From Eretmocerus hayati (lineage: Eukaryota; Arthropoda; Insecta; Hymenoptera; Aphelinidae): a DNA stretch of 64,000 nt. Below are positions 1-64,000 of this stretch, piece after piece (position 1 is the first letter of the stretch; the number at the start of each line of letters is the position of its first letter). Under the pieces are notes generated by a model. That model had not been told where the DNA came from. It saw nothing but the letters and a program-made list of their open reading frames with translations, and made no database searches. The translations under genes and the position numbers were made by a program. The stretch lies in contig CM056744.1 of the NCBI GenBank assembly GCA_029851415.1, positions 66,458,172-66,522,171 on the forward strand. Direction: 5' to 3'.

Positions 1-2291
1 AAGCATATATGAATAATCACTACTTTATTACACTGCTTCTATGTAACCATGAGACCCGTCATTATTTTTATTCAACCACTCTGTTATTATTACTGATCTC
101 TCCCACATAGGTCATGGCTAAACAAAATGTTTCAGCTCATGAACGTTATTTTCCATCACAATGGTTCTTTTCTTTGATACAAATTGAGAGCCGGACAGAC
201 CAGCAAATGGAATAATTTCTAGACCTATTCTAGCCAGATCAAAGGTAACTATCGTAATCTAGAGCAACTATGCTACTCATCTACTGTATCACTCAGTATT
301 TACTAATTAGTGCTTTAGGTTGCTGTAGCAAAATTTCAATTCTGACTGAAAATTATAAAAATCTGAGAAATGTCATTTGGGATAATGTATGAACTTATGC
401 GTAGACCAACTTTCAGACTCCCAACTCATGAAATTAGGGAGTTCTGATCAGAATCAAAAATTGCAAAATAATTTAGACCTGCTTTAACGGATTTCTCATG
501 ACTACTAATAATGGAGGTAACCCAAGCATTTGGTTTTGCCCCTCTTGTTTAGCCCCAACGTGTTAGTGAGGTAGCCCCCCCCAAGAGAAACTCCCACTAA
601 GTTTGCACCCCTAATGTAACGAAGTTGCGCTCACTTACTGGTTCATGGGCACGATTATTACCGGCGAGCTGATGTTTTGCATTGGGTGAATTCAATTATT
701 ATACCACTATGATCAGTTGAGAAAATTTACTCCCATGATTTTAATAACACCTAAACTGTCAGAGAAATATATTCTAACCTAAACACCCCTACTGTAGTAC
801 ATAACCTGTTAGAACTGTCTCAAGACTCTCAACCTAATTTTAAGGGTTGGAATGGAATTCAGACGTTCTAAGAATCTACTCTCAAGTTTATACCTAAAGC
901 TACCCGTAATCCAGGTGTCAAACTTTTAACAGAACATTTGATCAAATTGCAATCCCAATAAAAATTGGCCAAAATTTGAAGATTAAAAATTACATTAAGA
1001 ATAAATTCTCACCCCTCTTAAACTGCAATGTCTATTCCTCAACCCGAGATCTTTTGGCTTAGATTTCACTCCGTAAATTTGAAACCTGAACCTCATTCTT
1101 ATCTAACTAGAAGCAACCAAGAACTCACACGTAACCTAAACTTTTGCCTCCTGTCACGTTGTGCTGAATCTGGTCTATGAAAGTCGCTGACAAATATCCG
1201 GCTTGCATGTTGCATACTTTGTTTCCACGTACAAAGTATTTTATGACTACATTCTTTTCTCATGAAACCTAACCTCTTCAAAAGTCTTTCTTTCTTTCAT
1301 CTGAATACTCATACCAAGAAATGATTATCTGCTCATGCTTACAGCTGCACATTTCATCCTAACTCTACTAGACTTTTTACTTTCTAGATTGGAATTTACT
1401 TTCCCTTTACACTTTATTACGTCACCAAAATTTAACACTACCCCTTCTGAATTTACCACTATTTCGTTTAGACAACAATAATTACTAATCAACTATTTAC
1501 TGCTCATTTTCAGACTTCACCAATTTTCTGATCATTTTTCTATTCCAACTATGCTGAAAACAACCCGAGAAAATGACATTGAACTACCACCATTTTTATA
1601 TCCTAATTAGCCACCATCATTCACCTAAATTCTCGAATACTTTAATATTATCTGACTCCCCGAATTTGCTTCCTCCTAAACCTACGGACGCCCCTGACGC
1701 TCCGCTTATCTTTCACCTATTTGCACACTAAAAATTATCAGCCTCCCAATTTTTCTATCGAGTACGCGAGCTTCCAACCTACTTGCCTAATACTACCTGT
1801 TCCTAGCTACCTCTAGTCCCTCACACTTCTACCTAAACTCGAATTTCATTTTCGCTCACTCTTTTTTTTTCGGCATAGCCGAGCCATAAAGGCAACCTTG
1901 GCCTCTCCACGGTCATGCTACTCGCGCTCGTGGCGTATCTTCGCCACCTGCTTAACTTTCCCTAAACTTTCTTATAGCTAACACTCGCGCACTTTTCACA
2001 TTTCACTATTGCTTATTTCTACCCTTGCTCATAACACTAATGAGGAACCCATAATCATGAGGGATGATAATTATCATAATCAATGAAATATTCAAGCATG
2101 CAAAGGAGGATTGGAAAAGATATTCTTAGATCAAAATTCTCTCAATTTCTCTCTCTCTCATTTTATCTCCAACTTTGACTTTACTCTATTTATACTCTAC
2201 TAATTTTTACTGATTTATACTTATATTCGCGTCACCCTAAACCACGCTCGCGCGACCAGTTTTGTTAAGACTTGGGGAAGCCAAGTCTCCT

Positions 2292-2296
<5 letters not shown>
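1..2296. other. AT-rich non-coding stretch, no gene seen
   Basis: I see no ORF with recognisable protein sequence, no clear repeat structure and no RNA gene here. Composition is AT-rich with stop codons in all frames. The only moderately open frame (1099-1281, minus) is short and has no recognisable motif. Confidence 0.6.

Positions 2297-2360
<64 letters not shown>
2297..2360. repeat. (GA)n microsatellite, unoccupied
   Basis: About 60 bases of GA with a few interruptions at the right end. No retrotransposon end abuts it, unlike the (GA)n/(TC)n tracts beyond 26 kb, so it is an empty array of the same type. Confidence 0.95.
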
Positions 2361-2361
<1 letters not shown>

Positions 2362-2902
2362 TGAGAGACTATAAAAGTCCCCGAATGAATGTTGACAAAA
2401 CTTACTTACTTATATCAGGATCCGTGATGGTATCCGAAGGACCCGATGACCGTGTTGGCTCCGGCCACGAGGCAACTCCTAGTGAGCCCCGAAGCCGGAG
2501 CCAACTTCTCGTGCAACTTCTCTGGACGAGAGCAGGCGGGTAAGAGAGTGAGCCCACCAGAGCGAGGAGACGCCGGAGGGCCCGAACTACCGGTAGCTCT
2601 CCTCCATCTCCCCGCCAGATCAAGGCTCACCCTATCACCGCTCCACATTACTCTACTTAATTATGATAGTGTTCTCTCTTTCTCTTTCTTACTTAACACT
2701 ACCTTATGTACTTCATGCGGGGGAGAGGTCACGAGCATGGGAGGTCTCAGCCAGTGGTAGAATGACACATTGTGTGCCACTCTAATTGGCTTGCGCACCC
2801 CCATGCCCGCGAGCTTTTGAATTATTATGCACGCGGGGATTCTCCTGACACTCTAAAAGATGAGAGTGTCGGAAAAATCCATGCGTGACATAACACCTTG
2901 GA
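2361..2902. other. Non-coding, GC-rich in the middle
   Basis: Bases 2420-2640 are GC-rich and open in several frames at once, which reflects composition rather than coding. No motif is recognised. Confidence 0.4.
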
Positions 2903-3100
2903 AATCTCTGGCTTTCTATCAGTTGTTCCACACTGAGAATTGTTTTCCACAAGCATGGAAGTCCAGATCACCAGCTGTCTTGTGTAAGTCACGCATGGAC
3001 GTTGTGTAAGACAGCGAATGATCTGGACTTTCATGTTTATGGACAACGATTCCCAGTGTGGAAAAACTAATAAAAAGCAAGAGATTTCCGAGGATATGGG
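2903..3100. repeat. Hairpin repeat (MITE-like palindrome)
   Basis: The left arm (about 2905-2975) and right arm (about 3014-3098) are imperfect reverse complements. For example, the segment around CTGGACTT at 3022 answers AAGTCCAG at 2968, and the ends carry ATTTCCGAGG versus CTTGGAAATC. A small inner inverted repeat (GCTGTCTTGTGTAA against TTGTGTAAGACAGC) forms the tip. Total length is about 195 bp. It resembles a miniature inverted-repeat or foldback element. I could not settle a target-site duplication. Confidence 0.7.
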
Positions 3101-3309
3101 TATTTCATTTTTTCAAGGCGAGTATTTCCATACCGCGAACCTGTCTCCACGTGCAGTAAAAGAGGCGTACTGGGGTGCTTGGTTCCAGCGTGTTTATCAA
3201 TAATCTTGGAGAATTGGAGGCTGGAGGAGTTTTTCTCAGCGCGCATTTGTCTGCAGGAGTTTTTGAAGTACCGACCCCTTTCTTCGAAATCCCTGCAGCT
3301 GACAATTTA

Positions 3310-5135
3310 GGTGCCAGGATCACTTATCTGATGGATCCGATCCTATCCACTCCTATCCATTATTCGGAAAGTTTGGAAACGGATCTATCCGTCTCAATCC
3401 CCACAATTAGTATGCAGATTCAGCGGGTGAATCCGATCCCATCCGCTTCTATCGACATTGTTTGGAATGTCCGATGGAAGATCTATCCGGTCCAATGCCC
3501 ACAATTTGTAGTCAGAGTCTGAACGTCGATCCACTCCGTTTGAACCCCCACAATTCGGAACAAGAACACCCCGGTGAATCCGATCCTATCCGATTCCATC
3601 GACATCAAACGGAATGTCCGATGAAGGATCTATCCGTTGCAATCCCGACAATCTGTAATCAGAACACGGACTTCGATCCAATTCATTCCAATCACCACAA
3701 TTTGTATCAAGAACTTGCGGGTCGATCCGATCCCATCCGCTGCTATCCATCTTTCGGAATTTCCGGTGATGGTTCTATCCTCGTCAAATTCTACAATTCT
3801 TATCCAGAATGCCTGAGACAATCCGACCCTATCTGCATTCATCTATGTCACTCGAGATGCCCGATGACGAATCTATCCGCCTCATCATCCTCAATTTGTA
3901 TTGAAGTGAGCAGATCGATCCAACCGTATGCGCTCCTTTTCACATTAATCGGAATGCTCGATGGAGAATCTATCCGTTTCAGTACTCCTCATTCGTATTC
4001 AGAGCCCGAGCGTCGTTCCCATCCGTTCCACTCCCAACAATATTTATTCAGAATACGCTGGTCAATCCGATCCTATCCGCTTCTATCCACAGCTGTCGAA
4101 ATCGTCGATAACGGAATTATCCTACCAATCCCAACGATTTGTATTGAGAACACACGGGTAGATCTGATCCCACCCACTTCTTTCCACCATCTGGCATGTT
4201 CGATTACGGTTCTATTCGTTCCAATCCGCACAATGTGTATTCAGAATACGCGGGTCCATCCTCTCTTATCCGCTCCTTTGCACATCATTCGGAATCTCTG
4301 ATGACGGATCTATCCATTTCAATCCGCACAATTTGTATTCAGAACCGGAACCACGATCCAATCCATTCCAGCCCCCACAATTGGTATTCAGAATACGCGG
4401 GTCAATCCGATCATATCCGCCTCTATCCATGATTCGAAATCTCCGATGACGGATCTATCCGTCCTGATCCCCACAAATTGTCCTCAGGGCCCAAACGTCA
4501 CGCGGATGAATCCAATTCTCCCCGCTTCTATCCACATCCTCTGGAAAGTTTGATGGCGGATTCATCCATTTCAATCCCCACGATCCTCATTCAGATTACA
4601 CGAGCGGATCCAATCCTATCCGCTCCTATCCATCATTCGGAATGTTTGGTGACAGATCAATGCGTCTCAATCCCCACAATTTGTGTTCAGAATGAGCGGG
4701 TGAATCCGGTCCTATCCGCTTCTATTCATATTGTTTGGAATGTCCGATGAAAGATCTATCCGTGTCAATACCCATAATCATTAGTCGAAGCCCGAACGTT
4801 CACCCAATCCGTTAACCCCCACAAGTCGTATCGAGAACATCATGGTGCATCCGATCCTATCCGATTTCATCGACATCATACGGAATGTCCGATGAAGAAT
4901 CTATCCGTTGCAATCCCGACAATCTGTCATCAGAACACGAACTTCGATCCAATTCATTTCAATCCCCACATATTGTATCAAGAACTTGCGGGTCGATCCG
5001 ATCCTATCCTCTACTATCCATCTTTCGGGATTTCCAGTGATGGTTTTATCCGAGCCATATTCTACAATTTCTATCCAGAATGCGCGAGACAATCTGACCC
5101 TATCCGCATTCATCCATGTCACTCGATACAAATCG
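3310..5135 (+). repeat. Tandem satellite with higher-order structure
   Basis: A degenerate repeat built around TCCGATCCTATCCGCTCCTA and CGGATCTATCCGTTTCAATC recurs about fifteen times. Spacing between successive GATCTATCC boxes is about 95-108 bp or about 142-151 bp, so some units carry an extra ~50-bp submodule (around CAATCCCCACAATTTGTATT). The spacing pattern 3476/3627/3770 returns at 4753/4900/5042, and the sequence matches too, showing a duplication of about 1,277 bp. Long ORFs across the array (for example 3462-4301) come from the repeat's low stop density and are not genes. Confidence 0.85.
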
Positions 5136-6667
5136 AGGGAACTAGGGCCCTGAATCTTATCTGCGCTGATATGGAAGCTTCTGGAGGAAGATAGAGAGGT
5201 GGAAGATACTCGGTACGAATGATAACTCCAAGTAGTTCCCTTTGAACTATGATACTCTATATTGTTACAAGCCTCATAAGCGTGACCTATGAATTTACAA
5301 CCGAAAATGTGATGAAAATGCGCACCAAGCGTCTGTAAAGATTGTCCAACTAATCACTTTGCCTCATGGGCCACTGGAGCCATAATGGCTTCCGTACACC
5401 TTTCTCACAAGTTCAATCAAAACTTCACACGCGCATTTAATCCCCAATCCTTATGGCTCACCGGGTCGCGCGGATTCTTGGGAAGGCACCCTGGAAGATC
5501 TCAAGCCCAACCAAGGGCGAGATGCCTCAGTCTACGTCTAACTCTCCGAGAAGAGATAGCGGATCGGGGCCAAAGAGAGAGAGAGAGAGAGTATTCCATA
5601 GAAAAAGGCAATCACACTCGACGTCGATAACTAGCCAATTCTCCTCGTTTATTCCGTCCATATTATTTTCCACGGTTTTCCTGGATTCCCTTGGGCCACA
5701 AATTGGATTCGTCAGAAAAAGTGGAAATGCAAGATGGTTCCTGGAATTCGCGTGAGACGAGCTGATGTGTACTCCACAAAGATACTTCCAAGAATGTCCG
5801 ACTTCCCTCGTCTTCTTTTTCTTCCTCGGTCATCCGACGCGATCACAGAGCCCTCATCAATCAAACTATTTCCGGGAAATTAACCCGAGAGATACGGAAG
5901 ACACTGAATCATGATGCTGGAATTCCATAGAAATCCCGCGCCGACACTCCACCCGAGAGCCCGCATTTTACCTACGTTACTGAATCGTGCCTCCACCCGT
6001 GTGACATGCGCACTTCTCGCAATAATCACGTATCTCGTGGCAACTTCACCACTAAGTCAACTCACGCGCTTTCAATATCACAAATTGTCTCTGTCTCTCT
6101 CACTCGCATGGCAACTCTCACATCATCGGCTTCGTCTCTCTTATTCCACTGCAACTCTCTCCACATGAGTGTGCCGTAGGCAAAACCCTATCTCCCTCTC
6201 TCTCTCTCTTCCGTCGCTGCTCATCCTTTGTCTCTCTCTCCCAACTTCCCGCGCGAGCCCGCCTCGTTGCCGCATGATCTTCTGCTTTCGATTCCAACGT
6301 CCAGTAAGCGTTGCGACGCTGCGCCCATTCTTGGCGTAACCTGCTATACCGACTCTCCTTCCTCTTCGTGACTCTGATGTTCAATTACTCGTCTGACTCC
6401 CGCTGCTGCTCCGCTCGCGGCATCCACCTCGGCAAAAATAATATTCTGCAATATTACATGCCTTACGTGCGATGGCCCGGCGCAGCAGCGGAAGGTGGTG
6501 ACGGTAATCTCGGCGACTCCGTCGCATATCCCCCCCCCCACCAAGCCTGGCTACTCCCGACGGGAGTGGACCGCCTTCTAAACTCTCCCTTGTCACCACC
6601 GACCCGCTTCTGCCTCGGACCCTTAATTCAAATCTTATCCTCGCCCCCTCAATTCATCTCATCAATT
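5136..6667. other. No gene seen; short GA and TC tracts
   Basis: This stretch holds a short (GA)n near 5575-5594, a (TC)n near 6193-6215 and a C-run near 6530-6539. ORFs of up to 130 codons are present but show no recognisable protein sequence or splice context. Confidence 0.5.
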
Positions 6668-8086
6668 TATTACACAGCCACACACAAAAAATTTCGGATC
6701 TGATGGTCTCTCTATGTTTACTATAGGTTTTTGGGGTCGCTGAATCCGATTCCGGGGTCAGTTTTGCTCCAGCACGTCAGGATTCTGACATAACCTCAAA
6801 AAACCATGATTTTCGAGTAATACTTGGAGAATTGGGATGTGGCAGTTAAAGTATGATACCTATAGGTTTTTGGGGTCGCTGAATCCAAATTTGAGGTCAG
6901 TTTAGCTGTAATATGTCACAATTCTGACATAACCTCAAAAAAAACTTTCTCCCAGATTTTTTGAAGAATTTGGGTCTAGACACTTTTCTGAGCTTCTTAC
7001 AGGTTTTTTGGGGCGCTGAATCCAAATCCGGGATTGGCCTTACTCGCATATGTCACAGTTATGATATTACCTTGAAAATTGGATAGATGCAAGATTCGGA
7101 GTAAGTGAACGCACGATGATAGTGTTTCATTTCGGGTAGCTGAGTGCCAATCCGGACTTTGTTCGACTACAGCTTATAATGTGCCCTTCATAGTCCTAAG
7201 ACCTATGTTTCCGTAGCTGTTTCGATCTGATCGGTTAGTTTTGTGAACATAACCTCGAAAAATTTGATGAGCAAACTACGATAGTGAAGAAACTCTCCAA
7301 GTCACTGTGAGCTGATTTGTGGAACTCGATATTTTGTTACTCCTCTTCCTTGCTGCTATAGCGAGTCCTCTTTTCTTCATACGACCTATGTAGAGTTTAA
7401 CGTTTTCTTTTCGATTTTTGTAGATCCCGCTCCAGCATCCAACAGAAGTCCGCCATCATGTGCTCGTCCCACCTACCCTGATATCGACTTACCATGACTT
7501 TGATATCTTGATGGAAACGCTCGCCCAAGCATCGAATTTATGTCTAAGTCCTGACCTATTAGACTAAAACCAATCCTGGATTCGAATCCAGCGATTTCAT
7601 AAACTTGTAAGAAGCTTAGAAAGATTTCCAGGCTCAAATTTTCCGAGATATCGAGAAGGATCATAGTATTTTGGAGTTATGTCAGAATTGTGACATATTA
7701 CAGCTTAACTGACCTCAAATTTGGATTCAGCGACCCCAAAAACCTATAGGTATCATACTTTAACTGCCACATCCCAATTCTCCAAGTATTACCCGAAAAT
7801 CATGGTTTTTTGAGGTTATGTCAAAATCCTCATGTACTGGAGCAAAACTGACCCCGGATTCGGATTCAGCGACCCCGAAAACCTATAGGTATCATACTTT
7901 AACTGCCACATCCCAATTCTCCGAGTATTACCCGAAAATCATGGTTTTTTGAGGTTGTGTCAGAATCCTGACGTGCTGGAGCAAAACTGACCCCGGATTC
8001 GGATCCAGTGACCCCAAAAACCTTCAGTAAACATAGTGAGACCATCAGACCCGGAAATTTTTTTTTTGTGTGGCTGTGTTATGTAC
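6668..8086. mobile_element. Foldback element with repeat-bearing arms
   Basis: Two arms of about 400 bp are near-perfect reverse complements: 6668-7080 against about 7665-8086. The outermost bases (ACACAGCCACACA on the left, TGTGTGGCTGTGTT on the right) pair. Each arm contains two to three copies of a ~140-bp subrepeat starting TTTTTGGGGTCGCTGAATCC. Such internally repetitive arms are typical of foldback-type DNA elements. The centre (about 7100-7660) holds a broken ORF, annotated separately. No target-site duplication is obvious. Confidence 0.75.
7397..7531 (-). pseudogene. Broken ORF of an arthropod repeat-borne protein
   Basis: On the minus strand one frame reads CLGERFHQDIKVM, followed about four residues later by YQGRWDEHMMADFCW, then a basic end before a stop. 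I recall very similar text from an uncharacterised protein family that recurs in many copies in arthropod genomes; I know no function for it. Upstream the coding sequence seems to continue in another frame (7473-7664 minus, MILLDISENLSLEIF), which implies a frameshift. Its place between the arms of the foldback element suggests the element carries it. The family assignment rests on memory only. Confidence 0.4.
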
Positions 8087-8142
8087 ATCCACACATATCA
8101 CCCATTACTTTCACTTTTACGTCCTACGATTTCATGCATCTT

Positions 8143-8520
8143 CCTTCACCACTACTACCACTACTACTACTTTTTTTTTTCTTAGTGGAATATAAGGAAA
8201 AGTCTGATGACAGGCTATCCCTAATGGATCTCCCACCGGCAGACCATAAGCGCTTTCATTTTGCTCACCCGGGAAACCGGATGAGCATGAATCCAACGCC
8301 CGTGTGCCCTGGGGGCTCAAACCTTCTGGTCTCAGCCCTACGATTTTGGCATGCCATCATTGCAGGACTGGAGGCAGCTAACCACTATCTAGCCAACCCA
8401 CCCCGGGACCGCATTAGCATTACTTCGGGTGGGAAGCGTATCGCGCGCCATGGGGCGTTCCTCTTCGGTGTGTTCGCTCTTCTGTCTTCTCTCTTCGTCG
8501 TCAATGATCACTTAGAATGG
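8143..8520 (-). mobile_element. Worn 3' end of an R1-like LINE beside (ACT)n
   Basis: On the minus strand bases 8440-8400 read GAAGTAATGCTAATGCGGTC. This matches the 3'-UTR core GAAGTAATGCTCACGCGGT shared by copies B, F, I, J, K and O. A T-run at 8170-8180 stands where the poly(A) tail of a minus-strand copy should be. The flank next to the tail is an ACT/CTA trinucleotide repeat (8143-8169), not (TC)n. It is probably an older relative of the R1-like group. The right end is not defined. Confidence 0.45.
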
Positions 8521-8957
8521 AGTGATCATTGACTCAAATCATCAGTCGAATGGAGTTGAACTCACGGCTCTCTTTCAAGGAGGCGACCGCATTCTTCAAT
8601 AAATATGTTTCATGTAGCAATATTTAGCTAGAATTGGAGCTAGAGGGGAATTCGAATCTTTGGCGAAAATATAAATTAGTTGAACGTGGTATTATTTATC
8701 CCGTTGCAGTTGCACAATCTTCTCCACTAGTGAAAAAGACCACCAAAAACTGGGTAACAATGATGTTGTTAACAAAAGTGGGGGTTGGCGAGCGGAGCGA
8801 GCATCACGAATATCAGCTGTGCTGAGATTATGCTCGCATGCACAGGAGTGGCATGGTGACGATGTTCACCCGGACGATTCGCACATGCGCCCACTAAGAG
8901 CAACAGAAACGGAGCGCTTATCCGCGACCCCGGGTATCTGCACATTGTCACCTATCA
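8521..8957. other. No gene seen
   Basis: No recognisable coding sequence or repeat unit. A short GAGCGGAGCGAGC motif at about 8790 is the only noticeable pattern. Confidence 0.4.
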
Positions 8958-9270
8958 TCATACACTATCCCAAGGCATGTGGATAGCAATGGATAGGATC
9001 GGATCGACCCGCGGAGTCTGCATAAGAATCAAGGGGACTGTGATGGATTGATCCGTCACTTCGCACTGAAGCGAATAGGATCGGATAGGAACGATGAGGT
9101 TCCATACTATCCACTCGGATTGAACGAAATTGGACGGGGAAGTAATTAATTCGTATAGGATTGGATTGACTCCCGGGCTCTGCATATGAATTGTGGGGGT
9201 AGAAATGGATAGATCTGTCATCAAACATTCCGAATGATGCATAGGAGCGGATATGGCCGGATCGACCAGC
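8958..9270 (-). repeat. Inverted outlier of the 3.3-5.1 kb satellite
   Basis: Read on the minus strand this carries the same boxes (CATTCGGAATG, GATCTATCC, CCCACAATTC, TCCGATCCTATCC) as the array at 3.3-5.1 kb, but in the opposite orientation and with about two units. It lies on the far side of the 6.67-8.09 kb foldback element. Confidence 0.75.
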
Positions 9271-9722
9271 GTGTTCTTAATATAGACTAGCGGTATTACC
9301 TTGCTCTCTAACCTTCGCTCGGCTTCTCTCTTTTGGGACGATTCATTGTCTAGGAGAGTATAATTCTTCTTCCAAAACTAATTCGGAAATATGCTTCAAA
9401 TGATGGTACGTAACGTCAACAGGGAGCAAGCTGAGTACTAAATCTTCAATGTCACTCAGGAACGTCAATTGTACCCAATGGCATTAGGCCGAGCGAGCGT
9501 TAGCGAGCGAGGCAGTACCGCTTGTCTCTGTAATTTATTCCTAATACCATTGAGTTATTATCGAAATTCTCCCCGATCGTATTGAAATGATCATAAGAAT
9601 CTTGAAATTTCGATTGACTGCATTAATAGAAATTGCATTTGACGTCCAACGTAATTACAGAGAAATCAATCTCCCCACTGAGAGTAATTTCCAGACCCCT
9701 GCACGTCAATTTGTCGAAAACT
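9271..9722. other. No gene seen
   Basis: No coding sequence is recognised. A small palindromic GCGAGCGTTAGCGAGCGAGG motif sits near 9492. Confidence 0.4.
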
Positions 9723-9724
9723 TA

Positions 9725-10790
9725 GGGGAGAGCGGGGTATGTCGGGCATAGCTAATTAAAACCCGCTTGGCAACTACGATTTTTACTTTAATTGGATCTG
9801 CGAGTGGGCATTCGACAGAGAAACATCTCAGGAATGATTGGATATTTTTTTAAAAATTTTTTCACTCGCACATTTTCATAGAAATGCTATTTTCTAAACC
9901 TTAATCATTGGGGCACGATGGGCAATCGCGGGGTATAGCGGACAGTCGTGTAGGGTATGATGGACACTCACGATTTTTAAGTAAAATGATAACACTACAG
10001 ATACAGAATTGTTGTCATTAGCATATTTGAACATTTTTCCACCTAATCTGATGCCTCAGGTCTATGACATGCCGTGAAATGTTGGTAAAACTCGATTATT
10101 CAACAAAAAGATGTCACAGCTCGGATCTCACTCGCTCGCACACACGAGTTTATTATGCATGGCACGAATCTGGTGGTCATATTATGTGATACAGCTTCTA
10201 ACTCACCACCCACAGCATTGATAGCACTCACTTTTTACTCACATCGAGGTAAAATTATCAATAATATCGATAAACAATCACATCCGTGGTGCAGCTGGAG
10301 CAGAATATCAACAACACGAGGCGACGCGGAGGTTAGGTTAGGTTGGGTGGCGCCATGCGGCTCGTGTGCTGTGGCTGTATGTTGGAACTGGCCAACGCGC
10401 CCCGCTTTTTGTGTCCATTATACCCCGTTCCACTCATCTTCGTATTACTATTATTGCTCAAAAACTACTTATCGGATCACTTCGATTCAAATTGGAGATT
10501 AAAGCTAACGAACAGAGCTACCGATGAGAGATGGGTGGCCAAGTATTTTCGATCAAATTGGCGCACGAACGGTAGAGTGCATACAGGCGTGACAAGCGAT
10601 ATTTTACCTTGAATTTTGACCTACGCTTTTGAAGGGTCAAAACATATTGAAATCTCTTGTAACTCTCCAGAGAAAAACTAGGTGATACACTAATGCGAAT
10701 TCATGAACATTTGGATTTTTAAATATTTTTTTGTATTTTATAACTGGGGTGCCCAAATTTTCGAGCTGCCCACCATACCCCGCTCTCCCC
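9725..10790. mobile_element. Non-autonomous inverted-repeat DNA transposon
   Basis: The ends are inverted repeats: GGGGAGAGCGGGGTATG at 9725 and its reverse complement CATACCCCGCTCTCCCC ending at 10790. Both ends are flanked by TA (9723-9724 and 10791-10792), consistent with a TA target duplication as in Tc1/mariner-like elements. The end motif recurs inside in weaker form (GGGGTATAGCGGACA near 9935). No transposase is recognisable in the 1,066 bp, so it is non-autonomous. The superfamily is inferred only from the TA flank. Confidence 0.65.
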
Positions 10791-10913
10791 TATTGGGAAT
10801 TGGGAAATATTACTGAATACTGGTGAATTTAAATCGTTGTTTCTTCATAGATGTTTCCACAATGTATTCTAGTGCAATCTCTGATCTGTATTGATATGCT
10901 TCTTGTATATGAA

Positions 10914-11100
10914 CCGACCTCGTTACTACGAGCCGTCATACCTCGATCGCGTGTACGATCGTACGCGCGATCGGTATGACGATCGCACGCTCGATGGTAC
11001 ATATGATCGTTGCCCGATCGTTATCGCGATCATATGCACGATCTAATGTTACCGGCCGAAGCTCGATCCGACCTCGTCAATACGAGCCGTCATATCACGA
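10914..11100. repeat. CGATCG-rich palindromic block with direct repeats
   Basis: The phrase GACCTCGTTACTACGAGCCG (near 10917) returns as GACCTCGTCAATACGAGCCG (near 11070). Between them the sequence is packed with GATC-containing palindromes such as ACGATCGTACGCGCGATCGG. It lies just upstream of the first dynein exon. No function can be assigned. Confidence 0.6.
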
Positions 11101-11258
11101 TTGTACACGCACGTTATATGCGTGCAGGGAGAAAGCAAAAACCCGATCCTCACTTGCTATTCCCTGGATCTTCTATCCTCTTCTGACGGATCCTTATCTG
11201 AACTACGGATCAATTCTCCCGAGTATGCTCAGCTTAGAGTTTTGTGTTGCGATTTCAG

Positions 11259-11330
11259 ATCGAGGATAAGTTCGATATCATCCCACTTATTGCAGGATTG
11301 AGAAGGGACGTACTGATATTGATTTCAGAG
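11259..11330 (+). CDS. DYNC1H1: Cytoplasmic dynein heavy chain, small exon
   Basis: A 24-codon exon reading IEDKFDIIPLIAGLRRDV and then LILISE. It follows a polypyrimidine-AG acceptor (GATTTCAG, ending at 11258) and is followed by a GTGAGT donor at 11331. The peptide matches the stretch of the dynein heavy chain tail just before the conserved GI-L-WESYKLD segment, which opens the next exon at 11405. Both junctions are phase 0, so the two exons join in frame. No earlier exon was recognised upstream in this window. Confidence 0.75.
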
Positions 11331-11404
11331 GTGAGTTGTTGTGTCCTATGGCATCTAGCCGGTAATTCTTATGAAGTGAAACTTGAGAATCCATTCAATT
11401 CTAG

Positions 11405-11938
11405 GGTATCACATTGATCTGGGAAAGTTATAAACTGGATTCATATGTTCAACGTTTATCTGAAGTTGTTACTTCGTTCCAAGAGAGAGTTGAAGATCTC
11501 CTCGTCGTCCACGAGCAGTTAGATATCGACGTCAGATCCTTGGAAACGTGTCCTTATTCAGCAAATACCTTCGCGGATATCCTCGCAAAGATCCAAAAAT
11601 CAGTGGACGAACTGTCTTTAAAAAACTTTTCAAACCTCTGTCTATGGGTTATGAAGCTGGATGAAGACGTGGAGAATAATCTTGCGTCTCGACTTGAAGC
11701 TGGTATCAAATCTTGGACTGATGCTCTTTTAGGATTGAAGAAAGAGATCGATTATAGTATGGACACTGATGCACCAACTCAAGTCACATATAAACCAGGT
11801 GGTGATCCCAAAATTCAGAATCAATTACATGAAGTGAGGATCACGAATCAGATCATGTACCTATTCCCCAGCATAGAGGATGCAAGATTCCAAATCATGC
11901 AACAGTTCTTCGCTTGGCAGGCTATAGTCACGTCACAG
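11405..11938 (+). CDS. DYNC1H1: Cytoplasmic dynein heavy chain, tail exon
   Basis: This exon of 178 codons is open throughout and begins GITLIWESYKLDSYVQRL after a CATTCAATTCTAG acceptor. It encodes part of the N-terminal tail (DHC_N1 region) of cytoplasmic dynein 1 heavy chain, the microtubule minus-end motor. The tail mediates dimerisation and binding of intermediate chains. Motifs include VRSLETCPYS, MDTDAP, KPGGDPKIQN, HEVRITNQIMYL and FQIMQQFFAWQAIVTSQ, which match insect Dhc64C closely as I remember it. The exon ends at CAG followed by GTTGGT (11939), a weak donor; GTAACC at 11944 is an alternative. I found no later dynein exon in the remaining 52 kb. The next intron is therefore very large, or this is an isolated gene fragment. 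Confidence 0.85.
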
Positions 11939-12244
11939 GTTGGTAACCTTAATTACAACCGATTTTCCTTGGAACTTAGTTATCGTGTAGTCATAGTCTC
12001 TCTAGGATGCTCCATGAGCACAAAACACAGACCGACAGAATGAGGTAAGGACACTTCTTCCGTTGAATCCGACAATCTTATTAGTTTCCCAGACACCGTC
12101 AAATTTTCGAGAAGAATTACGAACGAAATCTTCTGGAGTCAGATATTAGATTATTGACCTCGGATTCTGAACGAAAAGGGAATTCTACATCCAAACATAG
12201 AATTCTGGAAACATCCATCCCCGAAGGGTGAACCTGATCTGGTA

Positions 12245-12500
12245 ACCAGATCATGATCTGGAGAGATTCGTGATCGAGCACTGAATTTGGTACTCGTGAT
12301 TTGAAATTGAGTGTGGTACTCGTGATCGAGAACTATGTGATACTCGCGATCGAGAACTCAATGTGGTATTTGTGATTTCGAGCTCAATGTGGTCCTTGTA
12401 ATCGAGAGCTCTAGTGGTACTGTACGTGTTACTCGTGATTGAGAACTTGAATATGGTACCCGTGATCAAAAATTTGATCTGGTCCTCGCGATTCATAACT
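12245..12500 (+). repeat. Minisatellite, unit about 28-35 bp
   Basis: Degenerate copies of GTGGTACTCGTGATCGAGAA with a short AT-rich spacer repeat about eight times. The same unit resumes at 13466-13560 and then appears inverted at 13575-13745 (GATCACGAGTACCACATTCA). It forms the shoulders of the surrounding foldback structure. Confidence 0.8.
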
Positions 12501-12507
12501 CTACGTG

Positions 12508-13465
12508 GGACTCCACACCTCGCTTCAAGCTGCAATAAGTACCACTACACTGACACTCAAATCCACCTATGAGGTGTTTTTCAGAAGATTCTACACAGTA
12601 AGGATCCGTTTCGACCTAAATCGTACCGGTTCACGCCTCAAAATGGCGAGTAGAATCATTTTTCCCGTGTATAAGTATATCGAGGACCATTTCGAAAAAT
12701 TTGCGATCTCGCTATTTTTCCTCATTAATCTTTCGATACTTCAAAAACTGCCCGTTTTATTGACAAATGTGTGGAGATACTTTTTGTAGAGCTTTGAAAG
12801 ATCTAAAAAATCTTGCTCTGAAAGTTTCTCAAACGATGCGTCTTTCTCGAGTTGTGAGGCGACTTTATTACACGTTTGATGGGTTTTCAAATATTCCCAT
12901 GGTACATCATATGTCGAACTTCACATCTTCAACATACTATGGAACACCGGAAGATTCTCTTGAGTTGTATTAAGCAGAATTTCGATAACTGATGAAGAAA
13001 AGTTTCCTGAATCATCCTCCAACATTGCAAAAGTGGCTAGGAATATGAAATTTGAGACATGAAATATCTCAAAATCCATGAAACTTGTCATAAAGACGCC
13101 TCTTAACTCTAAGTAGACGCATCGTTGGAGAAATTTACAGGGCATGTTTTTCCAGATTCTCGAAAGTTCTACAAAAAATTTCTCTATTCTCTAGATTCTC
13201 GAAAGTTCTACACATTTCTCGATAAAACGGGCCATTTCTGAGTTATCAGAAGATTAATAAAGAAATATGTCAAAGTCGCCAATTTATCGGAATGTGCCTT
13301 CATGTACTCATACACGAGAAAAATTATTTTATTCGCCATTTTCAGGCGTGAACCGATACGATTTAGGTCGCAACGGATTCTCACTTTGTAGGATCTTCTG
13401 GAAACACCCTGTAGGTGGATTTTGGTGTTAGTTTTGTGATACTTATCGCAGCTTGAAGCGAGGTG
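12508..13465. repeat. Nested palindrome with ~430-bp arms
   Basis: The left arm from ACACCTCGCTTCAAGCTGC (12512) and the right arm ending GCAGCTTGAAGCGAGGTGT (13466) are reverse complements. Similarity continues inward to about 12930 and 13030. It splits the minisatellite of the left shoulder and has no counterpart on the right side, so it most likely inserted after the larger element formed. Confidence 0.75.
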
Positions 13466-13745
13466 TGACTCGTGACTATGGATTGAATGTGGTACTCATG
13501 ATCGTGAACTAAATGAGGTACTCGTGATTGAGAATTCAATGTGGTACACGTGATTCAGAATTCGTGATGAGAACTGCATAGAGTTTTTGATCACGAGTAC
13601 CACATCCGAGTTCTCAATCATGAGTACCACGTTCAGCACCACTGAATCGGGCGAACAGCATTGAGTTCTGGATCACGAGTACCACATTCAGTTGTCGGTC
13701 ATGAGCACCAAATTGAGTTCAGGTTCACGAGGACCACATTGTAAG
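13466..13745. repeat. Minisatellite in both orientations
   Basis: Forward copies (about 13490-13560) are followed directly by reverse copies (about 13575-13745) of the GTACTCGTGAT unit, so this short stretch is itself a local palindrome. Confidence 0.7.
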
Positions 13746-16070
13746 CAAGCGGGAAATGGCCAGAACGTCACTCCGTTAACGAAATAGCGACCACAGACGA
13801 CCTACTCGCTAGGAAAGGTCTTACTTTATGTTTCAGAGGGTGCTGAATACAAATATGAACTTTGTCTCCCTCTAAAATTGGGGGAACCATGTCAAAATCG
13901 ACTTCCTGGGTGAGAATGAGAAGTTGGAAATTTGAGAATTTTCGTGTGCACGTCACTTGATCTCCGATGCGGATGATTTTATCTCCTTCAAATTTTGAAT
14001 GTACCATCTTTAACTCATTCCGAAGGCATTCAAACTATTCCGGAGTCTTCGAAGCATTTCCCGCCTCTTAAGGAAACTTTTGGAAAATTTTCCTCTGAAA
14101 TCGTCATATTCATCCTCAAAAGCAAAATTTGAGTAAAAAATCTCTCAGAATCACATTCTCTCCCATACGATTCCAAAGTCGATGACCTGATGAAGTTTTC
14201 CGCATATTTTTTAGATCAGGAAATTCAACGAGGGGAACTGTCACGACTTCCGATACGAAGGCTCCGCCGAACGAGGCTAGCGTGGGCCTAGTGTGATGAC
14301 TTCTGAGCGTGCTACTCGTATAATGAGATGTCTTGATGTTTACTGAGGTTTTCGAACCCGCTCAATCGATTCCGCTAGGTATCTTGATCGAAGAACGTAG
14401 CGTTTGATCGTTAATAACGATTCTTATTGCAAACAGTTTTTGGCAATTATTTAAAAAAATCTTCCGTTTCACGGAAAAACACGTAATACCAAAGTTGTAG
14501 AACTTGAAATTCCGTACAAAGGTTTCTACAAGTTTCCCAGGAAATCCAAGCCTGAGCCAAGAAAAACGTGGAAACGCTAATGCTCGAACATGATATGGTC
14601 TGATACGGGTCGCGTTATACAGCGTTATTGGATTCGTAGGCACCGTAATGAATCCCATTCTATGGCTCAATAATCACAATCATTTTGAAGAGACACGAAT
14701 GCACTTGGAAATTTTCACGATTCGGTCGTGAAAACCCCGGACCATTTTGAGCTCGATCAAGGGGATGAGTAATGCTTGTTGCTATACGCTACGCTATGTG
14801 AGGAGATTGCTACAGTTAGTGCATGGAGATCCAAAATCAGATATTCAAGAGTCGTGGTATGTGTAAGCGGTCACCTTGTACGCCATCGTTCACTTTTTGA
14901 GATGCTTCGGTTAGTTTTGTCATTAATTGTCACAATGGCCGCAGCGGATCCATGATAAGCGCTGCATAAGCCGCCTGGTAGCTCGCGTCATGTATGTGCG
15001 AGAGCGTTTACACGTTTTTCTTGGCTCGGACTTGGATTTTCCAGGAAACTTGTGCGAATCTCATTTGTGGATAACTTCAAGATCTATGACTTTGGTCCTC
15101 TCTTTTTCCGTGAAAATTTATATTTTTCGAGATAATCGACAAAAGCTGTAATTTTGCAACGAAAATTGGTATTAACAATCGAACGCTACGTTTTTTCAGC
15201 AAAATATCTAGCGAAATCGAATCAGCGGGTTAGAAAACCTCAGTGAACATCAAGACATATCTTAAAATACGAGAAACGTGCTCAAAAGCCATCACACTAG
15301 GACTACGCTAGTCTCGTTCGTCAGAGTCTTCGTATCAAGAGTCGTGACACTTTTCCCTCATTGAATTCCCCGATCTGAAAACTATGCAAAAATCTTCCCC
15401 AGGTCATCAACTTTGGAATCGTTTGGGAGAGAATGCGATTCTGAAGAATTTGTCACTCAACCTTTGCCTTCGAAGATGAATATGACGATTCCAAAGGGAT
15501 ATTTTCCAAAAATTTCCCAAGGGGGTGGGAAGTCTGTTCAAGACTTCGGTCTAGTGTTAATTCCTTCCGAATAAGCTCATAGAGGTATCCCCAAAATTTC
15601 CAGGAGATATATTCATCAACCTCGGAGATCTAGCGAGGTGTACACGGGAATCTTGAGAATCTCGAATTTCTCATCTTCACCTAAATAGTTGTTTCTCACA
15701 TGGCTCCCCCAATTTTAGAGGAAAACAGAGTCCATATTCGTATTCAGCACCCTCGGAAACATGAAGCAAGACCTTTTCTAGTGAGTGAGTCGTCCATGAT
15801 CACTCAACTGTAATTTCGGTCCATTTCCCGCTTGCCTATTGAGTACTCGACCGCGAGTGTCACCTGGGTTACTGGATCAGGATCACCACTGGAAGTGCAA
15901 TTGTTCAAAAGTCCATATTCAGACGTAGGATTCTCCTCTTTCAGAATTTAAGACGAAGAATCCGATATCCGGATCCAAAAAATTTCGTGTGCGATCTTTT
16001 CAAGATTTTGGGATGTCCGTTGGGAACCGATATCATTCCCGGATCAAGAGCATGATTCTACGTGGAAATG

Positions 16071-19000
16071 TGTTGATCTGATCTCTGGAGAAGGGTTTCT
16101 TCGTCATCATGTCAGCTTGCGTAAGCCTCCATTAGAATATCTCTCCCATCGGCGTCGGTGAAAATGGATTGATCTAGAATCCCCCCTTGGGTCTCGATAC
16201 ACAATTCGGCAGGACTCGTTCCAGGCGAACATGGATACGTCTCGTTAGAGATATGATTCTAACCTTAGACAATATCTATGAGTCTACACGCCCTAACATG
16301 TAACAGTGCAGTTGAAGTGATACTTTCGTACAGATACAACATTTCTTGAGTTATGTTGTGACGTGGTATTTCAACCATCATAACTCTTTTATATTCAACG
16401 GGACTCTTTTCCTAAAATGCAGGAAATACGCGCGCGAACGGCGAAACTACTCCAAAAATTCAGCTCCTCCGTGGTCACGTCCGCAGCACAGCATCACTTA
16501 CCGTGCCAACACTTGAAAATCGAAAGGGAGGGGGAGCACACGCGAAATGATGAATCGAATATTCATCATAGAAATAATTGGCTTCTATTCTTAACGCTTC
16601 TTCTGCGCGGCGATACATGAATTTACACATATATTAAGTCCGACAATGGTCCACGTACTTCTAGTATTCCACAAAAATCAACTTATAAATCATCAAAAAT
16701 TTTCTCTGAATTTTCCTGAAGATAATACACTTCACATAGGCCATGATTTGTCCAAATCACTCACCGAATCCACCTGTACTCCGTAAAGCACAGCTTTTCC
16801 GGTCCCTTCTCCCATAATTGTCTCAAGACAGATTGCTCCAAAATTCTCTTGTCCAAAATGGCCGCCCAACAGCCCTCGATACACGCGCGCAACGACAAAC
16901 GTCCAAGATGTCTTGTGCTCCGATGCCTTGAAGCCACCGATGCCCTCTCGTCCCACGCGCTCGAGCAATAGGTGCACGATCACACACCTGGCTCGTTGTC
17001 CACTCTTCGATTGTCGAACTATCAACGCACGTACGCCTACTTCGAGGCATCCTATGCACGACCGCGCTCAAGAAATCCACAAGTCCGCTGCTCCCAATAG
17101 TCCACGTGACGCGGTTGATGCCCGGGTCCTCAAGTGCTCTAATCCCACTTGCGTACGTCTATCATAGATGTCTTGTCCACGTCTGCACACTGCACCAGCT
17201 ACCGAGGTCCTGCGGGAGTCCGGTCTATCCGCAGGCCCGACGATTGCCCTCCGACGCGCGAGGGTCTTCGAATATTCGCAACGAGAGATTCACATAAAAA
17301 TGGGCAAGACCACTCACCATTTCTGTGTCCATCTCGTCCGCTGCGGATCCTTAAGTCAGCAGTTGCAGCTCCCAATCCTGATCCTCGAGTCCGTTTTAGT
17401 CCTCATGCTGTTCGATAGACTTCCTGGGGCTCTGCCCCGTAGGGTAGAGATGCCCCGGCCACGCGGCCGTTGCTCTGATTTTCGGCAGCTCGAAGCACAC
17501 GCGCTCTGCTCAGCAACTACTATTCAACTGACTAAATGTCCGACTTTTCTCGTCCGCTGGCTCTTCGTCTTCACTCGGGGAAGAAAGCTCGATTGGTCAA
17601 CCAGAATAACCATTAGCGCCAACTGGTAATTACTGCACGCGTACACCACAACAAGTCCAAATACACGTCCGAATATACCTACATCTAGTCCGTGTTGCAG
17701 CAGTATAACTATATACTCGCGGCCGTCCGTAGTATAACGATGTGGAGTCCGTATGGCAGCAGTATATCTATATATACGTTCTGCATTGTCTCAGTGCATC
17801 ATACTTGGGTATCCATACCCATACATAATCGTCTGATCGTCTGCAAGCCCCAATTTGTACGAGCGGCCGATATCCAGGTACTCGTCCGTAGGAATTCCGT
17901 AGCCACGGCTGCCCAGGTGTGGCCCTGATTTGCATGTCCACAGCGCTGCCGCACCTCGTCTGCCACCACCAGTCAGCTGTCTGCAGTCTGTGTTTACACA
18001 CGCCTTGTATACGCTCACTGTCGTCTCTGTCCTCTGGCGGGTCGCCCGGGCTCAACAGCGTCCGTGTACCGGTCACCGAGGCCATAAGTGACCACTCTAG
18101 TGCAGTATGGATAGTGCGCGGGAGTGCGGTCCACCAAGAGCACAATTCACATGTGCAACGGGTGCTGTGCGTATAACCTTACCCCAATGCCCGTGGCTGG
18201 CGGCATGTGTGCTTGACCGGGCTGCGGCATATGGGGCAGTTGCCCGGATGGCCAGCTGCCCGGAAACCGCATCATCAACGGCCACGTTCCCGCTGTATCG
18301 CGATATAGATAAGTGTTCAAGCCTTGCACTCTCGCTCGCCCGCGACAGTCTTGTCCATCATCCCCGTTGTCCTGGTCTGTCCGGGTCTATCTCTCCGCCT
18401 CGGGGCACAATATACTCGAATCCCACATGAAACGGGCTGGAAAGGTTCAAAATAAGAGCCTGCTAGGACACAATAGTCGTAAAAAGCTCTAAAACCTGTC
18501 CAGCTGTAAGCTTTTGCTGTCCGTCGGCTGCTAGTCCCGGCAGCCACCTATGGTGTGGATACAGCGGCTGGCCAGAGTGTAGGAGGGGTTGCCTATACGT
18601 AGGCATGCCCACACCTGCAGCAGCCCATCGCTCGCCGTTGTCGTCCTCTCGAGCCAGCACCTCAACAGAAGAGGAAGTATTGGGCGTCAATACTTGTCTT
18701 TTGAGTTTGCTGGCTCGAGACGGCGACGAGAGATTTTTGAAATTTCGGCTGTGACGGTTCACCCGTCACAATGTTTGGTATTATGTCGTATCCATCAGAC
18801 CTCCACCTTCTTTCCAAAGTCTCTCAAGAGTGACTCGAAGTGAAGATCTTGTAAATACAACAATTATCTGATGTCAAAACAGAATTTAGGTGACCAGATG
18901 ACGCCCTCCCGCCTCCCCAAGTAGTTCTACAGGAACAAATTCTGATATCTTTCACGGAAACCCCTCATTTCTCACTCCAACTCCTGATTAAGTGGTGAAT

Positions 19001-19250
19001 TTGATATAGAGTAATTTTCCGAGTTACCCTTATTTACCACGAGAGGTCGTTCCCATAGCCTAAGACATCGGAGTCTCACCCGATATCCCTGGATCATCTA
19101 GTCGATCAAACCAAGGATCATCTGGCTTCGCGATGATCTATGCTTTTCAAAAACAACGAGGAAAAAATTTCCCGTGAGCGGAGTATTCAAATACACTCAG
19201 CCAACAAAAAAATCACGTTTTAAAGGCGGTACTATGCTCTGTTTTAAGCT
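16071..19250. other. No gene recognised, partly GC-rich
   Basis: Bases 16.8-18.8 kb are GC-richer and carry overlapping ORFs of 60-150 codons on both strands (for example 17168-17629 plus and 17768-18145 minus). None shows a domain, motif or splice pattern I can support. Around 17695-17775 there is a short imperfect repeat of GCAGCAGTAT and GTCCGTA. Confidence 0.4.
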
Positions 19251-19252
19251 AC

Positions 19253-19365
19253 TTTGTCAGGATTTTCCCCTAAGCCATCTTGGATGTTAAATGACTGTTC
19301 CTTCAGTGGTTATCTCAACCACTGGAGGAACGGTTATTTTACATCCAACAAAGCTCCCTGACGTG
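19253..19365. other. Stable hairpin of about 70-110 nt
   Basis: The arm TTCCTTCAGTGGTT (ending 19316) pairs with AACCACTGGAGGAA across a 5-nt loop ATCTC. The stem extends outward through TTGGATGTTAAATGAC against GTTATTTTACATCCAA with a few mismatches, and weakly to TCAGG/CCTGA. Size and mismatch pattern resemble a microRNA precursor or a tiny hairpin transposon; the very short loop favours the latter. Confidence 0.5.
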
Positions 19366-19802
19366 CAAAAAGACCGGGAATTTGGTTTCCACGCCGGTAA
19401 ATACACGAAAAAATCGTAGCCTAGTCGATGAGACATTCCCACCCCAGGGATTCGTTCCTCAGTCTCATGATTGGAACTCTTGGAGTAGTTCTACATCCTC
19501 GCCAAATTCTACTCCACCCCGTTCTGTTTGCATGCTTGGACATACATAGTTCGTCATCATGAGACAATGGGCCCCGTGGGGCATACCTCGTTAGTCCAGC
19601 ATCTGTGTAATATGTTGTGGGAAACTATGGAGTATGGAATACGAAACACAAAATATGTGGACTATGTACGAGAATATGAGATACAAACAATGGGGAGTTG
19701 GTGAGATTTCCGATGGCGTTCAGGCACCGATCTTCAATTCGTGGAATCCTAGTAACTTTTGCAGATTGTTGATACGCAAACTTAAAATTTTCCTGTTCGA
19801 AA

Positions 19803-20003
19803 AGTGACTCTGGTATTCATAGTCGTTTCTAAACAAAGGGTTAGAGTTTGATCCGCGGTTTAGGCGCTGTAGTCGGTGCGGCGAATAGATGAACTAAAGT
19901 CTCTGCACCATACCAGTGCAGCAGATCACCAAAGACAGCGCCTAAACCGCGGATCAAACTCCAACCCTCGGTTTAGAAATGACTATGAATACCAGAGTGA
20001 GTG
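19803..20003. repeat. Hairpin MITE-like element, arms about 70 bp
   Basis: The left arm 19803-19873 (GTGACTCTGGTATTCATAGT ... GGTTTAGGCGCTGT) is a near-perfect reverse complement of 19935-20003 (ACAGCGCCTAAACCGCGG ... ATGAATACCAGAGT). A ~60-nt unpaired centre separates the arms. It abuts, and may have inserted into, the decayed LINE fragment to its right. Confidence 0.8.
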
Positions 20004-20009
20004 CTCATA

Positions 20010-20710
20010 ATCCAACAGGCTCTCAGGTAAGAATCAGATGCATCTACTGATCGTTGTCGCATGAGCCAATCATTGTGGTCCTGGACCAAGAGGTGGTCGA
20101 GTAGTTGCCGTTTGAATCGCTCATGAGAAGTTTCATGATTCGTGAGGGCGCAAATGATTGGTTCAAAACCTACGTTCATGCAGTTCGATACATCATGCCG
20201 CTTCCTTCTCACGCCTGGCTGATTGTCTGAGAGACGTGGCCTCAGCCATGAGGATGAATTTGGGACGAAGGTATTCCGTCAGGTTTGATTCAATGACAGA
20301 GAAAGCTAGTTCGCCCGATAAGTTTCCTATACGACGCTCAGCACATAGCCATCCTAGAACTAATCGATATAGCGTTACGTGCGAACGCCATGAGATATCC
20401 CCATAGATGAAATGCATCCATGCATCGTGAAGGCGGTGGAGTACCAGGCTCTGGATAAGTTCTTCTCGAGAACTTGGGAAAAAGAACGCCTTAGAACTCG
20501 GAGTGGATATAGAGAGCTGTGAACTCTCTTTGATATCTCTCCGATTTGGGAACCCAATCCAGGCAACGGGTGATGTGGACCCCTAAAATCTTCATAGTCT
20601 TCGAGAAAAGTATTGTGGTACTCAAAATATTGAATTGTCGAATTCCATCAAGACGAATGGTAGATATGTACTTCTCACTCCCTAGTATCATGACCATTGT
20701 TTTGCTTTCT
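20010..20710 (-). pseudogene. Decayed CR1/Jockey-like RT fragment (copy V)
   Basis: On the minus strand two short frames keep LINE reverse transcriptase C-terminal text: MVMILGSEKYISTIRLDG with KILGVHITRCLDW (20491-20697), then FIYGDISWRSHVTLYRLVLG with WLCAERR (20193-20417). The order and wording match the thumb and post-RT region of copy E (IRFIYGNIPR...WLSAESRRE). Frameshifts and stops separate the pieces. Neither a 3' tail nor a flanking (TC)n is preserved. Confidence 0.6.
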
Positions 20711-20913
20711 CTAAAGAGAAAGCTTTGTTTTCACCCCAGCAAAATTTTGATCAAATTTTCCACTAAAACCAATATTTTCTTCAATAAAATTCCGTTTATC
20801 TGAAACAGCCTTAGACCATTCTCTTCCTCTCGCCAAAATCTATCAATTGTAGGTAACACTTTTCCTCCTAATGGCCTTCCAAATCCGTCAGAGACTCATC
20901 TTTGCACCCCTTT

Positions 20914-20935
20914 GTCTGTGTGTGTGTGTGTGTGT
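20914..20935. repeat. (TG)n microsatellite
   Basis: About eleven TG units, not associated with any element end. Confidence 0.9.
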
Positions 20936-21239
20936 TGTTTTCTATCGGACACGCTTTCTCTTTTACTGTTCCTTATATCAATTTTTGGCTTTCTACAAGT
21001 TGTACAGAATCCAATTTCTGAGAGCCAAGTGATTTAGCAGCTTTCAGCTCCCAGTCAAATTTGATCCATGGGGCAATATTTCCGGCACAAGAAAGTAATG
21101 GATTCTCCTCGAAATTTCCGAATCGATCATCCGATGCGGGTTTAGAAGCTCTTCGAGTTTCCAAGATCAATTTCTTCCCCTTCGGATTCTTCGTTTAGAA
21201 TATCTTGTCAGCATAAATTCGGGGAAATACCGATGATCG

Positions 21240-21370
21240 TGATCAACAAGAATCAGATAACTTCGAGAAAAATGAAAAAAATTGAACTTCTCGGGATTTG
21301 AACTCAAGTCACCTCCGAGTGCAACAAAAAAATGCCCGCCGCGTGCCTTGAGCCTCACGGCTACCATTAA
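21240..21370 (-). repeat. Possible tRNA-derived SINE fragment
   Basis: On the minus strand GGTAGCCGTGAGGCTCAAGG resembles a Pol III A box. About 45 nt later GAGTTCAAATCCCGAG resembles a B box followed by an acceptor-like end. The spacing fits a tRNA-like head, but stem pairing is poor. It may be a tRNA-derived SINE or tRNA pseudogene. Confidence 0.3.
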
Positions 21371-21725
21371 TGTTTATCGGAGACACCCAAACCTTACATA
21401 TGAACTGATGGCCCCTGTTGGGGCTCGTGTTTGATTGTTCTATAACGGCCATTGCCTCTCCTCACGTATAAACTACGATCCATCTGTCATCCTCTGGATT
21501 ACCTCCATCCACGTTAGCTCAGATTTGGTTGAACAAGTATATTTATTCATCACATCGATAACCAGATCTACATGTAATCGATCTCCAATAAACCGAAATA
21601 CCTCATGCTCAAGTTGGATTGCCTGGCAGAATCACCACTAGGATAAAATCACATAAGGTTTTTATTTTGATAAATTGATTACTCTCACAAAATTGTAATC
21701 CGCACACCTAATTAAAATCTACCTT

Positions 21726-22272
21726 TGGTTGCGTAGATTTTCATCGTGCGCTAGCCTTTTATGTTCATATTATATTTTTTTTCTCATATTTTGGTTTAGA
21801 CTATTCAAACCTAATGCTTTCAAACGGTCAAACGCACACATCCATATGTGTGTACATAGTCACATCGCGTGATCTATAGTTTGCGGCTTGCATCCACGAG
21901 ACAGCTCGGCGACAACGGCGGTTTCGGGACTTTTCGCGAGCCCATTCAGTTACGTGCTCAACAGCGCACGGGAGAGTTGGCCCTCGATATCTGCCTCTCT
22001 CCCCTCGATTTTCCCGCCTTCTGCGAAATCGAGTAATTTTCACCTCGGCGAAGACGGACTCATTATTTCAATTTTGTACATAGTTTTCTCACATAATTCT
22101 GAGTATTTCATCGCGTGCTTTTCAGTTAGTTTAGACCAGGTCTTCCTGAATAAAGACTCTGATTTTTCTATAATTAAACCCGCGAGCGGAATCATTCTGT
22201 GAAATCCGATCCGACTTTCCTCCTCCGCTCTTGTGAGTGCAAGTTGGCAATTTTTCAGAACTTGCACCACCA
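21726..22272 (+). repeat. 5' LTR of the BEL/Pao-type element
   Basis: 547 bp, TG...CA ends. It contains GAATAAAGACTCTG near 22150, a likely polyadenylation signal. Aligned by eye with the 3' LTR it shows scattered substitutions and small indels (for example CATCCATATG against CATACATATG). Confidence 0.85.
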
Positions 22273-23622
22273 TTTTCCGGTCCTTCGAGCCGGATGATCT
22301 GTGCTTAGGATCATTCGGCCGAGGAAGTCGGTTCCGGGAATCAGCGATCTTGGCGCGCCAAATGTATCGGCGCGAATTTGAGTCCGTCTCGCGGTTGCGA
22401 TCGCCTTCGAGATTCGTGTCCGCGAGTGCACCAGTGATCAGTGCAGTGATCTTGTGGCTAAGACAATTGACGCAATTCATCGCGTCAAGAGCCCTCGGCA
22501 TCCTAGTGGGAGGAGTCTCTCGGCCACCTGGTGCACTTCGTCGAGGGAAGTGCGCTGCATCAACGGGCCTGCGCTCCTGCAGTCGACCGGCTCGCGCGCG
22601 AGACCTCCGGCCTAGACAAGCATTCATTGGAGCCATCGTCTGGGAGCTGGTGCGACGTCGAGCAGCATCTTCTTGGCCTGCAAGTCCCCACTCCAAGCGT
22701 CATTGGCATCGTTGCTGAGCCGAGCAGCCCGCGCAAAGTTTAGAAGCGGTTAGCGGTGCAGGGGGAGAGCTGCGGCTATGGTGGGAGTCATCGGCATTGC
22801 GCCATACCCATCCATCCGTCAAGTTCTTGGTGTGCCAGAGCATGTATTAGTGATGTATCGATACATACATTTGATGTTCATACGTCTCTTGCACTGACCA
22901 TATCCTTTTCTCGCGTACTGCCAGCGCTATTCCTTGCCCTCGCAGCCTTCTCCTACACCCTCTTGCAATTCGTGACAGTTCCTCGCGCTCTCGCGACAAA
23001 CAGCTGCCTCTCAGCTGACTTATAAAACGTGTGTCTGTATCTACCTATTCGTTGTTTCTAAGCTCATCCATACGCGCATTGAGAGCTTGCCATTTTCGAC
23101 GCGCATTTTTCCTCGATTGCCGGGATTCTATGCACACGACGGGCATGCAATGCACACATGGCGAGATCCCAAACCTCGTAATTTCATTTTCATCATGCCG
23201 CTTCCAGGCTTCTCATGTGCATCAACGGCTGCATTCCGTTCTGTTCTGTTCCTGCTCACCTGTTTGCGACTTGAGAATGTCGATAATATGTAATGCACGT
23301 ACACCTTTCCAATCGCCGGGATTTCGAGCGCGAAACAGATGTGTAGCTTACGATGTTGGGAAATATTTTTGATATCACTTCCTGATATTAACTTGAGTCG
23401 ATGTAGATACGTCACATTGACTCACTTTTGATTCCTCTACTCAAAGAGGTCAATTTTCATTCCATCCTTGCTCTATATCGTATATTCTCCTAAAACTCGT
23501 AGGAATCGCGCGTATTACCGAGTGGTATTAGCCTCCCTGCAGCTACGATATTTCATGCGCGTCGGATGCACTTTTTTCATATTCGTACTCTGCTTCGTAG
23601 TGCACATTGATTAGTCGAAATC

Positions 23623-24348
23623 ATGGCACAGTTTATACGTGACCTCGTGGCTCCACAAAAATGTGATTTTCAGTCGATTCCAAATCTTCAAAGTAAAATC
23701 ACACGCGAGGCTTCACTAACTTCGACTTAGGCCGACGTTCAAGTCCGAGATCGCTCACTTGAGTCCTTTTGGGCTAAATCCCAGGAACGCGACTACTTGC
23801 TTCATCCGCATCGCGATGCCCTAGAGACAAATGATTACTTCGCAAATGAAGTATTCAATCATTGTTTGTCTGCGTATCTTGAAGCGAAAGTTTTGCTGAA
23901 TCAGTGCATGACTGTTATCAATGCACAGTTCTTTGCTGCCTTTCCCGCTCAGGACCAGACACAAAATTCATATAATCCTCGTATCATCAATGAATCTGAA
24001 AAATCTCTCTGTAATCCTCAGGATCCATTTCGGGATATTCAAATTCCACAGGAGCCGCCTCCATACATCTCCGACACTCATGCAGCCTTCGAGAGCTGCA
24101 TTTTTTTGCTCCGATGCAGTGCTTGCGATGGGGTCGAACAGACTAGCGGCCAAGAATCCAGTGCGGAGAGTAGCCATCCGTCGCCTTCAGATTCAGCTTT
24201 TAATAACGAGGAGGTCCAATCATCTTCGGGGCCAGTAAAAATGGATTTGTCGGCAGTCAGATGTTCCACATCCAGCTTCTGCCAGCAGTCTCCGAAACTC
24301 GTAGCAGCAGCTGAGATCCATTTCATTTTTCATTCTCGATACTGCTAG
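23623..24348 (+). pseudogene. Gag fragment of the BEL/Pao-type element
   Basis: An ATG at 23623 opens MAQFIRDLVAPQKCDFQSIP. The frame is interrupted by one TAG at 23728 and then continues (ADVQVRDRSLESFWAKSQ ... YFANEVFNHCLSAYLEAKVL) to a stop at 24346. The layout, a short N-terminal segment then an ESFW-like motif and a YF-----F---YLEAK helix, resembles the N-terminal Gag of BEL/Pao elements as I know it. A Ser/Pro/Glu-rich tail follows. The zinc-knuckle and pol regions are missing. Assignment relies mainly on position inside the LTR pair. Confidence 0.55.
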
Positions 24349-25512
24349 AATCAGGCTGACAAATATCTGATTCAACTGATGGCTCATTTCAATCAAGGGT
24401 TTTCGACCCAGGAGTCGATCTTCATGTATTATTGATCCATGGCATCCAATCTGCTCGGTCATTTTTTGATGGTTTAATTCGAAATATGATTCATGTCAGA
24501 TCTGGGCTTCCGACCCAGGAATCAAATACTATACGATTGTATCGAATGCTTTCAATTATGTATCTCCTTTCCCTGATCATTCAGATTATGTCGATCAGCC
24601 ACTCGTTTTTCGGAATCACTATGCTTACAGGGATACCCAGATCCAACTATTAGTGACTCGAGTGGATATCAACTGGCAGCTGATTTTCTGGAAGCTGTTT
24701 TTATCTCGATCGGCAAGGTGCTTGGCCTGCTCCAACTGCAACTCCAGATTTCCAAAGGCTGTGGATCTATTGTCATTTGAGAGCCGCCCACTCTGAACCG
24801 CACTTCGATCTGCTCATCCTCATCACGAAGAGCACTGTCACCATTCATGCTCAAAGAGAGCCGTCCATGGCGGGCGGCAATTCATCAGTTCCAGAAAAGA
24901 TTTTCAAGAGAGTTGAGATGTATCTTGCTCTAGTCTAGAGTTAAGCTAGGGCTTGCTCAATTCTACTCCAAATTTTTTCAATTATTTGTGAATATCCATT
25001 TGTTCATGAAAATTTGATAAGGCGTTTCATGAGCCAATTCACAGTCGTTACATGATTTGTCGAATCCTAGTGATAAATTTTCGAATATATACTTATGCTC
25101 TGCAATCATGAGCTTATTCCTGTATTCACACGTTTAAAATGTTCTTTTCAATTTTCTGATTTGGAGCTTATGCATTCAGAAGTCATGAGCGCATTTCAAT
25201 ATTTTTCATTTCAATCATTTTGAAATAGTAATTTCTCAATGGATGTTTCCAGATATTTTTTGCAATCTTCAAATTGAATTTTTCGACATTCGAATGGTTG
25301 CCATCCCATTCAGGATTCATTTAACTGGTCCAGAAATTCCAATGCAAGCATTTATTTACTTTGTACTTACTTTCTTTTCAACTTTCAAAATTCGAATGAT
25401 TTCCTTGTCTCAGATCCAATATTATAAGTCCTGTCATTTGAATTATATAGAGCCACGGGTTTTCGTCATTGAAATCGCCCGAAATTGTCATTCCGTGCGA
25501 TGGCGGGCGGTA

Positions 25513-26055
25513 TGGTTGCCCAGATTTTCATCGTGCGCAATCCTTTCCTGTTCATATTGTGTTTTTTTCATATTTAGGTTTAGGCTATTCAAACCTAATG
25601 GTTTCAAACGGTCAAACGCACACATACATATGTGTGTACATAGTCACATCGCGTGATCTATAGTTTGCGGCTTGCATCCACGAGACAGCTCGGCGACAAC
25701 GGCGGTTTCGGGACTTTTCGCGAGCACATTCAGTTACGTGCTCAACAGCGCACGGAAGAGTTGGCCCTCGATATCTGCCTCTCTCCCCTCGATTTTCCGG
25801 CCTTCTGCGAAATCGAGTAATTTTCACCTTGGCGAAGACGGACTTATTATTTCAATTTTGTACATAGTTTTTCCACATAATTCTGAGTATTTCATCGCGT
25901 GCTTTCAGTTAGTTTAGACCAGGTCTTTCTGAATAAAGACTCTGATTTTTCTATAATTAAACCCGCGAGCGGAATCATTCTGTGAAACCCGATCCGACTT
26001 TCCTCACCCGCTTTTGTGAGTGCAAGTTGGCCATTTTTCAGAACTTGCACCACCA
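25513..26055 (+). repeat. 3' LTR of the BEL/Pao-type element
   Basis: 543 bp, close to identical with the 5' LTR, ending CACCACCA immediately before the ACCTT duplication. Confidence 0.85.
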
Positions 26056-26060
26056 ACCTT

Positions 26061-26612
26061 CATAATGAAATCTCATTTTCAATCTAGTTTGATTAAGTCA
26101 CTTAAGTACTTCTTACCAGTAAGAAACAGCTGTAATACTGAACGGTTAGCTAGGAAAGGAAAATCCGTTATTAGTAATAACTTATTACCGACCAACGCTA
26201 TCACCGCCACACTAAGGGATTCCATCAAACGCCGCTCGTGGCGCCCGATGCTCTCCCCACCCAACGCTCCAAGGTGCACTCAGCGCCACCACCTGAAAAT
26301 GAGAGGGATCTCCGCTTGACCAAGAAGAAGTCAAATGCCACTAGGCCTTTCCCTCTCTCATGCGCCGTATTCTACATCGCCAACAGTAGATTTGCTGTCA
26401 CTACCCGTTCAACCTAATTTATTACTATCCAATCGCGCATGTACTTCGACGATATCATGTTTGTAAAAATATACTTCATACGTAATTTTGCATTCTGAAC
26501 AAATGGGGATTCTCTCTCTCCGTCTCAATGAATTAATTAATCAATCCATTAATCAATCTCTCTCTTCCCCTCTCTCTCTCTCTTCCCCCATCTCTCTCTC
26601 TCTTTCTCTCTC
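26061..26612. other. Non-coding; worn LINE tail and (TC)n at right
   Basis: No gene is seen. At about 26500-26560 AAATGGGGATTC, then AATTAATTAATCAATCC and ATTAATCAATC run into a (TC)n tract (26557-26612). This looks like a decayed 3' end of the E/S family (compare AAATGGGGTCTTGACC then AATCAATCAATC in copy S). The (TC)n is the left flank of copy A. Confidence 0.4.
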
Positions 26613-27180
26613 AAGCAGAAGGTCAAGCAGAAGGTTTCGAATGCTCGACGCAGCACGAAGAATGTCAGAGAAAGAGAGAGAGAGAGAAAGAGAAAGAGGA
26701 CACCGGTGTGCGTGCTGGTGTGAGTGGTCTGTCTACCATCACGCAGGCGCGTCTCAGCTCTCGCGGCAAGACGGGGATATCTCCCCTTGCCCCGCGGACC
26801 ACTGTCACCGGCCGCAACGAGAAGCCCCCTACCACCAGAGGCTCTCTTCATGCCGCGAGGAATGACGAGCAGCGGTGGTCGTCTGCTGCGCTACCAACTT
26901 GCAGCGGTGGCAGCACCTCAACACTTGCCACCAGTGGCGCGAAAATTCAAACTGCAGAGACGCAGGACATTGGCACATCCCAACCGTTTCTCTCAACATC
27001 CCCAGGAAATGGCTGTGGAATATCCCAGGACGGGAGAGACAGAAGATCAGTACAGCCGACGAGTCCAGCAACGACGCCAACACCGGAATTTCTTAGAGAT
27101 AAGTGGGTTTTTAATTCGCAGAGTGCTCTGGATCTCTTTTTCAACAAAACGATTTAACTCAGAAGCGGCTCGATGAAATA

Positions 27181-28254
27181 ATGTCCCTCCTGAAGCGACA
27201 CGACGCCGCCATCTCCTCCTCATCACCCACACCAGCAGTGAGTGCGGCGAGTGATCAACTGTTAGCGCGCATGTCATCTCTGGAGGCACTCATAGAGAAG
27301 CAAAACTCCAAGCTGGAGGAGTTTCGCCTAGATCGTGAGCTGCTTCTTGAGGAGAATACTTTGATGAAAAGCCAGATCTCACATCTGACTAATCTTCTGA
27401 AAGATAACCAGGGCACTCTGCGAAAATCTAATGTTAGTAATGAAATTAAGTCTTCCATTTCTGAGCTTCCACATCAATCTTCCGGGCCAGATCCGCAAGT
27501 TCGAATGGATTTTTCTAACCATTCACTAGCTGGGCGGCAGAGTACTGAACTCAGGGGTGAAGGTCTTGAGTGCAGCCAATTAATCATAACCGGTGCTTTG
27601 AAAAAAGACTCTACTGCCTCGGAGGAAGAGGTATGTAATATTTCCTATGCAGTACTCAAGTCCATCCTTCCCTCGCTGAAGAGGGAAAACATCACTGATG
27701 TTCGTATTTTGCAGCCCAGGCGCGTGTCTGGGAGGGAAAATCCAATGCATGACAATAGACCGACCAATTCATCGCCTCAAGCCCAGGATACCCGCTCACG
27801 TTCTATTCCATCTTGCCTAGTCCAACTCTCGTGCAGCCGTCTAGCCAGGGAGGTGATGAGAGCCAAGCGCTCGATCGCCAACAATTACTTTACAACTCAT
27901 AAGATTGAGCCCACATTGCTTGACCCTGAAGCGAAAGCCCATGTGCCAGACCGAAAGATTTACATCAATGAGATGTTACCCCGTGAAAAATATAAGGAAT
28001 ATGTTCATTTGAGGCCACTTGCACGGGGCTTAGGCTTCAAATATGTTTGGCACAGCGGTGGACGCTTCTGGGTCAGGCGTAAAAATGGCGAGAGAGCGTA
28101 TGCGTTCGAGTCCCTCACTGAGCTACAGGTCATTCAAACGGCGTGTCGAATAGTCCCAAAACCAACTCCTGAGTCATTGGATAGTGCCAGAAATGGCTCT
28201 ACCATTCCAAATCAGAGTAAAAATTCGACAGCAGCATCGGTGGGGACACCCTGA
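27181..28254 (+). CDS. Copy A ORF1, FP25K-like RNA-binding protein
   Basis: 357 residues from the first ATG after an upstream stop. Residues ~30-80 form a leucine-rich coiled coil (LLARMSSLEALIEKQNSKLE). The middle is variable. The C-terminal third (KIYINEMLPREKYKEYVHL, then FKYVWHSGGRFWVRR) resembles the C-terminal domain of baculovirus FP25K, a domain found in ORF1 of many insect CR1-like LINEs. It is expected to bind element RNA and act as chaperone in the RNP. The frame ends at TGA 28252-28254 and then continues open into ORF2. Confidence 0.8.
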   Translation: MSLLKRHDAAISSSSPTPAVSAASDQLLARMSSLEALIEKQNSKLEEFRLDRELLLEENTLMKSQISHLTNLLKDNQGTLRKSNVSNEIKSSISELPHQSSGPDPQVRMDFSNHSLAGRQSTELRGEGLECSQLIITGALKKDSTASEEEVCNISYAVLKSILPSLKRENITDVRILQPRRVSGRENPMHDNRPTNSSPQAQDTRSRSIPSCLVQLSCSRLAREVMRAKRSIANNYFTTHKIEPTLLDPEAKAHVPDRKIYINEMLPREKYKEYVHLRPLARGLGFKYVWHSGGRFWVRRKNGERAYAFESLTELQVIQTACRIVPKPTPESLDSARNGSTIPNQSKNSTAASVGTP

Positions 28255-31182
28255 CTAAACACGGCTGCCGGGGAGTCAGAAGGGAGAGGTAGTTCCCTAA
28301 AGGCGGGGTTTATCAATCTTAATTCCTTAACGGATAAGATTGAGCATCTGCGCCTGCTTGTTGCTAACGATCCCTCTTACCATCTTTTTGGGGTGGCTGA
28401 GTCGAAGCTAGATGAGTATGTGGATGACAGTCTCGTTCAGATACCGGGTTTTTCGCTGTTGAGACAGGATCGCAACAGGGAGGGTGGTGGGGTTGCCTTG
28501 TATGTGCGCAATGATTTCAAGGTAGAGAAGCTAATTTCGTCTAAAACTTTTGGCCCAGGGAAACCTGGAGTTCCTGAATTTCTTTTCTGTAGCGTACAGC
28601 AGGGTAACTCCCCTCCAACTTTAGTCGTGGTGATTTACAGACCCCCGAAAATCGCCATGCAGAAGGATGACGGTCTGTTTGGCTCGTTACGCCGACTGTG
28701 TGGGGATTATAGTCATAAAATTATAATGGGAGATCTGAACGCGGATTTGTTAGACACTGCTCACCCTGACACCAAGACACTGACTGCACTGACAGAAGAA
28801 CTTGCCTTGCAGATAGTGCAGCATGGCCCGACTCACCAACACACCCCCAATACATCTCATACATGGATTGACCACATCTACGTAGATGACAATGACATCG
28901 TTACTGACTTCCAAAACAGACTCCTGCCCAGTTTCGGCAGGCACTCGGTCATTGACGTCACCATCAACGTCTTCAGTCCCTCTCCGCCAAAAAATTCCTT
29001 CACCTACAGGGATTTTCGTAACATCACTCCGGAGATATTGAATGACCGGTTGCTTCGCTGCGACTGGACAGCTCTTGAAAATGCCGAAACCAGTTTGGAA
29101 GGAGCAATTCACTGCTTGAATGAAAATTTAAAGACCGTTATAGATGAATTAGCTCCTGAGAAAACTATTAATCCGCGAAAAAATGACGCTCCCTGGATTG
29201 GTCCTGAGCTGCGGGTACTCATAAAGGAGCGAGACGCGACGCGCAGGCGCTGGGAGCGGAATCAACGTAACCAGCGCAAGTGTCCTGAGCTTCCAAATGA
29301 GTACTTTCGGCTCAGTGAAGAGGTTGACTTGCGCATCGAACGAGAGCGTAACTCCTTCCTTCAAACTCATCTTTCTGACGCTCTCGATCAACAGAAGAAC
29401 ATCTGGAAGGAAATGCGCAACCTCGGCCTCTTGCCTAAGAGCAAAGAGGAGGAACTTCATGGTTTCACACCGGATGAGTTAAACGCACACTTTGCGGGGG
29501 TTTCCGTTTCGCCCCACGAAAATATTGAAGAAGCAATGGACGATATTGACTCGGCGCCAGAGGAGGGGTTTAAATTTAAGCCCACAAATTTCACTGATGT
29601 AGTCTTTGCCATCAAACATTTCTCCTCGCAGGCCCGTGGAGCGGATGGAATACCTCAAAGTGTGATCGCGAAAGCTCTCCCGGCTATTGGTGATCTTATT
29701 GTACATATTTTTAACTCCTCTTTCGCTCATAGCATTTTTCCCGAGGCTTGGAAGCAAGCGCAGCTGATCGCATTAAAGAAGACTGCCACTCCATCAACGG
29801 TCTCGGATTTCCGTCCCATAGCGCTGCTGTGCTTCCTCTCCAAGGTTTTGGAAAAAATCGCACATGACCAAATCACGGAGTATTTAAAAATTGAGAATCT
29901 ACTTGATCCCTTCCAAGCTGGTTTCAAGCAACATCACAGTACCCAGACGGCACTGCTCAAGTTGACAGACGACATCAGAGTAGGAATTGACAGAAAGAAG
30001 ATCACTCTGCTCCTACTGTTCGACTTTAGCAAAGCATTCGATACAATCTCACCATGCAAGCTGCTGAGGAAGCTACGACACCTTGGCTTCTCGAGATCGG
30101 CACTCCTGTGGATAAAATCATATTTACAGGGTCGCACCCAACAAATCACTTCTAAAGTAGGTAAATCTGATTGGCTCGAAACCAATCTGGGTGTTCCGCA
30201 GGGGTCCGTTCTTGGGCCTCTCCTCTTCAGCTTGTATGTGAATGATTTGCCCGGGCTATTGAATGGAAAGTCAGTGAACCATATATTCTACGCAGATGAT
30301 CTTCAGATCTATCTTCAAGTTGACAAGAAGAACATCAAGGAGGGGATTGCTCGACTGGGAGACATAGGGCGACTCGTTGCTGAATGGGCTAGGAACTCCG
30401 ACCTGCGCCTCAACGCTGGCAAGACCAAGGCAATCTTTTTCAGTTCCGACCGGAACGTTAGAGACTTGCAACAAATGAACTTGCCAGGGGTTGAGATACA
30501 GGATGGAGTGTTTGTCCCATTCAGTGATACTGTCGTGAGTCTTGGTGTTACACTTGACAGCGAACTAACGTGGAAACCGCACATCGATCAAGTTACCAAA
30601 AAAGTCAACAGAGCCCTATATGGTTTGCGGTTTTTTAGGGCGTGTATCACCAGACCTCTCCGAATTCGCCTAGTCGAGTCACTTGTTCAACCGCATTTGG
30701 ATTACTGTACGGTCGTGTACCTCGACGCCACGGACGAACAGCGGCAACGGATACAACGACTAAGCAATTCATGTGTGAGATATATTTTTGATCTTAGGAG
30801 AGACGAGCATATCACCCCGTTTAGGGAGCGTTTGGGCTGGTTACGTACTGATTCGCGGCGAATGTACTTCGCAGCTCTCTTGATGCATAAGATCATGCAC
30901 TTAGGAGAACCTGGCTACCTAGCTGCGATGTTTACCAGGTACCAATCTGAACGCCCCGCACGTGGTGATGCAGAAGAGCGGACACTCAAAGTTCCCAATA
31001 TGAGACTTGAATATGGTAGAAGATCTTTCCAGGTTCAATGTGCTCACTTGTGGAACTTTCTCCCTTCGGGCTTTCGGCAAATTCAAAAAATTTCACTTTT
31101 TAAAGACGCTCTAAAAGAATTTTTCTTGTCGCAACCCTCCCGGAGGATTGACGTGGACCAGAAACAGTACTTCAATCTCTGA
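28255..31182 (+). CDS. Copy A ORF2, endonuclease-reverse transcriptase
   Basis: Open from the codon after the ORF1 stop, giving 975 codons without an early AUG; the first AUG lies inside the endonuclease. The order is an APE-type endonuclease (FINLNSL, FGVAESKL, MGDLNADLLD, WIDHIYVDD, GRHSVID), then RT with RPIALL, FDFSKAFDTI, VPQGSVLGPLL and the catalytic FYADDLQIYL, then the conserved post-RT region (RRMYFAALLMHKIMHLGEP, CAHLWNFLP). It nicks target DNA and copies the element RNA by target-primed reverse transcription. Because ORF1 and ORF2 share one frame with only UGA between them, readthrough is a plausible way to make ORF2. Reinitiation at a non-AUG codon is an alternative. Confidence 0.85.
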   Translation, partial: LNTAAGESEGRGSSLKAGFINLNSLTDKIEHLRLLVANDPSYHLFGVAESKLDEYVDDSLVQIPGFSLLRQDRNREGGGVALYVRNDFKVEKLISSKTFGPGKPGVPEFLFCSVQQGNSPPTLVVVIYRPPKIAMQKDDGLFGSLRRLCGDYSHKIIMGDLNADLLDTAHPDTKTLTALTEELALQIVQHGPTHQHTPNTSHTWIDHIYVDDNDIVTDFQNRLLPSFGRHSVIDVTINVFSPSPPKNSFTYRDFRNITPEILNDRLLRCDWTALENAETSLEGAIHCLNENLKTVIDELAPEKTINPRKNDAPWIGPELRVLIKERDATRRRWERNQRNQRKCPELPNEYFRLSEEVDLRIERERNSFLQTHLSDALDQQKNIWKEMRNLGLLPKSKEEELHGFTPDELNAHFAGVSVSPHENIEEAMDDIDSAPEEGFKFKPTNFTDVVFAIKHFSSQARGADGIPQSVIAKALPAIGDLIVHIFNSSFAHSIFPEAWKQAQLIALKKTATPSTVSDFRPIALLCFLSKVLEKIAHDQITEYLKIENLLDPFQAGFKQHHSTQTALLKLTDDIRVGIDRKKITLLLLFDFSKAFDTISPCKLLRKLRHLGFSRSALLWIKSYLQGRTQQITSKVGKSDWLETNLGVPQGSVLGPLLFSLYVNDLPGLLNGKSVNHIFYADDLQIYLQVDKKNIKEGIARLGDIGRLVAEWARNSDLRLNAGKTKAIFFSSDRNVRDLQQMNLPGVEIQDGVFVPFSDTVVSLGVTLDSELTWKPHIDQVTKKVNRALYGLRFFRACITRPLRIRLVESLVQPHLDYCTVVYLDATDEQRQRIQRLSNSCVRYIFDLRRDEHITPFRERLGWLRTDSRRMYFAALLMHKIMHLGEPGYLAAMFTRYQSERPARGDAEERTLKVPNMRLEYGRRSFQVQCAHLWNFLPSGFRQIQKISLFKDALKEFFLSQPSRRIDVDQKQYFNL

Positions 31183-31538
31183 TAGGCTTGGGCTCTTTTC
31201 AATTAGTCTTTTTCTAGTTTTAGTCGAGTTTTACGTGGCTTACCTGTCACATAACTCTTAAATCTGTGATAGTTTCCGGGCCCATGTCTGTCTTTTTATA
31301 TGTACTGATGTACCTCGATTAATTAATTACCTAATTTATTTTGACTCGTGCGCATCTCTCGATGCCTTTCCAATGACTAGTCACTTTCTGTGATAAATGA
31401 GATTTCCTTGACCAAAATGACAAATTGTATAATACTTATATGTTGATTATGACCGTTATATGTATCTCATTTAATTGTATTTTTACTTTTGCCACCAGGC
31501 GAATAAAGGGAATCAATCAATCAATCAATCAATCAATC

Positions 31539-31549
31539 TCTCTCTCTCT

Positions 31550-31553
<4 letters not shown>
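31539..31553. repeat. (TC)n between copies A and B
   Basis: A short TC run joins the AATC tail of A to the T-run (reverse poly(A)) of B. Confidence 0.9.
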
Positions 31554-31584
<31 letters not shown>

Positions 31585-32826
31585 GTGGTTGTAGGGCAAA
31601 TACGCTGCGACGTACGAAGGAGAGGCACCGGTCAGCCAAACACGGCTGGCCAGCACCTCCCCAACAGTCCCGGGCTGAAATCCGCATCGATACGGCCATC
31701 CGAACCGGGTAAACCCTCTCTTCCTTCTCCGTTGGCGCCGGCCATTGGACAAGGGAGAGATCCACCAACTTACCAATCCGGCCCCGGCACCGCGTGAGCA
31801 TTACTTCAGGGCCGGTGGCGTCTCGCGCTCAGGATCGAGCGTCTCTCTTCTCACGACTCGCAGGTGTTGTTTCCCTTTCTTCGATCTTCTTCCATCTTTT
31901 CATTCTTCATCTTCTTTCTTCTCTCTTCTTTCTTCTCTCTTCCCTCTTCAGTGCATCAGATTCCTCCTGGAATCATTTGGGCCTCTTCTGTTTCAATCGG
32001 CAGAGTCACTGTGATTCGCCTGCTTCGAGGCGCCTTACTTCCCTCTCTTTCTCCTCTTTGCGGGTCATCACCAGCTTGATGTATCCGGTGAGTCTATCCC
32101 ATGTCTCCTGGTTGCAGAGCAAGTACGGGACGAGATTCTCAGGTGTTAGTTGAGCACCCAGCCATTCATCCAGCTCGGCGCGCTCTCTCCGGGTGTTGCT
32201 GCACTTGAACAGGGCATGTTCGGCGTCATCCCATTCGTCCCCGCATGACTGACATGCTGGGGTCGTCCTCTTCTTGAACCTGGTTAGATAGGAACCGAAG
32301 CAACCATGATCGCTCAGTGCCTGCGTCGTCCAGTAGTCCATCTCTCCGTGGGTGCGTTCCGCCCACTTGGCTACGTCACGGATCAGCCGGTGCGTCCATC
32401 TGCCGTTTGCAAATGGCGAATCCCACTCAGTTTGCCAATGCTCAAGGGTGGTTTCCTTCTCGTTGTCGCGGATGATCTCCTTCATCGTCGGAGTGAGTAC
32501 TCGTTCGGCTCCGATCACTTTCTGGCGGTCCCAGATCCTCACTCGCTCCGCGACGAGCAAGTGGATGGGCGGAGTACTCGCCAATACGTAAGCCGCATCT
32601 CCTGACACAGTGCGGTAGGCACGGATACTCCTCAGGGCCGCTCTTCGGTGGACAGGCCCCATTCTCTTCTCGATGATGGTCTTCTCTACTCTCTTCCCCC
32701 ACACGGGTGCACCGTACAGCATGATGGAGGTAGTGACGGTGTTGAGAAGTGCGCGCCTCTTTTCCTTGGGTCCTCCGATATTCGGCATAAGCCGCTGGAG
32801 CGCCGCACCGACCCTGCTCGCCTTCT

Positions 32827-32830
<4 letters not shown>
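31553..32830 (-). mobile_element. 5'-truncated R1-like LINE (copy B), mosaic 3' UTR
   Basis: In sense orientation B begins at CCCAGAAGGCGAGC directly against the microsatellite, carries the last ~270 codons of ORF2 and ends with CCACCTT and a ~29-nt poly(A). The coding part and first ~100 bp of 3' UTR match K/J, but the distal UTR (CAACACCTGCGAGTCG onward) matches copy F. Both flanks are (TC)n on the + strand. Confidence 0.85.
32006..32830 (-). pseudogene. Copy B ORF2 C-terminus (R1-like)
   Basis: Open from the truncation to TGA. It contains the post-RT domain (MPNIGGPKEKRRALL, SIMLYGAPVWG, AYRTVSGDAAYVLAS) and the C-terminal Cys/His motif CQSCGDEWDDAEHALFKC typical of R1/LOA-type elements. 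The whole endonuclease and the catalytic RT palm are missing, so it cannot act on its own. Confidence 0.85.

Positions 32831-32860
<30 letters not shown>
32831..32860. repeat. (TC)n between copies B and C
   Basis: About fifteen TC units; the right flank of B and left flank of C. Confidence 0.95.
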
Positions 32861-32864
<4 letters not shown>

Positions 32865-33172
32865 GATTAGTTTTACGTGACCTTCTGTCACCTGACTGAA
32901 GCAAACTGTGATATTTTCTCCTTGTGAACCCATGCTCTCAGATTTTAGACATACGCGAATTCGCAATTGTAATGACTAGTCACAATTTGTGATATGTACC
33001 TGTCCTTGACCAAATCACTTGTGTTATATATATTTTACACCTTTTCTTTTTATTTTTGAATTTTTGAGTACTCAATTATTTCTAGAATTATGCAACATAT
33101 GTAAAAATATGTGGGTCACATTTTGTCTTATGACGAATAAAGGACATCAATCAATCAATCAATCAATCAATC
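32861..33172 (+). mobile_element. 3'-UTR-only CR1/Jockey-like fragment (copy C)
   Basis: About 310 bp with no coding sequence. It keeps the boxes ATGACTAGTCAC and CCTTGACCAAA, the mini-hairpin TTTGTC-TTAT-GACGAA, AATAAAGG and about six AATC units. The wording differs from A, so it is a related but distinct family. It is severely 5'-truncated against (TC)n. Confidence 0.8.
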
Positions 33173-33200
33173 TCTCTCTCTCTCTCTCTCTCTCTTTCTC
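33171..33200. repeat. (TC)n between copies C and D
   Basis: TC run following the C tail; the D fragment starts directly after it. Confidence 0.95.
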
Positions 33201-33960
33201 AATGTGTTGGTTCCCAGCATACCTTGCTGACCGGTGCTAGGCGTTCATTGATGGCGGAATGATTTCTGACTGGATAAATTTTACTGCAGGTATTCCACAA
33301 GGATCAGTTCCGGGTCCACTCTTGTTTTCCATCCCCATCAATGCCTTGCCTTGAGTCCTACGTTACTCCGAGCATATGATATACGCCGATGACACACAGA
33401 TCTATAATAGTTGCTACCGCTTCGAGATTGGGGAGACAGTCGGATTCATTGAGGGAGACGCACATGCCATCCATTTGTGGGCTATCGCCGACGGTTTGAG
33501 TTTGAACCGCAAGAAAACGAAAGTCATAATCCTTGGCAGTGCCGGAAACCTTCGACTCCTGAGAATGAGTGCACTCTCTCCAATAAGTATTGACGGTACG
33601 CCTATGGAGTTTGTGTCTGAGGTAGAGAATCTCGATATCTGGATAACAGCTGGCCTGTCCTGGAAGAAACACGTTTCTCGAATCTGCCGAAAAGTTTTTG
33701 GGAAATCGCGCCAACTTTGCCCGCATCAACATGCATTCTCCTTTCCTTCACTCGAATCCGTTATCTGAACTCCCATCCTCCCTGACTTCGGTTATGCCTT
33801 GTCCACCATAACCTCACTGGCGAGCAGAATACGTTTCTCCAGGGTGCTCAAAACGCATGCACTCGTTTCGTATTTGGTAACATTCCTTGGCGCGAGCATG
33901 TACTCCCTATCACGTACGATTAGGATGGCTCCCGGTGAAGGCGCGTAGACGATAATTCTT
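33201..33960 (+). pseudogene. L-family RT fragment (copy D), broken
   Basis: Reads as the RT palm and thumb of the L/M family: LADRC then a TAG where L has CAG, DGGMISDWINFTAGIPQGS, MIYADDTQIYNS and LSWKKHVSRICRKVFG. Further stops and frameshifts follow (TGA at 33766), and the sequence fades by about 33960, where a different repeat family begins. It has no 3' UTR or tail, so the 3' side was lost by rearrangement after insertion. Confidence 0.8.
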
Positions 33961-33965
33961 GCACA

Positions 33966-34338
33966 TTGCATGAATGGATTCATCGTTCTTTTGAGCCAAT
34001 TATCACCGCCCTACTCGGGCGGCCATGACGATTTGACGAATGGCGAACTGCGACCTTCGAGGCTCCACTTTCATAGTAGCTGCATCACGAAGGGATCTCT
34101 CATTCTTCCTGACTTTTTATTTCTTCATTGGAAGATGGACCAAGAGATGAAAAAGTGCTCCCTCGGGCGGGACTTGAACCTCACAATCACCGGTACTCCG
34201 GACCGGCGCTCTAATCAATTAGACCATCGAGGCGATTGCGAATTAAGTCGCTCAGGGTAGCCTCTTCTCATATATTTTGCCAATCTTTTGATACGGTCAA
34301 TCAAGGAAACATGATCCTTCAAATATGCGATATATACC
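33966..34338 (-). repeat. tRNA-related SINE-like repeat, copy 1 (partial)
   Basis: On the minus strand 34235-34163 is tRNA-like: GGTCTAATTGATTAGAGCG (A-box region), an anticodon arm CCGGT-CCGGAGT-ACCGG, then GGTTCAAGTCCCGCC (B box). The rest matches copy 3 (34484-34918) in reverse. It lacks the outer ~90 bp seen in copies 2 and 3 and joins copy D there. Confidence 0.6.
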
Positions 34339-34483
34339 CACAAGGTAGATCTCGTCGATATTTTGACTCTTTCGCTGGATTCGATGGAATACATTGGACG
34401 AATGAATTTATCGTTCTTTCGAGCCACTTATGATCTCCGTGTCCAGGTGGCGATCACGGTTTGACAAATTTCAAACTGCGACC
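34339..34483 (-). repeat. SINE-like repeat, copy 2 (fragment)
   Basis: Matches only the outer part of the unit (AGGTAGATCTCGTCGATATT to CAAACTGCGACCTT) and lacks the tRNA-like part. It follows copy 1 in tandem and meets copy 3 head-on. Confidence 0.55.
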
Positions 34484-34918
34484 TTATCGGTATCATTCGT
34501 ATATTTGACTGATCATGGTTCCTCGATTAACCGCATAGTGAGATCGGCTCAAGAGATGAGAGGAGGCTTCCCCGAGCGAGTAAATTCGCAATCGCCTCGG
34601 TGGTCTGATTGATTAGGACGCCGGCCCGGAGAACCGGAGATTACGGGGTCCGAGTTGAGGAAGAACTTTTTCATCTCTTGTTTCATCTTCCAATGAAAAA
34701 TCAAAAAATCCAAAAAAATGTCAAGTCCCTTCGTAATGCAGCCACTATGACAGTGGAGCCTCGAAGGTCGCAGTTTGACTTTTGTCAAACTGTGATCGCC
34801 ACCTGAGCGCAGCGATTATATGCGGCTCGAAAGAACGATGAATTCATTCATCAAATCGAGCGATAGAGTCAGAATATCGATGAGATCTACCTTACTCTTC
34901 TTCCAAGGTAGACAACAG
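34484..34918 (+). repeat. SINE-like repeat, copy 3 (complete, inverted)
   Basis: The full ~430-bp unit, with the tRNA-like head on the + strand at about 34592-34662 (GGTCTGATTGATTAGGACG, then CCGG-CCCGGAGAA-CCGG, then GGGGTCCGAGTTGAGG). Against copies 1 and 2 it forms a long inverted repeat around 34483. The T arm is degenerate, so it is not a working tRNA gene. Confidence 0.6.
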
Positions 34919-36257
34919 TGTAGCTGCGTGCGGAACTTCCCCACAGTAATGCTACTCCTGAGGCCACGGACTCGTATCGCAGCTTGCAGAAATTATTGAG
35001 CAGCCTTCCGAAGGCACGATATTTCAAACGAAGGGAGAGAAGACCAGTAGCTGGCTCGGAGTATAGCTGACTCGAGAACGAGAGCGAGAGTGAGGAAGGG
35101 AGTATATGGGATCATTGTGCATAAGAGTGAGTTAGAGAGGAAGAGGTTCGCCTGAAAGAGGGAGAGTGGCTGATCGGCAGTGAAAGGAATGGAGATGGGA
35201 TGGATCATGTGAGTTTTATGTTGGCACGAGGAATATGATTCTCTATATTCTTTCAATCAAGCGATGATCGTCCGTTGAACGTGATGAACGCGCGATGAAC
35301 GTGAATATCAAACGTGTTCGTTGAATGTATGTGTTGAACGTTTTCGTATGTGTATGTCCGTCCTGTGGGGGCCCCTGTATGTACCCGCAAAACCTGTTAG
35401 CTATAGGGTCCTGCGGGCAGGGAAACCGTGAATTACATTCTATCCGCAATCAATCATATTGGAGAGTGTGTACCCAATAGTTGTGGGCTAGCTAGCAATG
35501 CATACGTGCTAGCTCTACCCACCCGCATGTATTCGTTATAGCATCTGTATGGGAGACCGTTATAGGATCCACACGCAATGCATTTCATACGGAAAAGCAT
35601 GCAGGTGAGGCTTGCTTTACCCTACAATGCGTTTCATTGTGACATCTCGTAAGGAGGGAGGGAAGGAATTTGAGGAGGCAAGGAGTGAAGATGCGAAGAT
35701 TGATGTGGTGTTCTGTGTCCGTCTCGAGAAATATTGGAGATATATTTTTTTTGAGAAATATCATTCCGAATGAGCGATGATCATGGATCGTGCGTTAGAC
35801 TTGTGTCAACCGTGTGTGTGTGTTTGTGTGTGTGTGCGTGTGTGATCGTGTATGTGCCTTTGCCCTCCGCGCGCAAAGCATCCGAATGTTAGCGCAGCCA
35901 TGAGCACGGGTTATCGCATAGAGCGGACAATGGTTTTTTCATGAGCCCGTGAAAAGAACCGCAGCCAATGTATTCCATACGGGAACGGGTTAAATGATCC
36001 ATCCATGACGGAAAGCATGCAGTTGAGAAGCGCTATGTCAGCAATGCTTCTGATAGGAACCGGGCGTCATGTTATTCTTATGGGAGCGCATGTTTTCCAC
36101 TGCGTAGAAGTTGGGGAATCCCCGCTTAGCTTAGCTAGCGAGAAATATCATTTGAACCATCGAATATCATCCGATCCCGCGTTGGTCGTGTGTTTTGTGC
36201 CTCTGAGCCTTGATGCCTGTGGTGCACCTAGCACGGACAGGAAATCATCGAGAAAGA
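34919..36257. other. No gene seen
   Basis: Bases 35.03-35.2 kb are purine-rich on the + strand, there is a GAACGTGATGAACGCG repeat near 35280, and a short (TG)n lies near 35812-35840. Nothing coding is recognised. Confidence 0.45.
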
Positions 36258-36604
36258 TTGATCGATCGATTGATGTTCTTTATTTGTCCGGGGATGAAAG
36301 TTCCAATCACATACTCTTACATATGTCTATTAAAATATAAATACAAGCGTGAGAAGGAAATATCTGTATACATAAATACCGGTTTGGTCAAGGACACTAG
36401 GTATCACAATTAGTGATTTGTGATGGCGAATACACTCGGAATACTCATGATTCAAGAGTGCGAAATTGCTAAAAGAAAAGGGGTAAGGGCTCACAGTCTC
36501 ATCACAGTTTTGGTCCATCAGTCTGGTGACGAAAGGTCACATATATATGAATTTCAATCCACAGTAGATCCCAACCCATCACTGGTTGGAATAGTGCTTT
36601 AAAA

Positions 36605-36605
<1 letters not shown>
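36258..36605 (-). mobile_element. 3'-UTR-only CR1/Jockey-like fragment (copy U)
   Basis: In sense orientation: GTGACCTTTCGTCACCAGAC, the box CCTTGACCAAA, a minimal hairpin TCC-CC-GGA, AATAAAG and an ATCAATCGATCG tail. It ends near a short GAGAAAGA (36250-36257) on the left; the right flank is (GA)n. It is closest to C and N. Confidence 0.7.

Positions 36606-36644
<39 letters not shown>
36606..36644. repeat. (GA)n between copies U and E
   Basis: About nineteen GA units. Confidence 0.95.
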
Positions 36645-36647
<3 letters not shown>

Positions 36648-36929
36648 ATTGATTGATTGATTGATTGATTCATTCATTTAGGTTTTATTAAGGACGGGGG
36701 GTAAAAACCCCATTCGCCCACATAACAAGTGTACAAGCATACTACATAGAGAATAATAAATGTGAATTCAAAAATATACATATGAGGTGTCTAATAAAAT
36801 AAGGAAACGGTATTCATTACATTGAAGTGCTTAGGGAATATTTCCATCCATTGACGTTATCTCGAGATGTAATTCAGAGGGGGAGCTCTCAAAACAGAAA
36901 TTTGATTGTGTTCACTATGAAGGCTGATG

Positions 36930-39165
36930 AAGAGTATCGCGCAACGGTAGGGGGATGGCCTCTCGGCCTTCACAGGATGCACACTTGAACCAATCATCAC
37001 GATCTCGATCTCGCAAAAAATTCAAGAGTGTGGTTTTCAAAGTATCCAGGCTCAGCTCAAAGTTCAAACATGGAAGTTGATTAAGAAGGTGTGAGGCTCG
37101 GATAGTGAAGGACTGGTTGAGGGCTTCTGTTCGGGAGAGCGATAGGTGAAGGAGGCTTTGTTTTTCCTCTCGGTTTGGCGTAGGCTGGGATTTTCAGTAG
37201 CAAGAGAAAACTTAGACCTCAGGAATGTTGGTTGATTATACTTGATGATAGCGAGCGCAAGAGATCCGAGCAGATATTCTCTGCGGCTCTCAGCAGAGAG
37301 CCAATCAAGACTGACACGATAGGGTGTAACAATAGCCTGTCGAGGGATATTCCCATAGATGAATCTTATGCAGACATTGTGTAGACGATGTAGCTTCAAG
37401 TTTTGTTCCTTGGTTAAGCCGGTAAGCAATGCTGAGCCATAATCGAGATATGGGAGTACCGAGCTACTCACAATAGGACGTGTATCCGAGGGTGTCTTAG
37501 GGGCAGATATCTTCGATAGAGGAATAATTGAAGCTCGTTTCCAAGAAGTGGAAAAATAGCCTGACGAGAGAGACTCGTTATACACGCGTGTGAGGTGTGA
37601 CTGTATGGCAGGAAAAGCTAACTTGGTCATAGAGGAAGAAATCTCGTCCGCGCCCATACCCCTAGACTTGCTGTCAGAAAAAGCTTGAAAAACGTCAGTT
37701 TCACTCACTAGTGAGAAGTCAAATGTTGGGATATCCGAGGGCAACGGCATGGAACAGATGCGTTCGACTTCTTCGTCTTTTAGTGCATTACCTATGCTCG
37801 TTACGGTAGCATGAAGTTGGTTCAGTGTTTTTGAATCGAACAAATCTAGAGGGGACAAGCGGGGACGAGAGACTATTCCCAGCTTCCGAAGTTCGCTCCA
37901 TCTGGATTTAGAGTCTGATGCAGATGACACCCTGTCAGCGATATACGCGTTCTCGGCATTATTCAATTGACTTTTGACTTCTGCACGTTTCTACGGTACT
38001 CAAACAAGAGATCTTGCGATTTTGTGCGACTAGCAGTACGAAACAATTTGTCACGCTGATCCATGAGCGGACGAATTTCAGCTGACACCCAGGGTTTTTT
38101 TGAGGAGGTGCCATTGAAGTTTCTCATGGGTGCTAGCTGATCGAAGGCTTCAAGTGTGGCGCTGATGATCGAATTTACAGCATCATCTAGGTGGCTCTTA
38201 GCAAAATCAAAATAGACGGGGGAGCTTAGGTCTATGGGTCTTAGAATAGCATTATTACTAGGGCTTAGAATAGAATTGTGTCGAATATTTACAGGGGACT
38301 TGAAGGGAAGAGCAGCGGTAGGCAGGAGTTCTGTCGTGCGTAGTCTACACAGTGAGAATTAGGGTTTTGGTCTGTCACGGGAAGGATCTGATCGATCTCG
38401 GGCAGCTTGTTTCCGATCAGATCCAGTAGCTGAGGTTGACTTATCTTTGAAAGATTCCTCACAGAGATGGGTTTTGCAGGAATAACTAGCGTTTTAATAC
38501 TGTAGTCCATTTCTATAAAATCATGTCCAGCAGCAAAGGGGGATTCAGATTTCCTGTGTACAATGAAGGCCGTTCTATTTCGAACTAGAAAAAGGTCCAA
38601 GCGAGTGTGATGCAAAATTTTATCTTTTCCAATCGCATGATGCGTGGGAGCTGAATAGACAAGATGTAGTAAATGGGCACTGTACAGATCTTTGAATGAT
38701 AATGACTCAAAAGTATTGGCTGCCATATTGAGATTGAAATCACCAGTTACAATAGAGTGTTCATAAGGAGGGAGAAGTGGAGATAAGACGTCCATGAATT
38801 CAAGTGGGTATGCTGCAGAAGGTCTCCGGTATACAACAGAGAAGAGTAATTTTGAGTTACTCCAATTTATTTCAGCAATTACATACTCGGGGGTATTATT
38901 GAATTGAGGATCAGATTGGTGTAAGATTGTAACAATGAATTCAGATCTGGCATAAAATCCCACTCCGCCACCTTCCTTGCCAACTCTATCGTGCCGAAAA
39001 ACATTATAACCAGGGATATTATAGGGATCAAATGAGGCATTCGGCCCTAAAAAAGTCTCAGATACAGCCACGATATCATAGCGATGACTTGACATCTGCA
39101 CCTCAAGGAGGTTGAAGTTTGCAGTGAACCGGTTCAGGTTGATGTGACCGACAGTGATATGAGAT
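36930..39165 (-). pseudogene. Copy E ORF2, missing the RT palm
   Basis: The endonuclease is well kept (VGHINLNRF, IVAVSETFLG, VTGDFNLNMA, HTRLDLFLVR, AGHDFIEMDY) down to 38289. The linker continues in another frame (38280-37970) and then 37966-37064. In that last frame the RT motif SDTRPIV is joined in frame to SSSVLPYLDYGSALLTGL, a segment that in relatives lies ~300 residues further on. The motifs FDFSKAFD, PQGS and YADD are therefore absent. After 37085 the C-terminus continues in another frame (LNFLRDRDRDDWFK). This product cannot reverse-transcribe. Confidence 0.8.
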
Positions 39166-39215
39166 CTTGAAAAAGGGACAGGAAGAATAGGGGTCCGTGA
39201 CAGATCAGCAAAGTC

Positions 39216-40331
39216 TTATGCATCTGCATCCATGCGCTCATCGCGTTGATTTGGCACAAGAGGGATGAAATCATCTTGGTTGAGGATGGGAATGAGGTTA
39301 GCTCGAGGCGCAGGTCTTATCAAAACGGTCAGGTTCTGCACAATTGGCCTCAGGTACCCAAGTTCTCTAGATTCAATTAATGCCGTACGCCAAATTTCAT
39401 AAACTTGTGGAGGCAGAACAGGATTCAGGTAAATCTTGGCATTCCCTCCCAAGCCGAAAATATCCTGAGCGGTTTTGTCCTTCAGACCCGAGGCTTTCAA
39501 CAGAACAAATTCGCGAACAGTGGAGGAGCAGAACTTGGCAACTAGGGCAATTTTCGCGATATTTTGTATTCGAGACGAACTGTTTGTAGCACGCGGGTCA
39601 GCACCAGGCTGAGCAGTAGGCATGCGAGAGGGGGGTGCCGTCCATCGCCTTATAGACAGGATTGTTCCTACATGGTCAGCGCAATCGATTGCTTTTAAAA
39701 CTTGAGCAAGAGTGACTTTATCGGGAGTAACAACTGAATCTGGAATTCCAGAAATTCGAATTTCACAGGGGTCAACTTGGGTTCGTGTAGCGATAAAATC
39801 TGCGCGTAAGTTAGCAAATGCACGTGCATGTTCTTCCTCGTTATTTGTTAGACGTGACTCTATTGTTGTTAATTGCGTTTTGAGGGATGAGTGGGATGTC
39901 TCGAGCAAAAAACCAAGTTTCTTCAAGTGGTTAGGAATCTCCGGATCATCCTGGAATTTTTGCGCTTCAGACTCAGAAGGTTGAGACATACTTATAGATT
40001 CAAGTGATTCTACTTCTGTCGACGGTAAGGTCTGTCGAAATTTGACTCGAGAGTCGGACAGCTGAGGTGGTGATGTAGCAGACCGTTTACGAGAGGTGCC
40101 AGCGGTCGGCAGCGGAGCAGACGATGACTCAATGACGAAAGATGTTTGCTGAATTTTCCGCGAAACATAGGTGTTACACTCGTACGCGTTTGTTGACGCT
40201 CCACTGAAATCGGGGCAACAAGGAAGGTGAGCTGAACCGGCACAATTAATACACTGAATTGAGGGCTCCCCGCTTTTCACAACAATATTGCACAGTAGAC
40301 AAGAGTTTTTTGCGGCACCGAAGTTCATCAC
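39216..40331 (-). CDS. Copy E ORF1, PHD-like finger and RRM-like domain
   Basis: 371 residues, intact, starting MMNFGAAKNSC. Residues ~11-50 form a Cys/His-rich finger (CLLCNIV ... CINCAGSAHLPCCPDFSG) like the PHD-type fingers of some CR1 ORF1 proteins. Residues ~140-195 form a coiled coil (LKTQLTTIESRLTNNEEEH). The C-terminal ~170 residues (EIRISGIPDSVVTPDKV ... REFVLLKASGLKDK ... IYLNPVLPP) have the layout of an RNA-binding fold and resemble the single ORF of copy P. Expected role is binding element RNA. No stop interrupts it although ORF2 is broken. Confidence 0.75.
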   Translation of the reverse strand: MMNFGAAKNSCLLCNIVVKSGEPSIQCINCAGSAHLPCCPDFSGASTNAYECNTYVSRKIQQTSFVIESSSAPLPTAGTSRKRSATSPPQLSDSRVKFRQTLPSTEVESLESISMSQPSESEAQKFQDDPEIPNHLKKLGFLLETSHSSLKTQLTTIESRLTNNEEEHARAFANLRADFIATRTQVDPCEIRISGIPDSVVTPDKVTLAQVLKAIDCADHVGTILSIRRWTAPPSRMPTAQPGADPRATNSSSRIQNIAKIALVAKFCSSTVREFVLLKASGLKDKTAQDIFGLGGNAKIYLNPVLPPQVYEIWRTALIESRELGYLRPIVQNLTVLIRPAPRANLIPILNQDDFIPLVPNQRDERMDADA

Positions 40332-40759
40332 TCACACTCGCGCGTAGGTCAGCTGTTGACAGTGTTGGTGTCTGGATGCATTCAGTCAAGGAGTAGAGTC
40401 TTGAATGGTTGACGTGGCGCCATCTAGATGTTTGTAGCTCAACCAAGTTGTCGTGATGGAAGTTATCCTGCGATTATAGTGATGACGATGTTATAGCTTG
40501 TTACACAGGGGCGCTGCTGCTGTGCAATGATGTGGTAAAATTCTCTCGCGTTGTCTTGTAACTAACCTCCAAATTCTGAGGTAAATCAGACACCCTGGCT
40601 CAGAATATGCGAGCCCAGCCGTGTATGCTCGCGAATGCAGGAGCCAGTAGGTGCCCAATTCACCTAAAACAGATTTCCGCTCGGAAAAGTACAAAAAACT
40701 GTATTCATTGGCTGAGAACACCAGAGCTTAATGAACGTCGACTGCTTATACTCACAGCG

Positions 40760-40761
<2 letters not shown>

Positions 40762-40793
<32 letters not shown>
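40762..40793. repeat. (GA)n between copies E and F
   Basis: About sixteen GA units. Confidence 0.95.
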
Positions 40794-40796
<3 letters not shown>

Positions 40797-42361
40797 GAAG
40801 GAGTGATAATAGCGGCTTTCGCGGACGACGCGGGGCTCATAGTCTGGTCCAACAACGAGGAACTCTTGGGTAAACGCGCAAACGAGGCGCTGGCCCGAGT
40901 CTACGAGTGGATGATCAGCAGGCTCCTAGAGATTGCTGTCAAGAAGTGCGAAGCAATCGTGGTCACAAGACGCAGGAAGTTTGACGTGCCCCACTTTTAC
41001 ATCAACGGGCAAGAGATCCCACGCAAGACAGAGCTGAAATACCTCGGCGTATGGCTTGACGACAAGTGGTCGTTCAAGAAGCACATCCAGGAGGCCGCCC
41101 AGAAAGCGAGCAGGGTTGGTGCGGCGCTTCAGCGGCTGATGCCGAATTTCGAGGGACCCAAGGAAAAGAGGCGCGCACTTCTCAACCCCGTCAGCACCTC
41201 TATCATGCTCTACGGTGCACCCGTGTGGGGAAAGAGAGTAGAGAAGACCATCATCGAGAAAAGGATGGGGCCTGTCCACCGGAGAGCGGCCCTGAGAAGT
41301 ATCCGTGCCTACCGCACCGTGTCAGGAGATGCGGCTTACGTATTGGCGAGTACACCGCCCATCCACTTGCTCGTCGCGGAGCGAGTGAGGATCTGGGACC
41401 GCCAGAAAGTGATCGGAGCCGAACGAGTACTCACTCCAATGATGAAGGAGATCATTCGCGACAACGAGAAGGAAACCACCCTTGAGCATTGGCAAACTGA
41501 GTGGGATTCGTCATTTGCAAATGGCAGATGGACGCACCCGCTGATCCGTGACGTAGCCAAATGGACGGAAAGCACCCACGGAGAGATAGATTACTGGACG
41601 ACGCAAGCACTGAGTGACCACGGTTGCTTCGGTGCCTATCTGACCCGGTTCAAGAAGAGGACATCCCCAGCATGCCAGTCATGCGGGGACAACTGGGATG
41701 ACGCTGAACACGCCCTGTTCACGTGCAACGACACACAAAGAGAGCGCGCCGAGTTGGATGGATGGCTGGGTGCTCAACTGACACCTGAGAACCTCGTCCC
41801 GTACTTACTTCGCAACCAGGAGACATGGGATAGAGTTACCGGATACATCAAGCTGGTGATGACCTGTAAGGAGGAGAAAGAGAGGGAGGTGAGGCGCCTC
41901 GATGCCGGTGAACTACAGTAAACCTGCCGATTCAAACAGAAGAGGTCCAAATGGTTCCAGGAGGAATACGATGGACTGGAGAGGGAAGGAAGAAGAGAGA
42001 AGATCGAAGAAAGAAGAAAGAAGAATGAAGAATGAAGAGATGGAAGAAGATCGAAGAAAGGGAAACAACACCTGCGAGTCGTGAGAAGAGAGACGCTCGA
42101 TCCTGAGCGCGGGACGCCGCCGGCCCTGAAGTAATGCTCACGCGGTGCCGGGGCCGGATTGGTAAGTTGGTGGATCTCTCCCTTGTCCAATGGCCGGCGC
42201 CAACGGAGAAGGAAGAGAGGGTTTACCCGGTTCGGATGGCCGTATCGATGCGGATTCCAGCCCGGGACTGTTGGGGAGGTGCTGGCCAGCCGTGTTTGGC
42301 TGACCGGTGCCTCTCCTTCGTACGTCGCAGCGTATTCGCCCTACAACCACCTTAAAAAAAA
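40794..42361 (+). mobile_element. 5'-truncated R1-like LINE (copy F)
   Basis: Starts inside ORF2 directly after (GA)n, keeps an open C-terminal reading frame and ends with the type-1 3' UTR (CAACACCTGCGAGTCG ... CGTACGTCGCAGCGTATTC), CCACCTT and a short A-run into (GA)n. Confidence 0.9.
40796..41921 (+). pseudogene. Copy F ORF2 C-terminal part (R1-like RT)
   Basis: Open for about 375 codons. It starts at the RT catalytic strand (IIAAFADDAGLIVW, with FADD in place of YADD as in K), runs through RRRKFDVPHFYINGQEIPRK, SIMLYGAPVWG and HWQTEWDSSFANGRWTH, and ends with the Cys/His motif CQSCGDNWDDAEHALFTC. It preserves the 44-bp segment that K has lost. The endonuclease and fingers are absent. Confidence 0.85.
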
Positions 42362-42380
42362 GAGAGAGAGCGAGAGAGAA
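42361..42380. repeat. (GA)n between copies F and G
   Basis: Short interrupted GA run (one GC interruption). Confidence 0.9.
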
Positions 42381-42775
42381 TGAATGAATCAATGGATGAA
42401 TGATAACCTTTATTCGCCCAAGGGCAAAAATACAAAAATACAGTAGCATAAGAAACATAGGTCACTCATACATAATAAATACATTAAGCTTATAAAAATT
42501 CGTCATTTTGAATCAGGCTCCATCACAGAAAGTGACTAGTCATCTTGAGGCATCGTAGGATGCATGAGAGTCATGGGAAAGAAAAAGAAGAAAAAGTCAC
42601 GTTTCCATATACATATATCAGTCTTGACGAGAAAGATTAAGGAAGAAGAAACATTCTTACGTTCTGGAAGACATATGAAAAAGACATGGACCCACAGTGA
42701 TATCACAGGAATCTCAGTTCGGTAGCGAGGAAGCCACGCATAACATCAATTGAAACGGCTCGTGCCTATCGTAGT

Positions 42776-45228
42776 TTACAGATTGAAATATTGTTTTTTC
42801 TCCACATTAATCCTCTGGGAAAATTGTGTCAACAGGAAGTCATATAAGGACCCTTCAAATGATGATATCTTCCCAAGCTGCCAAAAACTCGGAGGGAGAA
42901 AGTTCGACAGATGAGCACATTGGACCTGGAAAGATCTTCTCCTATATTCGAGTCTCATGTTGGGAACTTTGAGTACCCGCTCTTCTAGATCACCCCGTGC
43001 GGGGCGTTCGAATTGGTACCTGGTGAACATCGCAGCTAGGTAGCCAGGTTCTCCTAATTGCATGATCTTATGCATCAAGAGAGCCGCGAAGTACATCCTC
43101 CTCGAATCAGTACGTAACCAACCCAAAAGCTCCCTAAACGGGGTGATATGCTCGTTTCTCCTGAGGTCAAAAATATATCTCACACATGAATTGCTTAGTC
43201 TCTGTATCCTTTGCCGCTGTTCGTCCATGGCGTCGAGGTACACGACCGTGCAGTAATCTGAGTGCGGTTGAACCAATGACTCGACTAGGCGAATTCGTAG
43301 AGGTCTGGGGATACATGCCCTGAAAAAACAGACACCGTATAGGGCTCTGTTGACTTTCTTAGTCACTTGGTCAATGTGCGGTTTCAATGTCAATTCACTG
43401 TCAAGTGTAACACCAAGACTCACGACCGTATCACTGAACGGGATGAACTTTCCCTCCTGTATCTCAACCCCTGGCAAGTCGATTCTCTTCAGATCTTTGA
43501 TATTCCTCTCCGAACTGAAGTAGATTAACTTGATCTTGCCAGCGTTGAGACACGGTCCGGGACTTCTGGCTCACTCGGCAACTGGTCGTCTTATTTCGTC
43601 CAGCCGAGAAATACCTTCCCCGATCTCATTTTTCTCGATTTGGAGATGAATTTGGAGATCATCCGCATAAAATAGATGATGAAACGACTTTCCGTCTAGC
43701 GAACCAGCCAGGTCATTCACATACAAGCTGAAGAGGAGAGGCCCAAAAACGGACCCCTGTGGAACATTCAGATTGGTTTTGAGTCAATCAGATTTGCCTA
43801 CTTTAGAAGTGATTTGTTGGGTGCGACCTTGTGAATATGATTTTATTTATCCACAGTAGCACCAATCTTGAGAAGCCAAGATGTCGTAGATTCCTTAACA
43901 GCTTGGATGGTGAGATTGTGTCAAAAGCTTTAATAAAATCGAATAGTAGGAGCAGATTGATCTTCTTCCTGTCTATACCTCCTCTGATGTCGTCGGTCAA
44001 TTTTAACAAAGCTGTCTGGGTGCTATGGTGTTGCCCAAAACCAGTCTGGAAGCGGTCAAGTATCTTCTCGGTTTTCAAATACTCCGTGATTTGGTCATGT
44101 GCGATTTTTTCCAGGACCTTGGAGAGGAAGCACAGCAGCGCTATAGGACGGAAGTCCGAGACCGTTGATGGAGCAGCAGTCTTCTTTAATGCCATCAGCT
44201 GCGCTTGCTTTCAAGCCTCAGGAAAAATGCCACGAGCGAAAGAGGAGTTGAAAATATGTACAATAAGAGCACCAAGAGCCGGAAGAGCTTTCGCGATCAC
44301 GCTTTGGGGTATGCCATCCGCTCCACGGGCCTGTGAGGAGAAATGTTTAATAGCAAGGACTACATCATTTAAATTTGTGGGCTTAAATTCGAATCCCTCC
44401 TCCGGTGCCAAGTCAATATCGTCAATTGCTTCATTAATATTCCCGTGGGGCGAAACGGAAACTCCTGCAAAGTGTGCGTTCAACTCATTTGGTGTGAAGC
44501 CATGAAGTTCCTCCTCTTTGCTTCTGGGCCAGAGACCGAGATTGCGCATCTCCTTCCAAATGTTCTTCTTCTGATCGAGACCATCTGACAAATGGGTTTG
44601 AGTGAAGGAGTTATGCTCTTGTTCAATGCGCAAGTCGACCTCTTCGCTGAGCCGAAAGTATTCATTTTGAAGCTCAGGACACTTGCACTAGTTACGTTAA
44701 GCCGTTCCCAGCGCCTGCGCGTCGCGTTTCGCTCATTCATGAGTACCCTCAGCTCAGGACCAATCCAGGAAGCGACATTTTTACGCGGATTAATGGTTCT
44801 TCCAAGTGCTAATTCATCCATAACGGTCTGTAAATTTCCATTCAAGCAGTGAATTGCACCTTCCAAACTGGTTTCGGCATTTCCAAGAGCTGTCTAGTCA
44901 CAGCGAAGCAATCGGTCATTCAATATCCCCGGAGTGATGTTTAAAAAATCCCTGTAGGTAGAGGAATTTCTCGGCGGAGTGAAAGTAAAGACGTTGATGG
45001 TGACGTCAAGGACGGAGTGCCTGCCGAAACTGGGCAGGATACTGTTTTGAAAGTCAGTAATGCTGTGATTGTCATCTACATAAATGTGATCAATCCATGT
45101 ATGAGATGTATTGAGGGTGTTTTGGTGAGTCGGTCCATGCTGCACTATCTTCAAGGCAAGTTCTTTTGTTAGTGCAGTCAGTTCCTTGGTGTAGGGATGA
45201 GCTGTGTCGGACAAATCCGCGTTCAGAT
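42776..45228 (-). pseudogene. Copy G ORF2, frameshifted
   Basis: Pieces in several frames align with copy A ORF2: the endonuclease end (TWIDHIYVDDNHSITDFQNS, 45214-44894), linker (44633-44211), fingers and palm (FRPIALLCFLSKVLEKIAHD, 44195-43803), catalytic FYADDLQIHLQ near 43660, and the thumb to the end (43477-42776, VSLGVTLDSELTLKPHIDQ). At least four frame changes and stops separate them. Confidence 0.85.
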
Positions 45229-45497
45229 TGTTGGAATATCTATAGCAAATCTCCCCACTCCACCATCTTGACCGACGCTCGCGCCGCTGCTCGCCCCGCT
45301 CACTCCGCTCGCGGTACTCACTGCTAACGCAACCATCTTACTGTGTTGACGCGTTGCTGCTCTGATGAGCATCTGTATAACCTATGAGTATCTGTATAAT
45401 GGTGTGATATGGTGGTTTGGTGGTTTCTTGAATAAACCTTATTCTTTTAGTTCGTAATATAGTATCTTATGATTTGCTGCACCCCAATAACCCTTCA
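45229..45497. mobile_element. Solo LTR inside copy G
   Basis: 269 bp with TG...CA ends (TGTTGGAATATC ... AATAACCCTTCA), flanked by a perfect 5-bp duplication CAGAT (45224-45228 and 45498-45502). Removing it restores continuity with copy A (ATGGGAGATCTGAACGCGG), so the insertion site is certain. It contains GAATAAACC near 45432, a likely polyadenylation signal on the + strand. The 5-bp duplication fits a BEL/Pao or Ty3-type LTR element. Confidence 0.85.
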
Positions 45498-45502
45498 CAG
45501 AT

Positions 45503-46430
45503 CACCCATTAGAATTTCACGACTGTGATCGCCACACCGCCGACGTAACGAGCCAAACAGCCTGTGATCTTTCTGCATGGCGATTTTTGAGGGTCTTGAA
45601 TGACTTGCAGATCAACGAAAAATTCGAACGTACGCGCTCGCTCACCATTTTCCCGTCTAACCCAGAAACGTCCGCCACTGTGCCAGACGTGTTTTAGACC
45701 CAAACCCTGTGCAATCGACCTTGAACGTATATAATCTTTGTATGTATCACGGGGAAGCATCTCATTTATGAAGATTTTACAGTCTCGCACTTGCGCTTTC
45801 GCATGTGGGTCAAGTAACTCTGGCTGGATATTATTAGCCGTGAATTAATCGTTGGTAATTGAAAGTTCAGCCCGATCACTCCCCGACTAGTCGACTACTG
45901 GAGAGTTGGACTACGCATGTCGGTAAAGTGCGCGAGATGGCAGCTGAGGCTCGTGAACATGGGACCGAAACGCGATTTCCTGTTGGAGGCCTCTCCCCAG
46001 AAGCACGCCTTGGTTGCAGGACATGGACAGTAGCAATGTCTGCCTCCTTCGATGAGGGGAGGGCGGACTTGAGCACTGCGTAACAAATTCCAGACAGCTA
46101 TGCCCGCGGGGCATTGGAATTTCTTTCCAAAACACCATGGATAATTAATTTACAGTGCTCAAGACGTCACTGCCGTGACCCCGTCTTTGTTCCCCAGCGT
46201 GTGAGGGGGGGGGGGGGGCTTGTCCATCCTAGGTGGAATAAGAGGAATCGAGGATTGATGTGTCGATTCGGCATTACAATTCTCATCATTTCTTAATTTA
46301 TGTTTCGCAGAGTACTCTGGAAGCCTCCAAGCAGCTCAGTAAGAGTGGAAATCTGGCCCTTCATATTGGAATTCTGCTACAAAAGAAGCTGGCGATCTGA
46401 ACAGAGCTCCTCCAGCTGGGAGTTCTGTTT
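45503..46430 (-). pseudogene. Copy G ORF1 fused to endonuclease remnant
   Basis: The C-terminal FP25K-like domain is readable (KIFINEMLPRDTYKDYIRSR, KHVWHSGGRFWVRREN). After DLQVIQ it jumps straight into endonuclease sequence (DPQKSPCRKITGCLARYVGG, matching A at about 28645). The ORF1 end, the UGA junction and the endonuclease start have therefore been deleted. Upstream pieces (46076-45876, VHVLQPRRASGE) are in other frames. Confidence 0.75.
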
Positions 46431-46433
46431 CTA

Positions 46434-46468
46434 TAGAGAGAGAGGGAGAGAGAGAGAGAGAGAGAGAG
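46434..46468. repeat. (GA)n between copies G and I
   Basis: GA run with a GGGA interruption. Confidence 0.95.
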
Positions 46469-46808
46469 CCGAGTGGCCGAAGAGAGAAGATGGAGAAGAG
46501 GAACGCTCGCACCGAGCGCGAGACATGCCGCTCATCCTGAAGTAATGCTCACGCGGTTCCGGGATGAGATGGTAGATGCAGGTGGATCTCCTTCTTGATT
46601 GCCCGATGCCCTAGGTATCGGACATCGAGGGGAGAGGGATATTACACGGCCGGGCCCACCTCTCGGTGGGCCCCACCCAAACCCGTGTCCCGCCTGGTAT
46701 GGCCTGTGTGGGCTATGCGTAGTCCGCGTATGCTGAACCAGTCCGGTGTCTGGGGACGGATCCGAGGGATCCTGAGGCAGATTTTGCCCTCTAACCACCT
46801 TAGAAAAA

Positions 46809-46816
<8 letters not shown>
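46469..46816 (+). mobile_element. 3'-UTR-only R1-like fragment (copy I)
   Basis: Consists only of the type-2 3' UTR (GTGGCCGAAGAGAGAAG ... GAAGTAATGCTCACGCGGTT ... GGATCCTGAGGCAGATTTTG), CCACCTT and a 13-nt A-run. It is truncated to about 335 bp against (GA)n. Confidence 0.9.

Positions 46817-46841
<25 letters not shown>
46816..46841. repeat. (GA)n between copies I and J
   Basis: About thirteen GA units. Confidence 0.95.
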
Positions 46842-46842
<1 letters not shown>

Positions 46843-47596
46843 GCAAGAAGAGGACGACCCCAGCATGTCAGTCATGCGGGGACGAATGGGATGACGCCGA
46901 ACATGCCCTGTTCAAGTGCAGCGACACCCGGAGAGAGAGCGCGCCGAGCTGGATGAATGGCTGGGTGCTCAACTAACACCTGAGAATCTCGTCCCGCACT
47001 TGCTCCGCAACCAGGAGACATGGGATAGACTCACCGGATACATCAAGCTGGTGATGACCCGCAAAGAGGAGAAAGAGAGGGAAGTAAGGCACCTCGAAGC
47101 AGGCGAATTACAGTGACTCTGCCGATTGAAACAGAAGAGGCCCAAATGATTCCAGGAGGAATCTGATGCACTGAAGAGGGAAGAGAGGAGAGAGAAGAAA
47201 GAGAGGGAACAATGAAGAATGAAGATAGAAGATGCCGACAAGTGGCCGAAGAGAGAAGATGGAGAAGAGGAACGCTCGCAATCGAGCGCGAGACATGCCG
47301 CTCATTCTGAAGTAATGCTCACGCGGTTCCGGGATGAGATGGTAGATGCAGGTGGATCTCCTTCTTGATTGCCCGATGCCCTAGGTATCGGACATCGAGG
47401 GGAGAGGGATATTACACGGCCGGGCCCACCTCTCGGTGGGCCCCACCCAAACCCGTGTCCCGCCTGGTATGGCCTGCGTGGGCTATACGTAGTCCGCGTA
47501 AGCTGAACCAGTCCGGTGTCTGGGGACGGATCCGAGGGATCCTGAGGCAGATTTCGCCCTCTAACCACCTTGAAAAAAAAAAAAAAAAAAAAAAAA
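46842..47596 (+). mobile_element. 5'-truncated R1-like LINE (copy J)
   Basis: Starts at AAGAAGAGGACGACCCC, just before the C-terminal Cys/His motif (CQSCGDEWDDAEHALFKC; an extra AG in GGAGAGAGAGCG after it shifts the frame at about 46933). It then has the last ~65 codons in another frame and the type-2 3' UTR with a 24-nt A-run. Nearly identical to the end of K. Confidence 0.9.
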
Positions 47597-47612
47597 GAGA
47601 GAGAGAGAGAGA
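47596..47612. repeat. (GA)n between copies J and K
   Basis: About eight GA units; the first K codon follows directly. Confidence 0.95.
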
Positions 47613-48326
47613 AACCAAGGTGGGTTAAGCTACGCAGATAAGCTGCGCAATATAAAGACGGATGACCTCAATGAAGAAGTGGGCTCTAAAGTCACGGGCA
47701 TCCGCAAGACACAGGAAGGACAAATCCTCATTGAACTGAGGAAGGGCACCGACGCTGCAGCCATCAAAGCGGCTCTGACACCAGTCGTCAGGCAAGAAGG
47801 GGCCGTCCACTGCCTCGCAAAGAGCATGACCCTCGAGGTTCCCGGAGTCGACTACGATGTCGACAAAACTAAAGTGCAGAAGGACCTCGCGAAGGCCCTA
47901 CCAGAAAAAGAAGATGGAGCCATAATAGTCAAGAGCCTGCGAAACGGCTCCCGAGGCACCCAAACAGCGGTTGAGTCCATCCCAGCGAGGCTCGCTCACC
48001 GCCTCCTGGACTCGAAAGAACCCAAGGTGGGATGGAGCAGAGTGAGAATCCGCGAGAAGGGAGGCATCCCACGCTGCTATAACTGCCTAGAGTATGGCCA
48101 CAAGGCCTCAGGCTGCAAAAAAGAGAAGGCAGAGGAACGTCAACCGAAACTCTGCTTCCAGTGCGGTGAACCAGGACACCTCGCCGCTACCTGTAAAGAG
48201 AAACCAAAATGCCTTAGCTGCGTGGCTATCGGAACCAGATCTGACCACAGGTCGGGCTCCAGCAACTGCACAGCCTACCAAAACGCGAGGGCGACATATA
48301 GACGCAGGGGGGGAAGAAATGGCTAA
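47613..48326 (+). CDS. Copy K ORF1 (Gag-like, CCHC knuckles), 5'-truncated
   Basis: 238 codons are open from the truncation point (NQGGLSYADKLRNIKTDD) to TAA at 48324. The middle region (GIRKTQEGQILIELRKG ... KSMTLEVPGVDYDVDKTKV) resembles the Gag-like core of R1/I-type ORF1. The C-terminus has three zinc knuckles: CYNCLEYGHKASGC, CFQCGEPGHLAATC and CLSCVAIGTRSDHRS-GSSNC. The protein should package element RNA. The stop overlaps the ORF2 start in ATGGCTAA (48319-48326), so ORF2 would be reached by termination-reinitiation or a shift of frame. Confidence 0.85.
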   Translation, partial: NQGGLSYADKLRNIKTDDLNEEVGSKVTGIRKTQEGQILIELRKGTDAAAIKAALTPVVRQEGAVHCLAKSMTLEVPGVDYDVDKTKVQKDLAKALPEKEDGAIIVKSLRNGSRGTQTAVESIPARLAHRLLDSKEPKVGWSRVRIREKGGIPRCYNCLEYGHKASGCKKEKAEERQPKLCFQCGEPGHLAATCKEKPKCLSCVAIGTRSDHRSGSSNCTAYQNARATYRRRGGRNG

Positions 48327-51304
48327 CTTCATCCAAGCCAACCTTAGGAGAAGCGGGGACGCTTGTGACCTCCTACACACTGCCGCCAAAGAAGGGGGTA
48401 TCGATGTTCTGATCATCTCCGAACCGCCTCGGAAGCGCGAACTTTCCCGTTCCACATTCGATCACTGGGGGACCGATGTTTCAGATCACGGAACCGCGAT
48501 CCGCGAGACTGAACCAGCTGTTAGTGGCCGCGGTTATGCTCGAAAGACCATAGGGGGCACAGCTGTATACAGCTGCTACTACTCGCCGTCGCTCAAGACG
48601 CACGAATTTGAAGACGAGCTCCACGACCTAGAAGAGGATGTGAGGCGATGGGGGGGCCCAGTTATAATCGCGGGAGATTTCAACTCCAAGGAACCGACTT
48701 GGAGCGGGGGGCCACGCGATAGACGGGGGGTAATACTTGCTGATGCCATGGAGGCAATGGGATTAGTGCTCGCGAACGAGACGGGGGTTATCACCTATTA
48801 CCGGCACGACACTCGGTCCCGGGAGGGAGGTTCATCATCGGTCCTCGACCTGACGTTCATGAGCCCGTCGCTCATGGGACGTATGACATCGTGGGAAGTT
48901 CTGGACACGGAACCACTGAGTGACCATCGACATATTCGGTTTCGACTTAGGACTGACGGACAGAGACAGACGACACGCAGACCGCGACCAACGGGGTGGC
49001 AGGTACGGAAGCTGGACGAGGGAAAATTCCGGGAATCGATAGAAACAGTCGAAGATCTCCCGATGAACTCCGCCTCGGACGAGGCTGTGGCGATGGTAAC
49101 ATCCGCCATCACGAGAGCTTGCGACGCGTCGATGCCTCGCAGGACAACACCATGTTTCTGGAGGAAACCAGAGTACTGGATGACCGATGAGTTCAAGGCT
49201 CTACAAAGAACGAGCAACAAGAAAAGGAGGACCGCATGGCGATCAAGGAAGCTGCAACGACCATCGCTGGCGGAAGATGACAGAGCGTACAAAGAAGCAG
49301 AGAAGGCTCTCGTTCTAGCCATCCGGAGGAGCAAAGAGAAGTGCTGGGGTGAACTGTGCGACATGGTTAACGAAGACCCCTGGGGCACGCCATATCGCGT
49401 GGTCATGTCAAAGGTCCGACCCCGGAGGGGCAACCCAGCACCGACCGATGCAGCAACATTGCGCACCATCGTGGAAGACCTCTTCCCAGCAGGAGAACCC
49501 AGAGTTACATTCCCTACGGAGAGCGAAGACCCCATCCCGCTCTTCACTATGCGAGAGCAACTCATAGCGGCGAAGAGGATGCCGAACGGCAAGGCCCCTG
49601 GCCTGGATGGTATCCCAAACGAGGCTCTGAAATTGGTCTTCAAATACAAGCCAGATCTACTCCTCAACCTCTTCAACGTCTGTCTGAGCGCGGGAACTTT
49701 CCCGGACAAGTGGGAACGCCAGAAGCTGGTCCTGATACCTAAGGGTCAAGGAGGTCAACGCCCTCTCAGCATGCTCGACAATATCGGCAAAATGTACGAG
49801 AGGATGGTGCTCAACGGGGTGGAAAAAGCCTACGAAAAAGGCGGTGGGCTATCACCAATGCAGTTCGGGTTCCGGAAGGGACGGAGCACTGTGCACGCGA
49901 TCGAGGCGGTCCAAGAACGGGTTCAAGCGTCGGTAGGGAACCCTTACCAAGGAAGAGGAGGATTCTGTGCCATCATTGCGTTGGACATAAAGAACGCATT
50001 CAACTGCGCGAGCTGGGAGCGAGTCTATCAATCCCAAGCAGGTAAAGTGTCCCCTTATCTACTAGCCGTCACGAGTGACTACCTGCGGAACAGGACCCTC
50101 GTGTACGACACCGACGAGGGACAAGAGATTCGGGTACTGTCCGCCGGAATCGGACAGGGATCGGTCTCCGGGCCGTTCAACTGGAACACCCAGTACGACA
50201 GCTTACTGTCTATCGAACTGCCAGAAGGAGTGATAATAGTGGCTTTCGCGGACGACGCGGGACTCATAGTATGGGCTGACAACGAGGAACTCTTGGGTAG
50301 ACGCGCGAACAAAGCGCTGGCCCGAGTCTACGAGTGGATGATTAGCAGGCTTCTGGAGCTCGCTGTCAAGAAGTGCGAAGCAATCGTGGTCACAAGAGAT
50401 TCCACGGAAGACAGCGCTGAAATACCTCGGTGTATGGCTCGACGACAAGTGGTCGTTCAAGAAGCACATCCAGGAAGCCGCCCAGAAGGCGAGCAGGATC
50501 GGTGCGGCGCTCCAGCGGCTTATGCCGAATATCGGAGGACCCAAGGAAAAGAGGCGCGCACTTCTCAGCACCGTCACTACCTCCATCATGCTGTACGGTG
50601 CACCCGTGTGGGGGAAGAGAGTAGAGAAGACCATCATCGAGAAAAGGATGGGGCCTGTCCACCGAAGAGTGGCCCTGAGGAGTATCCGTGCCTACCGCAC
50701 TGTGTCAGGAGATGCGGCTTACGTATTGGCGAGTACTCCGCCCATCCACTTGCTCGTCGCGGAGCGAGTGAGGATCTGGGACCGCCAGAAAGTGATCGGA
50801 GCCAAACGAGTACTCACTCCGACGATGAAGGAGATCATCCGCGACAACGAGAAGGAAACCACCCTTGAGCATTGGCCAACTGAGTGGGATTCGCCATTTG
50901 CGAACGGCAGATGGACGCACCGGCTGATCCGTGACGTAGCCAAGTGGGCGGAACGCACCCACGGAGAGATGGACTACTGGACGACGCAGGCACTGAGCGA
51001 TCATCTTTGCTTCGGTTCTCATCTAACCAGGTTCAAGAAGAGGATGACCCCAGCATGTCAGTCATGCGGGGACGAATGGGATGACGCCGAACATGCCCTG
51101 TTCAAGTGCAGCGACACCCGGAGAGAGCGCGCCGAGTTGGATGGATGGCTGGGTGCTCAACTGACACCTGAGAACCTCGTCCCGTACTTACTTCGCAACC
51201 AGGAGACATGGGATAGACTCACCAGATACATCAAGCTGGTGATGACCCGCAAAGAGGAGAAAGAGAGGGAAGTAAGGCGCCACGAAGCAGGCGAATTACA
51301 GTGA
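48319..51304 (+). pseudogene. Copy K ORF2, R1-like endonuclease-RT, one frameshift
   Basis: Starts MANFIQANLRRSGDACDLLH. The APE-type endonuclease follows (IDVLIISEPPRK, IIAGDFNSKEPTWSG, SSVLDLTFMSP, LSDHRHIRFRL), then RT (KAPGLDGIPNEALKL, QFGFRKGRSTVHAIEAV, ALDIKNAFN, GIGQGSVSGPFNW, catalytic VAFADDAGLIVW). At 50398 a 44-bp segment present in F is missing. The frame then shifts (50398-50868), and the true C-terminus resumes in another frame at 50411-51304 with PNIGGPKEKRRALL and CQSCGDEWDDAEHALFKC. Apart from this lesion the ORF is open, so inactivation looks recent. Confidence 0.85.
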
Positions 51305-51786
51305 CTCTGCCGATTGGAACAGAAGAGGCCCAAATGATTCCAGGAGGAATCTGATGCACTGAAGAGGGAAGGAAGAAGAAAGAAGAGAGAAGAAAGAAGA
51401 AAGAGAGGGAACAATGAAGAATGAAGATAGAAGATGCCGACAAGTGGCCGAAGAGAGAAGATGGAGAAGAGGAACGCTCACAATCGAGCGCGAGACATGC
51501 CGCTCATCCTGAAGTAATGCTCACGCGGTTCCGGGATGAGATGGGAGATGCAGGTGGATCTCGTTCTTGATTGCCCGATGCCCTAGGTATCGGACATCGA
51601 GGGGAGAGGGATATTACACGGCCGGGCCCACCTCTCGGTGGGCCCCACCCAAACCCGTGTCCCGCCTGGTATGGCCTGCGTGGGCTATGCGTAGTCCGCG
51701 TAAGCTGAACCAGCCCGGTGTCTGGGGACGGATCCGAGGGATCCTGAGGCAGATTTTGCCCTCTAACCACCTTAAAAGAAAAAAAA

Positions 51787-51817
51787 GAGAGAGAGAGAGG
51801 AAGAGAGAGAGAGAGAA

Positions 51818-51851
<34 letters not shown>

Positions 51852-51873
51852 GGAGGGAGGGAGGGAGAGAGAT
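51787..51873. repeat. (GA)n/(GGGA)n between copies K and L
   Basis: One of the two longest arrays in the chain, about 87 bp, with GGGA and GAAA interruptions. Confidence 0.95.
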
Positions 51874-52119
51874 TGATTGATTGATGTGTTTATTCACCCG
51901 GGGACAATGGGTCCCATAGGGCATAAAATTGATACAATTCATATTTATAAAAATAATGATGATAGAAACTTAGATCTAATGACTTAATAACAGTAACGAA
52001 GCTCTATTCTTAATGAAATAAATAAATATATATATATATGTACATATCCACGCATCGATGAAATGATACACAACTGACGAGTTGCCATTGACATTACCCG
52101 TTGACCTCAAGGAATAATC

Positions 52120-54963
52120 TCAACTGTTGACATCAGTCAAGCCCGACTCCAGACTAGTAAGAAATTGTCGAGTTGCACTTTTGAAAACGTTCAGTGAAGT
52201 ACTGTTTCTTGGTAAAGTAGTGATGCTCCGAGGCAATTTGTTCCAAAAAGAGGAAGCAGAAACATAGAATGAGTTTCTTAGCGCAGAGGTATGATGACTC
52301 GGGATCAGAAGATCGCCAGTCTGGAGTCTTGCCGATCTGTGTATACTCGTGTTACAAATCTCAACAATGTTCTTCGCTAGATATGAGGGCTTATTCGTCT
52401 TCAGAATTTGGAACATAGAACTGGCTAAAAAGTATTCTCTCCGCGCCTTTACCGAGAGCCATCCTAATCGTAAACGGTAGGGAGTTACATGATCACGCCA
52501 AGGGATGTTACCAAAAACAAAACGAGTGCAAGCATTTCGAGCTCGTTGAAGTCTGGTGTTTTGCTCGTCGGTAAGGTCATGGTAAACGAGGCAGGCATAG
52601 TCGAAGTAAGGAAGGATGAGGGTTTGGATGAGGGATTTTCGTAAGGAGAAAGAGAGTGCATGCTGGTGAGGACGAAGCTGTCGCAGTGTTCCAAAAACTT
52701 TTTGGCAGATATGAGAGACGTGCTTCTTCCAGGACAAGTCGGCTGTCATCCAGATACCGAGATTTTTCACTTCGGACACGAACTCTATGGGCGTACCGTC
52801 GACAGTGATTGGGGAGAGTGCACTCATATTCAGAAGTCGTAGGTTCTCGGCACTGCCCAGGATCATAACTTTAGTTTTCTTGAGGTTCAAACTCAATCCG
52901 TTGGCGATAGCCCACGAGTGAATGGCATTTGCGTCTTCTTCGATTAATCTGAGTGTCTCCTCAATCTCGTGGCGGTGACAACTTCTATAGATCTGCGTGT
53001 CGTCGGCATATATCATGTGCTTGGAGTAGCGTAAGACTCGAGGCAGGTCATTGATGAAGATGGAAAACAAGAGTGGACCCAGGACTGATCCTTGCGGAAC
53101 GCCTGCTGTTGTATTTATCCAGTCAGAAATTGTTCCACCATCATCAATGACCGCCTGGCACCGGTCAGCAAGATATGTGAGGAACCAACGCACTGTGAGA
53201 TCGCTAACTTGGAAAGCTCGTAATTTTTGGATTAGAATTTCATGAGGAATTTTATCGAAAGCTTTGGAGAAATCGAAAAGGACCAAAATGGTGAACATCG
53301 ATTTGTCTATACCTCTCCGCACATCATCCAACACCCCAAGCAAGGCCGTCTGGGTGCTGTGACCTTCTCGAAATCCGGCCTGACATGGATCAAGGAGCTC
53401 ATAATCTTCAATAAATTGTTTGAGTTGGTTTGATACAACTTTTTCGAGAATTTTGGAGCACTCAGAAAGCCTTGCTATGGGTCTCAGATCTGATAAGTCT
53501 GCCAAGTTGTTTGTTTTCGGAATAGGCGTGATGAGAGTACGCTTCCATAGATCGGGAAAGGAGGCGTCAATTATGCTCGAGTTGAATATGTCCGTGAGTG
53601 AATCTATAATGGTTGGGCATGATGTGCGTAGAGTTTTCAGGGAGATGTAATCGATCCCGAATGTCTTCGATTTCATGGAGTGAACTATGCGTGCAACTTC
53701 CTCACTGCTGGTAGGTGATAGTGAAAATATTGGGATACTGGATAGATGCGATTGGGAGATTGTGTGAGGGAGAGGGTATGTCATATGGATTGGCGGGGGA
53801 CAGGATATCGAGGCAAAGTGGGCATTAATAGCTGCAGGGGAGAATGTTCTGAACGGGGAGGGAGGACGTGACGATACTATGCCTAGGTTGTTGAGGGAGT
53901 TCCATAGTCGGTTTGAGCTTTGAGCAGCCTCGATTTGACTAGCGTAGTACTGGTTTTTGGAAGCGCGTAGTAGTTTTTGAACATTTGATCTGGCAGACCG
54001 GTATTTCTGCATTAACTCGGTGGAATGAGTATTTCGCGCTTTCCTGTAAAGATTATCACGCTCTTCCATCAAGTCACGGATAACCTTGGTCACCCAGGGT
54101 TTATTGCGAGCTCGGATCTTGTAGACTCTCAAAGGTGCCGATCGGTCGAGAGCCTCGGTAATTACTTGATTGAACATTGAGACTTTATCGTTAATATTCC
54201 CAAGGTTAGGAAGAAGTGTGAGTCCAGCCGACAGATCACTGTGGTACCGGTCCGGGTCGAAATTTCTAAAATCGCGCTTAGTAATAGTAACCGGCTGTCT
54301 GATGACTCGTTCAAATTTGAATAGGATCTCGATCCTGTCGTGTCCTATGGTGAAAGGAACGTCGGTTTTTGTATATTGCAAAACGTGATCAAGCGAGTTC
54401 ACAAAGAACAAGTCAATCCATGTATGTGCTATTTGGCTCTCGGCATTGAGGGCATGGTGAGTTGAGTCGGATGGTACAAGCTCCAATGAGTAATCTTTCA
54501 AATATTTGTGGATAAATTTGGATTTGGAATCGGAGATTGACATGTTACAGTTGAAATCACCAGTGATGACAACGGATGTATACTTTGGTAACAGTAGAGA
54601 TAAATTGTTGAAGAATTCGGCTGGAAGACATGCATTGGGAGGTCTATAGACAACTGCAAACAATAGGCAATGATCCCCACTCTTGATTTCACAGATCAGG
54701 TACTCTGGTTGGTTAACGCGTGAGGAGTCAGATTTAATAAGAATTTTGAGGTTAACTGAGCTGGCAAAATAAATAGCGATGCCTCCTCCAACACGGCCAG
54801 TCCTGTCATTGCGAATTAGAGAGTAATTGTTTATGTTTACACTGGCATCGGTGTCAATTTCTTCCAAGCGACTCTCTGTGACAGCAAAAATATCTTGAGG
54901 GTGATCATGAAGGAAGACTTCTACATTTGTATGATACTTTTTCAGACTATATAAATTAACATG
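52120..54963 (-). CDS. Copy L ORF2, endonuclease-reverse transcriptase
   Basis: About 947 codons without interruption. Endonuclease motifs: HVNLYSLKKYHTNVEVFLHD, IFAVTESRLEEID, VITGDFNCNMS, TWIDLFFVNS and IGHDRIE. RT motifs: DLRPIARLSECSKILEKVV, GFREGHSTQTALL, LFDFSKAFDKIPHE, GVPQGSVLGPLLFS and catalytic MIYADDTQIYRS. The post-RT region reads CTRFVFGNIPWRDHVTPYR, WLSVKARREYFLAS and FWNKLPRSI. There is no AUG at the start; the first in-frame AUG is inside the endonuclease. The frame is open back to a TAG overlapping the end of ORF1, and it differs from the ORF1 frame. Being intact, it could have worked recently. Confidence 0.85.
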   Translation of the reverse strand, partial: HVNLYSLKKYHTNVEVFLHDHPQDIFAVTESRLEEIDTDASVNINNYSLIRNDRTGRVGGGIAIYFASSVNLKILIKSDSSRVNQPEYLICEIKSGDHCLLFAVVYRPPNACLPAEFFNNLSLLLPKYTSVVITGDFNCNMSISDSKSKFIHKYLKDYSLELVPSDSTHHALNAESQIAHTWIDLFFVNSLDHVLQYTKTDVPFTIGHDRIEILFKFERVIRQPVTITKRDFRNFDPDRYHSDLSAGLTLLPNLGNINDKVSMFNQVITEALDRSAPLRVYKIRARNKPWVTKVIRDLMEERDNLYRKARNTHSTELMQKYRSARSNVQKLLRASKNQYYASQIEAAQSSNRLWNSLNNLGIVSSRPPSPFRTFSPAAINAHFASISCPPPIHMTYPLPHTISQSHLSSIPIFSLSPTSSEEVARIVHSMKSKTFGIDYISLKTLRTSCPTIIDSLTDIFNSSIIDASFPDLWKRTLITPIPKTNNLADLSDLRPIARLSECSKILEKVVSNQLKQFIEDYELLDPCQAGFREGHSTQTALLGVLDDVRRGIDKSMFTILVLFDFSKAFDKIPHEILIQKLRAFQVSDLTVRWFLTYLADRCQAVIDDGGTISDWINTTAGVPQGSVLGPLLFSIFINDLPRVLRYSKHMIYADDTQIYRSCHRHEIEETLRLIEEDANAIHSWAIANGLSLNLKKTKVMILGSAENLRLLNMSALSPITVDGTPIEFVSEVKNLGIWMTADLSWKKHVSHICQKVFGTLRQLRPHQHALSFSLRKSLIQTLILPYFDYACLVYHDLTDEQNTRLQRARNACTRFVFGNIPWRDHVTPYRLRLGWLSVKARREYFLASSMFQILKTNKPSYLAKNIVEICNTSIHRSARLQTGDLLIPSHHTSALRNSFYVSASSFWNKLPRSITTLPRNSTSLNVFKSATRQFLTSLESGLTDVNS

Positions 54964-55009
54964 TGAAATTCTGAGGTATGACTCAGTTACTTGCTTTCGA
55001 GTATGATCA

Positions 55010-55281
55010 TCAAACTATTTTAGAGATATCGCCATCATGCGCAATCATTATTCTTTCCGACTGGGCGTTCTTACGTACGTAAATTGAGCCACTTCTGACC
55101 CATACTCGTTCGTAACCTTTTGACTTAGCAGCGGCCCGAACTTTACCAAGTAGCTTGTAAATGACAGGAGGCAAGAACTCATTAAGGAACAATTTTTTCT
55201 GAAGTTGTTCAGTAAACTCCGGGAATATTTCAGATGCAGGCAAATCTCCGTGAGTTATCTTGCGACGCATGATCTCGTCTC
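55010..55281 (-). pseudogene. Copy L ORF1 C-terminus (FP25K-like), truncated
   Basis: About 90 codons: MRRKITHGDLPASEIFPEFT, FLNEFLPPVIYKLLGKVRAA, GYERVWVRSGSIYVRKN, DGDISKIV, then two consecutive TGA stops. This is the FP25K-like C-terminal domain seen in A. The N-terminus was never inserted (5' truncation). Confidence 0.8.
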
Positions 55282-55325
55282 TGAGAGAGAGAGCGAGAGA
55301 GAGAGAGAGGGAGAGAGAGAGAGAG
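55282..55325. repeat. (GA)n between copies L and M
   Basis: GA run with GC and GG interruptions. Confidence 0.95.
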
Positions 55326-56793
55326 TTTGATTGATTGATTGATTCAACTTTATTAGCCCGGGGACACTGAGTCCCATGGGGCAAAACGAAAAACAATGGA
55401 TACATAAATTTCATAAAATTTTATAAAATTTTATAAAATAGGCAGATATATGCTCAGCAATCGTACTCCTTGATGCATTATATAACCACTACTTATACAC
55501 TAGATAACAGTAACAGGCACGTTGATCAACTCGTGACTGTAAGAAGGGATGACGGTAAATGAGCACAGGTAGCGAAAACACCAGTGTCTGACGATTGGTA
55601 TGGACCGCTTTCGACGAGAATATGAACAAGCTGTGTGTTACGATTCGACGAGTTCATCTTGACTGTGCAGATGAGCTAGAAGATTCTTTTTGAACGTTTC
55701 AACTGTTGTTGCGTCCCGAGGAAGAGATGAAAGTACTTGAGGTAACTTATTCCAGAACTTAGCAGCTGCGATTCTGAATGATTTTCCATATGTGCTAGTG
55801 CGAGCACTTTTGATAAGCATATCGCCCGTTTGCAATCGCTTTGACCTGTGTAGGGTAGTATTGCATATTTCAGTAATGTGACAGGCCAAGTAGCTGGGGT
55901 CGCCACTTTTCAGTATTTGAAATGTTTGCCTAGCCAAGAAGTACTCTCGACGAGACTTGACAGATAGCCATCCTAACTGTTTCCGATAGGGAGTGATATG
56001 GTCGCTCCAGGGGATATTGCCAAAGATAAAGCGTGTGCATGCGTTTTGTGCTCTTTGGAGTTTGAGGTCCAATCCCTTATCAAGACTATGAAAAACAAGG
56101 CGAGCGTAATCGAAGAAAGGCATGATAAGAGATTGAACTAGTGTTTTTCTGATTGAGAACGAGAGTGCATGACGGTGAGATCTGAGTTGGCGTAGAGTAC
56201 CGAAGACCTGCTGACAAATATGTGACACTTGCTTTTTCCAGTTGAGGTCGCTGCTTATCCAAACACCCAGGTTCTTTACCTCTGACACATAGTCTACAGG
56301 AGTGCCATCGATTTGTATTTTTGGTAAATTTCCCATGTCGAGAAGGCGAAGATTTTCAGCACTGCCCAAAATCATGACTTTGGTCTTTTTCAAGTTCAAA
56401 GTCAGACCATTGGAGACAGCCCAGTGATGTATGGCATTGGCATCTGATTCGACTTTCCTCAGCGTATCAATAACTTCCATGTGTTGGCAACTCCTGTAGA
56501 TCTGTGTGTCATCAGCGTAAATCATATAGCGACAGAATCTGAGAACCTGGGGTAGATCATTGATGAAGATGGAAAATAAAAGTGGTCCTAACAATGATCC
56601 TTGGGGAACTCCCGCTGTAGTTTCCAACCAATCAGATACTGTACCTCCCCCGTCGATGACAGCTTGACACCTATCAGCAAGATATGAGAGAAACCATTTG
56701 ATAGTGTGATTGTCGACTTGATATGAGCGTAGTTTTTGAATGAGGATGTGGTGTGAAATTTGATCAAACGCTTTGGAAAAATCGAATAGCACA
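55326..56793 (-). mobile_element. 5'-truncated CR1/Jockey-like LINE (copy M)
   Basis: The 3' end lies at left: (AATC)n-type tail, AATAAAG and hairpin GGGAC-TCAGT-GTCCC. It is truncated at the RT palm. Its 5' end abuts copy N head-to-head without any microsatellite. Confidence 0.85.
55638..56793 (-). pseudogene. Copy M ORF2, palm to C-terminus
   Basis: 384 open codons starting VLFDFSKAFDQISHH, with TTAGVPQGSLLGPLLFS, catalytic MIYADDTQIYRS, LNWKKQVSHICQQVFG, FIFGNIPWSDHITPYRKQL and KFWNKLPQVL. A sister of L at perhaps two-thirds amino acid identity by eye. The endonuclease and RT fingers are missing. Confidence 0.85.
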
Positions 56794-57529
56794 TTCAGGG
56801 AACGTTCAATAGCCGTTTAGGAAACGTTTGGGTCGGTCACGTACTGATTTACGGAGAATGTACTTCGCAGCTCTGTTAATGCACAAGATCATGCTCTCAG
56901 GAGAGCCTGGCTACCTAGCTGCGATATTTACCAGGTACTAATCCGAGCGTCCCGCACGGGGTGATGTAGAAGAGCAGGTCCTGAAGGTTCCCAGGATGAG
57001 ACTTCAGTATGGAAGAAGATTTTTCCGGACGCAATGTGCTCATCTGTGGAATCTTCTCCCTTCGAGCATTCGGCAGCTCGGTTAAGTGACATAATTTAAG
57101 GAGACATTGAAGAGTTTTCTGCTAACAAGACCTCCGCAAAAGATTGATGTGGGTTTGAAGAAATACTCCAATCTGTGATGGGCTGGACTCTGTTCCTTCC
57201 TTCCAATTAGTGATTCCTTTCCATGTGACCTTTCGTCATAAGACTGATGTGTATATTTTGATTTTCTGTGATATGACCAAGAGTCCTTGCTCCATCTACT
57301 TTTCTTTACTAATTTTGTGGTTACTCCATTAGTACCTGATTCTGTTCCATCTTGACTAATCACAAGCTGTGAAAATCTTTGTCCTTGACCAAACTGGTAC
57401 TCAGTAGAATTCATATTCAACGTGCATTTTTATATACATATATATATATACTTATGAATTCATAACAGACATATTTTGCCATATGTAATTACTCTTCTGT
57501 CTTCGGACAAAGACAAGACATCAATATCA
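56794..57529 (+). mobile_element. A-like LINE 3' fragment (copy N)
   Basis: From about 56813 it matches the post-RT end of A: RRMYFAALLMHKIMLSGEP, then a TAA, then RPARGDVEEQVLKVPRMRL. The 3' UTR keeps TTGACTAATCAC and CCTTGACCAAA, a hairpin TGTC-TTCG-GACA and an ATCAATATCAATC tail into (TC)n. Bases 56794-56812 are unassigned junction sequence. It is a separate family from A, as the UTR has diverged. Confidence 0.8.
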
Positions 57530-57554
57530 ATCTCTCTCTCTCTTTCTCTCTCTC
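57530..57554. repeat. (TC)n between copies N and O
   Basis: TC run after the N tail, leading into the T-run of O. From here to 62.8 kb the + strand array is TC, whereas 36.6-55.3 kb is GA. Confidence 0.9.
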
Positions 57555-58163
57555 TTTTTTTTTTTTTTTTTTTTTTTTCAAGGTGGTTAGAGGGCAAAAT
57601 CTGCCTCAGGATCCCTCGGATCCGTCCCCAGACACCGGACTGGTTCAGCTTACGCGGACTACGCATAGCCCACGCAGGCCATACCAGGCGGGACACGGGT
57701 TTGGGTGGGGCCCACCGAGAGGTGGGCCCGGCCGTGTAATATCCCTCTCCCCTCGATGTCCGATACCTAGGGCATCGGGCAATCAAGAAGGAGATCCACC
57801 TGCATCTACCATCTCATCCCGGAACCGCGTGAGCATTACTTCAGAATGAGCGGCATGTCTCGCGCTCGATTGCGAGCGTTCCTCTTCTCCATCTTCTCTC
57901 TTCGGCCACTTGTCGGCATCTTCTGTCTTCATTCTCCATTGTTCCCTCTCTTTCTTCTTTCTTCTCTCTTCTTCCTTCTTTCTTCCCTCTTCAGTGCATC
58001 AGATTCCTCCTGGAATCATTTGGGCCTCTTCTGTTTCAATCGGCAGAGTCACTGTGATTCGCCTACTTCGAGGCGCCTTACTTCCCTCTCTTTCTCCTCT
58101 TTGCGGGTCATCACCATCTTGATGTATCCGGTGAGTCTATCCCATGTCTCCTGGTTGCGGAGC

Positions 58164-58166
<3 letters not shown>
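57555..58166 (-). mobile_element. 3' fragment of R1-like LINE (copy O)
   Basis: In sense orientation: GACTTGCTCCGCAACCAGG (last ~40 codons of ORF2), the type-2 3' UTR and a ~24-nt poly(A), flanked by (TC)n on both sides on the + strand. Nearly identical to J. Confidence 0.9.

Positions 58167-58199
<33 letters not shown>
58167..58199. repeat. (TC)n between copies O and P
   Basis: About sixteen TC units. Confidence 0.95.
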
Positions 58200-58202
<3 letters not shown>

Positions 58203-59885
58203 AGTCTTATCACACGTATTCTCCAGTGTCTCTCTCCATATCGTCACTCTTTCTCTGCCGCAAGTTGCCTACGGGCTCTTCTTCTACAGACTCTTGCACG
58301 CCAAATTTTGCAAGGATTCGTTGGATTCATAATTCGTTGTGGACCTACGTATCTTGCAAAATTCATCTACTTTTTCCATCAACACGTTTCCTGATTTGAG
58401 GTCAGGAGATTGGATGGCACGCTGCTCGAAGCTTCTCTCAATCTTTGAACAACTTCTATTGTCAGATGCTAGATGGCAGCAATTTCTAGCAGATTTCTAC
58501 ATTATCAACTCTGTTGAAGCCTAATTCAAACGTGTTCCGACCTCAAGTGTTTTGCCTCAGTGAGCTGCCTGATCGTCGCTAGCAGACGCCTGAGAGAACT
58601 GACAGCTGTTCCATTCTTGTATCAAACCATGGCTCCAAATTTATTCACAGTGAGTTCCTCTGAACAAGATCAAGTGACTTCGTATATAACATGCAAATCT
58701 GAGTCTAACTCAGAGAGTGCTGGTCAACTAATTGAAATGCCACCTCATTTCAAAATTTTCCTTGCTCATTTTGACGCTACTCAAGAAAGACTCTTTTCCA
58801 AATTGAACGAACTTGAGAATGGAATAGAAAAGCGTATTACTGCAATTGAAAAAGATGTTTCTGAAATCCGTGATCAGCTTTCTCGGGTCTCTAATCAGTC
58901 AACATTAGTTGACTCTGCTGAAGTAATTCTGACGAACATTCCTCGTGTTCTAAATCTCTCGAAAAATGAGATTATAAGTAAAGTTTTTGAGGCCATAGAA
59001 GTACCCGATTTGCAGAACTTTGTAGTGAATGTTAGAGAGTGGAAAGGTCCTCGTTTTCGCAATATGTATTCATCAGTTCCAACAAAATCAAATTCTTCGA
59101 AAACGAGAGGTTTAGATTCTCAATCAATTGTAATACAATTTTCATCAAACATAGTTCGAGATAGATTCATTGTGAATTCATCTAAATTGAAGAAGAAATC
59201 TATTAGAGATATCTTTGGGTATGATGACTACTCTGAAATTTATTGCAGCCTGCTATGTTCGAAAGATGTTCACAATTCGATCAAAGAGGCTTATCTTGTG
59301 AGTGTTAGACTGAAAATACCGAAACCAGTGGTGAAAAATCTGACTGTTTGCATGAAAGTTTCAAAAACTGACCCGCTGGTGCCAATTTTTTCAGAGCCTG
59401 AACTTGAGAATTTTGAATTCCAGCATAATGTGTACTGTTGAACAGTTCAGTACCTCAATAAGCTACGTTACTCTACTCGACAAGTTTCTGACATTGATTT
59501 TCCACTGCTTTCACGATTAGAAGATGGATTCCCTGGAAAGCTAGCTTTGCAATTTTCTTCCCGGCCAAATTATTTGAAAATCACATTTCAAGAACGTCAA
59601 AGTATCGCATGAATATGTACATCGCATACCAACTACACTGTCGTTCATTCATTCATCTCGAATTCCTGTGATTTGATAATTTTCTATCAATTTCAATCAA
59701 ATATTGTAATTCTAGGATATTGTTGTAATTCGTAAGCATCGATACAATTCATAAGTGTTTTTATCATCTTGAACTATTCATTTTCCACTAAAGCATTTTA
59801 TATTTTCATGTAAAATGAATCTTGCTACCTGTACCACATAGGGTAATACCCCAAGGTACCATTGAATAAACTAATCTAACTAATC

Positions 59886-59890
<5 letters not shown>
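58200..59890 (+). mobile_element. ORF1-only element (copy P)
   Basis: About 1.7 kb: a ~430-bp leader, one ORF1-like gene, ~450 bp of 3' UTR, hairpin GGGT-AAT-ACCC, AATAAA and a tail of CTAATCTAA units running into a long (TC)n. No trace of endonuclease or RT is present between the ORF and the 3' end. It looks like a non-autonomous LINE derivative that retains the 3' architecture of group 1. Confidence 0.7.
58629..59441 (+). CDS. Copy P ORF1-like protein
   Basis: 270 residues from MAPNLFTVSSSEQDQ (the frame is open ~23 codons further upstream without AUG). Residues ~45-95 form a coiled coil (ERLFSKLNELENGIEKRITA). The remainder is laid out like ORF1 of copy E: AEVILTNIPRVLNLSKNEI against EIRISGIPDSVVTPDKV, REWKGPRFRN against RRWTAPPSRM, VRDRFIVNSSKLKKKSIRDI against VREFVLLKASGLKDKTAQDI, and PKPVVKNLTVCMK against LRPIVQNLTVLIR. 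No PHD-like finger is present. Expected to be an RNA-binding protein of the RNP. The open frame in the absence of ORF2 suggests either recent birth or selection on ORF1 alone. Confidence 0.65.
   Translation: MAPNLFTVSSSEQDQVTSYITCKSESNSESAGQLIEMPPHFKIFLAHFDATQERLFSKLNELENGIEKRITAIEKDVSEIRDQLSRVSNQSTLVDSAEVILTNIPRVLNLSKNEIISKVFEAIEVPDLQNFVVNVREWKGPRFRNMYSSVPTKSNSSKTRGLDSQSIVIQFSSNIVRDRFIVNSSKLKKKSIRDIFGYDDYSEIYCSLLCSKDVHNSIKEAYLVSVRLKIPKPVVKNLTVCMKVSKTDPLVPIFSEPELENFEFQHNVYC

Positions 59891-59975
<85 letters not shown>
59889..59975. repeat. (TC)n between copies P and R
   Basis: About 87 bp of uninterrupted TC, the longest pure array in the window. Confidence 0.95.
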
Positions 59976-59976
<1 letters not shown>

Positions 59977-61748
59977 GTAAGCGCAGCTGATTGCACTAAA
60001 GAAAACTGCTGCTCCATCAACGGTCTCGGACTTCCGTCTTATAGCGTTGTTGTGGTTCCTCTCCAAGGTTCTAAAAAAAATCGCACATGACCAAATCACG
60101 GAGTATTTGAAAATCGAGAAGATACTGGATCGCTTCCAGACTGGTTTTAGGCAATACCGTAGCACCCAGACAGCTTTGTTAAAATTGACCGTTGACATCA
60201 GAGTAGGTATAGACAGGAAGAAGATCACTTTGCTCGTACTATTCGATTTTAGTAAAGTTTTTGACACAATCTCACCATCAAAGCTGTTGAGGAAGCTACG
60301 ACATCTTGGCTTCTCAAGATCGGCGCTCCTGTGGATAAAATCATATTTACAGGGTTGCACCCAACAGATCACTTCTAAAGTAGGCAAATCTGATTGGCTC
60401 GGAACCAATCTGGGTGTTTCACAGGGGTCCGTCCTTGAGCCTCTCCTCTTCAGCTTGTATGTGAATGACCTGGCTGGCTTGCTAGACGGAAAGTCGGTTC
60501 ATCATCTCTTTTATGCGAATGATCTCCAAATCTATCTCCAAATCGAGAAAAATGAGATCAGGGAAGGTATTGCTCCGCTGGGCGAAATAGGGCGACTAGT
60601 TGCCGAGTGGGCCAGAAGTTCCGGCCTGTGTCTCAACGCTGGCAAGACCAAGGCGATCTACTTCAGTTCGGAGAGAAATATCAAAGATCTGAAGAGAATG
60701 GACTTGCCAGGGGTTGAGATACAGGAGGGAAAGTTCATCCCGTTCAGTGATACGGTCGTGAGTCTTGGTGTTACACTTGACAGTGAATTGACGTGGAAAC
60801 CGCACATCGACCAAGTAACTAAGAAAGTCAACAGAGCCCTATACGGTCTGCGGTTTTTTAGGGCAAGTATCATCAGACCTCTCCGAATTCGCCTAGTCGA
60901 GTCATTGGTTCAACCGCACCTAAATCATTGCACGGGCGTGTACCTCGACGCCACGGACGAACAGCAGCAACAGATACAGAGACTAAGCAATTCTTGTGTG
61001 AGATATATTCTTGATCTTAGGAGAGACGAGCACATCACCCCGTTCAGGGAGCGTTTGGGTTGGTTACGCACTGATTCGCGGAGAATGTACTTCGCAGCTC
61101 TCTTGATGCATAAGATCATGCACTTGGGAGAACCTGGCTACCTAGCTGCGATGTTTACCAGGTACCAATTCGAACGCCCCGCACGGGGTGATCTAGAAGA
61201 GCGGGTACTCAGAGTTCCCAACATGAGACTTGAGTATGGAGGAAGATCTTTCCAGGTCCAATGTGCTCATTTGTGGAACTCTCTCCCTCCGGGCTTTCGG
61301 CGAATTAAAAAAATTTCACTTATTGAAGACGCTCTAAAAGAATTTCTCTCGTCACAACCCTCTCAGAGAATTGATGTGGACCAGAAACAGTACTTTAATC
61401 TTTGATAAGCTTGGGCTCTCTCTCTGAATAGTCTTCTTTTAGTTTTAGTTGAGTTATGCGTGACTTCCCTGTCACATAATTCTTAAATCTGTGATAATTT
61501 CCGGGCCCATGTCTTTTTATATGTACTGATGTACCTTGATCAATTCACTGATTCATCTCACTCGTGTGCATCTCTCGATGCCTCTTCATGACTAGTCCCT
61601 TCCTGACATGAATGAAATTTCCTTGACCAAAATGACAAATTATATAATATTTATATGTTGATTATGACCGTTATAAATATCTCATGGAACTGTATTTTCA
61701 CTTTTGCCTCCGGGCGAATAAAGGGAATCAATCAATCAATCAACCAAT

Positions 61749-61752
<4 letters not shown>
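59976..61752 (+). mobile_element. 5'-truncated A-family LINE (copy R)
   Basis: Begins inside the RT (AAGCGCAGCTGATTGCAC, matching A at 29756) exactly at the end of (TC)n. It continues to the 3' hairpin TTTGCC-TCC-GGGCGAA, AATAAAGG and AATC units into (TC)n. The 3' UTR matches A closely. Confidence 0.9.
59981..61405 (+). pseudogene. Copy R RT domain, catalytic Asp changed
   Basis: 475 codons are open after a TAA at 59978: AQLIALKKTAAPSTVSDFR, LVLFDFSKVFDTISPSK, NLGVSQGSVLEPLLFSLY, FYANDLQIYLQ, then the complete C-terminus. YADD has become YAND and VPQGSVLGP has become VSQGSVLEP, so catalysis should be lost even though the frame is intact. Confidence 0.85.

Positions 61753-61790
<38 letters not shown>
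61751..61790. repeat. (TC)n between copies R and S
   Basis: About nineteen TC units. Confidence 0.95.
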
Positions 61791-61793
<3 letters not shown>

Positions 61794-62500
61794 CAGACAG
61801 ATCAAGATCCTAGGTATGATCATTGATCGTTCACTTGACTGGAGCAAACAAATCAATCAGATAAGCCATCGTGTCCATGATTCTTTCTATACTCTAAGAA
61901 TCGCTGCCCGTAGTTTGGCTCGCCCGCTGCGGCAGCAGCTTGTGAGCAGATTGGTTCTGCCGTATCTTGATTATGGTTCAGCGTTGCTCACTGGTTTGAA
62001 TAAGGAGCAAAACCTGAAGCTCCATCGTCTGCATAATGCTTGCATCAGATTCATCCACGGAAACATCCCGCGGTAAGCAAATGTCACACCCTATCGTCTA
62101 AGTCTTGGCTGGCTCTCCGCTGAGAGTCGAAGAGAATACCTTCTTGGGTCACTCGCAATTGCGATTATATAGTACAATCAGCCAACGTACTCAAGACCCA
62201 AATTTTCTCTCGCGATTGAGAAGCCTGCTTTGCGCCAGTCTGAAAGGAAGAACAAAGCCTCACTCACGTATCGCTCCCCCCGAACAGAAGCCCTCAATCA
62301 ATCTTTCACCATCCGTGCCTCGTATCTATTGAATAATCTCCCCTGCCTAAATTCTGCGATGAGCCTCAACAACCTGAAGGAGATGCTTCTAAATTTCCTA
62401 TGGGATCGTGATCGCGACAGTTGGTTTAAGCGCGCTCCTCGCGAAGGACAACTAGCTATCCCACCATGCCTACGCGATACTCTTTCCCCACCATTGTAAT
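61794..62500 (+). pseudogene. Copy S ORF2 C-terminus
   Basis: Reads RQIKILGMIIDRSLDWSKQ, VLPYLDYGSALLTGLNKEQN and ACIRFIHGNIPR, then TAA at 62074. After frame changes come SERKNKASLTYRSP and NLPCLNSAMSLNNLKEMLLN to 62499. It supplies the thumb region that flanks the deletion in copy E. Confidence 0.8.
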
Positions 62501-62758
62501 GGACACAATTGATCTTCCGTATCAGAGCTCTCCTCGCTATGAATTCCAACAGATGTCACAATTAGACAAGTCCTCGAGATCTTCACTGAATTTGAAACAA
62601 TTTTGGAATATTCTTGCTTATGCTACCTAGCACTTATTTTAGATATCTATTTAGTTTTAGTATATTCCATATGTAACATGCATCATGTATACTCGCTATT
62701 TGGACAAATGGGGTCTTGACCCCCCGTCCTCAATAAAATCAATGTCAATCAATCAATC
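61794..62758 (+). mobile_element. 5'-truncated E-family LINE (copy S)
   Basis: Coding remnant, then GGACAAAT and the hairpin GGGGT-CTTG-ACCCC, AATAAAAT and AATC units into (TC)n. The same 3' design is seen at the E end. Confidence 0.85.
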
Positions 62759-62769
62759 TCTCTCTCTCT
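62757..62769. repeat. (TC)n between copies S and T
   Basis: Short TC run. Confidence 0.9.
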
Positions 62770-62785
62770 TCCCTTCAATACTGAG

Positions 62786-63395
62786 CAATTTCGCAGTTTG
62801 AATGAGGAAGTCGATGGTTTCACTAATACTTTGAAGGACCAGTCAGAGCGTATGAATTCCCTTGAATATGAGAGTATGTTTTTGAGAAATGAAGTAAATC
62901 AACTCGAGGAATTGCGCTCTCATGGCATTCCTTGTCCAGAGCTGAAAGTATACGGTATTCCGAATTCATGTGAATTACCGCTAAATGTCATTACCCGAGC
63001 TATTTCAAAAGCCTTGGACATCGAAAATTTATATAATGATATACTAGAAATTCGCGAATTCAATCCTAAACCGCCCCAGCAAAATCCTGCTTCAGATGTT
63101 CAGGGTACTAATACCCGTGATGAATTTCGCTTCTATGTTGTGAAATTTAAGTCGGTAAACGTACGTGATCATGTGCTTAGAGTGAAACGTAATTATGAAG
63201 ATCGCAAGGTTTGCGACGTTATTCCCGATTGCCCGAGTGAATCTGAATAACCTTCGTCTCCTGGCTAAGGAGCGTGCGAAACAATTAAATTATAAGTATG
63301 TATGGGTACGTGAAGGGAACTTGTTTGTTAGGGAAGATGATGGAAGCGACCGCATTCATATAGTCACCGAATCGGATTTAGGTAGAATATTCTGA
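62786..63395 (+). pseudogene. Copy T ORF1, FP25K-like, frameshifted
   Basis: The first part (ERMNSLEYESMFLRNEVNQ, a coiled coil, then ELKVYGIPNSCELPLNVITR) ends in the wrong frame at 63250. The FP25K-like C-terminus continues in the frame of 63195-63395 (NNLRLLAKERAKQLNYKY, VWVREGNLFVREDDGSDRI). One small indel near 63220-63240 explains the change. Confidence 0.7.
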
Positions 63396-63406
63396 CTTCC
63401 CTCCGA

Positions 63407-64000
63407 ATGCAAGAATGTAAAAATTCCTATGTTTCTAACCGAATGTTGCTTAAAATCGCCCACTTGAATGTTCCATCGTTGCGTGAACACATTGACGAGG
63501 TCATCATATTCCTTGAGAATCATGAGTTAGATTTACTGGCCGTGAGTGAGACTTGGTTAAGACCGGACTGTCCTGACTCTATGGTATCCATCCCAAACTT
63601 TCCTTTCATCCGTAATGACCCTAAGCTCTGATCCCAGAATGGGAAACGAGAATTTATACAGGGTGATGATGTGGCTTGTTATCTAAGGAGTGGTCTCTCT
63701 TACGATAGAGTTGATTTTCCTACGGTAAGCAATATGAATGGAACAGAATATATACTCCTTGAAATGAAAACGCAGGATAACCAGAACATTATGTTCGGAT
63801 CAGTCTTCTGCCGGCCCCACTGGAAATGTATTATCTTACTTTTTCATTGATCTCCAGAAAACTGTTCCTCGATATCGCAATTTTATACTCGCTGGTGTTT
63901 TTAATTCTGATTTGCTGTCCGACTCTTATTATAGCTCTCATTTGCAAGACCTCATATATGAAAATTCATTGTATAATGTTCCATTTGGCCCTACGCATCA
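63407..64000 (+). pseudogene. Copy T ORF2 start (endonuclease), broken
   Basis: An ATG at 63407, 11 nt after the ORF1 stop, opens MQECKNSYVSNRMLLKIAHL and then the endonuclease N-terminus (HELDLLAVSETWLRPDCPDS). A TGA at 63629-63631 interrupts it, after which VACYLRSGLSYDRVDFPT and YILLEMKTQDNQNIMFGSVF continue. Here ORF2 has its own AUG, unlike A and L. Confidence 0.7.

Follow-up and report, generated by a model that had tools for sequence, protein, structure and literature searches.

In the window, the whole 64,000-nucleotide stretch of Eretmocerus hayati contig CM056744.1 analysed here, about 20 LINE copies (20 as counted) lay between about 26.06 kb and the window end, with (GA)n or (TC)n tracts at nearly all of their ends. 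We consider this chain to be a pile-up of independent insertions into the (GA)n/(TC)n microsatellite, in which two LINE groups used opposite strands of the repeat (probability roughly 0.85). The number of independent insertions is at least 14 and probably about 20. This reading is based on the adjacency of copies and tracts, a strand rule, clean 5' junctions, and the differing ages and truncations of the copies.

The chain consisted of 14 CR1-like copies with (AATC)n-type tails and 6 poly(A)-tailed R1-like copies (Table 1). An initial annotation had described about 17 non-LTR copies end to end, and we counted 17 in its interval, 31539-62770 (B1, D1, Cx, D2, E1, B2, A2, B3, B4, B5, C1, C2, A4, B6, F1, A3, and E2); the chain extends leftward by E3 and A1 and rightward by G1. 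All 16 tracts listed in that annotation were recovered as GA/TC runs no shorter than 10 bp, offset by no more than 2 bases. Elsewhere in the window, a GA tract of 61 bp at 2294 adjoined no recognised LINE, and an old LINE fragment at 20.2-20.7 kb lay at no tract.

Table 1. LINE copies and GA/TC tracts of the chain (window positions)
Feature	Positions	Strand	Description
E3	26056..26556	+	CR1-like 3' end, degenerate (AATC)n tail then TC; start nominal; 3' terminus like that of E2 (by eye only)
Tract E3/A1	26557..26612	+	interrupted (TC)n
A1	26613..31538	+	longest CR1-like A copy; 5' end approximate, GA run at 26667-26698
Tract A1/B1	31537..31553	+	(TC)n between two 3' ends
B1	31554..32829	-	R1-like, 5'-truncated at tract; poly(A) then (GA)n on sense strand
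Tract B1/D1	32830..32861	+	(CT)16 between two 5' ends
D1	32862..33170	+	short A-related 3' end, (ATCA)n tail; 84% to last 50 bp of A1
Tract	33171..33195	+	(TC)n
Cx	33200..33970	+	C-like RT fragment, 5'-truncated at tract; 79.6% to C1, homology beginning at segment start; 3' end not found
D2	36260..36606	-	A-related 3' end; 5' side at tract, no tract after 3' tail
Tract	36608..36644	+	(AG)n; array strand GA from here
E1	36645..40761	-	CR1-like, ORF1 and ORF2 pieces; Exo_endo_phos 5.9e-11; tblastn P0095/P0094
Tract E1/B2	40762..40793	+	(AG)16 between two 5' ends
B2	40794..42360	+	R1-like, 5'-truncated
Tract B2/A2	42361..42370	+	(AG)5 between two 3' ends
A2	42371..46434	-	CR1-like A copy, 5'-truncated at tract
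Tract A2/B3	46435..46468	+	(AG)n between two 5' ends
B3	46469..46816	+	R1-like, 348 bp; 97-98% to B4, B5, B6
Tract	46817..46842	+	(AG)13
B4	46843..47595	+	R1-like, 753 bp
Tract	47596..47612	+	(AG)n
B5	47613..51785	+	R1-like, longest of the group; zinc knuckles at ORF1 end
Tract B5/C1	51786..51872	+	GA-rich, between two 3' ends
C1	51873..55282	-	CR1-like C copy; RVT_1 1e-34; coding match up to 55282
Tract	55283..55325	+	GA
C2	55327..56812	-	C family; RVT_1 6.3e-24; 66% to C1; 5' end adjoins A4, no tract
A4	56813..57530	+	A family; 77% to A1 over 386 bp; 5' end adjoins C2; 3' tail then TC
Tract A4/B6	57531..57555	+	TC between two 3' ends; array strand TC again
B6	57556..58166	-	R1-like, 5'-truncated; 96-98% to B3, B4, B5
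Tract B6/F1	58167..58199	+	(TC)n between two 5' ends
F1	58200..59888	+	CR1-like, bears ORF1, (CTAAT)-type tail; tblastn P0095 224-408, 24%
Tract	59889..59975	+	(TC)43, longest pure tract
A3	59976..61751	+	A family, 5'-truncated at tract
Tract	61752..61789	+	(TC)19
E2	61790..62756	+	E family; best coding match begins at tract
Tract	62757..62769	+	(TC)n
G1	62770..64000	+	CR1-like, runs off window; tblastn P0085, P0086

An end was scored as lying at a tract when a run of 8 bp or more (10 bp or more in a stricter variant) occurred within 6 bp of it. We assigned 37 ends (19 5' and 18 3'), leaving out the Cx 3', E3 5', and G1 3' ends. Under the 8-bp rule, 34 of the 37 qualified (17/19 5' and 17/18 3'; chance 2.2% per end), and under the 10-bp rule 31 did (16/19 and 15/18; chance 1.9% per end). 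Circular shifts of the whole set (n = 9086) placed 0.47 ends at a tract on average and never more than 5, against 31 observed. These totals are partly circular because six of the 19 5' ends (A1, D1, D2, E1, F1, and G1), having no fuller homologue, were assigned to a tract; the 3' ends were identified from tails, independently of the tract. When only homology-fixed 5' ends were counted, 11 of 13 lay at a tract under either run-length rule, so that the initial claim that 5'-truncated copies stop at the microsatellite is borne out apart from C2 and A4. In the eight at-tract 5' ends aligned at nucleotide level, homology to a fuller copy started 0-3 bases in, and the segment itself started 0-5 bases from the pure run. 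The ends without a tract were the D2 3' end (36260) and the C2 and A4 5' ends, which form one mutual junction (56812/56813); the stricter rule also missed the A1 5', E3 3', and C1 3' ends, where runs were shorter or interrupted. Target-site duplications are not visible inside a repeat.

The orientation of the repeat followed a fixed rule. A tract was present at both assigned ends in 14 of the 20 copies, and its strand was identical on both sides in all 14, as the initial annotation had noted. CR1-like copies carried TC on the sense strand at 22/22 tract-bearing ends and R1-like copies carried GA at 12/12; the expected orientation was thus seen at 34/34 tract-bearing ends, with the two groups opposite relative to the repeat in this window. 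These results indicate that the two LINE groups share one microsatellite and suggest that they nick opposite strands. Four tracts, at 32830, 40762, 46435, and 58167, were flanked by two 5' ends and therefore cannot be tails; together with the loss of homology of truncated copies at tracts, they support the earlier proposal that the microsatellite is the target. Along the chain, the array strand read TC from 26.5 to 33.2 kb and again from 57.5 to 62.8 kb, with GA from 36.6 to 55.3 kb. The switch points, at 33.97-36.26 kb and 56812/56813, are the sites where the tract rule fails, indicating that the chain did not arise by simple splitting of one array. The proposal that each insertion split an array therefore holds as regards repeated independent insertions, but not as regards a single array. 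A single hypothetical inversion, about 21-23 kb long, would explain both flips.

The reverse transcriptase (RT) tree placed the R1-like and CR1-like groups apart (support 100/99), in line with the earlier statement that two clades occur in one chain. In the B copies, positions 48091-50868 (ORF2 of B5) encoded an APE-type endonuclease plus RT (Exo_endo_phos_2 1.8e-20, RVT_1 9.9e-18). The 3' part of ORF2 carried on in a different frame, where a zf-RVT match (0.00093) fell below its cut-off. The B-copy RT belonged to a clade of 11 of 43 rows (100/99) that includes R1DM, on a long branch, the others being without a clade name, and the best solved match of the B5 endonuclease by sequence was TRAS1. 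The B-copy ORF1 matched zf-CCHC (1.6e-07), with two knuckles by pattern and a third Cys-rich stretch by eye; this ORF1 type is not specific to R1, since it occurs in I, Jockey, and other clades too (PMC4120745).

In the CR1-like group, the domain search found RVT_1 and Exo_endo_phos in A1 (1e-34 and 6.3e-08; 66% to P0001) and in C1, with no RNase H match in either, an endonuclease only in E1, and no family in F1. ORF1 (27115-28254) and ORF2 (28255-31182) of A1 and ORF2 (52120-55014) of C1 had no internal stops. The A and C RTs formed a 12-row clade with P0095 (100/99), which we take to be CR1; P0095 was also among the best matches of E1 and E2. The 3' ends consisted of short tandem AATC-type units, some degenerate, instead of poly(A), and AATAAA preceded the tail at 10 of 12. 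PHD or RRM domains are common, though not universal, in ORF1 of CR1 elements; neither family matched ORF1 of A1, E1, or F1 at E up to 1, and only sub-threshold matches were seen, such as Baculo_FP_2nd (0.0026, A1) and Prok-RING_1 (0.18, E1).

We infer the nicked strand, primer-tail pairing, re-use of leftover repeat, and tract regrowth as follows. Insertion would occur by target-primed reverse transcription. The CR1-like group would nick the GA strand, and the GA-ended primer would pair with the UC ending the (AAUC)n RNA tail, giving a sense strand of ...(AATC)n-(TC)n. The R1-like group would nick the TC strand, and the T-ended primer would pair with the poly(A) tail, giving a copy ending ...(A)n-(GA)n. 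The upstream end would be rejoined to the remaining array, producing clean 5' junctions; the repeat left on either side would be available for a new insertion, and tracts would regrow by slippage. The initial annotation called the microsatellite "self-renewing": repeated use stands, with repeat on both sides of 14 copies, while renewal is a putative property. From fixed-orientation residence at one locus, in this window, we lean towards a wider reading in which the CR1-like lineage (at least A, C, and E) is (TC)n/(GA)n-specific, the separate R1-like lineage has convergently come to target this repeat on the opposite strand, and microsatellites of this genome serve as shared, reusable sites that give rise to LINE islands.

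Insertion might instead depend on how open GA/TC DNA is, or on its unusual structure (H-DNA, chromatin), rather than on endonuclease recognition. Polypurine repeats can form triplexes, and tracts common to both LINE groups fit a shared physical property; however, orientation is fixed and opposite between the groups, and structure alone would set none, though primer-tail pairing could, so we regard this explanation as unlikely. It is quite improbable that the LINEs made the tracts, with 3'-tail slippage yielding the microsatellite and later copies landing there by chance. The CR1-like tails are themselves (AATC)n running into (TC)n, and LINE-born microsatellites are reported for RTE elements in Lepidoptera (PMC2887409), but no tail lies at the four tracts between 5' ends, 5'-truncated copies adjoin a tract that is absent at that point in fuller relatives, and what comes after the poly(A) tails is (GA)n instead of further A-rich repeat. 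Tail growth may have lengthened some tracts. Similarly improbable, and marginally less credible than LINE-made tracts, is the misjoining of unrelated LINE contigs through microsatellites. Simple repeats are classic false-join points and the array strand flips twice, yet pure runs reach at most 87 bp, within the span of ordinary long reads, and random joins would be expected to break the strand rule at half of the ends, whereas it held at every tract-bearing one.

The copies diverged by 2-5% (B3-B6), 14-19% (A1-A3), and more than 30% (C1:C2 and E1:E2), with varying truncation points, which speaks against segmental duplication. Such duplication of a block holding LINEs and tracts is the least probable account: A1-B1 and A2-B2 are equally tail-to-tail, a single blastn alignment (88%) spans both A1-tract-B1 and A2-tract-B2, and B3, B4, and B5 are consecutive and 95-98% alike, but the A parts of the two similar junctions are 84-85% alike against 93% for the B parts, and truncation points differ in B1/B2 and in B3/B4/B5, each at a tract.

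A pile-up of independent insertions has partial parallels, as microsatellite-specific LINEs are already known. Waldo and Mino are R1-clade microsatellite elements, Kibi and Koshi are TC-repeat-type LINEs of Tx1 (L1 group), and TRAS and SART form stacked insertions in silkworm telomeric repeats, the two families being opposite in orientation. Like the R1-clade microsatellite elements, the copies described here are APE-type LINEs with a microsatellite target, and the B copies are R1-like; unlike theirs, the target is GA/TC and common to a non-R1 group. TRAS/SART likewise target a short tandem repeat, but both are R1-clade and telomeric, whereas here two separate LINE groups occupy a dinucleotide repeat. 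The TRAS1 insertion point in (TTAGG)n lies between T and A (PMC2868851), SART1 is an R1-clade LINE (PMC3747384), and Mino inserts into AC repeats (PMC3124438). The initial annotation took Kibi as R1-clade, which the sources do not support: KIBIDR1 and KIBIDR2 are listed in zebrafish (PMC2684134), and Kibi_Tr stands in a tree of fish LINEs that includes Tx1 branches (PMC4746887, legend). For these fish elements, that listing and legend give neither an R1 placement nor array sharing with another clade. The (TG)n-specific Togen elements, DongAg, DongBg, and some HERO families are also microsatellite-targeted (PMC4640811, PMC3636483), but they belong to restriction-like endonuclease clades, whereas the type here is APE. 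Bird CR1 has a short-unit 3' end and mildly favours TTCT where it inserts (PMC2612034); this preference is loose and concerns AT-rich DNA, in contrast to residence in one microsatellite. LINE 3' ends are tied to simple repeats in the Lepidoptera RTE elements too, but the repeat described in PMC2887409 is within the 3' end, while here it is at 5' ends as well. A seeding LINE of RTE type, with repeat on the 3' side only, does not fit the tracts at 5' ends, including the four between 5' ends.

Our literature search found no CR1-like lineage with a GA/TC target shared with an R1-like one. The pile-up offers a simple route by which LINEs accumulate with little gene damage, and could account for part of the nested LINE clusters. 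Use of opposite strands would make endonucleases of two distant lineages comparable on one dinucleotide substrate, providing a test of target choice. Most reported target-specific families fall in the early-branched groups, Tx1, and R1 (PMC4640811); a CR1-like lineage that strictly targets a microsatellite, if true, would add a group to these and imply that specificity for one sequence arose independently in separate lineages.

We scanned the whole window for dinucleotide runs of 10 bp or more, and delimited LINE copies by self-comparison, by tblastn with 194 related proteins and by comparing the segments between tracts. The results showed a GA/TC run at all 16 positions where the initial annotation had placed a tract, and the approximately 17 copies it had claimed between 31539 and 62770, with GA/TC between them, were counted as 17. 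Over the full chain, counted from 26.06 kb up to the end of the window, the same comparisons gave 20 LINE copies: A1-A4, B1-B6, C1, C2, Cx, D1, D2, E1-E3, F1 and G1, all belonging to one locus within the 64-kb window. The six B copies form an R1-like group and the other 14 a CR1-like group. Segment comparison showed that the D copies are short, A-related 3' ends, while E3 was assigned to its family by eye on its 3' terminus. The ORF2 of both A1 and C1 is free of internal stops, which suggests that these copies may have been active recently.

Copy ends were then compared with the tracts. A GA/TC run was next to 17 of the 18 visible 3' ends, which were recognised by their tails, the exception being D2. 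The 5' ends were split into two classes, those fixed by homology and those merely placed at a tract. Among the homology-fixed 5' ends, 11 of 13 were at a tract, eight where DNA alignment with a more complete copy sets the end (A2, A3, B1, B2, B3, B4, B6 and Cx) and three where a protein match reaches the tract (B5, C1 and E2); the other two, of C2 and A4, meet head to head without one. Over its first 150 bp, E2 gave no DNA alignment to E1, and some weaker protein alignments of E2 and Cx continue past the tract, which we took as chance extension. Six 5' ends (A1, D1, D2, E1, F1 and G1) were assigned by the tract itself, and that of A1 is doubtful because of a further GA run at 26667-26698. By chance, 2.2% of points picked at random along the chain would have a run of at least 8 bp no further than 6 bp away on one specified side, and 1.9% would have one of at least 10 bp. 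Under the 8-bp rule this gives binomial tails of 4e-17 (11/13 5' ends) and 1e-27 (17/18 3' ends), and under the 10-bp rule of 1e-17 (11/13) and 2e-23 (15/18); these values assume independent ends, although neighbouring copies share tracts. When the 37 assigned ends were shifted together round the window, the maximum was 5 matches in 9086 shifts, compared with 31 observed (10-bp rule).

The strand of the repeat followed the copy. Across the 14 CR1-like copies, TC was on the sense strand at 22 of 22 ends that bear a tract, whereas GA was on the sense strand at 12 of 12 such ends of the six B copies. Because the orientation is fixed within each group and opposite between them, it is the strongest sign of directed insertion. 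In a target-primed model, this orientation would mean that the CR1-like group nicks the GA strand and the B group the TC strand. The 3' tails of the CR1-like copies are AATC-type, preceded by AATAAA at 10 of the 12 3' ends that are visible (absent in E3 and A4), and a poly(A) tail was present in all six B copies.

Segment comparison gave 95-98% identity among B3, B4, B5 and B6, which have different cut points, 81-86% among A1, A2 and A3 (85-89% under the gap costs of self-comparison), and less than 70% for C1:C2 and E1:E2. This spread of divergence suggests that tracts in the chain may have been used over a long time. A single alignment spans both A1-tract-B1 and A2-tract-B2 at 88%, as would be expected from one duplicated block, but the halves are unequal (84-85% on the A sides versus 93% on the B sides) and the cut points of B1 and B2 are 304 bp apart, and we therefore read them as separate insertions.

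The GA/TC repeat is the target of insertion, not its product. Four tracts (32830, 40762, 46435 and 58167) are flanked by two 5' ends with neither neighbour tailed there, and at the eight nucleotide-checked 5' ends the fuller relative lacks a GA repeat where the shorter copy is cut. At these eight ends, homology starts 0-3 bases inside the segment. Tail slippage, as in the lepidopteran RTE elements treated in excerpts of PMC2887409, cannot explain this pattern, but it may have lengthened some tracts. Truncation driven by microhomology, at GA-rich places within the element, is not supported, because fuller copies lack the repeat there and the junction overlap, by eye, is 0-1 base.

Along the chain, the strand of the array reads TC from 26.5 to 33.2 kb, GA from 36.6 to 55.3 kb and TC again from 57.5 to 62.8 kb, with the changes located at 33.97-36.26 kb and 56812/56813. 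The rule breakers (D2 3', C2 5' and A4 5') and the missing Cx 3' end are all at these two changes. The two flips rule out the simple form of a single-array model, so the earlier proposal of an array split by every insertion is compatible with each strand block but fails for the whole chain in its present form. A single inversion would explain the two flips, with which the exceptions coincide, but it remains a guess, because Cx and C2 cover overlapping parts of the C family and the protein matches at the left break did not reveal a missing half of either A4 or C2. We also rejected, by reasoning, twin priming from two RNAs at the 56812/56813 junction, since a second primer in a TC array would give C2 a GA-type 3' junction. 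Separately, the inverted repeat at 33965-34893 possibly represents SINE copies in opposite orientation, judging from stretches that look tRNA-like; ARAGORN and Rfam gave no report there.

To identify the two groups, we examined their domains and reverse transcriptases (RT). B5 has zinc knuckles in ORF1; its endonuclease is of the APE type and, among solved structures, matches TRAS1 best by sequence (8.6e-6). In the RT tree, B5 falls in the same clade as a protein named R1DM (support 100/99), and A and C lie across that branch from B5 (100/99), together in a 12-row clade that includes P0095. This protein, one of the related set used as tblastn queries, was also among the best matches of E1 and E2. 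The term CR1-like is provisional and is drawn from domain make-up and tails; for F1 it comes from the tail and a weak match in ORF1 (24%). Relatives of A that carry a name are from the wasps Ampulex and Nasonia, and those of B are from Hermetia, Drosophila virilis and Trachymyrmex. In viral contigs, the tail-tract pattern had no match, and the peptide patterns of A and B matched one and three stretches, none of which codes for a relative; among phage records, two resemble the RT of A, at only ~23%.

Outside the chain, the (AG)30 run is apparently an empty target. The chain, downstream of a dynein exon on this contig, may lie within an intron. One inverted repeat pair (13796-14578 / 15003-15794) is possibly a fold-back element.

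Coordinates of features within and outside the LINE chain
Position	Strand	Feature	Details
2294-2354		(AG)30	61 bp; second-longest pure run in window; no recognised LINE adjoining
3330-5126		Tandem array, diverged	units ~145-147 bp
7660-8023		Tandem array	139-bp units; inverted related sequence at 6669-7055
11405-12043	+	Exon, cytoplasmic dynein 1 heavy chain	residues 819-1010 of solved chains; E 2.1e-65
13796-14578 / 15003-15794		Inverted repeat pair	77% identity (self-comparison)
20214-20718	-	LINE fragment, old	at no GA/TC tract
21726-22272 / 25513-26055		Direct repeat pair	~545 bp; 95% identity; second adjoins chain's left side
28255-31182	+	ORF2 of A1	975 aa
33965-34893		Imperfect inverted repeat	~72%; stretches tRNA-like by eye
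52120-55014	-	ORF2 of C1	964 aa
56785-56828		C2/A4 head-to-head junction without tract	spanned by imperfect 22-bp tandem duplication

Among the open-access literature matches listed, no title or abstract dealt with a GA/TC-specific CR1-like lineage and none with two LINE groups sharing one microsatellite, which is weak evidence of absence. Kibi, named in the initial annotation as an R1-clade element, was met only as a fish element in excerpts of PMC2684134 and PMC4746887. Excerpts of other papers describe AC repeats as the target of Mino (PMC3124438), (TG)n as the target of Togen, with some HERO families also microsatellite-targeted (PMC4640811), and DongAg and DongBg as microsatellite-targeted LINEs (PMC3636483). 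In the same way, excerpts report telomeric repeats as the insertion site of TRAS1 (PMC2868851) and a mild preference of bird CR1 for TTCT (PMC2612034).
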